A stretch of DNA of 44,970 nucleotides, from IMG/VR virus record IMGVR_UViG_3300033141_001796, positions 1 through 44,970 of that record; one strand, written 5' to 3'. Position numbers and translations under genes: made by a program. Below, piece after piece: positions 1 to 44,970 of this stretch (its first letter is position 1; each line of letters opens with the position of its first letter). Under the pieces are notes generated by a model. It made no database searches. It saw only the letters and a program-made list of their open reading frames with translations, and was not told the DNA's origin. Source of the stretch: a virus.

Positions 1-114
1 AACATAATATCAGACCGTCATAAGAACATTTCTGATAGAGACGAACTTGCAACTGAAATGTTTCGCGATGGCTGTCTTCTCGGCGCAGCAATCTTTGTTG
101 AGTTACTCGCGACC
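1..114. repeat. Terminal direct repeat, left copy
   Basis: Bases 1-114 are identical to bases 44857-44970, and both copies lie in frame inside the same gene. This is the signature of a circular or circularly permuted molecule assembled with an overlap. The unique genome length is therefore 44,856 bp. The overlap alone cannot tell a true terminal repeat from an assembly overlap. Confidence 0.95.
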
Positions 115-213
115 GGTCAAGTCGACTTAAAAATCATTTCTCGTGTGAAGGAGAAAAAGAATGACAGCAAAAGTAAAGAGAAACCCAAAACAGATAGGAA
201 CTTGTTTATTTGA
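1..213 (+). CDS. Small conserved-type phage protein, 3' part (gene starts at 44752)
   Basis: This is the downstream part of a 105-residue gene whose ATG is at 44752 and which reads through the circular join without a frame change. The first base of the window is the first base of codon 36. The stop is TGA at 211-213. The whole product is soluble-looking: acidic-to-neutral first 80 residues with an alanine-rich stretch (VDDCVNHYNNIISDRH then GCLLGAAIFVELLATG), and a lysine-rich tail. It overlaps the next gene by 53 bp, an unusually long overlap for this phage. The function is not recognised. Confidence 0.7.
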   Translation, partial: NIISDRHKNISDRDELATEMFRDGCLLGAAIFVELLATGQVDLKIISRVKEKKNDSKSKEKPKTDRNLFI

Positions 214-937
214 CTGTATTCCGCAAGTAGGTCCTTGTCCAATGAACTGCAATCAGTGCTTTTACAATAGGCCAAATGCATTCTACACAGACATCAAAAA
301 GCCACTGATACCAGAGCCGGAGACAGTAGGCGATGGCATAGTTAGAATGAACTCAGGAAACGACAGTTGCGTAGAGAAACAAAAAGTCATTGAAGTTGCT
401 AAGCGATACAAAAACTACTTCTTCAATACATCAGTAAACGATATGGACTTCCCAGGGCCTGTTGTGCTAACTGTTAATCGCGATGAGGAAAGAACACCTG
501 CAAGGTCGCCAGTTATCTACGCTCCAGCAGCTGTTCCAGCTAACCTAATGTTCGTTAGAGTTAAAGTATCAATCTCTAACATAGGCGAAATTGTTCCGCT
601 CATTTGCGACTGGACACTTGCAGACGTGCCAGTTGTATTAACGTTTATGAGATATTATGAAGTCGATGCGCTTAACTATACAATCAAGCATCGAAATCCA
701 TTTGTAGCAACGAGCGTAAATGGCGATTTCTATGAGTTCAAAAAGCATATCATTAACCGCTATTGGTGTATGACTAAAGAAACAAAACTAGCAATAATGA
801 AACTATTAGAAGTAGGCAAGAACCGCTTACTTACCACCTGCGGAACTCCTGACTCCAGTTTATGCAAAGACTGTAGAAACTGTGAGCACTATTATTGGAT
901 AACCAAGCGGCGAATGTATGATAAGGAGGAACTGTGA
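161..937 (+). CDS. Radical SAM-like iron-sulfur protein
   Basis: A 258-residue protein. Residues 26-33 read CPMNCNQC, the CX3CX2C motif that holds the 4Fe-4S cluster of radical S-adenosylmethionine enzymes, and it is followed by the usual aromatic residue (FYN). Two further cysteines (C15, C19) precede it. A second cysteine set near the end (C227, C235, C238, C241) could hold an auxiliary cluster or zinc. The blocks FPGPVVLTVN, NLMFVRVKV and VPVVLTFMRYY resemble, from memory, the barrel strands of a radical SAM family found in many uncultured phages. The substrate is unknown. The start is supported by AAGGAG at 148-153. It is co-oriented with, and followed directly by, the DUF3987-like gene. 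Confidence 0.75.
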   Translation: MTAKVKRNPKQIGTCLFDCIPQVGPCPMNCNQCFYNRPNAFYTDIKKPLIPEPETVGDGIVRMNSGNDSCVEKQKVIEVAKRYKNYFFNTSVNDMDFPGPVVLTVNRDEERTPARSPVIYAPAAVPANLMFVRVKVSISNIGEIVPLICDWTLADVPVVLTFMRYYEVDALNYTIKHRNPFVATSVNGDFYEFKKHIINRYWCMTKETKLAIMKLLEVGKNRLLTTCGTPDSSLCKDCRNCEHYYWITKRRMYDKEEL

Positions 938-2125
938 TTGGCGAGGCGATTAAAGTCAGGCGTATTAGAAGCATTTTGCAAGTTTACAGAAGACACAGAA
1001 GTCCCAGCGGTCTTTGCTGTTTGGGCTGGCATAGCAACTATCTCTGCTGCACTCGGACGAGACTGCTTCGTTGACCAAGGATACTTTACGGTTTATCCTA
1101 ACTTATACATCGTTTTAGTTTCCGGCTCCGCTCGGTGTAGAAAGTCCACTGCAATTGGAATAGCTGAGGATTTTATTAAGCAAATAAAGCCAGCTGTTAA
1201 TATACTCAGCCAAAAAATGACGCCAGAAGGGCTAATAGGCGCGTTGAGCGGAATGATTGGTGAAATCGGAGCTACTGAGGTTGTGCCAGCTGCTATTGGC
1301 ATCGCAATAGTCGATGAGCTATCAACACTAATTGACAAAAACGCATTTAAGAGCGGAATGATTTCGATATTGACTAAGCTCTACGATGCAAAAGACTTTG
1401 AGTATTTAACAAGAGGACGAGGCCGCGAGATGGTCAAAAATCCTTGCTTGTCAATTTTAGGTGGCTCAACTTTACACTGGATAAAAGAGTCTGTGCCAAT
1501 TGTATCTATTGGCGGCGGCTTCACTTCGCGTGTAGTCTTTATCTACAAAGACAAAAGAGAAAAACTAGTCCCCTGGCCGGTCTTATCTGCTGAAAACAAG
1601 CAACGCAAAGAAGATATAATACACGACTTGAACGAGGTTGCAAAGTTGCGAGGCCCGTTCGCTGTGGACAATCAAGCACTTGAAATGTATAAAAGTGAGT
1701 ATGTTAACTTTTACGAAAATAGTCATCTAATGGACAACCAAGACTTAAGCGGCTATGCTAATCGAAGGCATCATATATTACTGAAACTATCAATGATTAT
1801 TTCTGCATCGAGACGAGACAGTAGAGTAATAACAGCCAGTGATATGTCGACTTCTGTGAGCATAATGCAACGAGCTGAGGAGTCCATGCCGCTGATACTA
1901 CGAGCGCTAACAGCTAAAGAAATCGGCGATACGTTTGATGAGATACTTAAGTTTCTAATAAGACATAAAGTAGCTAACAAGAGCGATTTAATTAGACACT
2001 TTAGACACAAGCTGTCGTCGCAGCAGATTGACGAAGTTATGCGGACATTAGAAGAAGGTGGATACATAGCTGTAGAGGTGGACGGAAGAGCTATAAGATA
2101 TGTGCTAACTAGCACATATAGATAA
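938..2125 (+). CDS. DUF3987-like P-loop ATPase (helicase/primase-type)
   Basis: A 395-residue protein starting at a TTG codon (938-940), seven bases after AAGGAGGA at 923-930. Residues 63-71 (GSARCRKST) form a Walker A motif and IAIVDELSTLI around D126-E127 a Walker B motif. The order (an N-terminal DTEVPAVFAVWAGIATISAALGR helical segment, P-loop, Walker B) matches the DUF3987/YfjI-like helicase family, which often supplies primase-helicase functions in phages. The last 75 residues look like a winged helix (IGDTFDEILKFLI to GGYIAVEVDG). No DnaB-type helicase or primase was recognised elsewhere, so this is the best replicative helicase candidate. It is the last gene of the rightward operon. 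Confidence 0.7.
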   Translation: MARRLKSGVLEAFCKFTEDTEVPAVFAVWAGIATISAALGRDCFVDQGYFTVYPNLYIVLVSGSARCRKSTAIGIAEDFIKQIKPAVNILSQKMTPEGLIGALSGMIGEIGATEVVPAAIGIAIVDELSTLIDKNAFKSGMISILTKLYDAKDFEYLTRGRGREMVKNPCLSILGGSTLHWIKESVPIVSIGGGFTSRVVFIYKDKREKLVPWPVLSAENKQRKEDIIHDLNEVAKLRGPFAVDNQALEMYKSEYVNFYENSHLMDNQDLSGYANRRHHILLKLSMIISASRRDSRVITASDMSTSVSIMQRAEESMPLILRALTAKEIGDTFDEILKFLIRHKVANKSDLIRHFRHKLSSQQIDEVMRTLEEGGYIAVEVDGRAIRYVLTSTYR

Positions 2126-2160
2126 AATGGAGAGTAGCCAGATGTAACTAGCTACCCTCC
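2121..2160 (-). terminator. Candidate terminator of the leftward virion operon
   Basis: Read on the minus strand, GGAGGGTAGC (2160-2151) pairs with GCTACTCTCC (2138-2129), ten positions with one mismatch and a 12-nt loop, followed by ATTTTATC. It lies just past the stop of the 1256-codon gene and abuts the end of the converging DUF3987-like gene. Confidence 0.5.
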
Positions 2161-2191
2161 TGACGAAAGCAGCAGAGCTCTTATCGGCGGA

Positions 2192-2212
2192 CTTGTTCAA
2201 CGTTTGAACAAG
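2192..2212. repeat. Dispersed palindrome TTGTTCAA-N3-TTGAACAA, copy 1
   Basis: A perfect 9-bp inverted repeat (CTTGTTCAA and TTGAACAAG) around CGT, in the short gap between the converging operons. Five related copies lie at 12587-12609, 20659-20677, 28205-28221, 29659-29675 and 34225-34247. Candidate protein-binding site; see the findings on the palindrome family and the ParB-methyltransferase. Confidence 0.7.
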
Positions 2213-2222
2213 CTGTCGATAA

Positions 2223-5200
2223 TTACCTCCGAGAGCGAGAGGGCCTTGGCTCCCTCGCTCTTTTAGTCCTGCCATAGATATCTCCCTCCTCTGGCACACT
2301 TTCGAAGCCGCCGAATAAATGCATAATTTTTTGATATCCAGTCCGCTCAGCTTTTTTCCATCCAGCTTTATCGCTGACCAGCCGTCCTTGCACGGCAGCC
2401 TTAAGCGCTCTATATGCACTTAGTCCTTTTATATCGCCAGCTGACTCTATAGCATTCTCAAACGCACGTGCCATAGGAAAGAACTCCTCAACGTTATTAG
2501 AGAATGCACTGAGGAGCGAATCCACAGCTTCTGCAAAACTAATCTCCTTACGAGCATACCGAGACCATGCTCGATAGTTGGCATCAAACAGATGCTGAAC
2601 CGTTCCAGCACCGGGGCCTAAAAGAGTATATTTGGAATGACTAGCTAAATCATACGCGCCACGTCCGACCATTTTAGTCATTACACCGCAGACTATTGTT
2701 CCAGCAGCCATGCTCTTCAGCAGGTTCGCTGTGCCAGTTCTGGCCATAGTCCAGTTTTTTGTCTCTATTCCTTTCATCATTGGATAAACGCCACGATATG
2801 CCAGCAACTCTGCTGCACCTCGAGGAAACGTATAGATGCCCATAACGACACGTTGCATAGGCGTTTGCTCAACCATCGCACGTGATGGAGTTGTGTATCT
2901 TAAGTGAACATCGTCAACTGTTATATTAGCAATCTCGGCAGCTGCATCATCTATCCGACCGGCGCCTAGTAAATCTTGTATAACTATCTTTTGTGCGTCC
3001 CGCATTGTAGCTACGTTAGTCCGCACTAGGAATTGCTTTCTTGTTATTTTGTTAGACAAGTAAGCCTTGGCGTTATGCTTAGCAATCTGATATTGCGTTA
3101 TCCATAGCGGCATTCTATTGCCATACTCATCAACCCATCCATACAGCGAGCCAGTCCGCTCAAGCAGCGTTGCATATCGTCCAGCTAGGTATTTATTGCC
3201 GAACTCGCGACTCATATTAGCTGTATCCTGCATTAGATACTCTCGATAAAACGCTCTTCGTTGCGAGACGTAAGTAGGAAAGTCTCTGTGAAACCGCTTC
3301 ATCATTTCTGGGTCGATTTCACTGAGCGTCCGACCACGCAATAGTTGCTTACCTATTCGAGCATGTGCCTTAGCAGCTTCTTTTAAGTTTATTGCCGTAG
3401 GTCCCATTCCAAAGTTTTGCATAGAGTTTCTAAATGCCATCCACAACGCAGCATCTGGTCTGGACATAATAGACAAACGAGTTCGCCAGAACCATCGCTT
3501 TATGTCAATTGCAACTTTAGCTGGCTGCGTGATAGTTGGACGCTTCATTAGCAAATTGTTTATCATATTGCGGACATACGCAAAGTCTGTATTTGATAGA
3601 TTAGCTTCATTAAGATACTTATACATTAAGTCGATGTCATCTGCTACAGCATTAGCAATTGACACACGTTGATAGTGTGTTAATACGTTATTGACAACTG
3701 AGCCTTTTTTCAGTTTCGCTTCACCCAGTCGAGCGTGTGCTTCATAAGGAATTGTGCCAGGAGTTCGATGAGGCGATTGAGCGGGCTTGTCAATAGCATA
3801 CTTCGATACACGGGATAAATAGTCATCAATGACATCTCGACTTGCTGGGTCGGACATATAATAGAACTTTCTAATTCCTAATCCTTTGTTCCAAGGATAT
3901 GAGTTGGCAATAAACTGCTTTAGCGTGCCTCTGTCTTTAGCCTGCTGAGTAGCACTAAGCACTGCAGCCGGAAACTTGCGAGCAGCTCGAAGCTCGTCAT
4001 TGACCGACTGTCGATGGAATACTTTAGCAATTATCTCTTTGTCCATTGAGCTCCAGCCTTCGAGCTTGGCAACTCTGTTAATATGTGCATTAACGCGTTT
4101 AGGATTATATCCTTTTCTGATTATTCTCATTGCTATCTGGTCAGCGCCACGCTTAAGTCGAGGCTCTGCTACGAAGTATTTACTAGTTACGCTATCCGCA
4201 GCATATCGCCAGATGTCTCGAGGCGGCTTACCAGTTTTTGACCATAGCCTAAACACAGACTCTTGGACTTCTCTAGCCGCAGGTCCTTGCAAGATATCTT
4301 GAAGCTTGAGCGCAATTGTCTGTGCATGTGGACTTATGGTCTTTTGCACCTGTGCTCGCGTCTTAGGAGACCATAGCCATTTAGCTATGTCTATATTATC
4401 TTTAGGTGTTAGTCTGCTAACATCGGCGATACTAATCTTATTTGTAAACGTATTAAATGCTAGTCTTTCAGCATGTCCAGCTGCACGTATCATTCTGTCG
4501 TTAATTGTATAAAACGGCTTGCCTGTTCGCTCTTCAAGCGTAGCGAACATATGTCTACTGGACACCCAAGGATTTAGCATATTTGGCCTGTCTGTTTTTG
4601 TTAGTTTAGCTTTGTATCGCTTGGCAAATCGTTGCTGAGTCCGCTTCATCGACCTAAGTGTCATAAATCGCCAGCCAATTATGTCTGGATTACGCGGCAG
4701 CTGAGGAAAACCAGTAACTTTTGAGTGCTCAACTAAATAACTATCAATAGTTGCAAGCTGTGTAGGTTGCGCTGTCAAAATTCGATGTGGTTGTGTTCTT
4801 AAGGGCGGCTGGGCGGGCGGTAGCTTGGACAATGCTTTAGCCTTAGGGCCTACAAGCTCAGATGGCCTATACGCCGCAGCCACGCGGCCTATTTGAGTTA
4901 TCGGTCGGCCAGCTAAATCCCGAGCTTCCTTATAGCTAAGTGCAATTAACGCATCCCTGTTTCCGTGACTAGCTGCTGCTCTAATCGCGTCAATTGGCTT
5001 TAGAAGCCAAGGATTTTGCTTCACAGGACCTACGCCGCGATACGGCTGGCCGGCTGAATACTGTTGAAGTGCGTTGTATAACTCGAAGCCAGCAACTGTC
5101 GAAGCTGTTTGTATCATATCTTCTGTGCTGCCGCCATAAAGACCAGTTATCAGAGTTGCACCGCCAACAGATATCGGCGCTCGTATTGCGACTGACGGAA

Positions 5201-5993
5201 TATAAGCGTGCGTTCCGCCGACAAAGCCGCCATAGACAAACGCATTTGATGCTCGCTCGATTCGGTCGCCTATAGTCTCGCCCTCTTGAGGAGCCTGCAT
5301 CGCTTCACGGGTTGCAAACTTAAGACCAGTAGCAACTGCTGCTCGGAGCTTTGGATATTCCTTTATAAAACCCAAGCGGAACTTAAACGGAAGCATCCAA
5401 AACTCTAATAGAACTTTTGGAATAGTAGCACCGGCTTGTAGAACCATCTTGTCAAAGCTAAATGGCCTCGCAGCAATGATACGACAGACAGCCTCGTAAG
5501 CTGCATCGCTGTAGCCAGGAGTCTCGAGTCCAATTTTGTGAAGATAGCCATAGCGACTTAATGCAGCTGGAGCTCCCCATATATTGGCATCGCTCATAAT
5601 TACGTAAGTGGCATCTTGAATGTCTTTAGACGATGCGAGATATTCGTCTATTAGCTGTCTAACTAAATACTCTCTACTAACTATCCTATGAGCCTGCTCG
5701 TCAAAGCTCTGTGGGTCATGCATAACTGCATCTGTGATATACTCAATATCGCTCTTGGGCAGACTTACTAGCTTATCATACCAAGCGTGCGGGTCTGTGC
5801 CTAAGTATCTGTATATCAAATACGACCTGGCCTTTTGCTTGGCAACATACTGCAGCCGCTCAGCTTCGCTCATCTGTCTAATGGGCATTTGCAGGTCTAA
5901 AGACACATCTTTCAGCGGCTCAAATCGAGTAGCTTTTCCTTTAGCAGAAATGTCTTCTCGCTTTATCGGTTCAAATTTAACTTGCGGTATCAT
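2223..5993 (-). CDS. Very large internal virion / DNA-ejection-type protein
   Basis: A 1256-residue, mostly helical, basic protein at the end of the virion operon. No enzymatic motif was recognised. There is a hydrophobic segment near residues 1140-1160 (NLLKSMAAGTIVCGVMTKMVG) and a glycine-rich stretch near 240-300 that could enter a membrane. In short-tailed phages, proteins of this size and position (downstream of tail genes, after smaller alanine-rich partners) are internal core proteins ejected with the DNA; that role is inferred from context. It overlaps the 5' neighbour by 4 bp. The lysine/arginine-rich C-terminus overlaps a plus-strand terminator. Confidence 0.65.
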   Translation of the reverse strand: MIPQVKFEPIKREDISAKGKATRFEPLKDVSLDLQMPIRQMSEAERLQYVAKQKARSYLIYRYLGTDPHAWYDKLVSLPKSDIEYITDAVMHDPQSFDEQAHRIVSREYLVRQLIDEYLASSKDIQDATYVIMSDANIWGAPAALSRYGYLHKIGLETPGYSDAAYEAVCRIIAARPFSFDKMVLQAGATIPKVLLEFWMLPFKFRLGFIKEYPKLRAAVATGLKFATREAMQAPQEGETIGDRIERASNAFVYGGFVGGTHAYIPSVAIRAPISVGGATLITGLYGGSTEDMIQTASTVAGFELYNALQQYSAGQPYRGVGPVKQNPWLLKPIDAIRAAASHGNRDALIALSYKEARDLAGRPITQIGRVAAAYRPSELVGPKAKALSKLPPAQPPLRTQPHRILTAQPTQLATIDSYLVEHSKVTGFPQLPRNPDIIGWRFMTLRSMKRTQQRFAKRYKAKLTKTDRPNMLNPWVSSRHMFATLEERTGKPFYTINDRMIRAAGHAERLAFNTFTNKISIADVSRLTPKDNIDIAKWLWSPKTRAQVQKTISPHAQTIALKLQDILQGPAAREVQESVFRLWSKTGKPPRDIWRYAADSVTSKYFVAEPRLKRGADQIAMRIIRKGYNPKRVNAHINRVAKLEGWSSMDKEIIAKVFHRQSVNDELRAARKFPAAVLSATQQAKDRGTLKQFIANSYPWNKGLGIRKFYYMSDPASRDVIDDYLSRVSKYAIDKPAQSPHRTPGTIPYEAHARLGEAKLKKGSVVNNVLTHYQRVSIANAVADDIDLMYKYLNEANLSNTDFAYVRNMINNLLMKRPTITQPAKVAIDIKRWFWRTRLSIMSRPDAALWMAFRNSMQNFGMGPTAINLKEAAKAHARIGKQLLRGRTLSEIDPEMMKRFHRDFPTYVSQRRAFYREYLMQDTANMSREFGNKYLAGRYATLLERTGSLYGWVDEYGNRMPLWITQYQIAKHNAKAYLSNKITRKQFLVRTNVATMRDAQKIVIQDLLGAGRIDDAAAEIANITVDDVHLRYTTPSRAMVEQTPMQRVVMGIYTFPRGAAELLAYRGVYPMMKGIETKNWTMARTGTANLLKSMAAGTIVCGVMTKMVGRGAYDLASHSKYTLLGPGAGTVQHLFDANYRAWSRYARKEISFAEAVDSLLSAFSNNVEEFFPMARAFENAIESAGDIKGLSAYRALKAAVQGRLVSDKAGWKKAERTGYQKIMHLFGGFESVPEEGDIYGRTKRAREPRPSRSRR
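2233..2264 (+). terminator. Rho-independent terminator of the rightward operon
   Basis: On the plus strand, GAGCGAGAGGGCC (2233-2245) pairs with GGCTCCCTCGCTC (2248-2260) with one mismatch and one G-T pair, followed by TTTT (2261-2264). It is inside the 3' coding end of the opposite-strand virion gene, whose last residues (REPRPSRSRR) are therefore written by the hairpin. Confidence 0.65.
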
Positions 5994-7120
5994 GGTTTTT
6001 CCAAGACTGTAAAGCCAGACAATCTCGCCTTGTTTATGTCCTCAACTGGAATGTAGCCAATTGTGCCGTCGCTACGAACGGCTAATACTTTCTTCTTTTT
6101 CTTTGCTGGTTCTATTTTGCTAACTGCCTCTTTAGCGCCTTCTTTAGCGGACTTGGGCGACTTTTTTGGCTTCTGCTTTTCAGACTCAGTTCTCCCGAGC
6201 CGCTCAACAGTCTCGACATTAGCGTTTGGTTCAGCTTTTTCCCATTCTTCTAAATATCCTAGCTCTTCAGCACGTTTGCGAGTCATCAACTGCCACTTAT
6301 TCGCACTGAGAAGAGGCCTTACGTAAACTGCTCTAACTTCCGGCCACGTTTGATTATAATAGTATTGCTGTCTAACTTGCGCCAAGCTGCCTGGCTCAAA
6401 TGCTTCTATTTCTGCTTTCTTCATAGTGCCAGGGTCAACAAGCTCGAACTCTCTGGCTGGAATTTGAGCTATAGCATCTTGGAACTGCTTCATTCCCTCA
6501 GGCGTGCCTGATAGCAAGCCAGATATAGCTGTGCTAACTAAATCAACGTTTCCAGATGTAGTAGCTTTTTGCAATGCTCTCAACTGCTCACGATACATAG
6601 TATCTTTGTATTGGTTCATTAGCTCCATGTTCTTAATCGTATCAGCTAACGCAAATGACTGCTGCCGTGCCGCGGCGAGCTGAGCTTGGTTGACTTTATA
6701 AATCTCATCAGCAAATAATACTGTATCAAGTGTTATAGGGGACTCTCGATTTAGTTTGCTTATAGTCTCGTATGTCTTTTTAGCCTTAGCAGCATCTTCA
6801 GGCGTGCCGTATTGTTTAGCTTTATCGTATTCTCGTTTTAGCTCTGCAAGCCTAGCCTTTTTCTCTTTAGCAAGCTCAGCAGCAAGTTCACGTAGCGGCT
6901 TTTCAGCTGCAAACTGCTCCTCCTTAAGTCCCATTGCTCGCTCGGACACTTTAGCTTGTGTTTTAGCAGCACCAGCATACACTGACGAGATGCCTAGTTG
7001 CTCTTTTGCAATTTTTAGCTTTTCTTTTTCTAATTCTCGATGCTTCTTTTGCTCAGCAAGCGATGCCATAGATACTACGAAACTCATTAAATTAGGTGTT
7101 TGAATTAAACCGTTTGCCAT
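5990..7120 (-). CDS. Coiled-coil internal virion-type protein
   Basis: A 376-residue protein, start backed by GGAGG just upstream on the minus strand. Residues 15-140 are rich in K, E and A and predict a long coiled coil (EKEKLKIAKEQ, ELAKEKKARLAELKREYDKAK). The tail (residues 300-350) is lysine-rich and low in complexity. Composition and place between the 307-residue protein and the 1256-residue protein suggest one of a three-protein ejection set, as in P22-like and T7-like phages. There is no sequence motif to prove it. Confidence 0.55.
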   Translation of the reverse strand: MANGLIQTPNLMSFVVSMASLAEQKKHRELEKEKLKIAKEQLGISSVYAGAAKTQAKVSERAMGLKEEQFAAEKPLRELAAELAKEKKARLAELKREYDKAKQYGTPEDAAKAKKTYETISKLNRESPITLDTVLFADEIYKVNQAQLAAARQQSFALADTIKNMELMNQYKDTMYREQLRALQKATTSGNVDLVSTAISGLLSGTPEGMKQFQDAIAQIPAREFELVDPGTMKKAEIEAFEPGSLAQVRQQYYYNQTWPEVRAVYVRPLLSANKWQLMTRKRAEELGYLEEWEKAEPNANVETVERLGRTESEKQKPKKSPKSAKEGAKEAVSKIEPAKKKKKVLAVRSDGTIGYIPVEDINKARLSGFTVLEKP

Positions 7121-7132
7121 ATTGTTTGCCTC

Positions 7133-8056
7133 CTATATTGCAGGCCCCAAAACACCAGGACCTAGGGCATTTACTGATTTGGCCATTGAACTGAAGCTCA
7201 TACCAGCTCCAGATGAACTAGTCGCTCCGCCGAGTCCCCACATTTGAGGAAGACCCATCGCGCCTCCAAGATACATACCACCGAGCTGCAGACCCATTCC
7301 AGTAGCGGCACCGAGCAACTGCTCACCAAACGAAGGACCTTTAGGCGCTTTAGGAAATACCACGTGTGTAGGTATGCCTAAGTATTGCAGTCCGAGCGGA
7401 AGCCAAGGGCTAGCTTCCTCAGTTGTTCTTAAGAACTCTTGATACTTTGCAGTCAACGGAGCCTGTTCAACTGCTTGCATCCGCTCAGCTGCTCCAGCAG
7501 CTAACTCAAACTCCGCACTTGGTAGTCCGAGCAACTGAGCCGCTGCGCCAGGAACTCTTGCAGCTGCTGCCTCTGTGCTTCTGAACATTCGTTCACGTGC
7601 GTTCTCAAGAGCACTCCATAGCTGCGGCTGGACATACTGGCCAAAGTATCTATTAGCAGCCGCCTCAGTTGAGCGGCCTCGTGCAGCTGTATAGAAGCCA
7701 CCAGGAATACTAGCAAACGTTTCCTGTAAAATAGGCGCTACAGTTGACTTCCAAGTTTCCATAAGCGGCGATGCAAACTGTTCTCTAAACTGTTTAGTAA
7801 TCGAGCCGATGTCGGTTTGCCAAGCCGGCTCACCTCTAACGGCTCCCAATAGCGCTGAGCGAATTACATCGCTGTATTGGCCTAAGCTGCTCTCAAGCGT
7901 CTTGTATGCGGTTCTGAAGAGCGATGGCATCTCGGCAACTAACTGTCCAGCATACGGCGTCGCTGTTCGGCCAACTTTCGATGTTAGATACTTGCCTAAC
8001 TTATCCTCGATTCTTTGCTGCTCAGCACTAAGTATTGAAGCTTTTGTAACTGACAT
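7133..8056 (-). CDS. Alanine/glycine-rich internal virion-type protein
   Basis: A 307-residue protein with a strong Shine-Dalgarno (CGGAGG) before the ATG at 8056. The first 210 residues are helical and alanine-rich (AAARVPGAAAQLLGLPSAEFELAAGAAER). The last 80 are glycine-rich and hydrophobic (GEQLLGAATGMGLQLGGMYLGGAMGLPQMWGLGG), typical of ejected proteins that meet membranes. It lies between the tailspike and the coiled-coil protein. The function is inferred from composition and position. Confidence 0.55.
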   Translation of the reverse strand: MSVTKASILSAEQQRIEDKLGKYLTSKVGRTATPYAGQLVAEMPSLFRTAYKTLESSLGQYSDVIRSALLGAVRGEPAWQTDIGSITKQFREQFASPLMETWKSTVAPILQETFASIPGGFYTAARGRSTEAAANRYFGQYVQPQLWSALENARERMFRSTEAAAARVPGAAAQLLGLPSAEFELAAGAAERMQAVEQAPLTAKYQEFLRTTEEASPWLPLGLQYLGIPTHVVFPKAPKGPSFGEQLLGAATGMGLQLGGMYLGGAMGLPQMWGLGGATSSSGAGMSFSSMAKSVNALGPGVLGPAI

Positions 8057-8075
8057 TTATATTACCTCCGCTTTT

Positions 8076-9686
8076 TTACCTAACTCTGGCTTCCCAGTGA
8101 TATGCTTCGCCGTTGTCGGCAGTAATGTATATGTTAGTAGCATCGGCTGCAGCACTTTGATAGCCGTTGACATTAGATGAGTCGCCAGAGATAATCACTA
8201 TAGTAGGTGTTGCTGACAACCCATGAGCAATTGTTTGCTGAGCACCTGTGCCAGTTGAGCTACCAGAGTTTTCAGTAACGTAACCAAGATTATTTTTAAT
8301 AACTACAGTGGATGACAAAGTCGCTCCATTAGAAATAGCTCCAGTAACATTATTACGGCAGTCATTATTGGCAACTAAAACTCCGCTGTGAGTCGAGCCA
8401 ACAATAGCAATACCGTAGCCTTGCGAGTTTGTCCAGTCCGCTGAATTATCGTATCCAGAGCGACAATTAGTAATTGTAAAATTGTTCACTCCATTCGCAA
8501 CTGCTATTCCGTGATATGTCCCAGATGCTCCATTTGAATTCCCTGAAAGATGACAGCCAAGTATGTCGTAGAAATCGCCAGCCGATATGTTTATTCCAGA
8601 CTTACCATTGCTTACAGACCGGCAGGCAATCATTCTCACAGTTTTAATAGTTCCGCCATTTTCGTCAAAGATGAAACCCTGATTAGTATTATTTCCTGCC
8701 CAGCAGTTGACAAAGAATAGCGACTCAACAACACCTGCTGGATAAATATATGCTCCAATATATCCAGTATCAAAATAACAGTTGGTGAAATATCCCCAGC
8801 GAACCTGGTCATCTGCCACTGGGTCAATTTTTAGTCCATTTAAGCAGTGAAAAGTATCAGTTGCAATTATGTTATATCCACCGCCTGCGTCTGCACTGAC
8901 CTGACCACCTTGAAGTCTTATACCAGCCAAGCACTTAGCACTTGAACCTTCACCAGATATTTCAGTATTTACTATATGCAGTTCAGATAACATATCCTTC
9001 TGCCAGATACCAATGCCATTAGTCTTCACTATATGGCGAAGTGTGCAGTTGTTTATGTAAATCCTGAACGGAAGATTAGCTGTCTCTGCTGCTCCTGTTC
9101 CATCATTGTGGATATAAATACCATAATACTGGTCTTCAATCCAAACATTATCAACAACTGTCCAAGCTGTAGCATCAAGGTCTATTGCAGCTCCAGCCGT
9201 TTTAGTTACACTAGCCTTAATCGATAGGCTCCTAATCGAGTTGCGTTCTATTTTTCCACTAGTTCCGTCGCCAAACTCAAAGGCGTTTATTGCCGCTGCA
9301 GCAACAAGAATGATTGATACTCCGATGCCAAGACCAGCAATATGTATATCGCTGCTGCTAATTATTAGTGCAGTTGTAATTTTGTATAGCCCCTTTGGAA
9401 AAAATACTATGCCACCGCCAGCAGCCTCAGCTGCGTCAATTGCTGCCTGAATAGCTACAGTATCGTCAGTTGAACCGTCTCCAGTTGCTCCAAACGCCTT
9501 GACATCAAACCAAGGGCCTCGAGTGACCACATCACCAGCAACGATTAAGTCGCCGCCAACTCTAAGCACACCTTGAAGAGCAGCAGTCAACAAGCCCTCA
9601 AGAGCTGACAAGTAGTCCTTAACGTCCTTTGGCATGCTGTCTGGCATCCTAGGAAACACAAGAGATTGTCGAGCTTCATCAGCCAT
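8076..9686 (-). CDS. Tailspike with pectate-lyase-type right-handed beta-helix
   Basis: A 536-residue protein. Residues 59-110 (WFDVKAFGATGDGSTDD, then AIQAAIDAAEAAGGGIVFFPKGLYKI) are the classic entry of the Pectate_lyase_3 beta-helix fold of phage tailspikes. The central part shows repeated N/G/I rungs (IYINNCTLRH, FTITNCRSGY, VLVANNDCRN). The C-terminal 75 residues, from GTGAQQTIAHGLSATPTIVI, look like the small beta domain that ends many phage fibres. The likely role is binding, and perhaps cleaving, a host surface polysaccharide. Residues 1-58 would attach it to the tail. Its start overlaps the stop of the hub gene by one base. Confidence 0.8.
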   Translation of the reverse strand: MADEARQSLVFPRMPDSMPKDVKDYLSALEGLLTAALQGVLRVGGDLIVAGDVVTRGPWFDVKAFGATGDGSTDDTVAIQAAIDAAEAAGGGIVFFPKGLYKITTALIISSSDIHIAGLGIGVSIILVAAAAINAFEFGDGTSGKIERNSIRSLSIKASVTKTAGAAIDLDATAWTVVDNVWIEDQYYGIYIHNDGTGAAETANLPFRIYINNCTLRHIVKTNGIGIWQKDMLSELHIVNTEISGEGSSAKCLAGIRLQGGQVSADAGGGYNIIATDTFHCLNGLKIDPVADDQVRWGYFTNCYFDTGYIGAYIYPAGVVESLFFVNCWAGNNTNQGFIFDENGGTIKTVRMIACRSVSNGKSGINISAGDFYDILGCHLSGNSNGASGTYHGIAVANGVNNFTITNCRSGYDNSADWTNSQGYGIAIVGSTHSGVLVANNDCRNNVTGAISNGATLSSTVVIKNNLGYVTENSGSSTGTGAQQTIAHGLSATPTIVIISGDSSNVNGYQSAAADATNIYITADNGEAYHWEARVR

Positions 9687-11281
9687 CAGTCTCGCTCCGT
9701 TAACAGAACAACTTTACATCTAATCGCACTTCGTAGTTTAATATCTTTATCAGAGTATTGATAAAGCTTAAATCGAATCCGTCTGCTAACAACATCCAAT
9801 GGCAGTCGATACGTCGTCCAATCGCTGGACAATGAAACCGGCGAGTCCGATAGTTCTGTCCAAGTCTCGCCGCCATCAGTTGAGTAGAAAACCTGCACAG
9901 TTGAATTAGATATATCAGCTTTAGCAACAAAACTAACCCATTCCCAGCGACCAAAGTGTTCTTCTTTATCAACAGTTGCATCAAGTGATTGATACTCACA
10001 CGCGATGTTAGCATCATCGTCTTGTCCGCCAGCATCGTCCAACTGCATCACGTAGCCATCATCTGTGATAAAGCACGCTAGTGAGTATCCAGATTGACCA
10101 GATGACGCGTCGCAGTAAAAACTTTGCTCATCGCAATACTCATCAGCCCATCGAGCATCATCGCAATACCAAGTATACTGATTAGAGAAAACTGCTAACG
10201 CTCTAACCGAGTCTGCAAACTCGTGATATTCCCAGTGTTTTCGATAGTAGTTGTATGCGAAAACCGCCTTTGGATAATCCTCACCTGAACGTGGGATTGC
10301 AAAGTATACACATCGCTTACTTACATCGCGACCTGCTACGATGCGAGCAGTTTTAGTAGAGTCCAGCATGTCAAACAAATAGCCATTTACTTCTAAACCA
10401 ATAGATGTTAGATAAGTGCCTCCAGCGTATGCATAGATTTCTTGATTTTTACCAAGGAAATAATGCACATTATCAAGAGCTACAAGAGCTCGCTGGCCAA
10501 TAATGCTAGTCTTATAAATAACAGACGGAAACTCAAAAATAACCGGCTGGCCGTAATAACGAGCAACTGCAATGCTCTCTGCTGAATATAGTATCATATC
10601 TTGTCCGAGCTTAGCGGGTCGGAGCAACTCGCCAACAGAGTCAGTTAGCGTCGCTCCGCCAGACGTTCCATCGGAAAAGTTGTCAACATCGCCAGCGCTG
10701 GCAAACGCTAATGAGCGAACGTTATTAGCGCCGTTGTTGTAGTTAATCAAAAATAGATGATTCCAAAACTCCGCTACCTCTTTGCAATGTGAGAAGCTCG
10801 GATAGCCGTGCGACAGTACTTTGAACTTATCATCTGAATGGCCTTCAAAATACTGCAAATCGTCAACATTGTTAGTAATTATCAATGCAGTTCCGCCATT
10901 ATTGCTGAACTCCGATGTATCGTGCGCTACGCAAAAAGCCCAGATATTATCAACATCGCCGGTAAAGTTACCAGCCGCCGGCGTTATGTCGTCCCATTCG
11001 TCAGATGAGCTATTGTAGTGATACGCTTTAGTCGTAGTTAACGCGATTAGATGCGTGGTTCCTCTGGCGTCTGTATAACTAATCAACGCACCGCCAGTTC
11101 CGCTGAGTGGCAAATTGCTACCAAGCTGCGTATATCCCATTCGCTTTCTAATGCCCCAAGGCTCAACAATGAAGTTTTTCATAAAAGGCGAGTAGGCCAC
11201 ATTGACAGTAGTTGGCTCAATTTCAGTATTAAGACCATCAGTAGCTATCGGCAAATTAACATAAACCGCACTGCTAGGCAT
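9686..11281 (-). CDS. Tail hub / tubular protein B-like structural protein
   Basis: A 531-residue protein from the ATG at 11281 (GAGGAGA lies about seven bases upstream; a longer frame back to 11350 lacks such a signal and would run through the preceding small gene). Repeated beta-sheet blocks with W, Y and D (HLIALTTTKAYHYN, EIYAYAGGTYLTS, VFAYNYYRKHWEYHEF) suggest a propeller, like P22 gp10 or T7 gp12-type tail proteins. The N-terminus (PTTVNVAYSPFMKNFIVEPWGIRKRMGY) recalls the openings of such proteins. It lies between the adaptor region and the tailspike, as expected for the distal tail tube or hub. Confidence 0.6.
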   Translation of the reverse strand: MPSSAVYVNLPIATDGLNTEIEPTTVNVAYSPFMKNFIVEPWGIRKRMGYTQLGSNLPLSGTGGALISYTDARGTTHLIALTTTKAYHYNSSSDEWDDITPAAGNFTGDVDNIWAFCVAHDTSEFSNNGGTALIITNNVDDLQYFEGHSDDKFKVLSHGYPSFSHCKEVAEFWNHLFLINYNNGANNVRSLAFASAGDVDNFSDGTSGGATLTDSVGELLRPAKLGQDMILYSAESIAVARYYGQPVIFEFPSVIYKTSIIGQRALVALDNVHYFLGKNQEIYAYAGGTYLTSIGLEVNGYLFDMLDSTKTARIVAGRDVSKRCVYFAIPRSGEDYPKAVFAYNYYRKHWEYHEFADSVRALAVFSNQYTWYCDDARWADEYCDEQSFYCDASSGQSGYSLACFITDDGYVMQLDDAGGQDDDANIACEYQSLDATVDKEEHFGRWEWVSFVAKADISNSTVQVFYSTDGGETWTELSDSPVSLSSDWTTYRLPLDVVSRRIRFKLYQYSDKDIKLRSAIRCKVVLLTERD

Positions 11282-11441
11282 GCCATATCTCCTCATCATC
11301 TGGCTGTTCAGCCTTATGCTTCTCAATGACTTGACGCAGCTTGAGACCAATTGCTAAGTTGCGACCGCCAGTTACGTGTCCAGCTGGCAACCGACGCTTA
11401 GTCTTTCGACGCCTGGCCAGTCCGCTTATTTGATTAGTCAT
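11274..11441 (-). CDS. Small basic protein, 55 aa
   Basis: The ATG at 11441 shares one base with the stop of the upstream gene (TAATG) and the frame ends at 11274, overlapping the hub gene by 8 bp. AAAGGA precedes the start. The product begins MTNQISGLARRRKTKRRLPAG and ends with an acidic tail QPDDEEIWHA. Tight overlaps on both sides argue that it is a real, translationally coupled gene. The function is unknown. Confidence 0.65.
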   Translation of the reverse strand: MTNQISGLARRRKTKRRLPAGHVTGGRNLAIGLKLRQVIEKHKAEQPDDEEIWHA

Positions 11442-12445
11442 TATCCTTTTATCTCCGTTATAGTTATGCTTGATACGCCAGCTGTGCTAAAGAGACCGTT
11501 GAATGTGCAAGTTCCAGAAGGCGAACCAGCTCGGACTTTGAATGTAATTTCATCAGTCGTTCCGGCGTCCATAAAGTAACGAACTATAACTGTCATCGTA
11601 GCAAGGTCTGTAGCATCGGTGTCAGCAACGCTAACAGCTAACGCATCAGCATCGCTATCTTTGAACAAAGCAGCAATTCCTTGAGCACCGTTGCTTGTTC
11701 CTAGCAAGACAACTGCTTCAATTAAAAGCTTATTTGTAGCACTTGTCGGTGTAATAGCAAGAGTCATTACCTCCTGTCCTTCAGTATTCTGTGGAATAGT
11801 ATCATCCAGCGGTATAGCTCCGCTAAGTGTTGCCTTAGTTGCCGTCTGCGTATTTACAATCTGAACAATTCCATGAGCATCTACATATTTTTTGCTAGCA
11901 ATATGACTATCCTCAGTCGGCGGGTCTAAAATTGCTACTTGTATTTTAGCGTCCGTTGCCGGCTCGCTCAATGCCAGTTGTCCAGTTAGCGGCGTTGTGT
12001 CTATTTGACCAACGTGAATAGCTTGACCAGCGAGAGTTCCGCTGGCTAGGTTAACTATATTATGACTATTAGCATTGATGTCTTCATCAGCTTTAACTCT
12101 CCCGACTCTAACATGTTGCCAACTGGTAGATACACCTGCTGCAGTTGCGACAAATACGCGGAGCTCGTTACTTGCTGCAGTATTTACAGCAATCCGACCA
12201 TCATCGGATGTAGCAGACGTATCGAGATTGTTTGCTTCTGGGTCAGTAGTCGGCAAACCACTTTGTAGATAAACACGAGCTGAGCCTTTTAGATGCTGAC
12301 CGCCGGCGTTATCAGTCGATGGAGTTACGTGCTCTTTAGCTATGATTATTTTAGCTGACGATTTGACGTCTCTAATCTTCTGCGGCACATCGCCTATTTT
12401 AGTATGGTCAATCGGCTTAGTTACATCCCAATCATTTTCCGCCAT
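11441..12445 (-). CDS. Structural protein, probable tail fibre or baseplate-like component
   Basis: A 334-residue protein, start supported by GGAGG. The composition is fibre-like: rich in T, A, S, D and N with few basic residues. The N-terminus (DWDVTKPIDHTKIGDVPQKIRDVKSSAK) recalls the start of phage fibre or decoration proteins, and HIASKKYVDAHG is a short motif often seen in tail fibres. The C-terminal 120 residues predict a beta-sandwich (MTLAITPTSATNKLLIEAVVLLG to CTFNGLFSTAGVSSITITEIKG). It overlaps the coiled-coil gene by 14 bp. Confidence 0.6.
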   Translation of the reverse strand: MAENDWDVTKPIDHTKIGDVPQKIRDVKSSAKIIIAKEHVTPSTDNAGGQHLKGSARVYLQSGLPTTDPEANNLDTSATSDDGRIAVNTAASNELRVFVATAAGVSTSWQHVRVGRVKADEDINANSHNIVNLASGTLAGQAIHVGQIDTTPLTGQLALSEPATDAKIQVAILDPPTEDSHIASKKYVDAHGIVQIVNTQTATKATLSGAIPLDDTIPQNTEGQEVMTLAITPTSATNKLLIEAVVLLGTSNGAQGIAALFKDSDADALAVSVADTDATDLATMTVIVRYFMDAGTTDEITFKVRAGSPSGTCTFNGLFSTAGVSSITITEIKG

Positions 12446-12632
12446 TCTGCTTATCCTCCAAATGGTTTAGACTAAGCTCAATCGCGTTAAGAGCATTGCG
12501 TGCAGTAAACAGTCGACTTTCAGCTTGGTCTAATAGACCTTGAATTCTACTAACCTCAAGTTCCAGCTTTGCTATCGATAGATTTAAGTTGTTCGATGTT
12601 TGAACAACTGAATTTTTTCTCTTCTTGCTCAT
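12432..12632 (-). CDS. Small coiled-coil protein, 66 aa
   Basis: A short helical protein with heptad-like leucines (LSIAKLELEVSRIQGLLDQAESRLFTARNALNAIELSLNHLED). Lys/Arg-rich start (MSKKRKN). It lies between the adaptor and a fibre-like protein and overlaps the latter by 14 bp. The function is unknown; a tail assembly role would be a guess. Its codons for VVQTSNN contain a copy of the dispersed palindrome. Confidence 0.6.
   Translation of the reverse strand: MSKKRKNSVVQTSNNLNLSIAKLELEVSRIQGLLDQAESRLFTARNALNAIELSLNHLEDKQNGGK
12587..12609. repeat. Dispersed palindrome, copy 2 (inside a coding region)
   Basis: AGTTGTTC (12587-12594) and GAACAACT (12602-12609) form a perfect 8-bp inverted repeat that extends inward by one G-T and one A-T pair. 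The core differs at one position from the intergenic copies, as might be expected under coding constraint. Confidence 0.5.
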
Positions 12633-12635
12633 TGC

Positions 12636-13379
12636 TTAATACCAAGTTCTTATATTTCCGTAGTCATCGTGGCCAGAGATTAAGTTCTCAACAGATAAAC
12701 CTTTGTCTAATCTTTCGCGCTCATATCGCTCAGCCTTGAACTCTTCAGACAAATCAATTTTATCAGTATTTATTGCGTGCAGCAGCGTTCCGCCGATGAC
12801 ACCAGCGTCCCACTTAGGACCTAATGCCAGCGATTTCCAAAATGCGTAGCTGTCCATTTGCTGCAGAGACAAAAAGACAAAGGCAGTTACATACTGAGTA
12901 ACAAATGTATCGAGGATAGTAATTGGACACGCAGTTGAGTCATCAGTAAACGATTGCTCAGTTGTTACTACGAGCCTTAGCGACAATCCGCTGTCTGCGG
13001 GTCGGTTAAGCAAAATCTCTGTTCCCCAGCGAAGACCAAATTCTGGCCAGCCTTTCTGGTTGTCCGATGCGTTAACTACATTTCTGTCCCACCAAGTCCG
13101 GTCTTTCATAACTAGCGGAGCATATCTATCTGCGTCGGACTCGATTATCCTAGCAGATACTACGTGAATTAAGTTACTAATTGACGATATATCAACCGAT
13201 GTTGCATCCTCAGTAATCGAAAAATCACTTGGTTGCGACCGAGCGTCTCGGAATGGATGAGCATTGCAGGCGACCTTTAGTGCCTCGTTGCATAGACTCT
13301 CAATGAGCCCTGCTTTTTCTGTCCCACGACCGGTATTATAGTCAACTGCTGTTTTTATTTGAGCTCTTGTTTTTGCCAT
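12636..13379 (-). CDS. Head-to-tail adaptor / tail tubular protein A-like
   Basis: A 247-residue protein. An N-terminal helical pair (AQIKTAVDYNTGRGTEKAGLIESLCNEALKVACNAHPF), a beta-rich middle and a C-terminal helical region (FVTQYVTAFVFLSLQQMDSYAFW, FKAERYERERLDKGLS) fit connector/adaptor proteins that bind under the portal of short-tailed phages. Position between the capsid side and the tail hub agrees. No diagnostic motif exists, so this is a fold and context guess. Confidence 0.5.
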   Translation of the reverse strand: MAKTRAQIKTAVDYNTGRGTEKAGLIESLCNEALKVACNAHPFRDARSQPSDFSITEDATSVDISSISNLIHVVSARIIESDADRYAPLVMKDRTWWDRNVVNASDNQKGWPEFGLRWGTEILLNRPADSGLSLRLVVTTEQSFTDDSTACPITILDTFVTQYVTAFVFLSLQQMDSYAFWKSLALGPKWDAGVIGGTLLHAINTDKIDLSEEFKAERYERERLDKGLSVENLISGHDDYGNIRTWY

Positions 13380-13382
13380 TTG

Positions 13383-13562
13383 TTATTGCTCCAAATCGCT
13401 AATAGACCTCGATTCAACTAGTTTCGCTTTAGCTTCTTGCAGTAGCTTTCGCAGAACTATATCTGCGTGCCACTGAATCTCGCGAGTGATTTCTTCTTTT
13501 GTCCTGCCGAGGATTTTAGCTGCTTTTATATGTTCACTGGTTATTTCTACATCTATATTCAT
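13383..13562 (-). CDS. Small helical protein, 59 aa
   Basis: ATG at 13562 with GGAG a few bases upstream and stop at 13383. The product is MNIDVEITSEHIKAAKILGR followed by charged helices (EEITREIQWHADIVLRKLLQEAKAKLVESRSI). It fills the gap between the LamG gene and the adaptor gene. The function is unknown. Confidence 0.65.
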   Translation of the reverse strand: MNIDVEITSEHIKAAKILGRTKEEITREIQWHADIVLRKLLQEAKAKLVESRSISDLEQ

Positions 13563-13570
13563 TTTGTCTC

Positions 13571-15562
13571 CTATAACGCTGTGCCTAATTTATTGGCAGT
13601 GTATTCAAAAAAGTTTCCGTGCATTTCTACCGTTCCTGAAATTGTATCATTTTCACTTGCACTTAATCTTGTTATTCTCCAAAACATAGCTTTATCGTTT
13701 GCGCCTGGAGCATCTATACCTGTTACTTCTTCAATCACTAAACCATTACTTGTAGAAGATGCCGTGCTTGTTACAGTTAAGGTTTCTTGTGCTCCCGCTG
13801 TTGTATCGCTATTCGCTCCGACATATAAGTACTCAAACTGCCATTCACAATTCCCTGGGCTAACTCCGTCTGCACTCCAACCTATGTAGAAACTTGGTGC
13901 AACTGTTATGTCCATATCAGCAGGCAGTTTTACACTACCACTTACTGTTTGTTGATTTGACTCTATTGCATCATCAAATTGCCAAGCTCCTTTTAATCCG
14001 TGTAATACAAATGTTGCTGGTTTTTCTCCAGGTGCTTTTATTCCACCAGCACTTATGTAAATGTTTTTTATTACTCTTGCGTTGCCTGTCATTGTTTGAA
14101 CGCCGGTAGATGAGAATAAAGTTTCATTTGTTCCATCGCCTATTTCAGCCTCACCAGTTATAATTTTGTTAAAATGGCCGTAGTTTTTTACACTGCTTTC
14201 ATACAGTCTTCTGATTTCAGCTGCTGATAATGCCCTGTTGTAAAATCTTATATCATCGATTTTACAGTCTTCCATTGTGTAAGTAGAGTCGCCGAACTGC
14301 CAGACCCAGTTTGCCGTGCAGGTTCCAGTATGGTCTTGCTCATCCTTCTGGACACCATTTATGTATAGTCTAATTTTGCCGGCAGAAGAGTCATAAACGC
14401 CGGCAATTTGAAACCACTGGTTTTTGAATAAGTTTGCTTCTGTTACTGCCGGTCTTGTCTTTGTTCCGGTTGTCTCGTGTTTCCACTGCAGCTTGGATAA
14501 TGCCTTGTAGTAAAATAGTGAGAAATGGTCATTTGAAGTCCATAGGATACGAGGATAAGAGTCTGTCGACTCAGATGGCAATGCAGTTGGGTTAATCCAT
14601 AGGGAAAATGACATACTGCCTGTAAGGTCGAGAGTATTATTGTTATTAGTTACTGATACATAATCACTTGTAGAGTAGGACAGATTTAATACATCCTCTG
14701 AAACAGATGCACTATTTTGCAGAGTCCCATCATTGCCGTTGCCTGAGCTGTCCTTCGCTTCTCCATTATTGAACAGCCACCAGCCGACAAGAGAACTTTC
14801 GACAAATGATTTAGCCGTTAATGTTCCAGATGTAGTATCATCACCATTGTTTATTAGGTAGTCTGAGTGAGCCTGACTATTGTCTCTTGAGTGGTTATAA
14901 GCATCATCCCACTCGCTTTGTGTGCAGCTTGTTCCCAAGGTAACGCCGTCTATTGTTCCACCGTCTATGTTGACAGTAGTTACAGTTCCTAAATCAGCAA
15001 TGGTTACGCCTGCGTTAGTCCAGTCCTGCTTCATAGCTGTTATCTTCAAGTCAGCAAACTTTGCATCACCAGAATAACAGTTTATGTAAGCATTGCCTTG
15101 GTCAACATTGGATGCCTGCAAATTGTTATCAAACACTATATCAAAGAAATCATTCATATAGACATACGCATACTGCATCGGATTAGGATGCCACTTTATA
15201 AATCCTCCTCTGTTATCTGAAGGCGCACCAGAACCTATACCGTGCAGCTCAAGGCCTACTTGGTTTGTTTTATTGTTATTGACAACCAGAGCTTCACCTA
15301 CAGTCAAACTATTGTCAACTGACGATGCATAAGTGCTAACCGTCTTGTTAACTGCATCAACTCCGAGCAGTAGATTACTGCCCGATGCGTCTCGCATCTC
15401 GACAAAGTTAGTCTTGTCCGTTCCTGGTTGTATCTTGACTGTATTCCTAGTTGAGCGGATTGGCCAGTAGCTATACCTACCGCGACCATCGAAGCCAAAC
15501 GCAACTGTTACAGCAAAAGCGATAATAGCTATTATTGTATATTTAGTTATTTTAGTAACCAC
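13571..15562 (-). CDS. LamG/concanavalin A-like domain protein with N-terminal signal or membrane segment
   Basis: A 663-residue protein with a GTG start at 15562 (GAGGTG upstream; start overlaps the previous stop by 11 bp). Residues about 258-450 form a LamG-like jelly roll: SLVGWWLFNNGEAKDSSGNG, then FSLWINPT, WFQIAGVYDSSAGKIRLYING, and the closing IDDIRFYNRALSAAEIRRLYE. Such domains bind carbohydrates. Residues 6-24 (TKYTIIAIIAFAVTVAFGF) are a hydrophobic stretch after two lysines and look like a signal peptide or membrane anchor, odd for a virion fibre. The AT-rich wording and codon choice differ somewhat from neighbouring genes. Probable receptor-binding or host-surface protein. Confidence 0.65.
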   Translation of the reverse strand: MVTKITKYTIIAIIAFAVTVAFGFDGRGRYSYWPIRSTRNTVKIQPGTDKTNFVEMRDASGSNLLLGVDAVNKTVSTYASSVDNSLTVGEALVVNNNKTNQVGLELHGIGSGAPSDNRGGFIKWHPNPMQYAYVYMNDFFDIVFDNNLQASNVDQGNAYINCYSGDAKFADLKITAMKQDWTNAGVTIADLGTVTTVNIDGGTIDGVTLGTSCTQSEWDDAYNHSRDNSQAHSDYLINNGDDTTSGTLTAKSFVESSLVGWWLFNNGEAKDSSGNGNDGTLQNSASVSEDVLNLSYSTSDYVSVTNNNNTLDLTGSMSFSLWINPTALPSESTDSYPRILWTSNDHFSLFYYKALSKLQWKHETTGTKTRPAVTEANLFKNQWFQIAGVYDSSAGKIRLYINGVQKDEQDHTGTCTANWVWQFGDSTYTMEDCKIDDIRFYNRALSAAEIRRLYESSVKNYGHFNKIITGEAEIGDGTNETLFSSTGVQTMTGNARVIKNIYISAGGIKAPGEKPATFVLHGLKGAWQFDDAIESNQQTVSGSVKLPADMDITVAPSFYIGWSADGVSPGNCEWQFEYLYVGANSDTTAGAQETLTVTSTASSTSNGLVIEEVTGIDAPGANDKAMFWRITRLSASENDTISGTVEMHGNFFEYTANKLGTAL

Positions 15563-16103
15563 TTACTTGCACCTCACAATCCTCGTCAAACGTGCCGTAG
15601 CCGTGAAAGACAATTAAGTTTACGCCACCTAAGTCAACTTTCATTATTGCGACGTGGTCATCACCTGGCGATGCTACATACACCCCGTGGTCGGATACGT
15701 CATTGCTGACATTGATTGTGTCAGCAAAGAGTTTAGTTGCACCTACGTTAGCTTGCTGCCCGCAAACTACATCAAGCGTGCATAGACGCTGCAGCTCAAC
15801 ATCTGCATCTACATCGAGCCGAGGGTCAGAAGCTATCCTGCCTACCCATACATCTATATCTACGTCCGCAAGGTTAGTAGACAATAGAAACCGAGCGAGC
15901 AGTGAGTTAATGCCGTAAGGCACTAGCCAATAGACTGCATTGTCTAATGATTTAATAAACTGAAACGTCCGCTCAGTTGTCCCAAGTGCTGAGTCCGCCG
16001 CTGCTGCGGTTGCATCTATTGTGCCTTTAGAAATCCAAGGTAGCTGTAGCGTATGCAAGATAACGTTCTGTGCGTGCCGTTTGCTTGCATATCTATTAGC
16101 CAT
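15552..16103 (-). CDS. Virion-associated protein, 183 aa
   Basis: An acidic protein with predicted beta strands and many V, D and A residues (DVDIDVWVGRIASDPRLDVDADVELQRL; DHVAIMKVDLGGVNLIVFHGYGTFDEDCEVQVSGY). ATG at 16103 overlaps the stop of the preceding gene by one base, with AAGGA upstream. The family is not recognised; the position among capsid and tail genes suggests a structural part. Confidence 0.55.
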   Translation of the reverse strand: MANRYASKRHAQNVILHTLQLPWISKGTIDATAAAADSALGTTERTFQFIKSLDNAVYWLVPYGINSLLARFLLSTNLADVDIDVWVGRIASDPRLDVDADVELQRLCTLDVVCGQQANVGATKLFADTINVSNDVSDHGVYVASPGDDHVAIMKVDLGGVNLIVFHGYGTFDEDCEVQVSGY

Positions 16104-16462
16104 TAGATAGTAAATCCTTCAGCTATTACGTTTACCGGCGCGTTGGCGCCTGCTTTCACCTTAAGAGCACCAGACAGTTTAATCGGCCTAATCAATCGAA
16201 TGTCGATGAAGCCGCCATACTCATCAGTTGTCATCTCATAAGGCCCGAAAATCGGCGTAGAGTCATCATTGATAGTAATAGTTGTTGCATCCTGGTCGCA
16301 TATAATCATAACATGCTCAAGATACAAATTTCCACTCGACGGAGCCGCCTTAACTGTCAGATTGCCAGTTGTATCTGCATCTTTGCTATACATCGATGCA
16401 CACCAAAAGGTCTTTTGAGGATGCGTCTGCGGAACAGTAATTGAGTTATCTACTTGAGCCAT
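16103..16462 (-). CDS. Small structural protein, beta-rich, 119 aa
   Basis: ATG at 16462 with AGGAG upstream. The sequence alternates hydrophobic and polar residues (SGNLYLEHVMIICDQDATTITINDDSTPIFGPYEM; KLSGALKVKAGANAPVNVIAEGFTI), consistent with a small beta-sandwich such as a capsid or tail decoration protein. The family is not recognised. Confidence 0.55.
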   Translation of the reverse strand: MAQVDNSITVPQTHPQKTFWCASMYSKDADTTGNLTVKAAPSSGNLYLEHVMIICDQDATTITINDDSTPIFGPYEMTTDEYGGFIDIRLIRPIKLSGALKVKAGANAPVNVIAEGFTI

Positions 16463-16476
16463 CTAATTATCTCCTA

Positions 16477-16782
16477 TTAAGCGTGCATCTGAATAAAAGT
16501 TGCAGCAGTCGCGGCAGCCGGAGCAACTGAGCAAACAAAAACTTCATCAGTGTCGAGTCTGTATGCTAAATCGCCAACAGACACTGGATAACTGTCTTGA
16601 CTGCCAGCGTCTACAGCTGGGTCAGCACTAGTCGCAACCCAGATGTGTCGCTTAAAATGGCTAATGTTAAGCGAGCTCTTCTGGTTAGCTGTAGTTGTCA
16701 TACTACTACCTCGCTGCAACCGCTGTAGAATCTTACTAAGCACACGACTGCCATTTCTCGGAACTACTAATGTATCAGCCAT
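16477..16782 (-). CDS. Small structural-type protein, 101 aa
   Basis: ATG at 16782 preceded by AAGGAG; overlaps the end of the aminotransferase gene by 8 bp, so the two are translationally coupled. The C-terminal half (DPAVDAGSQDSYPVSVGDLAYRLDTDEVFVCSVAPAAATAATFIQMHA) resembles short phage proteins that describe an initial value of a property along the virion surface, but this is only an impression. The function is unknown. Confidence 0.5.
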   Translation of the reverse strand: MADTLVVPRNGSRVLSKILQRLQRGSSMTTTANQKSSLNISHFKRHIWVATSADPAVDAGSQDSYPVSVGDLAYRLDTDEVFVCSVAPAAATAATFIQMHA

Positions 16783-17893
16783 TAGACTTATACTCCTTAA
16801 TCACATCTACTATTTTATTTACATCACTGTCAGTCAGCCACCAACCAACCGGTATACAAACGTGCTTACTGTCAAACTCATCTACGCCTGGTAGGTCAGT
16901 TGCTGAGCTGGCAAAAATCGTCTTTTTATCGTTCCGTCCGTGAACTTTAGAAGCCGCAATTCCGTTTTTGGCTAAGTAATCGATAAGCTCGTTGGCATCA
17001 TTTGTCTTGATTGTATAGAGCCAGTATGTCGATAGTCTATCATCGCAGTTGTCAGTCAGCTCGATGGACTTTAGTTCTCTAAACGCCGCATTATAGATAG
17101 TTGCGTGTTCCAGTGAGCTATCGAGCAAGAAGTCCATATGTCTAATGTTAGCTAATCCAATTGCTGCATTGAGATTGTTCATGTGAAATTTGTATCCAAA
17201 CTCAGGAGGGTCTTGTAAGCATCGCATTGCTCGACTCTTTGTTCTATCAAGACCATACCATCGCATCAGTCTGGCTCGCTTCATTAAGCTATCGTTCTTA
17301 AAAGCTATTGCTCCACCATCGACAGTTGTTAGGTATTTAATTGCTTGAAATGAAAAGCAAGTAAAATCAGAAATGCATCCGATGAGTTGTCCATTGTAAA
17401 CTGAACCAAATGCGTGAGCCGCATCTTCAATAACTGGCAAGCCGAAATCGCGTGCAATTTGATTTATTTCCTTCAAATCGCACGGCAGGCCGCCCCAGTG
17501 AACACAAAGAATAGCCTTTATTGAGTCTCTTGCTAAGTTAGGGCGATTGAGCAGCCTAAACAAACAGTTAGCGTCCATATTGCCAGTTTTTGGATTAACG
17601 TCTGTCCAGATTGGAGTAGCTCCAAGAGACAAAATCGGCTCGTTAGTTGCAAGACAAGTCATCGGCGTTGAGATGACGTAGTCGCCGTAACTAACGCCAG
17701 CTAACCGTAGAGCCATAGTTATTGCTGACGTGCCAGAGTTGACTGTCAAAACGTTGTTGTTCTGAATAAAGTTGCCAATTGACAGCTCAAACTCCTTAAC
17801 TGTATCGCCTTCGCCAACGTAGCCAGATTGAAGAACTGGCGACACAAAGTCATCAACATCTTTAGACATAAAGACTTTGAATAAGTCTATCAT
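16775..17893 (-). CDS. DegT/DnrJ/EryC1/StrS-family PLP sugar aminotransferase
   Basis: A 372-residue PLP-dependent enzyme that would transfer an amino group to a nucleotide-linked keto sugar. Landmarks: VNSGTSAITMAL (residues 51-62, phosphate-binding loop), IEDAAHAFGS with D157 that pairs with the cofactor ring, and SFQAIKYLTTVDGGAI with K186 as the Schiff-base lysine. Length and motif order are normal for the family, and the start is supported by GGGAG. It is followed on the same strand by a structural gene and preceded by two glycosyltransferase-type genes, so it belongs to a sugar cassette inside the virion operon. A biosynthetic role for an amino sugar is known family chemistry; the target is unknown. 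Confidence 0.88.
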   Translation of the reverse strand: MIDLFKVFMSKDVDDFVSPVLQSGYVGEGDTVKEFELSIGNFIQNNNVLTVNSGTSAITMALRLAGVSYGDYVISTPMTCLATNEPILSLGATPIWTDVNPKTGNMDANCLFRLLNRPNLARDSIKAILCVHWGGLPCDLKEINQIARDFGLPVIEDAAHAFGSVYNGQLIGCISDFTCFSFQAIKYLTTVDGGAIAFKNDSLMKRARLMRWYGLDRTKSRAMRCLQDPPEFGYKFHMNNLNAAIGLANIRHMDFLLDSSLEHATIYNAAFRELKSIELTDNCDDRLSTYWLYTIKTNDANELIDYLAKNGIAASKVHGRNDKKTIFASSATDLPGVDEFDSKHVCIPVGWWLTDSDVNKIVDVIKEYKSNG

Positions 17894-17895
17894 CG

Positions 17896-19317
17896 CTAGC
17901 TCCCTTCACATAGTGCCCATTTGTTCTCGATTGATTTTCTCCAGTCATTTCCATACCAGTCAACAAATAGTTTCTCGCATTCGCTAGGAATGCTAAATGA
18001 AGCACCAGCAAAATCAAGTGAGCACAAATTATCGAAGTGAGCCCGCTTAATTTTTGCTCTCATTCCTCGCTGCTCACACGTGTAGCAATCGTCGTTAAGT
18101 CTAAATACATAGAAGTCAGTATACTCATCGTTTCGCATTACAGTGAGCACGTTGTCAAAAGCATCTGTTCTGATTAGCTCGAAGCCGCTCTCTTTAAGCT
18201 CTTTAATCGCCTCAACTATCTTATCGATATCAGAGGCAAAAACTCCGATGTCAGTATCACGGTCGTGCGAGATGAGCTTTTTATCTCTAACTACTCCCAG
18301 CAACGTTCCGAACATTAGCCACATCGGTATTTTGTGCTTAGCAAAGACTGCTCTGATAGTCAATAGATTATCTAAGCTCTTCTGAACATCCATATGCTCA
18401 GTTCCGCGCCTAGCTATGCGCTCTTCAAAAGGATAGTTGCAGTATAACTCTTTGCTTCCATTAACTGCCCGGTTAACCGTTGGTCTAGTTGAACCCTCAA
18501 GCAGCGATTTGTAAATTGGCAAAACGCTATCGATGTGATAATACTCAGCGCGTCGCAGAGCTAGTTGAGACTGCTCGGCATAGAAATCTGGACTGCTACG
18601 TAATCTATCGAGCCAATAAACTATTGAGTCGCAGTTCAATGCTGGCATAAAATGCCCTTCCCACTCATCAACATATGTAGGCTCTGGATACGCAATAGTC
18701 GGAATGCCAAAGGAGCCAGCGTTGGCCAGCTTAAGCGGATTCTTTAAGACACCAGAAGCTTTGCCGTAGTCATCAACGTCTTTTCTATATGTAAGCTGAA
18801 TATCAATTGTTCTGTAGAACATACAAACATCTTGACGACTTTTGAACTCCGATAGCCAGACAAACCTCATGCCGACTTCTTCAACTAATTTAATCGCGGT
18901 TTCGATGCCTAAATTAAAATTCTCCAGCTCACCTACGTATCCAACTACCTGAGGCTTTTTTACAACAATCCTGTTGCGCTCAAAATTACAATGATGCTCT
19001 CGAATGAAGCAGTTGTTTCTGTAGCCGATTTGCTCATTTATGTATTTAGCACCTAGCCGCGATATGCTAATTGCACTTACTGTAGGATGCTCCTTAAGCC
19101 ATCGAACGCAAGCATAGGAGTCGATTGTATCGATGTAAATGTGCTTAACATACCTTAGCACATCACCGTCCGGCCAGCATTTAACGAAAATGCAAACATC
19201 ATATGGACTAATTTTTCGCGGCGAAAGCACAGCGATGTCGCCTAGTCGCTCGACCACTTGCCTAGCTCTAATTTCGCCGGACGCCCAAGGACTTGGATAA
19301 AAGCAAAGTCTGGCCAT
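17896..19317 (-). CDS. Glycosyltransferase (GT-B-like) fused to LicD-like nucleotidyltransferase-fold domain
   Basis: A 473-residue fusion. Residues 1-280 look like a glycosyltransferase of the GT-B fold: VVGYVGELENFNLG, then NPLKLANAGSFGIPTIAYPEPTYVDEW, the segment that binds the sugar nucleotide in GT4-like enzymes. Residues 315-470 match the LicD/fukutin-type fold: WLMFGTLLGVVRDKKLISHD followed by RDTDIGVF, with G337 and the D352/D354/D356 acid cluster. LicD proteins move phosphocholine or similar phospho-groups onto glycans. The start is next to the stop of the upstream glycosyltransferase, and CAGGAG lies before it. A single polypeptide could both add a sugar and decorate it. Confidence 0.8.
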   Translation of the reverse strand: MARLCFYPSPWASGEIRARQVVERLGDIAVLSPRKISPYDVCIFVKCWPDGDVLRYVKHIYIDTIDSYACVRWLKEHPTVSAISISRLGAKYINEQIGYRNNCFIREHHCNFERNRIVVKKPQVVGYVGELENFNLGIETAIKLVEEVGMRFVWLSEFKSRQDVCMFYRTIDIQLTYRKDVDDYGKASGVLKNPLKLANAGSFGIPTIAYPEPTYVDEWEGHFMPALNCDSIVYWLDRLRSSPDFYAEQSQLALRRAEYYHIDSVLPIYKSLLEGSTRPTVNRAVNGSKELYCNYPFEERIARRGTEHMDVQKSLDNLLTIRAVFAKHKIPMWLMFGTLLGVVRDKKLISHDRDTDIGVFASDIDKIVEAIKELKESGFELIRTDAFDNVLTVMRNDEYTDFYVFRLNDDCYTCEQRGMRAKIKRAHFDNLCSLDFAGASFSIPSECEKLFVDWYGNDWRKSIENKWALCEGS

Positions 19318-20067
19318 TTATCTGCTCCTGTCTGTCGGTATGTAGTAGTGTCCAGTTTGACCTTCTCGTAGCTTGCCAACCTCGCCTTCGATTACTTTTA
19401 ACTTGTGAAAGAGCTCGGCACTTTGCGGATACACTATTGAGGGGACGCCTAAGTGTCCTACCAGCACCCGAGTATCAATCCAAACCTTCTCGCCTATTTC
19501 CCTAAACATAAGGCAGAGATTTACATCGCTGCGTATGTTGACGAGCTTGCCGTTGGCATCTTGCTCACACGTATCGCGGAAGTATGGTTTCTTGAGCTTC
19601 TTTAGCTTCTCAAGATTTATGAGCGTGCATCCAAATGCACATACGGAAGTCTCATACACTCGGCCATCGAGCGGAAGCGTTACAGCATAGAACTGCTGCT
19701 TCTTGTTCTCATCTTCTCTAATCTCGAAGGCAACTTGCTGAAACCGCTCGCCTTTTTTGCAAACTAGTCCAGAGACCATCGCTTGGTCGCCAGTTTCCAT
19801 TAGACAGTCGAGCGTCTCAACTGGAATAAAGTGGTCGCCATCGAGAAACAACGCATGAGTGCACTTCTGTGCGAAGCATCGCTCAATTATCGCGTTCCGA
19901 GCCTGAGCAGCTTGCAAGCCGCTCTTGCCAATAAAAACCAGTTCATACTTCTGAGCCCAGTGAGCTATACAATACAAATGGTTAAAATAGACACTGAAGT
20001 CTACATTGTTAAAAACGTGCGTGCAGATGGCTATAGGGCCTACTGCCGCGTTCTGCTGCTCTGTCAT
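19318..20067 (-). CDS. GT-A-type glycosyltransferase
   Basis: A 249-residue protein. Residues 52-58 (QAAQARN) and 73-79 (LFLDGDH), with a D-x-D metal-binding pair (D76, D78), are typical of GT-A-fold transferases, where they bind the nucleotide-sugar and a divalent metal. The C-terminal part (RSDVNLCLMFREIGEKVWIDTRVLVGHLG) contains the usual acceptor-side acidic and histidine residues. Strong AAGGAG before the start at 20067. First gene of the sugar cassette, downstream of the capsid genes. Confidence 0.75.
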   Translation of the reverse strand: MTEQQNAAVGPIAICTHVFNNVDFSVYFNHLYCIAHWAQKYELVFIGKSGLQAAQARNAIIERCFAQKCTHALFLDGDHFIPVETLDCLMETGDQAMVSGLVCKKGERFQQVAFEIREDENKKQQFYAVTLPLDGRVYETSVCAFGCTLINLEKLKKLKKPYFRDTCEQDANGKLVNIRSDVNLCLMFREIGEKVWIDTRVLVGHLGVPSIVYPQSAELFHKLKVIEGEVGKLREGQTGHYYIPTDRSR

Positions 20068-20081
20068 TCACGAACTCCTTG

Positions 20082-20633
20082 TTACAGACACTGAATGTCA
20101 ACTAATGCGCTTGCAGCTGTTGCAGGACCTGTGCTAGTTAGACTCTTGAGAATCTGAACTCGTTTAGCATACAGGTAAGCAGTCGCTGCAGAGTTAGCTG
20201 TCGGAGCGTAGCCTTGGTCGAACGGTGCTGTGGCCGGCTGGACAGATGTTGCAATAGCAAAGCATCCGATTGCTTGTCCAGTTGCAGCTGACGACTGCAT
20301 AATAGAGACCTTACGAGCGCCTCTAACTTGTATCCAACCGTGGTCGCCTGTGTCCGAACCGCTAGGACCTATAGCCGTCATCGGAACGCCAGCGACTATT
20401 TGAACAGATGCAGTTGATGCACCAGCACCGTGAGGATGAATAACCTTCTTATGCACGTTAGCTTCAACAGATGTGATTACGTCCAAGCAAGCACCGTCAG
20501 CGACTAAGGACGTAGAACCGTAGTTCTTAATCCACCGATAAGCCTTGCCGTCCTTACGATACACTGAGCCAATGACCTCTTCATCGTAAGTTCGCAGCTC
20601 CGTTAAAGGGACTCTTATGAGATTCTTATCCAT
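20082..20633 (-). CDS. Capsid-associated / decoration-type protein, 183 aa
   Basis: A neutral, A/S/T-rich protein directly after the major capsid gene. The N-terminus (VPLTELRTYDEEVIGSVYRKDGKAYRWIKN) reads like a small beta domain with a charged loop; the middle is beta-rich (SVQIVAGVPMTAIGPSG, HGWIQVRGARKVSIM). Size and position suit a head decoration protein. No known family is recognised. Confidence 0.55.
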   Translation of the reverse strand: MDKNLIRVPLTELRTYDEEVIGSVYRKDGKAYRWIKNYGSTSLVADGACLDVITSVEANVHKKVIHPHGAGASTASVQIVAGVPMTAIGPSGSDTGDHGWIQVRGARKVSIMQSSAATGQAIGCFAIATSVQPATAPFDQGYAPTANSAATAYLYAKRVQILKSLTSTGPATAASALVDIQCL

Positions 20634-20658
20634 TGTTTAGTTTCCTCACAATTTTAAC

Positions 20659-20677
20659 TTGTTCAACATTTGAACAA
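20659..20677. repeat. Dispersed palindrome, copy 3
   Basis: TTGTTCAA and TTGAACAA flank CAT, a perfect 8-bp inverted repeat (flanked by C and by C, so it does not extend). It fills the gap between the major capsid gene and the next virion gene, upstream of that gene's ribosome-binding site. Confidence 0.7.
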
Positions 20678-20684
20678 CTAACCA

Positions 20685-21749
20685 TTAGCTAGCATACGTC
20701 ATAATACCGTGCCGCCTCGGCTGAGCAGTTGCCAACCCAGGAGTCATACACACGATATAAGCCACACGCTCAAACTGGTTAGCTGTCTCTTTCCAATTTG
20801 TCATTTCGAACCATACATTTGGATGATAGTTCATAACTACGTGATTTAAGTTGAGCATTATCACATAGTTACCGGTGATTTTGCTACTGTATGTAAACGT
20901 TGCACCGTTAAACGTTGCAGTCTCGAAACCTAAATCGGCCGCCTTGCGATTGAACGCAGTTCGGACAAGCTGCAACTTATCACGCGCTTCATCCTTATAT
21001 GCTTCGTAAATGTCCTGCTTGCACATAATAAAGTTAGGCGGTTCCTGATTAGCGTTGATACAGTTGAAGAAATGTTCCATATCAGGAACTAAGTTCAGCG
21101 CATACGGCTCGTTAGTCGGCCCTGCAATAAAGTTAGCTTTAGACTCAGTTGCATCATCATACGCTACCCAGTTTCTCCACCAAGTATTTGCTCGACTAAT
21201 GTTGCCGTTAGATGTTCCTGAATCATAAGTATCACTGTCGCTACCGTCGCCACTAGTCGATACAGCTGTTTCAGGTGCAACGATATCGTAGATGCCGTTA
21301 GGCTGCTCAGGTGCCGCATAGTAACTGCCCCACTGCATTAAGTAGGTTTCGCCATCCTGCACGAGAGCGTTACGAGCTGCCTCAAGCCGACGAGCGATGT
21401 ATGACTTAATCTGATACTTGCCCATATTCTTCGAGTCGTCAATCATCGAGCGGTTGACATCGACACAGAAGAACCGCCACTGTAGATATGCCATAGTATC
21501 GAGCTTCTGTATCTGTTGTTTAAGCGTGCTGCCTTCCTTAAACCGCTGAGTGGTTTTCTCACCGTAGCCGACAGTATCTGTCCAGCCATACTCTCCGCCT
21601 GCTTGTTCTTTTAAGCAGCCATACTCTTTAAGTGCAAGGGTAAACACAGTAGCTTCGAGGACGTTGTCAACTACCTGTGGTCTTATCTCATACCAAGTGT
21701 TGACAAAATCATCGTCAAGTTCCCTTGTAAGAGACGTGAGTGTAGCCAT
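20685..21749 (-). CDS. Major capsid protein
   Basis: A 354-residue protein in the place of the major capsid gene, after the scaffold-like gene and before a decoration-type gene. The ATG at 21749 sits nine bases after GGAGG; a TTG one codon upstream is not needed. It has a long N-terminal helix, a loop with YGEKTTQRFKEGSTL, a domain with RRLEAARNALVQDGETYLMQWG and a C-terminal MLNLNHVVMNYHPNVWFEMTNWK. These recall HK97-fold capsid proteins of podoviruses, but no single motif is decisive. A short acidic insert (GDGSDSDTYDSGTSNG) may be surface exposed. Confidence 0.75.
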   Translation of the reverse strand: MATLTSLTRELDDDFVNTWYEIRPQVVDNVLEATVFTLALKEYGCLKEQAGGEYGWTDTVGYGEKTTQRFKEGSTLKQQIQKLDTMAYLQWRFFCVDVNRSMIDDSKNMGKYQIKSYIARRLEAARNALVQDGETYLMQWGSYYAAPEQPNGIYDIVAPETAVSTSGDGSDSDTYDSGTSNGNISRANTWWRNWVAYDDATESKANFIAGPTNEPYALNLVPDMEHFFNCINANQEPPNFIMCKQDIYEAYKDEARDKLQLVRTAFNRKAADLGFETATFNGATFTYSSKITGNYVIMLNLNHVVMNYHPNVWFEMTNWKETANQFERVAYIVCMTPGLATAQPRRHGIMTYAS

Positions 21750-21777
21750 CAATAATTACCTCCAATTAAGTTTTTCA

Positions 21778-22563
21778 CTATTCCTTTGACGAAAGTATCT
21801 TCTCCGCTGCTTGGTCAACAAAGCTTCGGAAGCTAACAATTCCAGTGCTGCGACTCGGCTCGCCAGACGTTCTCGCTGCTCGGCCTCGCATTGTCATTGC
21901 AGCAAGCGCTTCTGCACTCGGCACAAGACCGCCAGAACCCTCAGGAGCTGAACCGTAAGCCGCCGGTTTCTCCGCCTCAGTTTCGTCTTTAGGCGGAACA
22001 CTCGATGCTCGCTGGGACTTAGCCAGCATATACGCATCTTCATATTCGATGCCAGGATACTTTTGCATAATTTTTCCTATATCATCTTTGTATTCATCGA
22101 AATCACTAAACTTCCTACGAGCTTCATTGAGGCCTAAGCCGGCTATAACCGACATTACGACCTTTTGCAACTTTTCGACGCGCTCACTCTGCGGCTTTAT
22201 TGCACTAGTGAGCTCTTCTTTTAGCGCCTCGCTTCTTGCATTAACAGCTGTATCAAACGCATTACAAATAACGTCGATAAGCTGTTTATTGGTCAGCTGT
22301 GCGTATTTGTCTTCCTCATCTACTACATCAAGGTCTTTCAGTAGATTCTTAATGTCCGCTTGGCTTTCCCGAAGCGCTTTGTCCTCGTCCTGTTCTTCCT
22401 GAACTCTTGCCGTCGCACTCGCTCTCATTTGTTCTTGCAGCGACGATATTGCCTGCTGAAGCGGAGCTACTGTCTCCGCTATTCGCTGCTCTATCGAGCG
22501 TTCCTCCGACTTTTGGCTCGACTCCGATTCCTGCTGTGCTTGTCTTGCTTTCTCTGTCTGCAT
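21778..22563 (-). CDS. Head scaffolding-like protein
   Basis: A 261-residue, highly charged, helical protein (first 70 residues almost all E, Q, R, S and A). Coiled-coil runs, an acidic centre (DVVDEEDKYAQL) and a flexible basic C-terminus fit capsid scaffolds. GGAGG precedes the ATG at 22563. It lies between portal-side genes and the capsid gene. Its first 215 bp overlap the preceding gene in another frame. Confidence 0.65.
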   Translation of the reverse strand: MQTEKARQAQQESESSQKSEERSIEQRIAETVAPLQQAISSLQEQMRASATARVQEEQDEDKALRESQADIKNLLKDLDVVDEEDKYAQLTNKQLIDVICNAFDTAVNARSEALKEELTSAIKPQSERVEKLQKVVMSVIAGLGLNEARRKFSDFDEYKDDIGKIMQKYPGIEYEDAYMLAKSQRASSVPPKDETEAEKPAAYGSAPEGSGGLVPSAEALAAMTMRGRAARTSGEPSRSTGIVSFRSFVDQAAEKILSSKE

Positions 22564-22759
22564 TTTTTAATGCCTCCAATTTTTTAGTTTTCTCATACTG
22601 CTCAATAATTTTTTGCCTGCGGTATTCAACAATCCGCCTTCGATGCTCTCGTTTTACAGCTCGAATAATTAAGTCCAACTCGCGCTTAGTTATGTAGTCG
22701 CCTAAAAAGCTGACCTTTGGGGCTCGAGCATCACCCAAATCGCAAACTAACTTCTTCAT
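22349..22759 (-). CDS. Small basic phage protein overlapping the scaffold gene
   Basis: A 136-residue frame. The first 70 residues are protein-like (VSFLGDYITKRELDLIIRAVKREHRRRIVEYRRQKIIEQYEKTKK), a pattern common in small phage genes next to portals. The last 70, which overlap the scaffold gene in another frame, are low in complexity (SGDSSSASAGN, GRTGRGQSASGKPSGH) and may be a by-product of the scaffold's coding. The start at 22759 has AAGGGG upstream. Function unknown. Confidence 0.55.
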   Translation of the reverse strand: MKKLVCDLGDARAPKVSFLGDYITKRELDLIIRAVKREHRRRIVEYRRQKIIEQYEKTKKLEALKNADRESKTSTAGIGVEPKVGGTLDRAANSGDSSSASAGNIVAARTNESECDGKSSGRTGRGQSASGKPSGH

Positions 22760-22774
22760 ACCAATGCCCCTTAA

Positions 22775-23038
22775 TTATAGTAGAGCACCTAACTCCAAGT
22801 CGTGCTCCTTTGCGTAACGCTTCATTTCGCGTTTACTGTAGAACGTCTTGCCTCCAGCGCATACGTGCTTTAGATGTATGCCCTCTGCTGGAAAACAGTC
22901 TGCAACGAACCGATTAGTAATGAGCCGCTGCATACGCTCGCCGCAACGAGGACAAGTAACTACGGCGTCATATTTCCAGACAAACTCATCATTTAGTCGG
23001 TTCTGACAGTTTTTACACTTGTAATCAAATACAGGCAT
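22775..23038 (-). CDS. FmdB-like zinc-ribbon protein
   Basis: An 87-residue protein starting MPVFDYKCKNCQNRLNDEF, the typical FmdB-type opening, with two knuckles C8-x2-C11 and CPRCG near residue 30. Such small zinc ribbons often sit next to phage portal genes. Its molecular role is not known. The C-terminal half is specific to this phage (GKTFYSKREMKRYAKEHDLELGALL). Confidence 0.75.
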   Translation of the reverse strand: MPVFDYKCKNCQNRLNDEFVWKYDAVVTCPRCGERMQRLITNRFVADCFPAEGIHLKHVCAGGKTFYSKREMKRYAKEHDLELGALL

Positions 23039-23052
23039 GTCCAGTTGTATCC

Positions 23053-24759
23053 TTATCCAGTTTGACTTTTTTGTCCGACCTGTTCAGTCCGCGTAGCTGG
23101 AACAGTTGGCAAGCTGCCTGGTGCGGCTGCAGTTTTGCCAGTCATCGGTGCCAAAATCCGCTCAAACGCTGGGTCGCTAACTGCATCACTGAGATAAGTA
23201 AACAACGCTCTAATGTCCGCGCCAGCGAGGAACGGCGCCATCTGTCCAAGCATCATCAGCGCCTCGACTTTCCGCTCAGCTCGGCTAAGTTGCCGCTTGG
23301 TTGATAAGCTAATATCATACTGATAGTCGCCTTTTAGCATATCACCCGTAACAACTGCCCAGCCCTCATCGTGCATAATTTCCCGAGGCACACGCCAGTA
23401 CTCAAAGATTATTTTGTTAACTTTACTTATTATATCAATGTATAAGTCCGCAATAGCTTGCTCTCGCCTGTTCAGTCGCCGTTGAGCTCCAGCCGCAACA
23501 ATAGTTGCCTCCCGAGCAGTCCGCCTGCCAGAAGCATCATACTCACCGAGCTGATTTCGACTGAAGCCAATCGCCTCTCTTGCATCTCTACGATTGTTTT
23601 CTGCATAAGCAATATGGTCAAGCATGGTGCCAGTTTGCATAGGTGCAAGTATCTCGTTAAGCGGAAACTGAGTATCGACGCCTTCAGCCGCTCCGACGTC
23701 AGAGCTCAAAAATCTCGATAGTGCTTCTTTTGAGAGAGCATTTTTGCGATATAGGAACTTCAACACGCTAATCCGCCGCTGCTTCTCGGCCTGCTTACTT
23801 ATGTCAAATTGTGTTTTTTGAAGCTGGCCGAGATAGTAAGCTGGCGGAGTTGTCCAGAAGGAACGAGGATGCTGAGTCAAAGTAGCTGCAACGTAAGGAA
23901 GTCCGCACGCTACCTGAATTGCATCTGCGTTCCTACGTAAATACCTATCGTAGTTTCGTTTAACAACTAAAATCTCGCCTGTAAGCCGGTCTCTAATTTC
24001 CCATAGTTCGATAAATTGAGGATTTTTGTTATGTTCAGCGATGCCTTTTAGTCGTATTTGCTGCTTTTTTGTGCCGGTTGATAGATAGGACTCCATAAAG
24101 TCCTCCATCGTTATATCGGCCTGCAGTGAACTTGTATTTTTGTATTTTGGGTCTGCCTTGACTGCATCTATGTGCCTAACAACACGGTGTGCTACCCAAG
24201 GAGCATCTTCAAGAAAAATAGTTCCCCAAGGCACAACAAAATCGTGAGGCAGAACCGGCCTAATCCAAGGCCAACCTGGCTGAATATCAGGCGACTCAAT
24301 CCGCTTGCCTTGCTTATTAAACTGCGTAAATGTCATTCCGAGTAAGTTATTTCCTTTGCCGATGTCGTAATAAGGCGACCAGCCAAACTCGCTATCGTAG
24401 CCGATTTTTAAGATAATCGCGCCGTAGAGATAGCCGTTTAGCAGCGCTTTATCTACGTATCGCTTTATTCGCAGCTTGCGGATGAAATAATTGTCAAGAG
24501 ACTCAATTATAGGCGCCTTATCGATGCCAAGTCGCCTTTCTGGCTTAACTACGAACTCTGGGTCTGGCACAGTTAATGCGCTCATTATCGAGTCGCCCAT
24601 TGAGTAGACTAAGTTAGGCCCTATAGCCGTATCGCCGTGCGGGTCGTTGAGGTAATTAAGCTCAATCTTCCGCCAAGCCGCCTCACGAGCGAACATCTCG
24701 CGATACAGTAAAGCATTGTCAATGTCGACTAACCAGTCCTCTGGAGTCTTTTTAGCCAT
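23053..24759 (-). CDS. Portal protein
   Basis: A 568-residue protein directly after the terminase gene, as portals are. Features of portal proteins of podoviruses: an N-terminal region with IGPNLVYSMGDSIMSALTVPDPEFVVKP, a wing region with tryptophans, and a long helical crown with DHIAYAENNRRDAREAIGFSRNQLGEYDASGRRTAREATIVAAGAQRRLNRREQAIADLYIDI. It would form the ring at the head vertex through which DNA is packaged. Its ATG overlaps the stop of the small gene upstream by one base. Confidence 0.85.
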   Translation of the reverse strand: MAKKTPEDWLVDIDNALLYREMFAREAAWRKIELNYLNDPHGDTAIGPNLVYSMGDSIMSALTVPDPEFVVKPERRLGIDKAPIIESLDNYFIRKLRIKRYVDKALLNGYLYGAIILKIGYDSEFGWSPYYDIGKGNNLLGMTFTQFNKQGKRIESPDIQPGWPWIRPVLPHDFVVPWGTIFLEDAPWVAHRVVRHIDAVKADPKYKNTSSLQADITMEDFMESYLSTGTKKQQIRLKGIAEHNKNPQFIELWEIRDRLTGEILVVKRNYDRYLRRNADAIQVACGLPYVAATLTQHPRSFWTTPPAYYLGQLQKTQFDISKQAEKQRRISVLKFLYRKNALSKEALSRFLSSDVGAAEGVDTQFPLNEILAPMQTGTMLDHIAYAENNRRDAREAIGFSRNQLGEYDASGRRTAREATIVAAGAQRRLNRREQAIADLYIDIISKVNKIIFEYWRVPREIMHDEGWAVVTGDMLKGDYQYDISLSTKRQLSRAERKVEALMMLGQMAPFLAGADIRALFTYLSDAVSDPAFERILAPMTGKTAAAPGSLPTVPATRTEQVGQKSQTG

Positions 24760-24920
24760 TATTTCTTCTTTACTTTCTTTTTATGTCCAAGATAAGTTTT
24801 TCCGTTTATGTAGCAATAGTGTCTATACTCACCGGCCTTTAACTTAAACCGTTTAGAAGGCCCTTTTGCTGTCCGCACTTTGCCACCAGCTTTTACGCAT
24901 CTTTCAAAAGCTTTAGGCAT
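24759..24920 (-). CDS. Small basic protein, 53 aa
   Basis: ATG at 24920 after GGGAGG; the stop overlaps the portal start by one base. The product is MPKAFERCVKAGGKVRTAKG then SKRFKLKAGEYRHYCYINGKTYLGHKKKVKKK: strongly basic, with two cysteines. Short basic proteins of this type (VKAGGKVRT...) occur next to portals in many phages. The function is unknown. Confidence 0.75.
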   Translation of the reverse strand: MPKAFERCVKAGGKVRTAKGPSKRFKLKAGEYRHYCYINGKTYLGHKKKVKKK

Positions 24921-24921
24921 T

Positions 24922-26532
24922 TTATAACCTCCCTACTGATACATAGTCATCACGCGGCAACGTATCTCGAATGCGCTCGTCCATATTGCCAATGTCGTAA
25001 GGATATTTGTTCGCTAACTCCGCTCGGCCTAACAGTTCATCAAGAATTGTTTCACCAGCAAACGGATTGACAACTTTTTCAGTCTGCGTCTCGATGCGAT
25101 AACTTTCGCAGGTTTTGCTCCAAAAGTCAATCTGCATACTGAGCGCATCAACTATGTCATCGTGTCCGCCTGATTTTCTATTTGGGTCGAACGCGATGAG
25201 CTCGCGCTCGAGGTCTGAATGTGTCTGACGAATTTTAACTTTACCAGCCGCAAACCACGGTTGTAAGCCGAGAATCCGACTGGCTTTGGACGTCCGAGCA
25301 TTTTTAACTTCTTCAATGTAAAACCTTTCGTTTAGTTGCTCCTGTCGCCTTCTAATCCAATACATCAAAGTTCGCTGGTAAGCTACTGACTCAATTTTAG
25401 TAACTAACGAGCGATATGCTCTGATATGACTAAACAAACGCTCAATCAACTGTCCTGGGTCGCATCTTTCACGGTTGTAATGGACTACAAAAATCTCGCC
25501 AGTCGATGGCTTTACTCCAGTTGTTATAACAACGTTAAAGTCCGAGTCGAGAACCTTAGATTGACTATCCGATGGAGCTGGGTCAATCGATGTGCAGTAG
25601 AGCAAATCCGATGGTAAGTTGTCATAATACTTAATGTAGCTGCGTTTGAAGACTTGATTGACCGATGCAGTCGGCGAATTCATATAAAGCATATCGAACA
25701 TGTGAGGACCTACGCCTTGAGGCCCTGCTAACTCGTCGAGCACCTTATCATTAAATCTATCCCATACAGCAACTCCGCCTTGCTCTTTGCTCGCCGGTAG
25801 TCCGTCCTTTTCACGAGCCGAACGACTAACAATTTTGTAACCAGGCGCATGTTTTAGAATCCATCCGATTAAGTCCTCAGGCGCCCATCGAGTTCCAATA
25901 ACCGTTCTGACTGAACGGATTGGATGTAGCAGCAACGGATAACACATCTTGTGAAAGCCGATAGCTTTCTCAATTTCGAGTTGCGTAGGTTGCTGAATTT
26001 CGCCAGACATAGCATCGTAATCTGGCGCAACTGTATCATCTTCGATGACTTCATCATAGTGGCGACTAGTAATAGCTGTGCCAGTTCCAGCTGGCTCGAA
26101 TGTGCCCTCTGGTGCAGCTAGCGTCCGATTGACCGTTAAACACTCCGATGACCAAGGTCTGTCGCCTCGAGGGAGTAGGTTAGGAAATAACACTTGCAAC
26201 AGCTCATTTGTTTCGAAGATTGACTTGATTGAGTTAATCTTCTTTTTTGCGTTGGTCATAGTGTTTTGAGCTATCAGAATTCGCACATTTGGATTGTTAA
26301 TAGCTCGCCAAATCGGATAAGCAATGGATGCTATTGTTGATTTGAACCAAGTTCGCGGCATCACAACCAATCGCCGAGTGTTCTCGTGATAGTTCTGTAG
26401 CATTAAGCAAATCGGCCGGTGGATTTCAGGAGTTAAGTCGCTGTAACCTAAAATCGCCCGAGCAAAGAAAAACAAAGACTTACGAGATTTGTCGCGTAAG
26501 TCATCAAGAGTTTTTTCACTTATCTGCTGCAT
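24922..26532 (-). CDS. terL: Terminase large subunit
   Basis: A 536-residue packaging motor. ATPase part: Walker A near residues 58-66 (MPRTWFKST), Walker B YDEVIEDD (D160-D166). Nuclease part: SIDPAPSD (D317), IESVA (E381) and GGHDDIVDAL (D458-D459), the acid residues of the RNase H-like fold that cut concatemers. The product powers DNA entry at the portal. Its start overlaps the end of the small membrane protein gene by 17 bp and lacks a clear Shine-Dalgarno, so translation is probably coupled. Confidence 0.92.
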   Translation of the reverse strand: MQQISEKTLDDLRDKSRKSLFFFARAILGYSDLTPEIHRPICLMLQNYHENTRRLVVMPRTWFKSTIASIAYPIWRAINNPNVRILIAQNTMTNAKKKINSIKSIFETNELLQVLFPNLLPRGDRPWSSECLTVNRTLAAPEGTFEPAGTGTAITSRHYDEVIEDDTVAPDYDAMSGEIQQPTQLEIEKAIGFHKMCYPLLLHPIRSVRTVIGTRWAPEDLIGWILKHAPGYKIVSRSAREKDGLPASKEQGGVAVWDRFNDKVLDELAGPQGVGPHMFDMLYMNSPTASVNQVFKRSYIKYYDNLPSDLLYCTSIDPAPSDSQSKVLDSDFNVVITTGVKPSTGEIFVVHYNRERCDPGQLIERLFSHIRAYRSLVTKIESVAYQRTLMYWIRRRQEQLNERFYIEEVKNARTSKASRILGLQPWFAAGKVKIRQTHSDLERELIAFDPNRKSGGHDDIVDALSMQIDFWSKTCESYRIETQTEKVVNPFAGETILDELLGRAELANKYPYDIGNMDERIRDTLPRDDYVSVGRL

Positions 26533-26737
26533 TGTTATTGCTATTGATTAACTTTTTAATGAGCGTTTCAAAAAAACTAAACTTTGTCTCTACAAGCTCG
26601 CGTAAGCTGTCTATTTTTTGCTCAAGACAGTCCTCACGCGCTTTGCAGGTTTTCTCGGTAACAAATGTCCTGTATAGCCAATAGAAAAAACCAACATTTA
26701 GACTTGCAATGGCTACTAGTATCTTCCAGCCGTTCAA
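26516..26737 (-). CDS. Small membrane protein, 73 aa
   Basis: A TTG start at 26737, three bases after the stop of the small terminase gene. One membrane segment (WKILVAIASLNVGFFYWLYRTF) followed by charged helices (EDCLEQKIDSLRELVETKFSFFETLIKKLIN). A position between the two terminase genes is unusual for a membrane protein; a holin-like, packaging-linked or Rz-type role are all possible. No Shine-Dalgarno is seen, so the start is uncertain. Confidence 0.5.
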   Translation of the reverse strand: MNGWKILVAIASLNVGFFYWLYRTFVTEKTCKAREDCLEQKIDSLRELVETKFSFFETLIKKLINSNNNAADK

Positions 26738-26740
26738 TTT

Positions 26741-27181
26741 CTATTTGTCCATAGCAAGAGTTTCCTCAATCCGAACGGCATCTTCAGGACGGATGACTAC
26801 AGATAGATTTCTACTTTCGACTTGGTGGACTTTAGGAAATCCGCCGCGGTCGAGTATTTCGGCGGATGCTCTAACTGCGTCTGCATCGCGCGAGTTAGCG
26901 TTGGACGCGATAAGTCCGAGTCGATGAACTGCAGCAAGTGTATAGCTTCTAATTGCTTCAGTTACCTCGTTGCTCGACGCAACGATTGACTCATCGACCA
27001 TATTGTCCAGTTTGCTCCGCCGAGTTGCGAGCTCGTGCTGGAACGATGGACTATTGACAACTATAGAAACCGCCTGCTGAGTCATTCCAAGATGGTCGGC
27101 AATTTGTTTGTTAGTCCATCCGCGTAGGCAATACTCGAGGATTTTATAGTGCCTCGGATTGAGTTTCTCGATTTGATACAT
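26741..27181 (-). CDS. terS: Terminase small subunit
   Basis: A 146-residue protein. Residues 8-48 (NPRHYKILEYCLRGWTNKQIADHLGMTQQAVSIVV) form a helix-turn-helix typical of small terminases that bind the packaging site. A helical oligomerisation region follows (DNMVDESIVASSNEVTEAIRSYTLAAVHRL). It is the first gene of the leftward operon, two genes upstream of the large terminase. No clear Shine-Dalgarno precedes the ATG. Confidence 0.8.
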   Translation of the reverse strand: MYQIEKLNPRHYKILEYCLRGWTNKQIADHLGMTQQAVSIVVNSPSFQHELATRRSKLDNMVDESIVASSNEVTEAIRSYTLAAVHRLGLIASNANSRDADAVRASAEILDRGGFPKVHQVESRNLSVVIRPEDAVRIEETLAMDK

Positions 27182-27246
27182 TTTTTGTTCAGCTGTTTAA
27201 TTTTTTGTTCAATCGCGATTTTTGTTCAGCTCTGTTTAATTTTTTT
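27182..27246. repeat. Imperfect tandem repeats upstream of the small terminase
   Basis: TTTTTGTTCAGCTGTTTAAT near 27182-27201 and TTTTTGTTCAGCTCTGTTTAAT near 27219-27240 are near-duplicates (one has an extra CT), each followed by a run of T. A shorter related unit (TTTTTTGTTCAATCGCGA) lies between them. Being adjacent to the small terminase gene, these are candidate terminase-binding or packaging-start repeats. Confidence 0.55.
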
Positions 27247-27623
27247 GTTGCGTCTTTCGCAACAATGAGGCCGTTGGACAGGTAATTGTCAAGAGCTTTT
27301 TGAAAAATCGGATTTGTTAGATGGATAGTTAACAAATTGGACAATTTTTGTCCCTTTTGTTCAAATTGAGCTCGATTGGTGAGAGAGCCCACTAACCGCC
27401 GCCGATGTAGCTGGGGGGTTTTTAGCTCGCCGCATCGATGCACTGCGCCACAATTGTAAGATAAACATCTAACAAAAATCCGCAAAGATTTTGTAAAAAC
27501 AAATTAAAGATTTTTCGAACATCTGTCGATATTATTCGTATAGACATTGTAAACAAGCGTTCTTTTACAACTGAATATTGAGCCGGATTGTCGATACAAA
27601 ATATCGAGAATGAGGTGATTACA
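27182..27623. promoter_or_regulatory. Divergent intergenic region between leftward and rightward operons
   Basis: About 440 bp without a convincing gene. It holds the tandem repeats near the small terminase, a hairpin TTGTTGCG-N5-CGCAACAA (27245-27265), a palindrome GGACAATTTTTGTCC (27339-27353), and a hairpin TCGATA-N5-TATCGA (27591-27607) just before the Shine-Dalgarno of the first rightward gene. Both operons start here, so promoters for each must lie in it. I could not assign a -35/-10 pair with confidence. Confidence 0.6.
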
Positions 27624-28043
27624 ATGGCTAAACAAAAGAAGACAAAAAAGATAGATGGTATCGACTATCGATTGCACAAAACATCAATCGGCACCATACA
27701 AATCGGATTTGTGCCGGTCGAAAACGTCCTAACAATTGACGGATTGATTGCGTCAATTGAAGCCGGCCGTGCAAATCCGAAAAAGATTGCGGACGACTGG
27801 GACTATGGATGCGGCGTTCGTTTGCAACGATACGCTCGATTGATTGTCAAGCCGGACGGAGAATTCAACGACACAAAATGTATGGAGATTGCGGATACAT
27901 TACCTCCAGATAAGCTTGCACAATTCGCCGGCAACATGGCCGGATTGCGTGCGTATTGCAAACAAATTTTTGACGAACGTCAAGCGACAAATCTCAACGA
28001 TATCGACCCTGAGCGTATCTTCACAGAATTAATCGGACGTTAA
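27624..28043 (+). CDS. First rightward gene, unknown protein with AQFxGNMAGLxxY motif
   Basis: A 139-residue protein starting at ATG 27624, placed by GAGGTG at 27612-27617 (the frame is open further up but lacks such a signal). Basic start (MAKQKKTKKIDG), an aromatic middle (DDWDYGCGVRLQRYARLI) and a C-terminal motif LAQFAGNMAGLRAY shared with the product of 31448-31789. Position at the head of the early-side operon suggests an early regulator or takeover protein, but the family is not recognised. Confidence 0.65.
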   Translation: MAKQKKTKKIDGIDYRLHKTSIGTIQIGFVPVENVLTIDGLIASIEAGRANPKKIADDWDYGCGVRLQRYARLIVKPDGEFNDTKCMEIADTLPPDKLAQFAGNMAGLRAYCKQIFDERQATNLNDIDPERIFTELIGR

Positions 28044-28143
28044 AAACGATTGTTAGTTAATCAATTAACAAATTCGGCAATCCGGCTTATTTTTCTATTA
28101 TTATTTTTTCTTTTGTTAGCTCATCAATCCGATGACAAAATTG

Positions 28144-28161
28144 TTGTTGCTGGCGCAACAA
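28144..28161. repeat. GCAACAA hairpin, intergenic copy
   Basis: TTGTTGC (28144-28150) and GCAACAA (28155-28161) pair perfectly around TGGC. The same stem occurs at 28429-28446, a shorter form at 28381-28396 and a longer-loop form at 27245-27265. Confidence 0.65.
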
Positions 28162-28204
28162 AGCAGCTAATCCAATCGCACAGTTGACAAAGCCGATTGT
28201 TAGA

Positions 28205-28221
28205 TGTTCAAACATTGAACA
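28205..28221. repeat. Dispersed palindrome, copy 4
   Basis: TGTTCAA-ACA-TTGAACA, a perfect 7-bp inverted repeat, 14 bp before the left arm of the long inverted repeat. Confidence 0.65.
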
Positions 28222-28234
28222 AGTTGTTCAGCAA

Positions 28235-28366
28235 ATAGACTTTCCCGAGAAACCGTAGGTTTTTATTATCACCGCATCTAATCGCATTATTAAAATTTCT
28301 TATACAATATATTATAGATATAATATATCCATAATAAAAAACATACGACTACTCGGGAAAGTCTAT
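28235..28366. other. 132-bp element with 15-bp terminal inverted repeats
   Basis: ATAGACTTTCCCGAG (28235-28249) and CTCGGGAAAGTCTAT (28352-28366) are exact reverse complements. Just inside the left arm is AAACC-GTA-GGTTT (28250-28262). The middle is AT-rich, with ATATATTATA-GA-TATAATATAT (28307-28328). No coding sequence. It fits a replication origin or a small hairpin-ended element; there is no target-site duplication at the ends. Confidence 0.6.
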
Positions 28367-28380
28367 CTACCGAACAACTG

Positions 28381-28446
28381 TGTTGCTGGCGCAACACTAC
28401 AATTGCGCTAGCGCAACCAACTAAACAATTGTTGCTAACGCAACAA
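28381..28446. repeat. Cluster of three palindromes downstream of the inverted-repeat element
   Basis: TGTTGC-TGGC-GCAACA (28381-28396), the perfect 14-bp palindrome TTGCGCTAGCGCAA (28403-28416) and TTGTTGC-TAAC-GCAACAA (28429-28446) follow one another, ending just before the ribosome-binding site of the next gene. Confidence 0.65.
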
Positions 28447-28474
28447 AACCAACTAAACAAAGGAGAAACTAAAA

Positions 28475-28630
28475 ATGTTAAACTTAAAATCATCAATCAA
28501 TCGACCGGCTTGGACGCAAAATAATCTACTAGCGTTCAAGCAACTACACAAAACGCATCGGAGCAAAAGACGCAACAAAACAACTAATCCAAACATTCAA
28601 CTAAACCGAAAGGAGGTGACTAACAAATGA
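28475..28630 (+). CDS. Small basic protein, 51 aa
   Basis: ATG at 28475 preceded by AAAGGAG; its TGA overlaps the next ATG (ATGA), so the two are coupled. The product is rich in K, R, N and Q (MLNLKSSINRPAWTQNNLLA then FKQLHKTHRSKRRNKTTNPN). Unknown function; a nucleic-acid-binding role is conceivable from charge alone. Confidence 0.55.
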   Translation: MLNLKSSINRPAWTQNNLLAFKQLHKTHRSKRRNKTTNPNIQLNRKEVTNK

Positions 28631-28875
28631 GCTCAAAACAAATCGATTTAGCCGAGCTAAAATCTGCAATCGCTACAGCAATTGCAAACTGCAAAGACAG
28701 CTACGCACAGAGCTACTTACATGCAACCGACGAAGCACTCCGAGATTACGGCTACAAAGGACTACACGTCCAGCTGCTCTACTGCTTAAGCAACATGCAA
28801 TACTGGCGAGGTGAAACGGCTCGGCGGACTAAAGCAGTTTTCAAAAAGTACATCAAACTGCTCAAAAAGGCCTAA
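28627..28875 (+). CDS. Small helical protein, 82 aa
   Basis: Very strong Shine-Dalgarno (AAAGGAGGTGA) before ATG 28627, suggesting high expression. Helical sequence (LAELKSAIATAIANCKDSYAQSYLHATDEAL) with a basic C-terminus (RRTKAVFKKYIKLLKKA). The family is not recognised. It sits at the head of a run of small early-type genes. Confidence 0.6.
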   Translation: MSSKQIDLAELKSAIATAIANCKDSYAQSYLHATDEALRDYGYKGLHVQLLYCLSNMQYWRGETARRTKAVFKKYIKLLKKA

Positions 28876-28939
28876 CGTGTAACTAGTAAACGTTACGCCG
28901 ACTGCTGCTCTCTAACAACTAAATATCGGAGAAACTAAA

Positions 28940-29245
28940 ATGGAAATTACAATCAAAGGCAAATTGAAACAACTGCACATCGAGCTTCTGCAAATCGAGC
29001 CAAAGATAGACCTACTACACGATTTAGTTGGCTGCGGACGCTTCGAGTGCATCGCACAAACTGGCGATGGTTACTTTCTCGCAGGCACTTACAACAGCGG
29101 TTTCAACTACTTCCTCGGCAAACCAACTAAAATCGCAATCGAGCGGACTAAACAACTGCTGACCAAGCTGTCGCCAGAAGCTCGAGAAACAGCAGTATCG
29201 TTTCTGAAACACTATGACATCGAAGGTCTAACAGACAAGCTATAG
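28940..29245 (+). CDS. Small protein, 101 aa, unknown
   Basis: GGAG lies about nine bases before ATG 28940. The middle (GDGYFLAGTYNSGFNYFLGK) is aromatic and glycine-rich; the rest is helical. The family is not recognised. Confidence 0.6.
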   Translation: MEITIKGKLKQLHIELLQIEPKIDLLHDLVGCGRFECIAQTGDGYFLAGTYNSGFNYFLGKPTKIAIERTKQLLTKLSPEARETAVSFLKHYDIEGLTDKL

Positions 29246-29257
29246 GAGACTAGTCAA

Positions 29258-29446
29258 ATGAGAACCTACTTAATTTGTAACTCCATCGGCGGAGTTATCG
29301 ATGTAATCAAGACTGCAACGTATGCAGACGCTTGCATCGAAGCATCCACTAAACCGAATGCTGAGTTCATCGTAGAACTCGCACAAAAGGACATAAACGC
29401 AATTAAGGAGACTAACAATGGCAAGACTAGTCGAACGGATAATTGA
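29258..29446 (+). CDS. Small protein, 62 aa, unknown
   Basis: Preceded by AGGAG. Begins MRTYLICNSIGGVIDVIKTATYADACIEA, a compact alpha/beta-looking segment, and overlaps the lipoprotein gene by 29 bp. Confidence 0.5.
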   Translation: MRTYLICNSIGGVIDVIKTATYADACIEASTKPNAEFIVELAQKDINAIKETNNGKTSRTDN

Positions 29447-29570
29447 GCTAGGTTTTCTCCTAGCTCTCATCTACCTGCTGACCGGCTGTGCAACAATCAA
29501 AGGTCTAGCGCACGATGCCAGCTGGACAGCTGACAAGATTGACCAGTCGATTGTAGTTCCATCAGACTAA
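29418..29570 (+). CDS. Entericidin-like small lipoprotein, 50 aa
   Basis: ATG at 29418 after AAGGAG. The N-terminal hydrophobic segment LGFLLALIYLLTGC ends in a lipobox (LTGC), followed by ATIKGLAHDASWTADKIDQSI. This closely follows the pattern of entericidins, small cell-envelope lipoproteins (LTGC, then a short G- and D-containing amphipathic tail). It would be exported, lipidated and held in the envelope of a Gram-negative host. An Rz1-type spanin is less likely because a better spanin pair lies at 33859-34225. Confidence 0.65.
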   Translation: MARLVERIIELGFLLALIYLLTGCATIKGLAHDASWTADKIDQSIVVPSD

Positions 29571-29596
29571 TCAATAGATTAGTCAATAGACTAATC
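29565..29596 (+). promoter_or_regulatory. Mutually exclusive hairpins after the lipoprotein gene
   Basis: GACTAATC (29565-29572), GATTAGTC (29577-29584) and GACTAATC again (29589-29596), each separated by AATA. The middle arm can pair with either side, giving two alternative 8-bp hairpins with AATA loops. The stop codon of the lipoprotein gene is inside the first arm. Confidence 0.5.
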
Positions 29597-29610
29597 AATC
29601 ACCTCGTCTC

Positions 29611-29655
29611 GGGTCTAGCGGAACTAGTGCACTCTTGCGCTAGTCCGCTAGGCCT
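29611..29655 (+). other. Long intergenic hairpin, 19 bp with one bulge
   Basis: GGGTCTAGCGG (29611-29621) and ACTAGTGC (29623-29630) pair with GCGCTAGT (29637-29644) and CCGCTAGGCCT (29645-29655), loop ACTCTT, with a single bulged A at 29622 and three G-T pairs. No T tract follows, so it is not a classic terminator; an RNase III site or mRNA stabiliser is possible. Confidence 0.6.
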
Positions 29656-29658
29656 AGT

Positions 29659-29675
29659 TGTTCAAACATTGAACA
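29659..29675. repeat. Dispersed palindrome, copy 5
   Basis: TGTTCAA-ACA-TTGAACA, the same 17 bases as copy 4, directly after the long hairpin and before the Shine-Dalgarno of the next gene. Confidence 0.65.
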
Positions 29676-29700
29676 TCTAAACAAAAAAAGGACAACTAAA

Positions 29701-29910
29701 ATGCTAACGAAAAAACACTACAAAATAATAGCCGATGCAATCGCAGATACTACACAATGCAAAAGCTCAAATGACAACTACACATCCGGCTACAACGACA
29801 GTAGATTGCATCTTGCTCGTTTACTATGCATCCGATTTGCGGCTGACAATCCAAACTTTAGTGCAGAAAAGTTCTACAATGCATGTAAACTAAAGGAGAC
29901 TAAAAAATGA
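29701..29910 (+). CDS. Small protein, 69 aa, unknown
   Basis: AAAAAGGA precedes the ATG. Helical with two cysteines (IADAIADTTQCKSSNDNYTSG, LHLARLLCIRFAADNPNF). It overlaps the following gene by 4 bp (ATGA). Similar small proteins with DNYTSGYNDSRLHLARLL are an impression only; no family is recognised. Confidence 0.55.
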   Translation: MLTKKHYKIIADAIADTTQCKSSNDNYTSGYNDSRLHLARLLCIRFAADNPNFSAEKFYNACKLKETKK

Positions 29911-30107
29911 ACTCAACTACAATAATCGAGCAAATAATAGACGAGCTCATCAAAGTCAATGAAAAAATCGAAACTACAACTGACAAGCGGACTGAACTAA
30001 GACACAAACTTCAAGAAACTGAGGCAACTAAACAACAATTAGAAACTCAACGAAACGAGCTCATCGACGAGCTTATTAGAACAGTTAACGATTTAAGGAG
30101 AAACTAA
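29907..30107 (+). CDS. Small coiled-coil protein, 66 aa
   Basis: Nearly all charged helix with heptad repeats (IIEQIIDELIKVNEKIETTTDKRTELRHKLQETEATKQQLETQRNELIDELI). Coupled by overlap to the previous gene. Like the next gene, it is probably an oligomeric partner or inhibitor; function unknown. Confidence 0.6.
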   Translation: MNSTTIIEQIIDELIKVNEKIETTTDKRTELRHKLQETEATKQQLETQRNELIDELIRTVNDLRRN

Positions 30108-30109
30108 AA

Positions 30110-30361
30110 ATGAAGCTAAACAATAAAGCTAATCGCCTACTGAGCGACCTCATCAGAAACTACGATGAAATGCAACAAGTAAACGATGACATAAAGCTCA
30201 ACAACAGATGGCTCGACGATTGCGACAAGCGAATTGCAGACGCTATATCTGAGCAGCGAGAGCTTTTCAGCGAGCAAAAGGAACTCAACGAGACCAAACG
30301 AAAACTGCAAAACGAACAGCTACAAATTATCAAAAAACTAGTTGATGCAATAAGCAGTTAA
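30110..30361 (+). CDS. Small coiled-coil protein, 83 aa
   Basis: ATG 30110 follows AAGGAG. A second coiled-coil protein (NYDEMQQVNDDIKLNNRWLDDCDKRIADAISEQRELFSEQKELNETKRKLQ). Side by side with another coiled-coil gene of similar size, the two could form a hetero-oligomer. Confidence 0.6.
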   Translation: MKLNNKANRLLSDLIRNYDEMQQVNDDIKLNNRWLDDCDKRIADAISEQRELFSEQKELNETKRKLQNEQLQIIKKLVDAISS

Positions 30362-30374
30362 AGGAGAAACTAAA

Positions 30375-30548
30375 ATGGAAAAACTATCAGCAGTCTTTAC
30401 TCGAGAACGTGAGTGCAAACATTCCGTTCGCTACAAACCAATTGACGAAACCGGCGAAACTATAACATCGCTAGTTTACATCAAGAAGCAACTACTAAGC
30501 GACCTGAACTATCCAAACAAGCTCAAAATAACAATAGAAAAATGTTAA
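30375..30548 (+). CDS. Small protein, 57 aa, unknown
   Basis: ATG 30375 with AAGGAG at 30361-30366. The product MEKLSAVFTRERECKHSVRY continues with a beta-looking segment (KPIDETGETITSLVYIKKQLL) and ends at 30548. The pattern KHSVRY...YIKK is common in small phage single-domain beta proteins, but no name can be given. Confidence 0.6.
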   Translation: MEKLSAVFTRERECKHSVRYKPIDETGETITSLVYIKKQLLSDLNYPNKLKITIEKC

Positions 30549-30561
30549 AAGCTCATCTAAC

Positions 30562-30610
30562 AATTGGACGTTGTTTTGTAAAAATAAAACTTTACAAACA
30601 GCGTCCAATT
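30562..30610 (+). other. Near-perfect 49-nt hairpin
   Basis: AATTGGACG (30562-30570) pairs with CGTCCAATT (30602-30610); inside, TTGTAAA (30576-30582) pairs with TTTACAA (30591-30597) and the joining bases pair except one bulged T. Total about 20 bp with an 8-nt loop. It lies between two genes, in the 5' leader of the next. Confidence 0.6.
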
Positions 30611-30661
30611 TGCCTTAATATGGTGTCCGTAAAGCGGATTGAAGAACGCCAAGAGCTAAAA

Positions 30662-31150
30662 ATGCACGATTACTATCGCCAAACAATCAGCCGGTTGCTC
30701 GAGTGCAACTATGACATCTTTCTACCTGCTCAGCAGCAATACGGCCACGAAATAGTCGTCAGCAACGGCGACTGGCTCAAGCGATTGCTAATTCGAACAG
30801 CAACGACTGACAAAAATCAAGGGCCTGCAGCAAAGCTACAAATAACCAAAAACAAGCAAACTTATCTCATCGATGGACTAGCTGTTGACGGAGTTCTCTG
30901 TTGCTGGCCACTAAACGGCGATGTTTGGCTAATTCCAATCGATGAAGCAATTGGCAAAGAAACTATTAGACTAGCGCATCGAGACGATTTACTAATCTCG
31001 CCAATCCAGCGGTTCGATGGCTACTTATCAAAAGAGACACAGCGAGAAATAGTTTCAATTATGAAAGCTCAATACAAATTTGAGCAAAAGTCAATCGATG
31101 CATCTGCAACTGAACAAAAGTTCTACGCAGACATACTAAAAGGAAACTAA
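30662..31150 (+). CDS. Possible PD-(D/E)XK-type endonuclease-like protein, catalytically doubtful
   Basis: A frame open from 30542; I prefer the ATG at 30662 (163 residues) because the upstream part encodes the long hairpin and the protein-like sequence starts with HDYYRQTISRLLECNYDIFLP. The order helix, (Y/H)-x-hhVV strand, LLIRTATT strand, D-x-x-x-x-x-x WLIPIDEAIGKETIRL recalls PD-(D/E)XK nucleases of the intron-endonuclease type. However, the expected acid and Q/E-x-K residues read HEIVV and LIRTAT, so an active site is not clear. Function uncertain. Upstream start at 30542 remains possible. Confidence 0.45.
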   Translation: MHDYYRQTISRLLECNYDIFLPAQQQYGHEIVVSNGDWLKRLLIRTATTDKNQGPAAKLQITKNKQTYLIDGLAVDGVLCCWPLNGDVWLIPIDEAIGKETIRLAHRDDLLISPIQRFDGYLSKETQREIVSIMKAQYKFEQKSIDASATEQKFYADILKGN

Positions 31151-31155
31151 ACAAA

Positions 31156-31464
31156 ATGAAAGAGCTAAAAATCTTCCTTCCAACTGTCCATCTAACCGAT
31201 GGCATAACTCACCTAGCGCCAGAGCTATGCGACAAAATGTTCGACTACATAAACGCCGGCGCAATCGTTACAGTAGTTAATCCGCCTGGCTCAGTTGTCA
31301 ACGGATTTGTGCGAAACGTGGCTGAAGTCTTGTTTCCTTGGAGGAAACAAACTGATTTAGTATCACCAGACTTCCTTCACGGTATCGATAGTCCGTTAAT
31401 AAAAAATTACTTATCAACCCTTAAGAAAAGACGAAAGGAGCTAAAAGATGCGGACAGTGACTAA
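31156..31464 (+). CDS. Protein of 102 aa, unknown
   Basis: AAGGAAAC precedes the ATG at 31156. Sequence MKELKIFLPTVHLTDGITHL followed by a hydrophobic alpha/beta region (CDKMFDYINAGAIVTVVNPPGSVVNGFVRNVAEVLFPW) and a basic tail (KNYLSTLKKRRKELKDADSD). It overlaps the next gene by 17 bp. Confidence 0.6.
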   Translation: MKELKIFLPTVHLTDGITHLAPELCDKMFDYINAGAIVTVVNPPGSVVNGFVRNVAEVLFPWRKQTDLVSPDFLHGIDSPLIKNYLSTLKKRRKELKDADSD

Positions 31465-31789
31465 AGCCGTCCACCACAAAGGCCGCCACGTAGGCGACGT
31501 CGATGTGCCAGTCTACGAAACTGTAGATGAACTCATCGCAGCGGAGTCTGAGCAAACCATTCTGAATATGTTCAACAAGCAGAATGCAATCAGACTTCAA
31601 GCCAACGAGCGGGCTAAGCATACTGAAGGGCGAATGGGCAAGCAGAAACGCAGAGAGCTTGCGTTCAATCTGCTATCTGCCGATGAAATCGCTCAATTTA
31701 GCGGCAATATGGCTGGACTGCAAGAGTATCTCGATAGTGAAGAGATGCAGCGACGAGTGGCAGAGTCTCAAGCTGAAGCAGCAGTCTAA
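31448..31789 (+). CDS. Protein of 113 aa with AQFxGNMAGLxxY motif
   Basis: Start supported by AAAGGAG. VDVPVYETVDELIAAESEQTILNMFNKQ is a small alpha/beta start; the C-terminal half contains DEIAQFSGNMAGLQEYLDSEEMQRRVAE. The motif AQF(A/S)GNMAGL(R/Q)xY is shared with the first rightward gene (27624-28043), which suggests paralogous C-terminal domains. Small proteins of this kind are abundant in uncultured phages; function unknown. Confidence 0.6.
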   Translation: MRTVTKAVHHKGRHVGDVDVPVYETVDELIAAESEQTILNMFNKQNAIRLQANERAKHTEGRMGKQKRRELAFNLLSADEIAQFSGNMAGLQEYLDSEEMQRRVAESQAEAAV

Positions 31790-31795
31790 TGGCAG

Positions 31796-31826
31796 TCGGG
31801 CAGCCGGTGCAATTCCGGCTGTTCGA
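31796..31826 (+). terminator. Hairpin with U-rich tail, possible terminator or attenuator
   Basis: TCGGGCAGCCGG (31796-31807) pairs with CCGGCTGTTCGA (31815-31826) in a 12-bp stem that includes two G-T pairs, loop TGCAATT; a T-rich stretch (CTTATTCTTATT) follows. It starts six bases after the stop of the 113-residue gene. Confidence 0.5.
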
Positions 31827-31838
31827 CTTATTCTTATT

Positions 31839-31884
31839 ACTTGTGCAGCTGCAATAGCCTTGCAACATCCTTAGCTGCACAAGT
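31839..31884 (+). other. Hairpin directly in front of a start codon
   Basis: ACTTGTGCAGCT (31839-31850) pairs perfectly over 12 bp with AGCTGCACAAGT (31873-31884). A small GCAA-N5-TTGC hairpin lies inside its loop. The next ATG (31889) follows four bases after the stem. Confidence 0.6.
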
Positions 31885-31888
31885 CGTT

Positions 31889-32098
31889 ATGATAAACTGG
31901 TTCAAATTATCCAAACTTGATAAATTGTCGCTGGTTACGCAGCTATCGCTATCTCGTGAGGCATTAGCACAACAAGCTAAAACTCGGCGAGTTAAGCGAG
32001 CAACCAAGCGGAAAACTAAAAAGATGAAGTTCAAATCAAAGGAGCTGGAGGAACTGTTCTACTCTATGCCAAAAGAGTTCAGAAGCCTTAACTGGTAA
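31889..32098 (+). CDS. Small basic protein, 69 aa (start uncertain)
   Basis: Best start is ATG 31889, but there is no Shine-Dalgarno, and a stable hairpin ends four bases before it. The sequence is basic in the middle (QQAKTRRVKRATKRKTKKMKFKSKELEEL). An internal ATG at 32024 could give a 24-residue version. It lies 15 bp before a gene with a strong ribosome-binding site. Function unknown. Confidence 0.4.
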   Translation: MINWFKLSKLDKLSLVTQLSLSREALAQQAKTRRVKRATKRKTKKMKFKSKELEELFYSMPKEFRSLNW

Positions 32099-32113
32099 CG
32101 GGAGGTTACTAAA

Positions 32114-32551
32114 ATGCCATTAGATAACTCCGCTAAGCTCAAAATGTGCGAAACCTGTGCAAGGTCTTTGATATCTAAATACAGAAATCCTCGCATCGAG
32201 CACGATGAGCTAGTCAACATCGGATTTGCTGGGATAGCTAGCAATGAGCGGAGCCTAGCGTTCTCGCAAGCTTATCTGCACATGCTAAACTTTATCAATC
32301 GCAAGCTGCCGCAATGTAAACCAGACGTTAGATTTAGATACTATCGCAACGAGCCTGAACTATGGCAGCTAATCGACCTAAAAGATGCAGTAGCAAAGCT
32401 TACACCATCAGAGCGACAACTAATCAAAGAGTATTTCTACGACGGACTAACTTACGAACAAATGGCTATTCTACATAACAAAAAGTGCAGAGGCTCAATT
32501 GGCTGGAGTATCAATCGCATCTTGCGAAAGCTTGAGCGGTTTCTTCGATAA
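32114..32551 (+). CDS. Sigma-70-like protein (regions 2 and 4 type)
   Basis: A 145-residue protein with GGGAGG before ATG 32114. The N-terminal part (LISKYRNPRIEHDELVNIGFAGI) resembles sigma region 2, and residues 92-145 (LTPSERQLIKEYFYDGLTYEQMAILHNKKCRGSIGWSINRILRKLERFL) form a sigma region 4-type helix-turn-helix. Such small sigma-like proteins can redirect host RNA polymerase or act as DNA-binding regulators. It is followed by the phosphoesterase gene. Confidence 0.6.
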   Translation: MPLDNSAKLKMCETCARSLISKYRNPRIEHDELVNIGFAGIASNERSLAFSQAYLHMLNFINRKLPQCKPDVRFRYYRNEPELWQLIDLKDAVAKLTPSERQLIKEYFYDGLTYEQMAILHNKKCRGSIGWSINRILRKLERFLR

Positions 32552-32554
32552 ACT

Positions 32555-33481
32555 ATGAAAGCAATTGATTACCTAGTCAACTGCACAAGTCGCTCGGACA
32601 GATTTGAGTTGTTTCCAATCGGCGACCCGCACATCGGCAAGCGGAACTGTGCAGAAAAAGCATTAAGTAAACAAGTGAACGAAATCTTGCGGCGAGCTAA
32701 AATGCCGCATCGACAGGTAGCAGTAATTTTTGGAGGCGACATAGTAAACGCAATCGACATAACTGACATCAGACGCTTCAACATCGATGACCTAGCTGAC
32801 TGGTTTGTCGCTTGCGACGGCGAGACTACACGAGAGAGACTAGGCGATATGGTTAATCAGGAAGTCAATAGAGCAGTAGAAATTTTTAAGCCGCTAGCGC
32901 CTTACACAATAGGTGCAATCTATGGCAATCATGAGAAAGAGCTCAAAAAGCGACATAGCATAGACGCTCATCGAGAGTTTTGCAGGCGGATGGACATAAA
33001 CGACTTAACTAACGAAGCCTGCATTAGACTTCGATTCAGGCGAAAAATGCACTCAAGCAACAAAGGTCCTACTAGCACAGTCAATCTATACATCAGGCAC
33101 GGCTACGGCTCAGGCAGAACTGCTGGTGCCGAGCCTAACAAACTAGCACGAATGCAAGCTGAGTGGGAATGGGCTGACATTTGCTTCAGTGGACACACTC
33201 ATACATTTCAGATTATGCCGCCAAAGCCAGTTCTCTATTTACCAAACAAAGGAAAACTTCCGCCTCAACTACTCCAACGCTATCGCTTCGCAGCTAACTG
33301 GGGCTGCTGGCTGTTCAGCCATCTTACAGGTCCCGGCAACTACGAAAGCGACAAATGCTACGCTGCTAAGCCGATGATGACTATAAAGGCAGTCATCTGG
33401 CCTTTCTGGTCAACTCGGACAACTAACAACTATCAAATAAACATGCCTAAAATCGAAATTAGGCAATATCCAATACTCTAA
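32555..33481 (+). CDS. Calcineurin-like metallophosphoesterase
   Basis: A 308-residue protein with all the metal-binding blocks of the superfamily: GDPHIG (D24, H26), GGDIVN (D62), GNHE (N125, H126), and a GHTH motif (H214, H216), with an extra RHG near 181. It would be a phosphodiesterase or phosphatase with two metal ions; in phages such enzymes act on nucleic acids or nucleotides. The ribosome-binding site is weak. The neighbouring holin and spanin genes do not explain it. Confidence 0.85.
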   Translation: MKAIDYLVNCTSRSDRFELFPIGDPHIGKRNCAEKALSKQVNEILRRAKMPHRQVAVIFGGDIVNAIDITDIRRFNIDDLADWFVACDGETTRERLGDMVNQEVNRAVEIFKPLAPYTIGAIYGNHEKELKKRHSIDAHREFCRRMDINDLTNEACIRLRFRRKMHSSNKGPTSTVNLYIRHGYGSGRTAGAEPNKLARMQAEWEWADICFSGHTHTFQIMPPKPVLYLPNKGKLPPQLLQRYRFAANWGCWLFSHLTGPGNYESDKCYAAKPMMTIKAVIWPFWSTRTTNNYQINMPKIEIRQYPIL

Positions 33482-33495
33482 ATAAGGAGAAGCAA

Positions 33496-33696
33496 ATGAA
33501 AAAAATTATCGAAGCACTTAAAGGCAAAAAGACATACATAGTAGCTGCCATTGTGCTAGCCATCTGGTTCGCCGAGTCTGTCCTAGGCATCGATGTGCCA
33601 GGTGCGGAAGTTAGCAATCCGCTCGAGTGGATAATGGCTGCACTTGGGCTAGCTACAACGAGAGCAGCAATCGCAAAGGCGACTGACGCTAATTGA
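33496..33696 (+). CDS. Holin-like membrane protein
   Basis: A 66-residue protein preceded by AAGGAG. Short basic start (MKKIIEALKGKKTY), one clear membrane segment (IVAAIVLAIWFAESVLGIDV) and a second hydrophobic stretch with WIMAALGLATTRAAIAKAT. The layout matches small phage holins that open the inner membrane at lysis. Spanin genes follow shortly. Confidence 0.65.
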   Translation: MKKIIEALKGKKTYIVAAIVLAIWFAESVLGIDVPGAEVSNPLEWIMAALGLATTRAAIAKATDAN

Positions 33697-33729
33697 CGCA
33701 ACTACTTGACCTTTATCACTTTCTCCTCT

Positions 33730-33828
33730 GAGGCCAGCAGACGGCGGAGTTTACCTGCACGCAGCCACCATCCTCGCTGCTGCAGTCCACACTTCTTGGC
33801 GAAGTAATCAACTCCGCCAGCTGGTCTT
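33730..33828 (+). ncRNA. Candidate structured RNA with three-way junction
   Basis: Intergenic. Stem 1 pairs GAGGCCAG and GGCGGAGTT (33730-33751) with AACTCCGCC and CTGGTCTT (33810-33828). Inside, stem 2 pairs CTGCA-GCAGC (33755-33765) with GCTGC-TGCAG (33776-33785), with one bulged C, and stem 3 pairs ACTTC (33791-33795) with GAAGT (33801-33805). Three nested stems of this quality in a 160-bp gap are hard to get by chance. There is no open frame of note. Function unknown. Confidence 0.5.
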
Positions 33829-33858
33829 AACAACTAAGCGAAAGAAGGAGCGACATAA

Positions 33859-34137
33859 ATGACAAAACTAATTTTGTTAGCAATCACTGGAAGCATAACT
33901 TTAGCAGCAATTATCATTAAGACATTCTACAGCAACGCTGCTAAAGCGAAAAAGCTACAACAAGACATCTGGCAAAAAGAAAAGGACTTAAACTATGTTA
34001 CTGAAAAAATGGCTCTTGCCACTCGCACTCGGAACTATTCTGTTCGCAATAAACTTAACGAACATCGGCTGCAACTCATCAACGAGCTGGATAGACTCAG
34101 AAAGCAACTGGAGTTCTACAAACGACATTCTGCTTGA
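33859..34137 (+). CDS. Rz-like inner-membrane spanin
   Basis: A 92-residue protein with AAGGAG upstream. N-terminal membrane anchor (LILLAITGSITLAAIIIKTFY) followed by a charged coiled coil (AKKLQQDIWQKEKDLNYVTEKMALATRTRNYSVRNKLNEHRLQLINELDRLRKQLEF), the classic i-spanin plan. It carries an out-of-frame lipoprotein gene within its second half. Together they would fuse the inner and outer membranes in the last step of lysis. Confidence 0.65.
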   Translation: MTKLILLAITGSITLAAIIIKTFYSNAAKAKKLQQDIWQKEKDLNYVTEKMALATRTRNYSVRNKLNEHRLQLINELDRLRKQLEFYKRHSA

Positions 34138-34225
34138 CAACTACGAAGATGCAAATAGCGTTTACGTAGCAGTTCCATTTAGCAGATACGTTCATCTACT
34201 TAAATGCGAGGACAAATGTAAATAG
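33995..34225 (+). CDS. Rz1-like outer-membrane spanin lipoprotein, embedded start
   Basis: Starts inside the Rz-like gene in another frame (ATG 33995) and runs 88 bp past it. The signal peptide MLLKKWLLPLALGTILFAIN is followed by a lipobox-like LTNIGC, then a polar tail (NSSTSWIDSESNWSSTND...). Embedded or overlapping Rz1 genes of this form are well known. At 76 residues it is typical in length. No strong Shine-Dalgarno is visible. Confidence 0.6.
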   Translation: MLLKKWLLPLALGTILFAINLTNIGCNSSTSWIDSESNWSSTNDILLDNYEDANSVYVAVPFSRYVHLLKCEDKCK

Positions 34226-34247
34226 CTTGTTCAATGTTTGAACAAGC
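34225..34247. repeat. Dispersed palindrome, copy 6 (longest stem)
   Basis: GCTTGTTCAA-TGT-TTGAACAAGC, a perfect 10-bp inverted repeat, the longest of the six copies. Overlaps the last base of the Rz1-like stop. Confidence 0.75.
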
Positions 34248-34271
34248 CAATCTCGAGAAAGGAGAAATAAA

Positions 34272-34616
34272 ATGACAGACATAGAGTTCGATGAGATTTT
34301 TGAGGACTTCGTTGACAAAATGCATCACGTATTAAGCTCTCGAGCTGAGCTATACGCTAGCGACGACCGGCTTAACAACTTCAAAAAGGCAGCTACTGTA
34401 TTAAACAGACATCCGCTTGAAGTGCTAACTACGCTAGTCTCAAAACACTTTTGCGCTCTTTGCGACGAGATAGACCGAATAGTATATGAAGACAAAGAGC
34501 CAGATATGACGCTGATTAACAGCTTAGCAGTCGACATTGCTAACTATTGCGGGCCTCTTGTAATCGCACTAGTTAAAGAGACGAAGGAGAAAAAAGACGA
34601 TGATACGAGTAGATAA
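34272..34616 (+). CDS. Small acidic phage protein, 114 aa
   Basis: Strong AAAGGAG start signal. The segment LSSRAELYASDDRLNNFKKAATVLNRHPLEVLTTLVSKHFCALCDEI, followed by VDIANYCGPLVIALVKE, resembles, from memory, a widespread but unnamed family of phage proteins that often sit near nucleotide and recombination genes. No biochemical activity can be given. It overlaps the nuclease gene by 17 bp. Confidence 0.6.
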   Translation: MTDIEFDEIFEDFVDKMHHVLSSRAELYASDDRLNNFKKAATVLNRHPLEVLTTLVSKHFCALCDEIDRIVYEDKEPDMTLINSLAVDIANYCGPLVIALVKETKEKKDDDTSR

Positions 34617-35508
34617 GCACTTTACTATCGACTATGTCGATGCCAGCGGATTGAGCTGCTTTGCAAGATGTCCAGCGAGATACTTGTTCCAACGCTTAAT
34701 GGGACTTGAGCTTCCTGACAAAAGCACAATAGCTGTCGACTACGGAACTGACATTCATAGAGCATTGCCGCACTGCTACAAAGGTGCAGATAACATACAG
34801 ACAGCAGTTGAGCAGTTTACAGCATCTTGGAGTTCTCGTGAGCACGGCGAGTCCGATGAAAAGCGAACAACTAACCACGCAGTTGCATCGCTCAGTCAAT
34901 TCGCCGCAACTCACTCACCAGACAAGTGTCCGTATAGGATACTTAACTTTCCAATAAAAGCGCCTACAGCTACAATAATTAGTCCTAACGAGATACCATT
35001 TCTGGTCGATATTGGAGGTGATTTGCCGGCAGCTGGGCGGATTGACGTAGCTGTCGAATGGAAAACTACAAATGACCTATGGGTGCTTGATTATAAAACG
35101 TCAAGCGAAATCTCCAGCAGATACTTCAAGAATTTCGAAGGCGCTCCGCAAACTTGTCTCTACACATTAGCGCTTAGTCAAATAGCTAATCGACGTGCTA
35201 CTGGAATGATTATTGAGGCAATTCGAGTTAGCAAATGTAATGTGGAAACTCAAATGCAAATGATTTACGTAAAGGACGAAGAGATTACTGCGTTCATCCG
35301 ATTTGCTAATCGAATATCGAAAGCAATTATTGCTTGCAACGAGTCGAAGAGTTGGCCGAAGCAGTTGACCGGCTGTTCTCCTTATTCAATGTTCGGCCAG
35401 CCCGGCAGACAATGCGAGTATAAAATGATTTGCGAGCAGTCCGATTGGACTTCAGTCTTGCGGTTCTACAAGCAAACAGAACCGTTTCATCCGTTCAAAG
35501 TGCGTTAA
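34600..35508 (+). CDS. Cas4/RecB-like PD-(D/E)XK exonuclease with likely iron-sulfur cluster
   Basis: A 302-residue nuclease. N-terminal LSCFARCPARYLF (C20, C24) and GTDIHRAL (H53) precede the core RIDVAVEW (D149) and WVLDYKTSS (D164, K166), the PD-(D/E)XK active site. Three late cysteines (C259, C272, C278) with an N-terminal one make the four-cysteine pattern of Cas4- and AddB-type iron-sulfur nucleases. It is followed by a Sak4-like ATPase and a DUF669-like protein, so it probably makes single-stranded ends for phage recombination. AAGGAG precedes the start at 34600. Confidence 0.8.
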   Translation: MIRVDKHFTIDYVDASGLSCFARCPARYLFQRLMGLELPDKSTIAVDYGTDIHRALPHCYKGADNIQTAVEQFTASWSSREHGESDEKRTTNHAVASLSQFAATHSPDKCPYRILNFPIKAPTATIISPNEIPFLVDIGGDLPAAGRIDVAVEWKTTNDLWVLDYKTSSEISSRYFKNFEGAPQTCLYTLALSQIANRRATGMIIEAIRVSKCNVETQMQMIYVKDEEITAFIRFANRISKAIIACNESKSWPKQLTGCSPYSMFGQPGRQCEYKMICEQSDWTSVLRFYKQTEPFHPFKVR

Positions 35509-35525
35509 AGAGAAAGGAGAGTAAA

Positions 35526-35750
35526 ATGAGCAAAACACGCAAAAGACCTACAGTCTTACAAAGAAAAGCTCGCAAAGAGAACTGGGCGCTCTGGCAACTA
35601 GCCGGTATGATTCCAGTTCTTCGAACAATGGCTGCACGGACTGAAATAAGCGAGCTTAAGGCACCGTGTGAAACTACAGCAATGATGCTTGAGATGATAG
35701 CTCAAAGAATTAAAGTTCGTCAATTAGCACGAAGGAAGCAAAAAAGATGA
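35526..35750 (+). CDS. Small basic protein, 74 aa
   Basis: ATG 35526 chosen because AAAGGAG precedes it (the frame is open back to 35430 inside the nuclease gene). Basic ends (MSKTRKRPTVLQRKARKENW; KVRQLARRKQKR) around a helical middle. Overlaps the next start by 4 bp. Function unknown. Confidence 0.6.
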   Translation: MSKTRKRPTVLQRKARKENWALWQLAGMIPVLRTMAARTEISELKAPCETTAMMLEMIAQRIKVRQLARRKQKR

Positions 35751-35989
35751 AACTCTGGTTAACTAAAAGCTCATACACAGGCGAGTATGTCGTCTGGAAA
35801 ACTAAACCTGAAGCTCTGTTCGGAAACGACTATGCAGATGTAATGTATGTAGATGGTGAAGTTGTAGCTCGTGGGCTCTATGCATTCGACCAGTTGTTTC
35901 CTAAACTTTGCTCAAACATTCAACCAGCAGGAAGGACAACAATTGAGCTAACTGAAACCGACAATGGATACTTATTACGAAAGGCATAA
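35747..35989 (+). CDS. Small protein, 80 aa, unknown
   Basis: Coupled (ATGA) to the previous gene, GAAGGA upstream. Beta-rich small domain (MKLWLTKSSYTGEYVVWKTK ... DVMYVDGEVVARGLYAFDQLFPKLC). Stops two bases before the intein-bearing gene. Confidence 0.55.
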   Translation: MKLWLTKSSYTGEYVVWKTKPEALFGNDYADVMYVDGEVVARGLYAFDQLFPKLCSNIQPAGRTTIELTETDNGYLLRKA

Positions 35990-35991
35990 AG

Positions 35992-37836
35992 ATGAAAGCA
36001 GCGGACTTAAAAACTCAAAACAAGCCGCCTAACCTGCTATTTTACGGGCCTGCAGGTAGCGGCAAAGGACAACCTCTTGACGCCATAATTCTAACGCCAA
36101 GTGGGCCTACTACAATGGGAGCAATTAGTGTCGGACAAGTTGTGTTAACACCAACTGGTTCAGCTATTGTAGAGGGTGTTTATCCTCTTGGTATAAAGGA
36201 TATCTATGAGATATCTTTTAGTGATGGTAGTAAGACAGAGTGCACATTAGACCACCTGTGGAACGTATTTTACTACTCACAGTCAAGAGATGTAGGCAAA
36301 GCAGGAAGAAAAAAGGGAGTTACACATAAGAAGCATAGGGTAGTGTTAAGTAAAACAATGAAGCTAGATAATATAATGAAGGCATTAAGTCGAGCCACTA
36401 GGAAGAATAAGTATTGGATACCTCAAACTGAGCCTGTAGAGTTCACATGTAAGCCTAATTTATTGCCTCTTGACCCTTATGTCTTGGGAGTATTACTAGG
36501 CGATGGATGTCTCTGCAAAAATACACCATCATTTACGTCGATAGATGGAGAGATAATGTGCGAGGTAGAAAAGAGGCTAGGCCCTGAATACCCAATAACC
36601 TATTATAAATCTACAGACAGAAATGCTTGGAGTTGCAGCATACCAAAGTTAAAGCCTATAATAGAAAAGCTTGGGCTGCAAGACACACACTCACAGAATA
36701 AGTTCGTCCCAAGCGGATACTTGTTTGCTCCGTCAAGTGTAAGACTATCTTTGCTTCAAGGACTATTTGACACTGATGGCTCTGTTGACAAACAGGGGCG
36801 CGTAGAGTTCTACACTACGTCTGCACAATTGGCGATAGCAGTGCGCTTCTTGATAGAGTCGCTAGGAGGAACGTGCAAGGTTCGATACAGAACAGGTAAA
36901 CTGTATGGAGTTGGTAAGTCCAGAGTATACACTTGCACACCGTCATTAAAGAGCCAATCCCAGCTGTTTCTGCTAAAGCGTAAAAGGGACAGAGTGGTTG
37001 AGCGAACTAAATACTTTCCAAAGCGTATCATAACTGGCATTACTTACTCAAGAAAAGCTGAGTGTCAATGTATAAAAGTAAGCGGCAGTAATGGCTTGTA
37101 TTTAACCAACAATTTCATAGTTACTCACAATACTGCCTTAGTTAGCCAAGCATACAAAGGCTACATGTTCGACTTCGATGACGGAATGCGGACAGCATTG
37201 ACGCTCAACGACAAGTTCACTAAATATCGCCAATCGCTGACATTTGACACCTACGTAGATGAAAACCCGCTTCAGCCGACTGCATATATGAACGCTAAAA
37301 AGAAGCTATTAGAAATCGGCAAAGCAATCTCATCTAACCAATGGCAGTTTGACGCTTGCATAATAGACTCCTTAACTGGCCTCTGCCGAGCCGCACAACT
37401 GCACGTAATGGCTTGCTCAGGCAATGCATTAGCACAGCCAAAAATACAGCACTACGGAATGATAGTTAACGAAGTTGAGTCTATCCTAACTATCCTTCGC
37501 TCGTTCAAAGTTTTGACGCTTGTTACTGCTCACGAGATGCTCGTTGAAACTGATACAGGAACGCTCATAAGAATAATGTCGGCAACTAGACCTCACGGAA
37601 TGAACAAACTGCCTTGGTTGTTTGATGAGGTGCTTTATACAAAAGTCATCCGGCGAGGTCAAGGCAAGTCGGACTATATCGTCAGCGGCCGCTCGACTAG
37701 CGCAATCGTAACTAGGACTCGGAGTGGCATAACTGACGACATTGTGCATAACGAGGAAGGCCTTCAACTAATTTTAGAGAAGGCCGGCTATAAATATAAA
37801 CCCTTTTATGGAGGCGAACAGTATGCCAATAGTTAA
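35992..37836 (+). CDS. Sak4-like RecA-fold ATPase, interrupted by an intein
   Basis: A 614-residue precursor. Residues 1-25 and 381-614 join into a 259-residue protein with Walker A GPAGSGKT rebuilt across the splice point (K25/T381), Walker B FDACIIDSLTG, and FKVLTLVTAHE. This matches Sak4/AAA_24-type ATPases that help phage single-strand annealing and recombination, and it lies between a Cas4-like nuclease and a DUF669-like protein, the usual neighbourhood. Residues 26-380 are an intein (see separate entry). The mature ATPase should form only after protein splicing. AAAGGC is the only start signal. Confidence 0.85.
   Translation: MKAADLKTQNKPPNLLFYGPAGSGKGQPLDAIILTPSGPTTMGAISVGQVVLTPTGSAIVEGVYPLGIKDIYEISFSDGSKTECTLDHLWNVFYYSQSRDVGKAGRKKGVTHKKHRVVLSKTMKLDNIMKALSRATRKNKYWIPQTEPVEFTCKPNLLPLDPYVLGVLLGDGCLCKNTPSFTSIDGEIMCEVEKRLGPEYPITYYKSTDRNAWSCSIPKLKPIIEKLGLQDTHSQNKFVPSGYLFAPSSVRLSLLQGLFDTDGSVDKQGRVEFYTTSAQLAIAVRFLIESLGGTCKVRYRTGKLYGVGKSRVYTCTPSLKSQSQLFLLKRKRDRVVERTKYFPKRIITGITYSRKAECQCIKVSGSNGLYLTNNFIVTHNTALVSQAYKGYMFDFDDGMRTALTLNDKFTKYRQSLTFDTYVDENPLQPTAYMNAKKKLLEIGKAISSNQWQFDACIIDSLTGLCRAAQLHVMACSGNALAQPKIQHYGMIVNEVESILTILRSFKVLTLVTAHEMLVETDTGTLIRIMSATRPHGMNKLPWLFDEVLYTKVIRRGQGKSDYIVSGRSTSAIVTRTRSGITDDIVHNEEGLQLILEKAGYKYKPFYGGEQYANS
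36067..37131 (+). mobile_element. Intein with LAGLIDADG homing endonuclease, class 3 features
   Basis: 355 residues inserted exactly after the Walker A lysine. It starts with Gly (GQPLDAIILTPSG), not Cys or Ser, and ends VTHN before Thr+1. Block B has T85-x-x-H88 with W90; the C-terminal block has C360 (ECQCIKV) and T378 before H379-N380. The Trp/Cys/Thr trio with a non-nucleophilic first residue is the mark of class 3 inteins. Two endonuclease motifs, LGVLLGDG (D171) and LLQGLFDTDG (D262), are intact. The nucleotide sequence is written in a different codon style from its host gene (more AGG, ATA, AAG), a sign of transfer. Confidence 0.88.
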
Positions 37837-38257
37837 TGTAGATGTTGCTGACGAAAGTAAATTTCAGCAAAAGAGCTTCAAGCTGTTGCCAAAAGGCAAC
37901 TATGTCTTTGAGCTCGCAAAGAACCTGGTTGTTGAGCAAGCAAAGACTTCAAACAATCGGAAGGTAGATGTGGAAGCTGTCTGTATGGACGAAGGTGAGT
38001 TCAAAGGGACTAGAGTATGGACGACTATTGCGCTCACTCCAAAAAGCGACTGGCGGTTAGTCCACTTGGCTTTAGCCTGCGGAACTCAAACAAAAGATGA
38101 GATTAAAGCAGCAGGCGGAGTTGACCTATCGCTCTTGACAGCCGGCTGCCGCTTCGAAGCATCCGTCGATGTTACACCTGAGCAGACCGCTCCAGATGGC
38201 ACTACCTACCGAGCGAAGAATACAATAACTAGGTTTCTCTTTGAGAGCGATGAGTAG
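37823..38257 (+). CDS. DUF669-like / single-strand DNA-binding-type protein
   Basis: A 144-residue protein from ATG 37823, eight bases after GGAGG (the frame's earlier ATG at 37808 contains that ribosome-binding site and is unlikely). Overlaps the ATPase stop by 14 bp. The pattern LPKGNYVFELAKNLVVEQ...VEAVCMDEGEFKGTRVWTTIAL followed by LVHLALACGT is that of DUF669 proteins, which sit with Sak4-type ATPases and probably bind single-stranded DNA. Confidence 0.7.
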   Translation: MPIVNVDVADESKFQQKSFKLLPKGNYVFELAKNLVVEQAKTSNNRKVDVEAVCMDEGEFKGTRVWTTIALTPKSDWRLVHLALACGTQTKDEIKAAGGVDLSLLTAGCRFEASVDVTPEQTAPDGTTYRAKNTITRFLFESDE

Positions 38258-38258
38258 A

Positions 38259-38330
38259 ATGACGAAAGTAGCAACGGACAACTTAGCAATTGACAGCTCA
38301 GCAATTGACAACTCAGCAATTGACAGCTAA
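38259..38330 (+). CDS. Possible 23-aa repeat peptide
   Basis: A tiny open frame right after the DUF669-like stop: MTKVATDNLAIDSSAIDNSA then IDS. It is made mostly of a 15-bp tandem repeat (38282-38326) that stays in frame, giving (L/S)AID(S/N)S units. No good Shine-Dalgarno is seen. It may be a real small peptide or a repeat that happens to be open. Confidence 0.3.
   Translation: MTKVATDNLAIDSSAIDNSAIDS
38282..38326. repeat. Three tandem 15-bp repeats
   Basis: Units CTTAGCAATTGACAG, CTCAGCAATTGACAA and CTCAGCAATTGACAG. Each carries TTGACA, the -35 promoter consensus, but no matching -10 element is found at the right distance. Confidence 0.8.
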
Positions 38331-38351
38331 CCCTTTCTACTCTCCTTCTCT

Positions 38352-38436
38352 CGCCGCCCTGCGGAGGTATGAATGGCAGCAGTTTCTCTGGTGGATACCT
38401 TTAGCGAGGATGATGGGAGCCTCGCACGTATCGGCG
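38352..38436 (+). ncRNA. Candidate structured intergenic RNA, closed by a GC stem
   Basis: CGCCG (38352-38356) pairs with CGGCG (38432-38436). Enclosed are AGGTAT (38365-38370) with ATACCT (38395-38400), and GCGAGG (38404-38409) with CCTCGC (38420-38425). The ribosome-binding site of the next gene follows within 15 bases. No coding frame of note. Confidence 0.4.
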
Positions 38437-38459
38437 GTATTTATTGAAAGGACATAACT

Positions 38460-38801
38460 ATGACTATGAACAACGCAAGGATAAAATGCTTCGGTGGATA
38501 CATACCGATTAGAGACATTGAAGCAATAGATACTAAACAAAAAATATGGAAAGGCAAAAGAATAGTCGAAATCGGAACTCCGACTGATGTGCTTGAAGAG
38601 CTATTTTTCAGTAGAGACTATAGTTCAGACAGTGAAATAGACAAGCTGCTCTGTGAAAAGCACATTAAAGACAACAGCATACTTGGCTGTGAGTTCTGGC
38701 TAATACCAAAGGAAAAACTATTGTTCGGCTACGACCCGCCGTCAACTATCTTAAAACCAGACATTAGACCATCAAGCAGCCGACCGAGGATACAAATATG
38801 A
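38460..38801 (+). CDS. Protein of 113 aa, unknown
   Basis: GAAAGGA precedes the ATG. Mixed alpha/beta sequence (MTMNNARIKCFGGYIPIRDI, EELFFSRDYSSDSEIDKLLCE, CEFWLIPKEKLLFGYDPPST). Its TGA overlaps the ATG of the next tiny gene. The family is not recognised. Confidence 0.6.
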   Translation: MTMNNARIKCFGGYIPIRDIEAIDTKQKIWKGKRIVEIGTPTDVLEELFFSRDYSSDSEIDKLLCEKHIKDNSILGCEFWLIPKEKLLFGYDPPSTILKPDIRPSSSRPRIQI

Positions 38802-38869
38802 TAGACATTAAAGATGTTTTGCTGATAGCAATACTAATAACTATATTACTCTGGACACGGAAACGATGA
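38798..38869 (+). CDS. 23-aa single-span membrane peptide
   Basis: MIDIKDVLLIAILITILLWT then RKR: one hydrophobic helix with a positive end. It overlaps the upstream stop and the downstream start, each by ATGA, so it is translationally coupled on both sides, which argues that it is real despite its size. Orientation would be C-terminus inside by the positive-inside rule. Confidence 0.5.
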   Translation: MIDIKDVLLIAILITILLWTRKR

Positions 38870-40173
38870 AGATAAAAATAAAGTCAATAGAAGTAAAGCA
38901 AAAAGAAGGCAAGCGTGCTCGAGGCGACTACGGCGACTTGACGAGGCTGGCCAAGTCGATTAAAGAACACGGACTTATGCATCCAATTGTAGTTGACAAA
39001 GCGACTAGCGGAGACAAAGAATACATTCTCATCGCTGGCGAGCGGCGATTGCGAGCTGCAGTTCTCATCGGACTATCTGAAATAGAAGCAACTTTAGTTT
39101 CGCAGACAACTGCATTAGAGCGCAAGGCAATGGAGCTCGAAGAGAACGTGATAAGGAAAGACTTAACTTGGCCAGAGGAAGTTGAGTGCTTAAGACAGCT
39201 GCACGAATTGCGGCAGCAAATGTATGGAGCTGCGACTCGTGCTAAAGATAACGTTGGCTGGGGAGCTCGAGAGACCGCTGAGGCAGTTGGACGCTCGCTT
39301 GGTTCAGTTGGCGGCGATTTGCGATTGGCAACTGTTCTTAAAGAGCGGCCTGAATTGCTTAAAAAAGTCCGCAAGCTACCAAAGGTCGCTGCTATGAAGA
39401 TAGTGCAGCGAATGGTTGAAGCTGAAGAGCTCAAGCGCCAGATGGACAAAAAGGAGTTAGTAATCACTGCAGACTTGCGGCTAGGCGACTGCTGCGATTT
39501 AATCGATGAGATAGAAGACCATTCAGTAGATTGTTTACTAACCGACCCGCCTTTTGGCAATCCTGGCATCGTTAAGACTGGCCAGACGCACGTATCATCG
39601 TATAACGTTACTGAGTCCAACGTAAGCACACTTGAGACTATGTTTCCAGTTTATAAAGTGCTTATTCCTAAGTTAGCAAAGAAACTGAAAATCGGAGCTC
39701 ACGTTTATATTTTCTGTGGAATGGGCGAAGCTTACTGTTTTCTAATGAAAACACTAGCTGAAAACGGTTTCCTAATGGATGACCTTCCGCTCATCTGGTA
39801 TAAGAAACGCTCATCGGTTATCGGCAAGGACTTTCACTATCTTTCGAGTTATCAAGCATGCTTATTCGGACATAATCAAGAGCGTAAAAGACCGCTAAAA
39901 AAGCCAATAAACAATGTAATTATTGCAGCTACAATAGCTCCGCAGATGAAAGTGCATCCGTTACAGATAACTGATGCAGTCTTGCGGCCGCTAATAGAAA
40001 ACAGCACAGTTCCTGGCGAGCTCGTGCTTGATTGTTTTGCTGGCAGCGGAGCGGTGTTAAAAACTGCAGAGCAGTTGCAGCGTCGAGCTATCGGCTTTGA
40101 GCTCGACGAAGGAAATTATTTACGAGCAATAAAATGGTTAAGTGAGACGAAAGGAGAGCAAAATGAAACTTGA
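38866..40173 (+). CDS. ParB-like domain fused to DNA methyltransferase
   Basis: A 435-residue fusion. Residues 1-105 carry the ParB motifs: LMHPIVV, GERRLRAA (59-65), and EENVIRKDL (92-100). Residues 130-160 (WGARETAEAVGRSLGSVGGDLRLA) look like a helix-turn-helix of the ParB/KorB type. Residues 200-435 are a beta-class-order methyltransferase with catalytic DPPF (227-230) and, near the end, the SAM-binding DCFAGSGAV (389-397). It should methylate adenine N6 or cytosine N4 and may be guided by the ParB part. A ParB-type domain on phage methylases is known; the match of its intact ParB motifs with a palindrome family in this genome is notable. Confidence 0.85.
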   Translation: MKIKIKSIEVKQKEGKRARGDYGDLTRLAKSIKEHGLMHPIVVDKATSGDKEYILIAGERRLRAAVLIGLSEIEATLVSQTTALERKAMELEENVIRKDLTWPEEVECLRQLHELRQQMYGAATRAKDNVGWGARETAEAVGRSLGSVGGDLRLATVLKERPELLKKVRKLPKVAAMKIVQRMVEAEELKRQMDKKELVITADLRLGDCCDLIDEIEDHSVDCLLTDPPFGNPGIVKTGQTHVSSYNVTESNVSTLETMFPVYKVLIPKLAKKLKIGAHVYIFCGMGEAYCFLMKTLAENGFLMDDLPLIWYKKRSSVIGKDFHYLSSYQACLFGHNQERKRPLKKPINNVIIAATIAPQMKVHPLQITDAVLRPLIENSTVPGELVLDCFAGSGAVLKTAEQLQRRAIGFELDEGNYLRAIKWLSETKGEQNET

Positions 40174-40339
40174 CACACGCACGTTACTGGAAGTGCAATA
40201 TCAAGTTGCACGGAAACTATTCAACGGACTTGCTGACAAAGGCGGTCATCTGTCTCAATGGATAGACGGCTATCGAGCCGCATCAGAAGTTGTTAGGAAA
40301 GAACTGCGTAGACTTTACGTAAAATCCAAAGGAGCCTAA
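40163..40339 (+). CDS. Small basic protein, 58 aa
   Basis: ATG 40163 is preferred because AAAGGAG lies just before it (the frame is open back to 40142 within the methyltransferase gene). Basic helix-rich sequence (QVARKLFNGLADKGGHLSQWIDGYRAASEVVRKELRRLYVKSKGA). Function unknown; it separates the methyltransferase from the DNA polymerase genes. Confidence 0.6.
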   Translation: MKLDTRTLLEVQYQVARKLFNGLADKGGHLSQWIDGYRAASEVVRKELRRLYVKSKGA

Positions 40340-40340
40340 A

Positions 40341-41441
40341 ATGCTAGTTCAAGACACAGGTCCTCGAGACGCAAAGATAATGCTAGTCGGTGAGGCTCCT
40401 GGTGAAGAGGAAGAACGTATAGGGAAGCCGTTCGTTGGAGCAGCTGGCAAGATGCTTAGGCAAATGCTCAGCCACGTAGGGATTGATTATAACAGCTGCT
40501 ATGTAACTAACGTTATGAACGTCCGGCCTCCCGGGAATAATTTTAGGTATTTCTACAACGGCAAGCTTCCGAGCCGCGAGCTTGAACGTGGATGGCAGCA
40601 GCTGCAAAACAAAGTTGCTTCAATACGTCCAGATGTAACTATCTTGCTCGGCAACGAGCCGCTAAAAGCTCTTTGTAACAAAAGCGGAATTAGCAACTGG
40701 CGTGGCACTTGGCTATCGTTCAGAGGAATAAATGTTTTGCCAACTTACCATCCATCCTATGTTTTGCGTCAATATGGCGACCATCCAATTGTCGAGCTGG
40801 ACTTAATGAAAGCTGCTACACAGAAGCCAGCTGCTGAGCCAACATTTATCCTGCAGCCAACGCTCAAACAAACAATTGACTGGCTATCAACTGCGCTCGA
40901 TAGCGATAGTCGCATTGGCTTCGACATTGAAACTATAGGCAAGCATGTTAGGTGCTTAGGATTATCGAGCAATCGGTCAACTATCTGTATTCCGTTTATT
41001 AAGTTTCCATCATCGGATTTAGTCAGTCCGTCTAGCTCAACGATTGTTCAAGTGTCTGGTATCTCTGGCCACTCGAGCTCATACTGGTCAGCTAGTGAAG
41101 AAATTGCTATCATCGATGCAATAGACAAACTGTTCAGAAGCGGCATTGAAATAGTTGGACAAAATAGCATTAGCTTCGATGCTCCGTTGTTAGCTGAAGA
41201 GTTCGGACTGACAATTGCTAATCACTACATAGACACAATGCACTTATGGCACTGTTTGTATCCTGAGTTGCCAATGAGCTTATCGTTTTTATGCTCTGTG
41301 TTAACTAACTATCCGAACTACTGGACAGAGATGGACTCTACTAATGACAAAAGTCTGTGGCGATACAACTGCTTCGATGCGTTAGTTACACTAGAGATTA
41401 GCTACAAGCTCGAGAAAGAGGCGAAGGAGACTAAAGTATGA
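40341..41441 (+). CDS. Uracil-DNA-glycosylase-like domain fused to a 3'-5' proofreading exonuclease
   Basis: A 366-residue fusion. Residues 17-40 (GEAPGEEEERIGKPFVGAAGKMLR) and 134-143 (PTYHPSYVLR) are the two active-site blocks of family 4-type uracil-DNA glycosylases; the N-terminal cysteines of the iron-sulfur form are absent. Residues 190-360 are a DnaQ-like exonuclease with FDIET (D195, E197), GQNSISFD (D280) and YNCFD (Y342, D346), the three Exo motifs of family A polymerases. The polymerase domain is in the next gene, with a 4-bp ATGA overlap. Together they look like a polymerase split in two, with a uracil-sensing part at the front. AAAGGAG precedes the start. Confidence 0.8.
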   Translation: MLVQDTGPRDAKIMLVGEAPGEEEERIGKPFVGAAGKMLRQMLSHVGIDYNSCYVTNVMNVRPPGNNFRYFYNGKLPSRELERGWQQLQNKVASIRPDVTILLGNEPLKALCNKSGISNWRGTWLSFRGINVLPTYHPSYVLRQYGDHPIVELDLMKAATQKPAAEPTFILQPTLKQTIDWLSTALDSDSRIGFDIETIGKHVRCLGLSSNRSTICIPFIKFPSSDLVSPSSSTIVQVSGISGHSSSYWSASEEIAIIDAIDKLFRSGIEIVGQNSISFDAPLLAEEFGLTIANHYIDTMHLWHCLYPELPMSLSFLCSVLTNYPNYWTEMDSTNDKSLWRYNCFDALVTLEISYKLEKEAKETKV

Positions 41442-42727
41442 CTACTCTATGGAATACCTACAAAACTCACGTCCATCCGCTTGCTGAAGCGTTATCAGCT
41501 GCACAACAACGCGGAGTTCTAATTGACACAGATGCAAGAGAGAAGCTTATCGATGATTTTAATGCACGCGTTGAGGCGACTAAACAAGAAATAAACTCCA
41601 TTGCTGGACGAGAGGTCAATCCAAACAGCTACAAACAGATGAAGGAGTTGCTATATGACGAGATGAGACTGCCTGTTATTTACAAAGCAGGCAGGCCAAC
41701 TACAGATGAAGATGCGCTTTTGCGCTTGCACAAACGCTATCCAGATGAGCCGATACTAACTGCAATTATTAAGTATCGAAAAGACACTAAACTAGTTGCA
41801 ACGTTCCTAAAGGCTAAACTAGACAGCGATGGGCGAATGCGGACTAGTTACAATGCATCAGGCACTAAAAACTTTCGCATCAGCTCATCGAAAAACCTCT
41901 GGGGTTCAGGAATGAACTTGCAAAATATACCAGTTGGAAAGCGGCCTGGAGTGGCTAACATTAGACAACTGTTTATTGCTAGTCCTAACTGCTCGTTTGT
42001 CAAAGGTGATTTAGTTCAGGCCGAAACAATGGTAGTTGCTCGGATACTTTGTCGCTTCAGAGACTACTACCTATGGAACAGATACTCTAACGAGCTAAAC
42101 TTTGACATACATAAATGGGCGGCCTCAACTATTTTTGGTGTAAGTGAACAGAGCGTAGATAAACATCAAAGGGACATAGGCAAATTAGCAAATCACGCGA
42201 GTAACTATTGTGCAGGCCCTAAAGTCATCCAGTCCGCTGCGTTAAAGTATGGCATTGAAGGCGTAGACTATCAAATGGCTAAACACATAATTGAGACAAG
42301 ACGCAAAGCACTACCAGGTCTGTCTCGCTGGTGGAAGCACGTAGAGAGAACAATTAGGAAAACTCGGGCGCTTACTACTTGTCTCGGCAGACGCCGGCTG
42401 TTCTTTGGTCGACTTGACGACAACACAACTTTGCGAGATGCAGTTGCATTCGAGCCGCAGTCAGTTGTTGGCGATGTCTGCAATACTATCTTCCGTCGAG
42501 TCTATGCAATGTATGCTCAATTGCCGGCTGACGATTTGGCGAGTCCGCTGCCAGTTTTGCAAGTGCACGATGAGGTAGTAGTTGAGTGTCCAGATGATAC
42601 TGTTGAAAGTGTTAAGCAGGCAATTGTTTCTGCGGCAGTTGTTCCGCTGCGACTAAACGATGATATGTCTCCGCTGATTATACCGATTAAAATAACAGTT
42701 GGAAAAAACTGGCGTGATTGTAATTAA
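41438..42727 (+). CDS. DNA polymerase, family A polymerase domain only
   Basis: A 429-residue protein with motif A VKGDLVQAE (D191), motif B R245-x3-K249-x3-H253-x3-Y257 (HQRDIGKLANHASNYCAG) and motif C LQVHDE (H377-E379). It lacks its own 3'-5' exonuclease, which is in the preceding gene. In motif B the residue equal to E. coli Pol I F762 is His, and the following YG is YC, both unusual. Motif A is also atypical (DLVQAE for DYSQIE). It probably replicates the phage genome with the UDG-exonuclease partner. Confidence 0.9.
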   Translation: MTTLWNTYKTHVHPLAEALSAAQQRGVLIDTDAREKLIDDFNARVEATKQEINSIAGREVNPNSYKQMKELLYDEMRLPVIYKAGRPTTDEDALLRLHKRYPDEPILTAIIKYRKDTKLVATFLKAKLDSDGRMRTSYNASGTKNFRISSSKNLWGSGMNLQNIPVGKRPGVANIRQLFIASPNCSFVKGDLVQAETMVVARILCRFRDYYLWNRYSNELNFDIHKWAASTIFGVSEQSVDKHQRDIGKLANHASNYCAGPKVIQSAALKYGIEGVDYQMAKHIIETRRKALPGLSRWWKHVERTIRKTRALTTCLGRRRLFFGRLDDNTTLRDAVAFEPQSVVGDVCNTIFRRVYAMYAQLPADDLASPLPVLQVHDEVVVECPDDTVESVKQAIVSAAVVPLRLNDDMSPLIIPIKITVGKNWRDCN

Positions 42728-42833
42728 AGGGCGGCGAAAGTAAAAGAATGTTAACTCTTTTATGCGAAGACAGAAACCAAAATGGTGGAAAACATAGTTC
42801 TGCTGAGGCGGACTCAGCAGAACTAGCCGCCCT
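42728..42833 (+). ncRNA. Candidate structured RNA, four-stem cloverleaf-like
   Basis: AGGGCGGC (42728-42735) pairs with GCCGCCCT (42826-42833) as an 8-bp closing stem. Inside are TAAAAGA (42741-42747) with TCTTTTA (42756-42762), ACCA with TGGT (42776-42786) and an 11-bp hairpin AGTTCTGCTGA (42796-42806) with TCAGCAGAACT (42814-42824). The next gene's ribosome-binding site follows. It starts right after the polymerase stop and has no open frame of interest. Not a tRNA: no anticodon arm or T-loop consensus. Confidence 0.5.
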
Positions 42834-42857
42834 CTAAAAGAGAAAGGAGATTGAAAA

Positions 42858-43193
42858 ATGAATAATGTAGAACAGCAGTCGGACTTCGGTAGAGGATTAG
42901 TTTATTGCATAGGATTATTTCTTGCTCACGCTAGTGAAGCAAAGAATATGCTTTGGATTGATGCTGCTTCAGACCATTTGTTTGAGTTAGAAACTCTTAA
43001 CATTAGAGATAAAAAGCTAAAAAGGGAAATAGAAGACTGGCGAGAAAAAGTGCTCAACTGGAGACACGGCCTCTCCAGAAAGCGTGCAACTGAGGAACAA
43101 ATAGATTGGGCAATTGAGCAAGCGAAAAAGTTTTTATATCAAATAGATAAAAAGATGCTCGGAGTTGACGTAGCAAAGGCTCGATGGGAGTAA
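42858..43193 (+). CDS. Protein of 111 aa, unknown
   Basis: AAAGGAG precedes the ATG. Helical and charged (WIDAASDHLFELETLNIRDKKLKREIEDWREKVLNWRHGLSRKRA). The gene, like those after it, is richer in AT and less rich in AGCT/GAGCT words than the rest, hinting at a different origin for the 42.8 to 44.7 kb block. The family is not recognised. Confidence 0.6.
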   Translation: MNNVEQQSDFGRGLVYCIGLFLAHASEAKNMLWIDAASDHLFELETLNIRDKKLKREIEDWREKVLNWRHGLSRKRATEEQIDWAIEQAKKFLYQIDKKMLGVDVAKARWE

Positions 43194-43198
43194 CGACA

Positions 43199-43504
43199 AT
43201 GAGCATTAGAAAACAGACAAAGTTGTGGACAACAAAAACAGGCAGAAAAATACGTATCTGCGATATGAGCGACAGTCATCTACTTAACGCAGTTAAGATG
43301 TTAAGACGATATGCAAAATCCGCTTACGAAAATGCAATTACTAATGGATATTATTTACTCGGCTCATTGCAAGGTGAAGCGGCAATAGACCACTTGGAAG
43401 ACCAACTTATGAGTTTAGAGGAAGAAAGTCCTGATGAATTTTTGCCAGACATCTACTGGAATATGCTGGATGAATGTGAACGCAGAGGATTGACAAGTGA
43501 ATAG
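43199..43504 (+). CDS. Protein of 101 aa, conserved phage type
   Basis: ATG 43199 is chosen because GGGAG sits eight bases upstream; the frame opens at 43184 in the overlap with the previous gene. The opening IRKQTKLWTTKTGRKIRICDMSDSHLLNAVKMLRRYA is, from memory, a recurring motif in phage proteins of unknown role. The C-terminus is acidic (LEEESPDEFLPDIYWNMLDECE). Its end lies in the repeated RNA-like element. Confidence 0.6.
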   Translation: MSIRKQTKLWTTKTGRKIRICDMSDSHLLNAVKMLRRYAKSAYENAITNGYYLLGSLQGEAAIDHLEDQLMSLEEESPDEFLPDIYWNMLDECERRGLTSE

Positions 43505-43602
43505 AACCGGTGGTGGCTTAGTGGATTTTGTTTTGCGATGAACAATGGCAGGATTGAGTCTATTACCGCAAGCTAAGCATAACACTCCTGCCCGCCGGCT
43601 CT
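43503..43602 (+). ncRNA. Candidate structured RNA, copy A of a repeated element
   Basis: AGAACCGG (43503-43510) pairs with CCGGCTCT (43595-43602) with one A-C mismatch, then TTTTT and a ribosome-binding site. Inner pairs GCTTAG (43516-43521) with CTAAGC (43573-43578) and GGCAGGA (43547-43553) with TCCTGCC (43586-43592) are interleaved, so both together would make a pseudoknot. Copy B is at 43948-44070. Confidence 0.45.
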
Positions 43603-43618
43603 TTTTGAAAGGAGAAAA

Positions 43619-43834
43619 ATGTGTGATACAATAATTTGTGATAGATGCAGGAACTTCGAAGTTCACCCCTCTGGTGTAACACAAATCTGCCACGCACAAA
43701 AAGAAGGTAGCCAAGTCGGAACGCCTTGGATTACTGATGAATACAGAGATAGACGCTTTTGTGGTGATGCAAAAACTTGTAAAGGGTTTATTCCCATTTC
43801 TATAGAGTATCAAAAACAAAGAAAGGAACACTAA
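43619..43834 (+). CDS. Small cysteine-rich protein, possible zinc binding, 71 aa
   Basis: AAAGGAG precedes ATG 43619. Cysteines C2, C7, C10 (MCDTIICDRCRNFEVHPSG), C24, C48 and C54 could bind zinc or form a small knuckle. Family not recognised. Confidence 0.6.
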   Translation: MCDTIICDRCRNFEVHPSGVTQICHAQKEGSQVGTPWITDEYRDRRFCGDAKTCKGFIPISIEYQKQRKEH

Positions 43835-43927
43835 ATGATTGTTACAGCAACGGCAGTTTTTGTTAAAAGTGTTTTTTATAGACTTCAATTAAACAAACAT
43901 ATATTTTTTGAAAGGATAGTAAAATGA
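43835..43927 (+). CDS. Possible 30-aa peptide
   Basis: ATG directly follows the previous stop, with AAAGGA ahead. The product is MIVTATAVFVKSVFYRLQLN then KHIFFERIVK, hydrophobic and basic. Its last bases contain a second ATG with its own AAAGGA that gives only MKPD. It may be a remnant. Confidence 0.3.
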   Translation: MIVTATAVFVKSVFYRLQLNKHIFFERIVK

Positions 43928-43947
43928 AACCAGATTGACAAGTAAAT

Positions 43948-44070
43948 AGAACCGGCGGCGTGTGTGAAACGACCGTGTTAGGGCTGAATTAAGCCACGCC
44001 TGAAACAAGGCTCCACGAGTGCTGACGAGCAAGCAGGTAGCGGGTAATGCCAATCCTGCCCACCGGTTCT
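43948..44070 (+). ncRNA. Candidate structured RNA, copy B of a repeated element
   Basis: AGAACCGG (43948-43955) pairs perfectly with CCGGTTCT (44063-44070), then TTTT and a ribosome-binding site, as in copy A. Inside, GGCGTG (43957-43962) pairs with CACGCC (43995-44000) and GCAGG (44033-44037) with CCTGC (44055-44059). Both copies are preceded by TTGACAAGT-AATAG. Copy B restores the pair that is mismatched in copy A. Confidence 0.45.
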
Positions 44071-44106
44071 TTTTGAAAGGTGGTAAATGATGAAAGAATT
44101 ATATGA

Positions 44107-44391
44107 ATGAAAGAAGACTACGTAAAGATTGTTGTTTGTGAGGATATACCAATTTACTGTCGTGAAAATCCACCAGAAAATGTGCCGATAAAGACGTTTC
44201 TCATTCCTGTTGACAGAATAGATAAGGGATGGGTTGCCAGTTTAGATAGCAAGGAATTGATTTGGAAGAATGGTTTTTTGAAATATAAACCGGCCAATAT
44301 GTCCGCTCAAGTTAAACGACTTTTGAATCTTACAGAACAAAACAGACAACTCCAAGCCGGAAGTAGTTCAAAAGTCACAGGAAAGAGGTGA
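44107..44391 (+). CDS. Protein of 94 aa, unknown; coupled to a 7-codon leader
   Basis: The ATG at 44107 overlaps the stop of a seven-codon open frame (44087-44110, MMKELYE) that carries the good start signal AAAGGTGG, so translation is probably coupled. The product (MKEDYVKIVVCEDIPIYCRE, FLIPVDRIDKGWVASLDSKELIWKNGFLKY) looks like a small beta-rich domain with a helical tail LTEQNRQLQ. The tail's DNA is nearly repeated in the next gene. Confidence 0.55.
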   Translation: MKEDYVKIVVCEDIPIYCRENPPENVPIKTFLIPVDRIDKGWVASLDSKELIWKNGFLKYKPANMSAQVKRLLNLTEQNRQLQAGSSSKVTGKR

Positions 44392-44395
44392 ATAA

Positions 44396-44686
44396 ATGTG
44401 CTGTGCTATAAAATGTGTTCGTTGTGGAGCTGTTAGTTATAATGAATCTGGCAAAACCCCTTTAACTTGCAATGCTTGTTATGAGAAACTCCAAAATCGA
44501 GAGGCTAAACTTGAAGTTGAAACTAAGCGGCTTTTGACCGAACACGAAATGGATAGGAAACATATTGAGTATGTCGAACAGATAAACGCTAATCTTGCAG
44601 AACAAAATAAGCAACTCCAAGTTGAGATAGAACGTCTGCAAAAGCGATTGACTGTGTTAGAAGAGCAAGCCCTGAAAGGAGAGTAA
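44396..44686 (+). CDS. Zinc-ribbon plus coiled-coil small protein
   Basis: A 96-residue protein with CVRCG and CNAC (a four-cysteine ribbon, residues 7-32) followed by a long charged coiled coil (LEVETKRLLTEHEMDRKHIEYVEQINANLAEQNKQLQVEIERLQKRLTVLEEQ). Start supported by AAAGAGGTG. Function unknown. Confidence 0.6.
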   Translation: MCCAIKCVRCGAVSYNESGKTPLTCNACYEKLQNREAKLEVETKRLLTEHEMDRKHIEYVEQINANLAEQNKQLQVEIERLQKRLTVLEEQALKGE

Positions 44687-44689
44687 AAA

Positions 44690-44725
44690 ATGAAAAAGCT
44701 GGATTGGTTTGCTAAAAAGAAATAA
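44690..44725 (+). CDS. Possible 11-aa peptide
   Basis: MKKLDWFAKKK, placed exactly behind a perfect AAAGGAG signal, with stop at 44723-44725. It may be a small peptide, a leader that couples the next gene, or chance. Confidence 0.25.
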   Translation: MKKLDWFAKKK

Positions 44726-44751
44726 ACAAACTATAGCTAAGGAGCAACTAA

Positions 44752-44970
44752 ATGTTCAAAGGAAACGATGACTTTACTGTTCACAGAGCGGCCATTGACT
44801 GTGCTGCAATAGTATTTGCTGGAGCCGGCGTTGATGACTGCGTGAATCACTACAATAACATAATATCAGACCGTCATAAGAACATTTCTGATAGAGACGA
44901 ACTTGCAACTGAAATGTTTCGCGATGGCTGTCTTCTCGGCGCAGCAATCTTTGTTGAGTTACTCGCGACC
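44752..44970 (+). CDS. Small phage protein, 5' part (continues at base 115 across the join)
   Basis: The ATG at 44752 has AAGGAG ten bases ahead. 73 codons lie before the end of the window and the frame continues at bases 115-213, for 105 residues in total. The N-terminus MFKGNDDFTVHRAAIDCAAI is followed by an alanine- and glycine-rich hydrophobic part. Function unknown. Confidence 0.7.
   Translation, partial: MFKGNDDFTVHRAAIDCAAIVFAGAGVDDCVNHYNNIISDRHKNISDRDELATEMFRDGCLLGAAIFVELLAT
44857..44970. repeat. Terminal direct repeat, right copy
   Basis: Identical to bases 1-114, which shows that the sequence closes on itself. Confidence 0.95.

What the first reader, a model, noticed from the sequence alone, without database searches (positions are those of the whole stretch)
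1..44970. The whole genome appears to lack the tetramer GATC
I read every line for GATC, including across block borders, and found none. At this base composition more than 150 copies would be expected, and GAT and ATC are both very frequent. Even the intein, with a different codon style, has none. Other four-base palindromes (TCGA, AGCT, CTAG, GTAC, CCGG, GGCC) do occur, so the effect is specific. Near-total loss of one palindrome is the mark of strong selection, for example against a GATC-specific restriction enzyme (Sau3AI/MboI/DpnII class) or a Dam/MutH-linked process in the host.
Basis: seen in the sequence. Interest (0 to 1): 0.88.

Follow-up and report, generated by a model that had tools for sequence, protein, structure and literature searches.

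The report
Phage genome purged of restriction sites
This complete uncultured phage genome has lost every copy of the DNA word GATC, and nearly every GTAC, most likely because its hosts' restriction enzymes cut at such words; this is a known phage strategy, seen here in an unusually clean form.

Summary
Confirmed: GATC occurs 0 times in 44,970 bp (162 expected by a maximal-order Markov model; 114 ± 9 expected in genes if synonymous codons are shuffled). Every Asp codon before a C is GAC (69 of 69), while elsewhere GAT is commoner.

Not confirmed: that the effect is specific to GATC. GTAC is almost eliminated too (4 of 92), and CATG, GTSAC, GAWTC and GGWCC are strongly depleted.

The window is a complete phage from a lineage of roughly 45 kb phages. 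On the capsid tree, strong GATC avoidance changed at least five times. Five GATC-bearing relatives hold 278 GATC sites in homologous codons; the window keeps none. Other relatives have purged CTAG, CGCG or GCGC instead. This fits selection by changing host restriction-modification repertoires better than mismatch repair or mutation bias.

The host is not established. One phage gene points weakly to anaerobic Planctomycetota, some of which carry complete GATC restriction operons.

An extra: CGCG is missing only from the early-gene block (27.2-40.6 kb), where the single copy lies in a recently inserted intein. This suggests a mosaic restriction history.

Verdict: real and strong, but a new member of a known kind (restriction-site avoidance).

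The parts
1..44970 (.). Complete phage genome without a single GATC; GTAC nearly eliminated (4 sites: 10816, 13829, 23398, 28848); CATG, GTSAC, GAWTC and GGWCC depleted
   Evidence: Counts and Markov expectation; synonymous shuffle; homologous-site test
1..114 (.). Left copy of the 114-base terminal direct repeat (right copy 44857-44970): contig closes on itself
   Evidence: the repeat finder
27218..40574 (.). Early-gene block without CGCG; its only copy (36799) lies in the intein
   Evidence: CGCG positions; max-gap P about 1.6e-7 with the intein removed
36067..37128 (+). Intein inside the Sak4-like ATPase gene (35992-37836), absent from a near-identical contig (empty site)
   Evidence: blastn of L024 (IMGVR_UViG_3300033149_001551) to the window; LAGLIDADG_3 match
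38866..40173 (+). ParB-N / N6-N4 DNA methyltransferase fusion, core gene of the lineage irrespective of GATC status
   Evidence: Pfam PF02195 and PF01555; relatives
16775..17893 (-). DegT-type aminotransferase, the gene used for the weak host lead
   Evidence: NCBIfam; best cellular relatives mainly Planctomycetota; tree
20685..21752 (-). Major capsid protein, used to find relatives and build the tree
   Evidence: PHROG 9953; relatives; tree

Best explanation
The genome has been purged of the recognition sites of several orthodox Type II restriction enzymes met in its past and present hosts. Each unmodified GATC is a cleavage point for a GATC enzyme (DpnII/MboI/Sau3AI kind), so phages without it leave more offspring; synonymous or neutral changes removed all copies and new ones keep being weeded out. 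GTAC has gone almost as far, and CATG, GTSAC, GAWTC and GGWCC part of the way. Relatives show other sets, matching other host repertoires. Shown: the absence, the recoding, the co-depletion and the turnover among relatives. Inferred: that restriction endonucleases are the agent, and which host carries them.
For: GATC 0 of 162 and 0 of 114 under synonymous shuffling; Asp before C is GAC 69 of 69. Other Type II-like palindromes co-depleted. Of 278 GATC sites in homologous codons of five GATC-bearing relatives none is kept; 0 of 86 with unchanged amino acids, against 27-46% for five control palindromes. Purged sets differ among relatives; strong GATC avoidance needs at least 5 changes on the capsid tree. 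No Dam-type methyltransferase in any relative and no integrase among 30 proteins scanned with PHROGs, so a non-temperate phage is likely. Site elimination is documented for non-temperate dsDNA phages and orthodox Type II enzymes (PMC6286503). GATC restriction operons exist in the weakly indicated host group, some of whose chromosomes avoid GATC.
Against: No host is established: no CRISPR spacer match, no prophage or host contig, and the DegT lead is not nested in Planctomycetota. No enzyme for GTAC or CATG was looked for in a proven host. DpnII-family enzymes are rare in the sampled class (8 of 298).
Confidence: 0.86

Rival explanations
1. Selection through Dam/MutH-type mismatch repair: losing GATC frees the phage from methyl-directed repair (higher mutation rate) or from MutH nicking, as discussed for phiX174.
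For: phiX174 also lacks GATC, and restoring 20 sites lowered its mutation rate eightfold (PMC5014478). MutH-family genes exist in some Phycisphaerae.
Against: Does not explain loss of GTAC (4/92), CATG (34/157), GTSAC or GAWTC, nor the loss of CTAG, CGCG or GCGC in relatives. [quoted passage not shown]
Confidence: 0.05
2. The phage merely mirrors an oligonucleotide signature of its host, which itself avoids GATC for whatever reason.
For: Several Phycisphaerae genomes under-represent GATC (4/40, 30/162, 33/148) and CATG.
Against: Those genomes still keep 10-50% of GATC and have normal GTAC, while the phage has none and 4%; the strongest host signature there, CTAG (2/53, 1/45), is only mild in the phage (110/197). 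The host is not proven.
Confidence: 0.04
3. The phage's own ParB-methyltransferase drives the loss: GATC modified by it is harmful, for instance cut by a DpnI-like methyl-directed enzyme.
For: A methyltransferase with a DPPF motif is a core gene. A DpnI gene lies beside a Dam-family methyltransferase in one Phycisphaerae genome.
Against: The gene is in GATC avoiders (G000, G012; G029 reduced) and in GATC-normal relatives (G021, G027, G032) alike, so it does not predict avoidance, and it would not explain GTAC or CATG.
Confidence: 0.03
4. Artefact: library digestion with a GATC cutter, or chance or composition.
For: None found.
Against: Poisson and shuffle expectations exclude chance. Homologous codons are recoded, not missing. 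A near-identical contig in assembly 3300033149 also has 0/71, while another contig of the same assembly (G016) has 24/30 GATC.
Confidence: 0.01

Closest known systems
Restriction-site avoidance by non-temperate dsDNA phages (Rusinov et al. 2018, PMC6286503)
   Same: Near-complete elimination (observed/expected under 0.1) of short palindromes recognised by orthodox Type II enzymes, genome-wide, in a phage without a recognised integrase.
   Different: Here the host enzymes are not known; at least two words are eliminated and several more depleted at once; the purged set changes between relatives, and one word (CGCG) is missing from only one module.
phiX174, also devoid of GATC (PMC5014478)
   Same: Zero GATC against a clear expectation (0 of about 20).
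   Different: Small ssDNA phage of a Dam/MutH host, where mismatch repair was invoked. Here the dsDNA genome is eight times larger and other palindromes are lost too.
DpnII/MboI/Sau3AI class GATC restriction-modification systems
   Same: Recognise GATC (established knowledge); complete operons with a Dam-family methyltransferase are present in Phycisphaerae genomes.
   Different: This is the proposed selective agent in the host, not part of the phage; no direct link to this phage was shown.

Membership tests
Restriction-site avoidance (Type II) | Recognition word eliminated or strongly under-represented against a Markov expectation | tested here: met
   GATC 0/162, GTAC 4/92; synonymous shuffle
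Restriction-site avoidance (Type II) | Affects palindromes of the Type II kind, not words in general | tested here: met
   The lowest tetranucleotides are all palindromes (GATC, GTAC, CATG, GCGC, CTAG, CGCG); GTSAC, GAWTC, GGWCC among 5-mers
Restriction-site avoidance (Type II) | Sites removed by sequence change while the protein is kept | tested here: met
   0 of 86 GATC sites kept where amino acids are unchanged; controls mostly 27-46%
Restriction-site avoidance (Type II) | Non-temperate dsDNA phage | tested here: inconclusive
   No integrase or repressor among 30 proteins scanned; many early ORFs are unknown
Restriction-site avoidance (Type II) | Host carries, or carried, the matching restriction enzyme | tested here: inconclusive
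   Host unknown; GATC operons found in a weakly indicated host group
Dam/MutH-linked GATC avoidance (phiX174 type) | Only the Dam/MutH site GATC is avoided | tested here: not met
   GTAC, CATG, GTSAC and GAWTC are depleted too
Dam/MutH-linked GATC avoidance (phiX174 type) | Host uses Dam/MutH methyl-directed mismatch repair | not testable with these tools
   Host unknown

The most novel reading that the evidence does not exclude
The CGCG-free early block (27.2-40.6 kb, ending just after the ParB-methyltransferase gene) is not a recombination relic but functional: the DNA that enters or is exposed first must be free of a host site, and an early phage product (perhaps the ParB-methyltransferase) then shields the remainder, which keeps its sites.
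Probability: 0.1. Interest if true: 0.6.

Novelty: new member of a known kind. Interest (0 to 1): 0.36.

Why it matters
The list of purged words in an uncultured phage reads like a record of the restriction enzymes its hosts have used. In this lineage the record changes between relatives and, for CGCG, even between modules of one genome. Such profiles could help to link metagenomic phages to hosts and to trace recombination between phages, but the principle is established.

Tried and rejected
Chance, composition, codon bias and library artefact: rejected by Markov, synonymous-shuffle and homologous-site tests and by an independent contig. A phage-encoded Dam (PF02086) that would make avoidance unnecessary in GATC-bearing relatives: none in 34 records, though many are fragments. 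The ParB-methyltransferase as cause: present regardless of GATC status. Host by capsid profile in GTDB genomes: nothing. Host by CRISPR spacers in Phycisphaerae: weak DNA matches only; the 13 matches of the first search were checked and none lay in an array, and the second search returned mainly aminotransferase and tail-gene matches that were not checked for arrays; window 40001-44970 was not searched. An early guess that the source habitats are hot springs was dropped: metagenome 3300035698, source of several relatives, is an Antarctic lake co-assembly (PMC8542988). PolA scan of viral contigs: no confirmed relative. Planctomycetota as host is kept only as a weak lead, because the phage DegT clade is not nested inside it. 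Import of the CGCG-free block from a G012-like phage is plausible, but gene identities are mixed. The DUF6996/DUF6997 proteins were not folded, because they came through the genome search and the structure tool does not list such loci as allowed.

Full report
Observation. A direct count finds no GATC in the 44,970-base window; a maximal-order Markov model predicts 162 and base composition alone 170. To exclude protein sequence and codon bias, synonymous codons were shuffled among 46 ORFs: 113.9 ± 8.6 GATC expected, lowest of 300 shuffles 92, observed 0. The recoding is plain: an aspartate codon followed by C is always GAC (69 of 69), while elsewhere GAT is commoner (393 against 318). Intergenic stretches also have none where 8.7 are expected; the intein expectation is too low (1.8) to tell.

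The claim of specificity fails. GTSAC (5/40), GAWTC (21/55) and GGWCC (13/40) are also low, and synonymous shuffles agree. AGCT, TCGA, TGCA, GGCC and ACGT are not depleted. The genome carries a set of purged palindromes of the kind recognised by orthodox Type II enzymes, with GATC the most complete.

What the genome is. The window is a whole virus record with a 114-base terminal direct repeat. It has a leftward structural block (terminase, portal-like, capsid, tail-spike and glycan genes) and a rightward early block (sigma-like factor, metallophosphatase, PD-(D/E)XK nuclease, Sak4-like ATPase with an intein, ParB-methyltransferase fusion, uracil-DNA glycosylase/exonuclease, PolA), with a DUF3987 primase/helicase. 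No integrase was seen among the 30 proteins scanned with PHROGs. Apart from one near-identical contig, relatives are metagenomic contigs 41-70% identical in capsid protein; three other near-complete ones are 45.0-46.0 kb. One source metagenome (3300035698) is an Antarctic lake co-assembly (PMC8542988). No capsid relative was found in the annotated phage collection.

Relatives are the strongest test. Across 34 contigs the purged set differs. GATC is gone or nearly gone in G000, G001, G002, G003, G004, G007, G008, G012, G013, G017, G018, G026 and G030; reduced in G011, G025, G028 and G029; near normal in G005, G006, G009, G010, G021, G027 and G032. CTAG is gone or nearly gone in G002, G032, G033, G014, G019 and G031; CGCG is gone and GAWTC low in G012; GCGC is low in G032. 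The GTAC loss is nearly private to this phage. Some of these contigs are short, so single entries are weak. On a capsid-protein tree the strong GATC avoidance needs at least five changes, all forced by well-supported branches. In codons homologous between the window and five GATC-bearing relatives (G005, G006, G009, G021, G027), none of 278 GATC sites is kept. Among the 86 where the amino acids are unchanged 0 are kept, whereas five control palindromes are kept at 27-46% (CCGG is an exception at 3%). Avoidance is thus gained and lost as the lineage diverges, as expected if hosts with different restriction enzymes are visited.

Host side. The host could not be established. A capsid-profile scan of GTDB genomes gave nothing. 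A DegT-type aminotransferase carried by the phage and four relatives has Planctomycetota proteins as its best cellular relatives (nine of the top ten of 15 confirmed loci; the tenth is Lentisphaerota), but in a tree the phage proteins form their own clade beside, not within, those. A sigma-like gene suggests a bacterial host. In the class of one of these genomes (Phycisphaerae), 8 of 298 genomes have a DpnII-family enzyme, 39 of 298 a Dam-family methyltransferase above cut-off and 5 of 198 a MutH/Sau3AI-family gene. Operons pair a Dam-family methyltransferase with DpnII (L112, L113), a MutH/Sau3AI-like nuclease (L094, L145, L152) or a DUF6996/DUF6997 protein that matches a Type II enzyme model of PADLOC (L093, L151, L154-L156). 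Several of these genomes under-represent GATC in their own sampled DNA (4/40, 30/162, 33/148), but not GTAC. GATC restriction is a live theme in that group, yet the link to this phage stays a lead. Matches of window DNA to Phycisphaerae genomes were weak, and the 13 checked lay in no CRISPR array.

Mechanism. Shown: absence, recoding, co-depletion of other palindromes, turnover among relatives. Inferred from established knowledge: cleavage of unmodified sites by host Type II enzymes selects against each site. Rusinov et al. (PMC6286503) report that 7.1% of Type II recognition sites are eliminated from the phage genomes concerned, and that elimination is commoner in non-temperate phages. Mismatch repair, discussed for phiX174, which also lacks GATC (PMC5014478), cannot explain the other purged words. 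Mirroring of host composition cannot explain GTAC or the completeness. The phage's own ParB-methyltransferase is in avoiders and non-avoiders alike, and no Dam-type (PF02086) methyltransferase is found in any relative.

Unexpected: CGCG is near normal over most of the genome (51 of 63 expected in 2.2-27.5 kb) but is missing from 27.2 to 40.6 kb, the early block up to just past the ParB-methyltransferase; the one exception lies in the intein. The 12.3-kb gap (intein removed) has a probability of about 1.6e-7 under uniform placement; the next most uneven palindrome of 42 has 0.007. A near-identical contig lacks the intein and has no CGCG in the part of this block it covers. The simplest reading is a mosaic: the early module spent time under CGCG restriction (relative G012 has 0/33 CGCG genome-wide), the late module did not. 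Early genes lean towards G012/G029 and late genes towards G005/G007, but not uniformly. The alternative, that first-entering DNA must be site-free, is not excluded, but no such regional pattern recurs in the five relatives tested.

Verdict.

Noticed in passing
window 27218-40574: CGCG is absent from the early-gene block only, with its sole copy inside the intein; uniform-placement probability about 1.6e-7.
   Followed up: partly
window 36067-37128: Intein in the Sak4-like ATPase is missing from a near-identical contig (L024), so the insertion varies within the population.
   Followed up: partly
L093, L151, L154, L155, L156: DUF6996/DUF6997 proteins sit directly downstream of Dam-family methyltransferases in Phycisphaerae and match a PADLOC Type II enzyme model; they are candidate GATC nucleases with no paper in the held library.
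   Followed up: partly
L157:1456-3411: A DpnI-family (methyl-directed) nuclease gene lies next to a Dam-family methyltransferase, a pairing that should be self-harmful if both are active.
   Followed up: no
window 13571-15562: Tail-region protein with a LamG-like stretch gives short DNA-level matches to several Phycisphaerae genomes, a further weak hint at the host.
   Followed up: no
window 161-937: 258-aa protein with a CxxxCxxC motif resembling radical SAM proteins but no Pfam, PHROG or NCBIfam match.
   Followed up: no
   Followed up: partly
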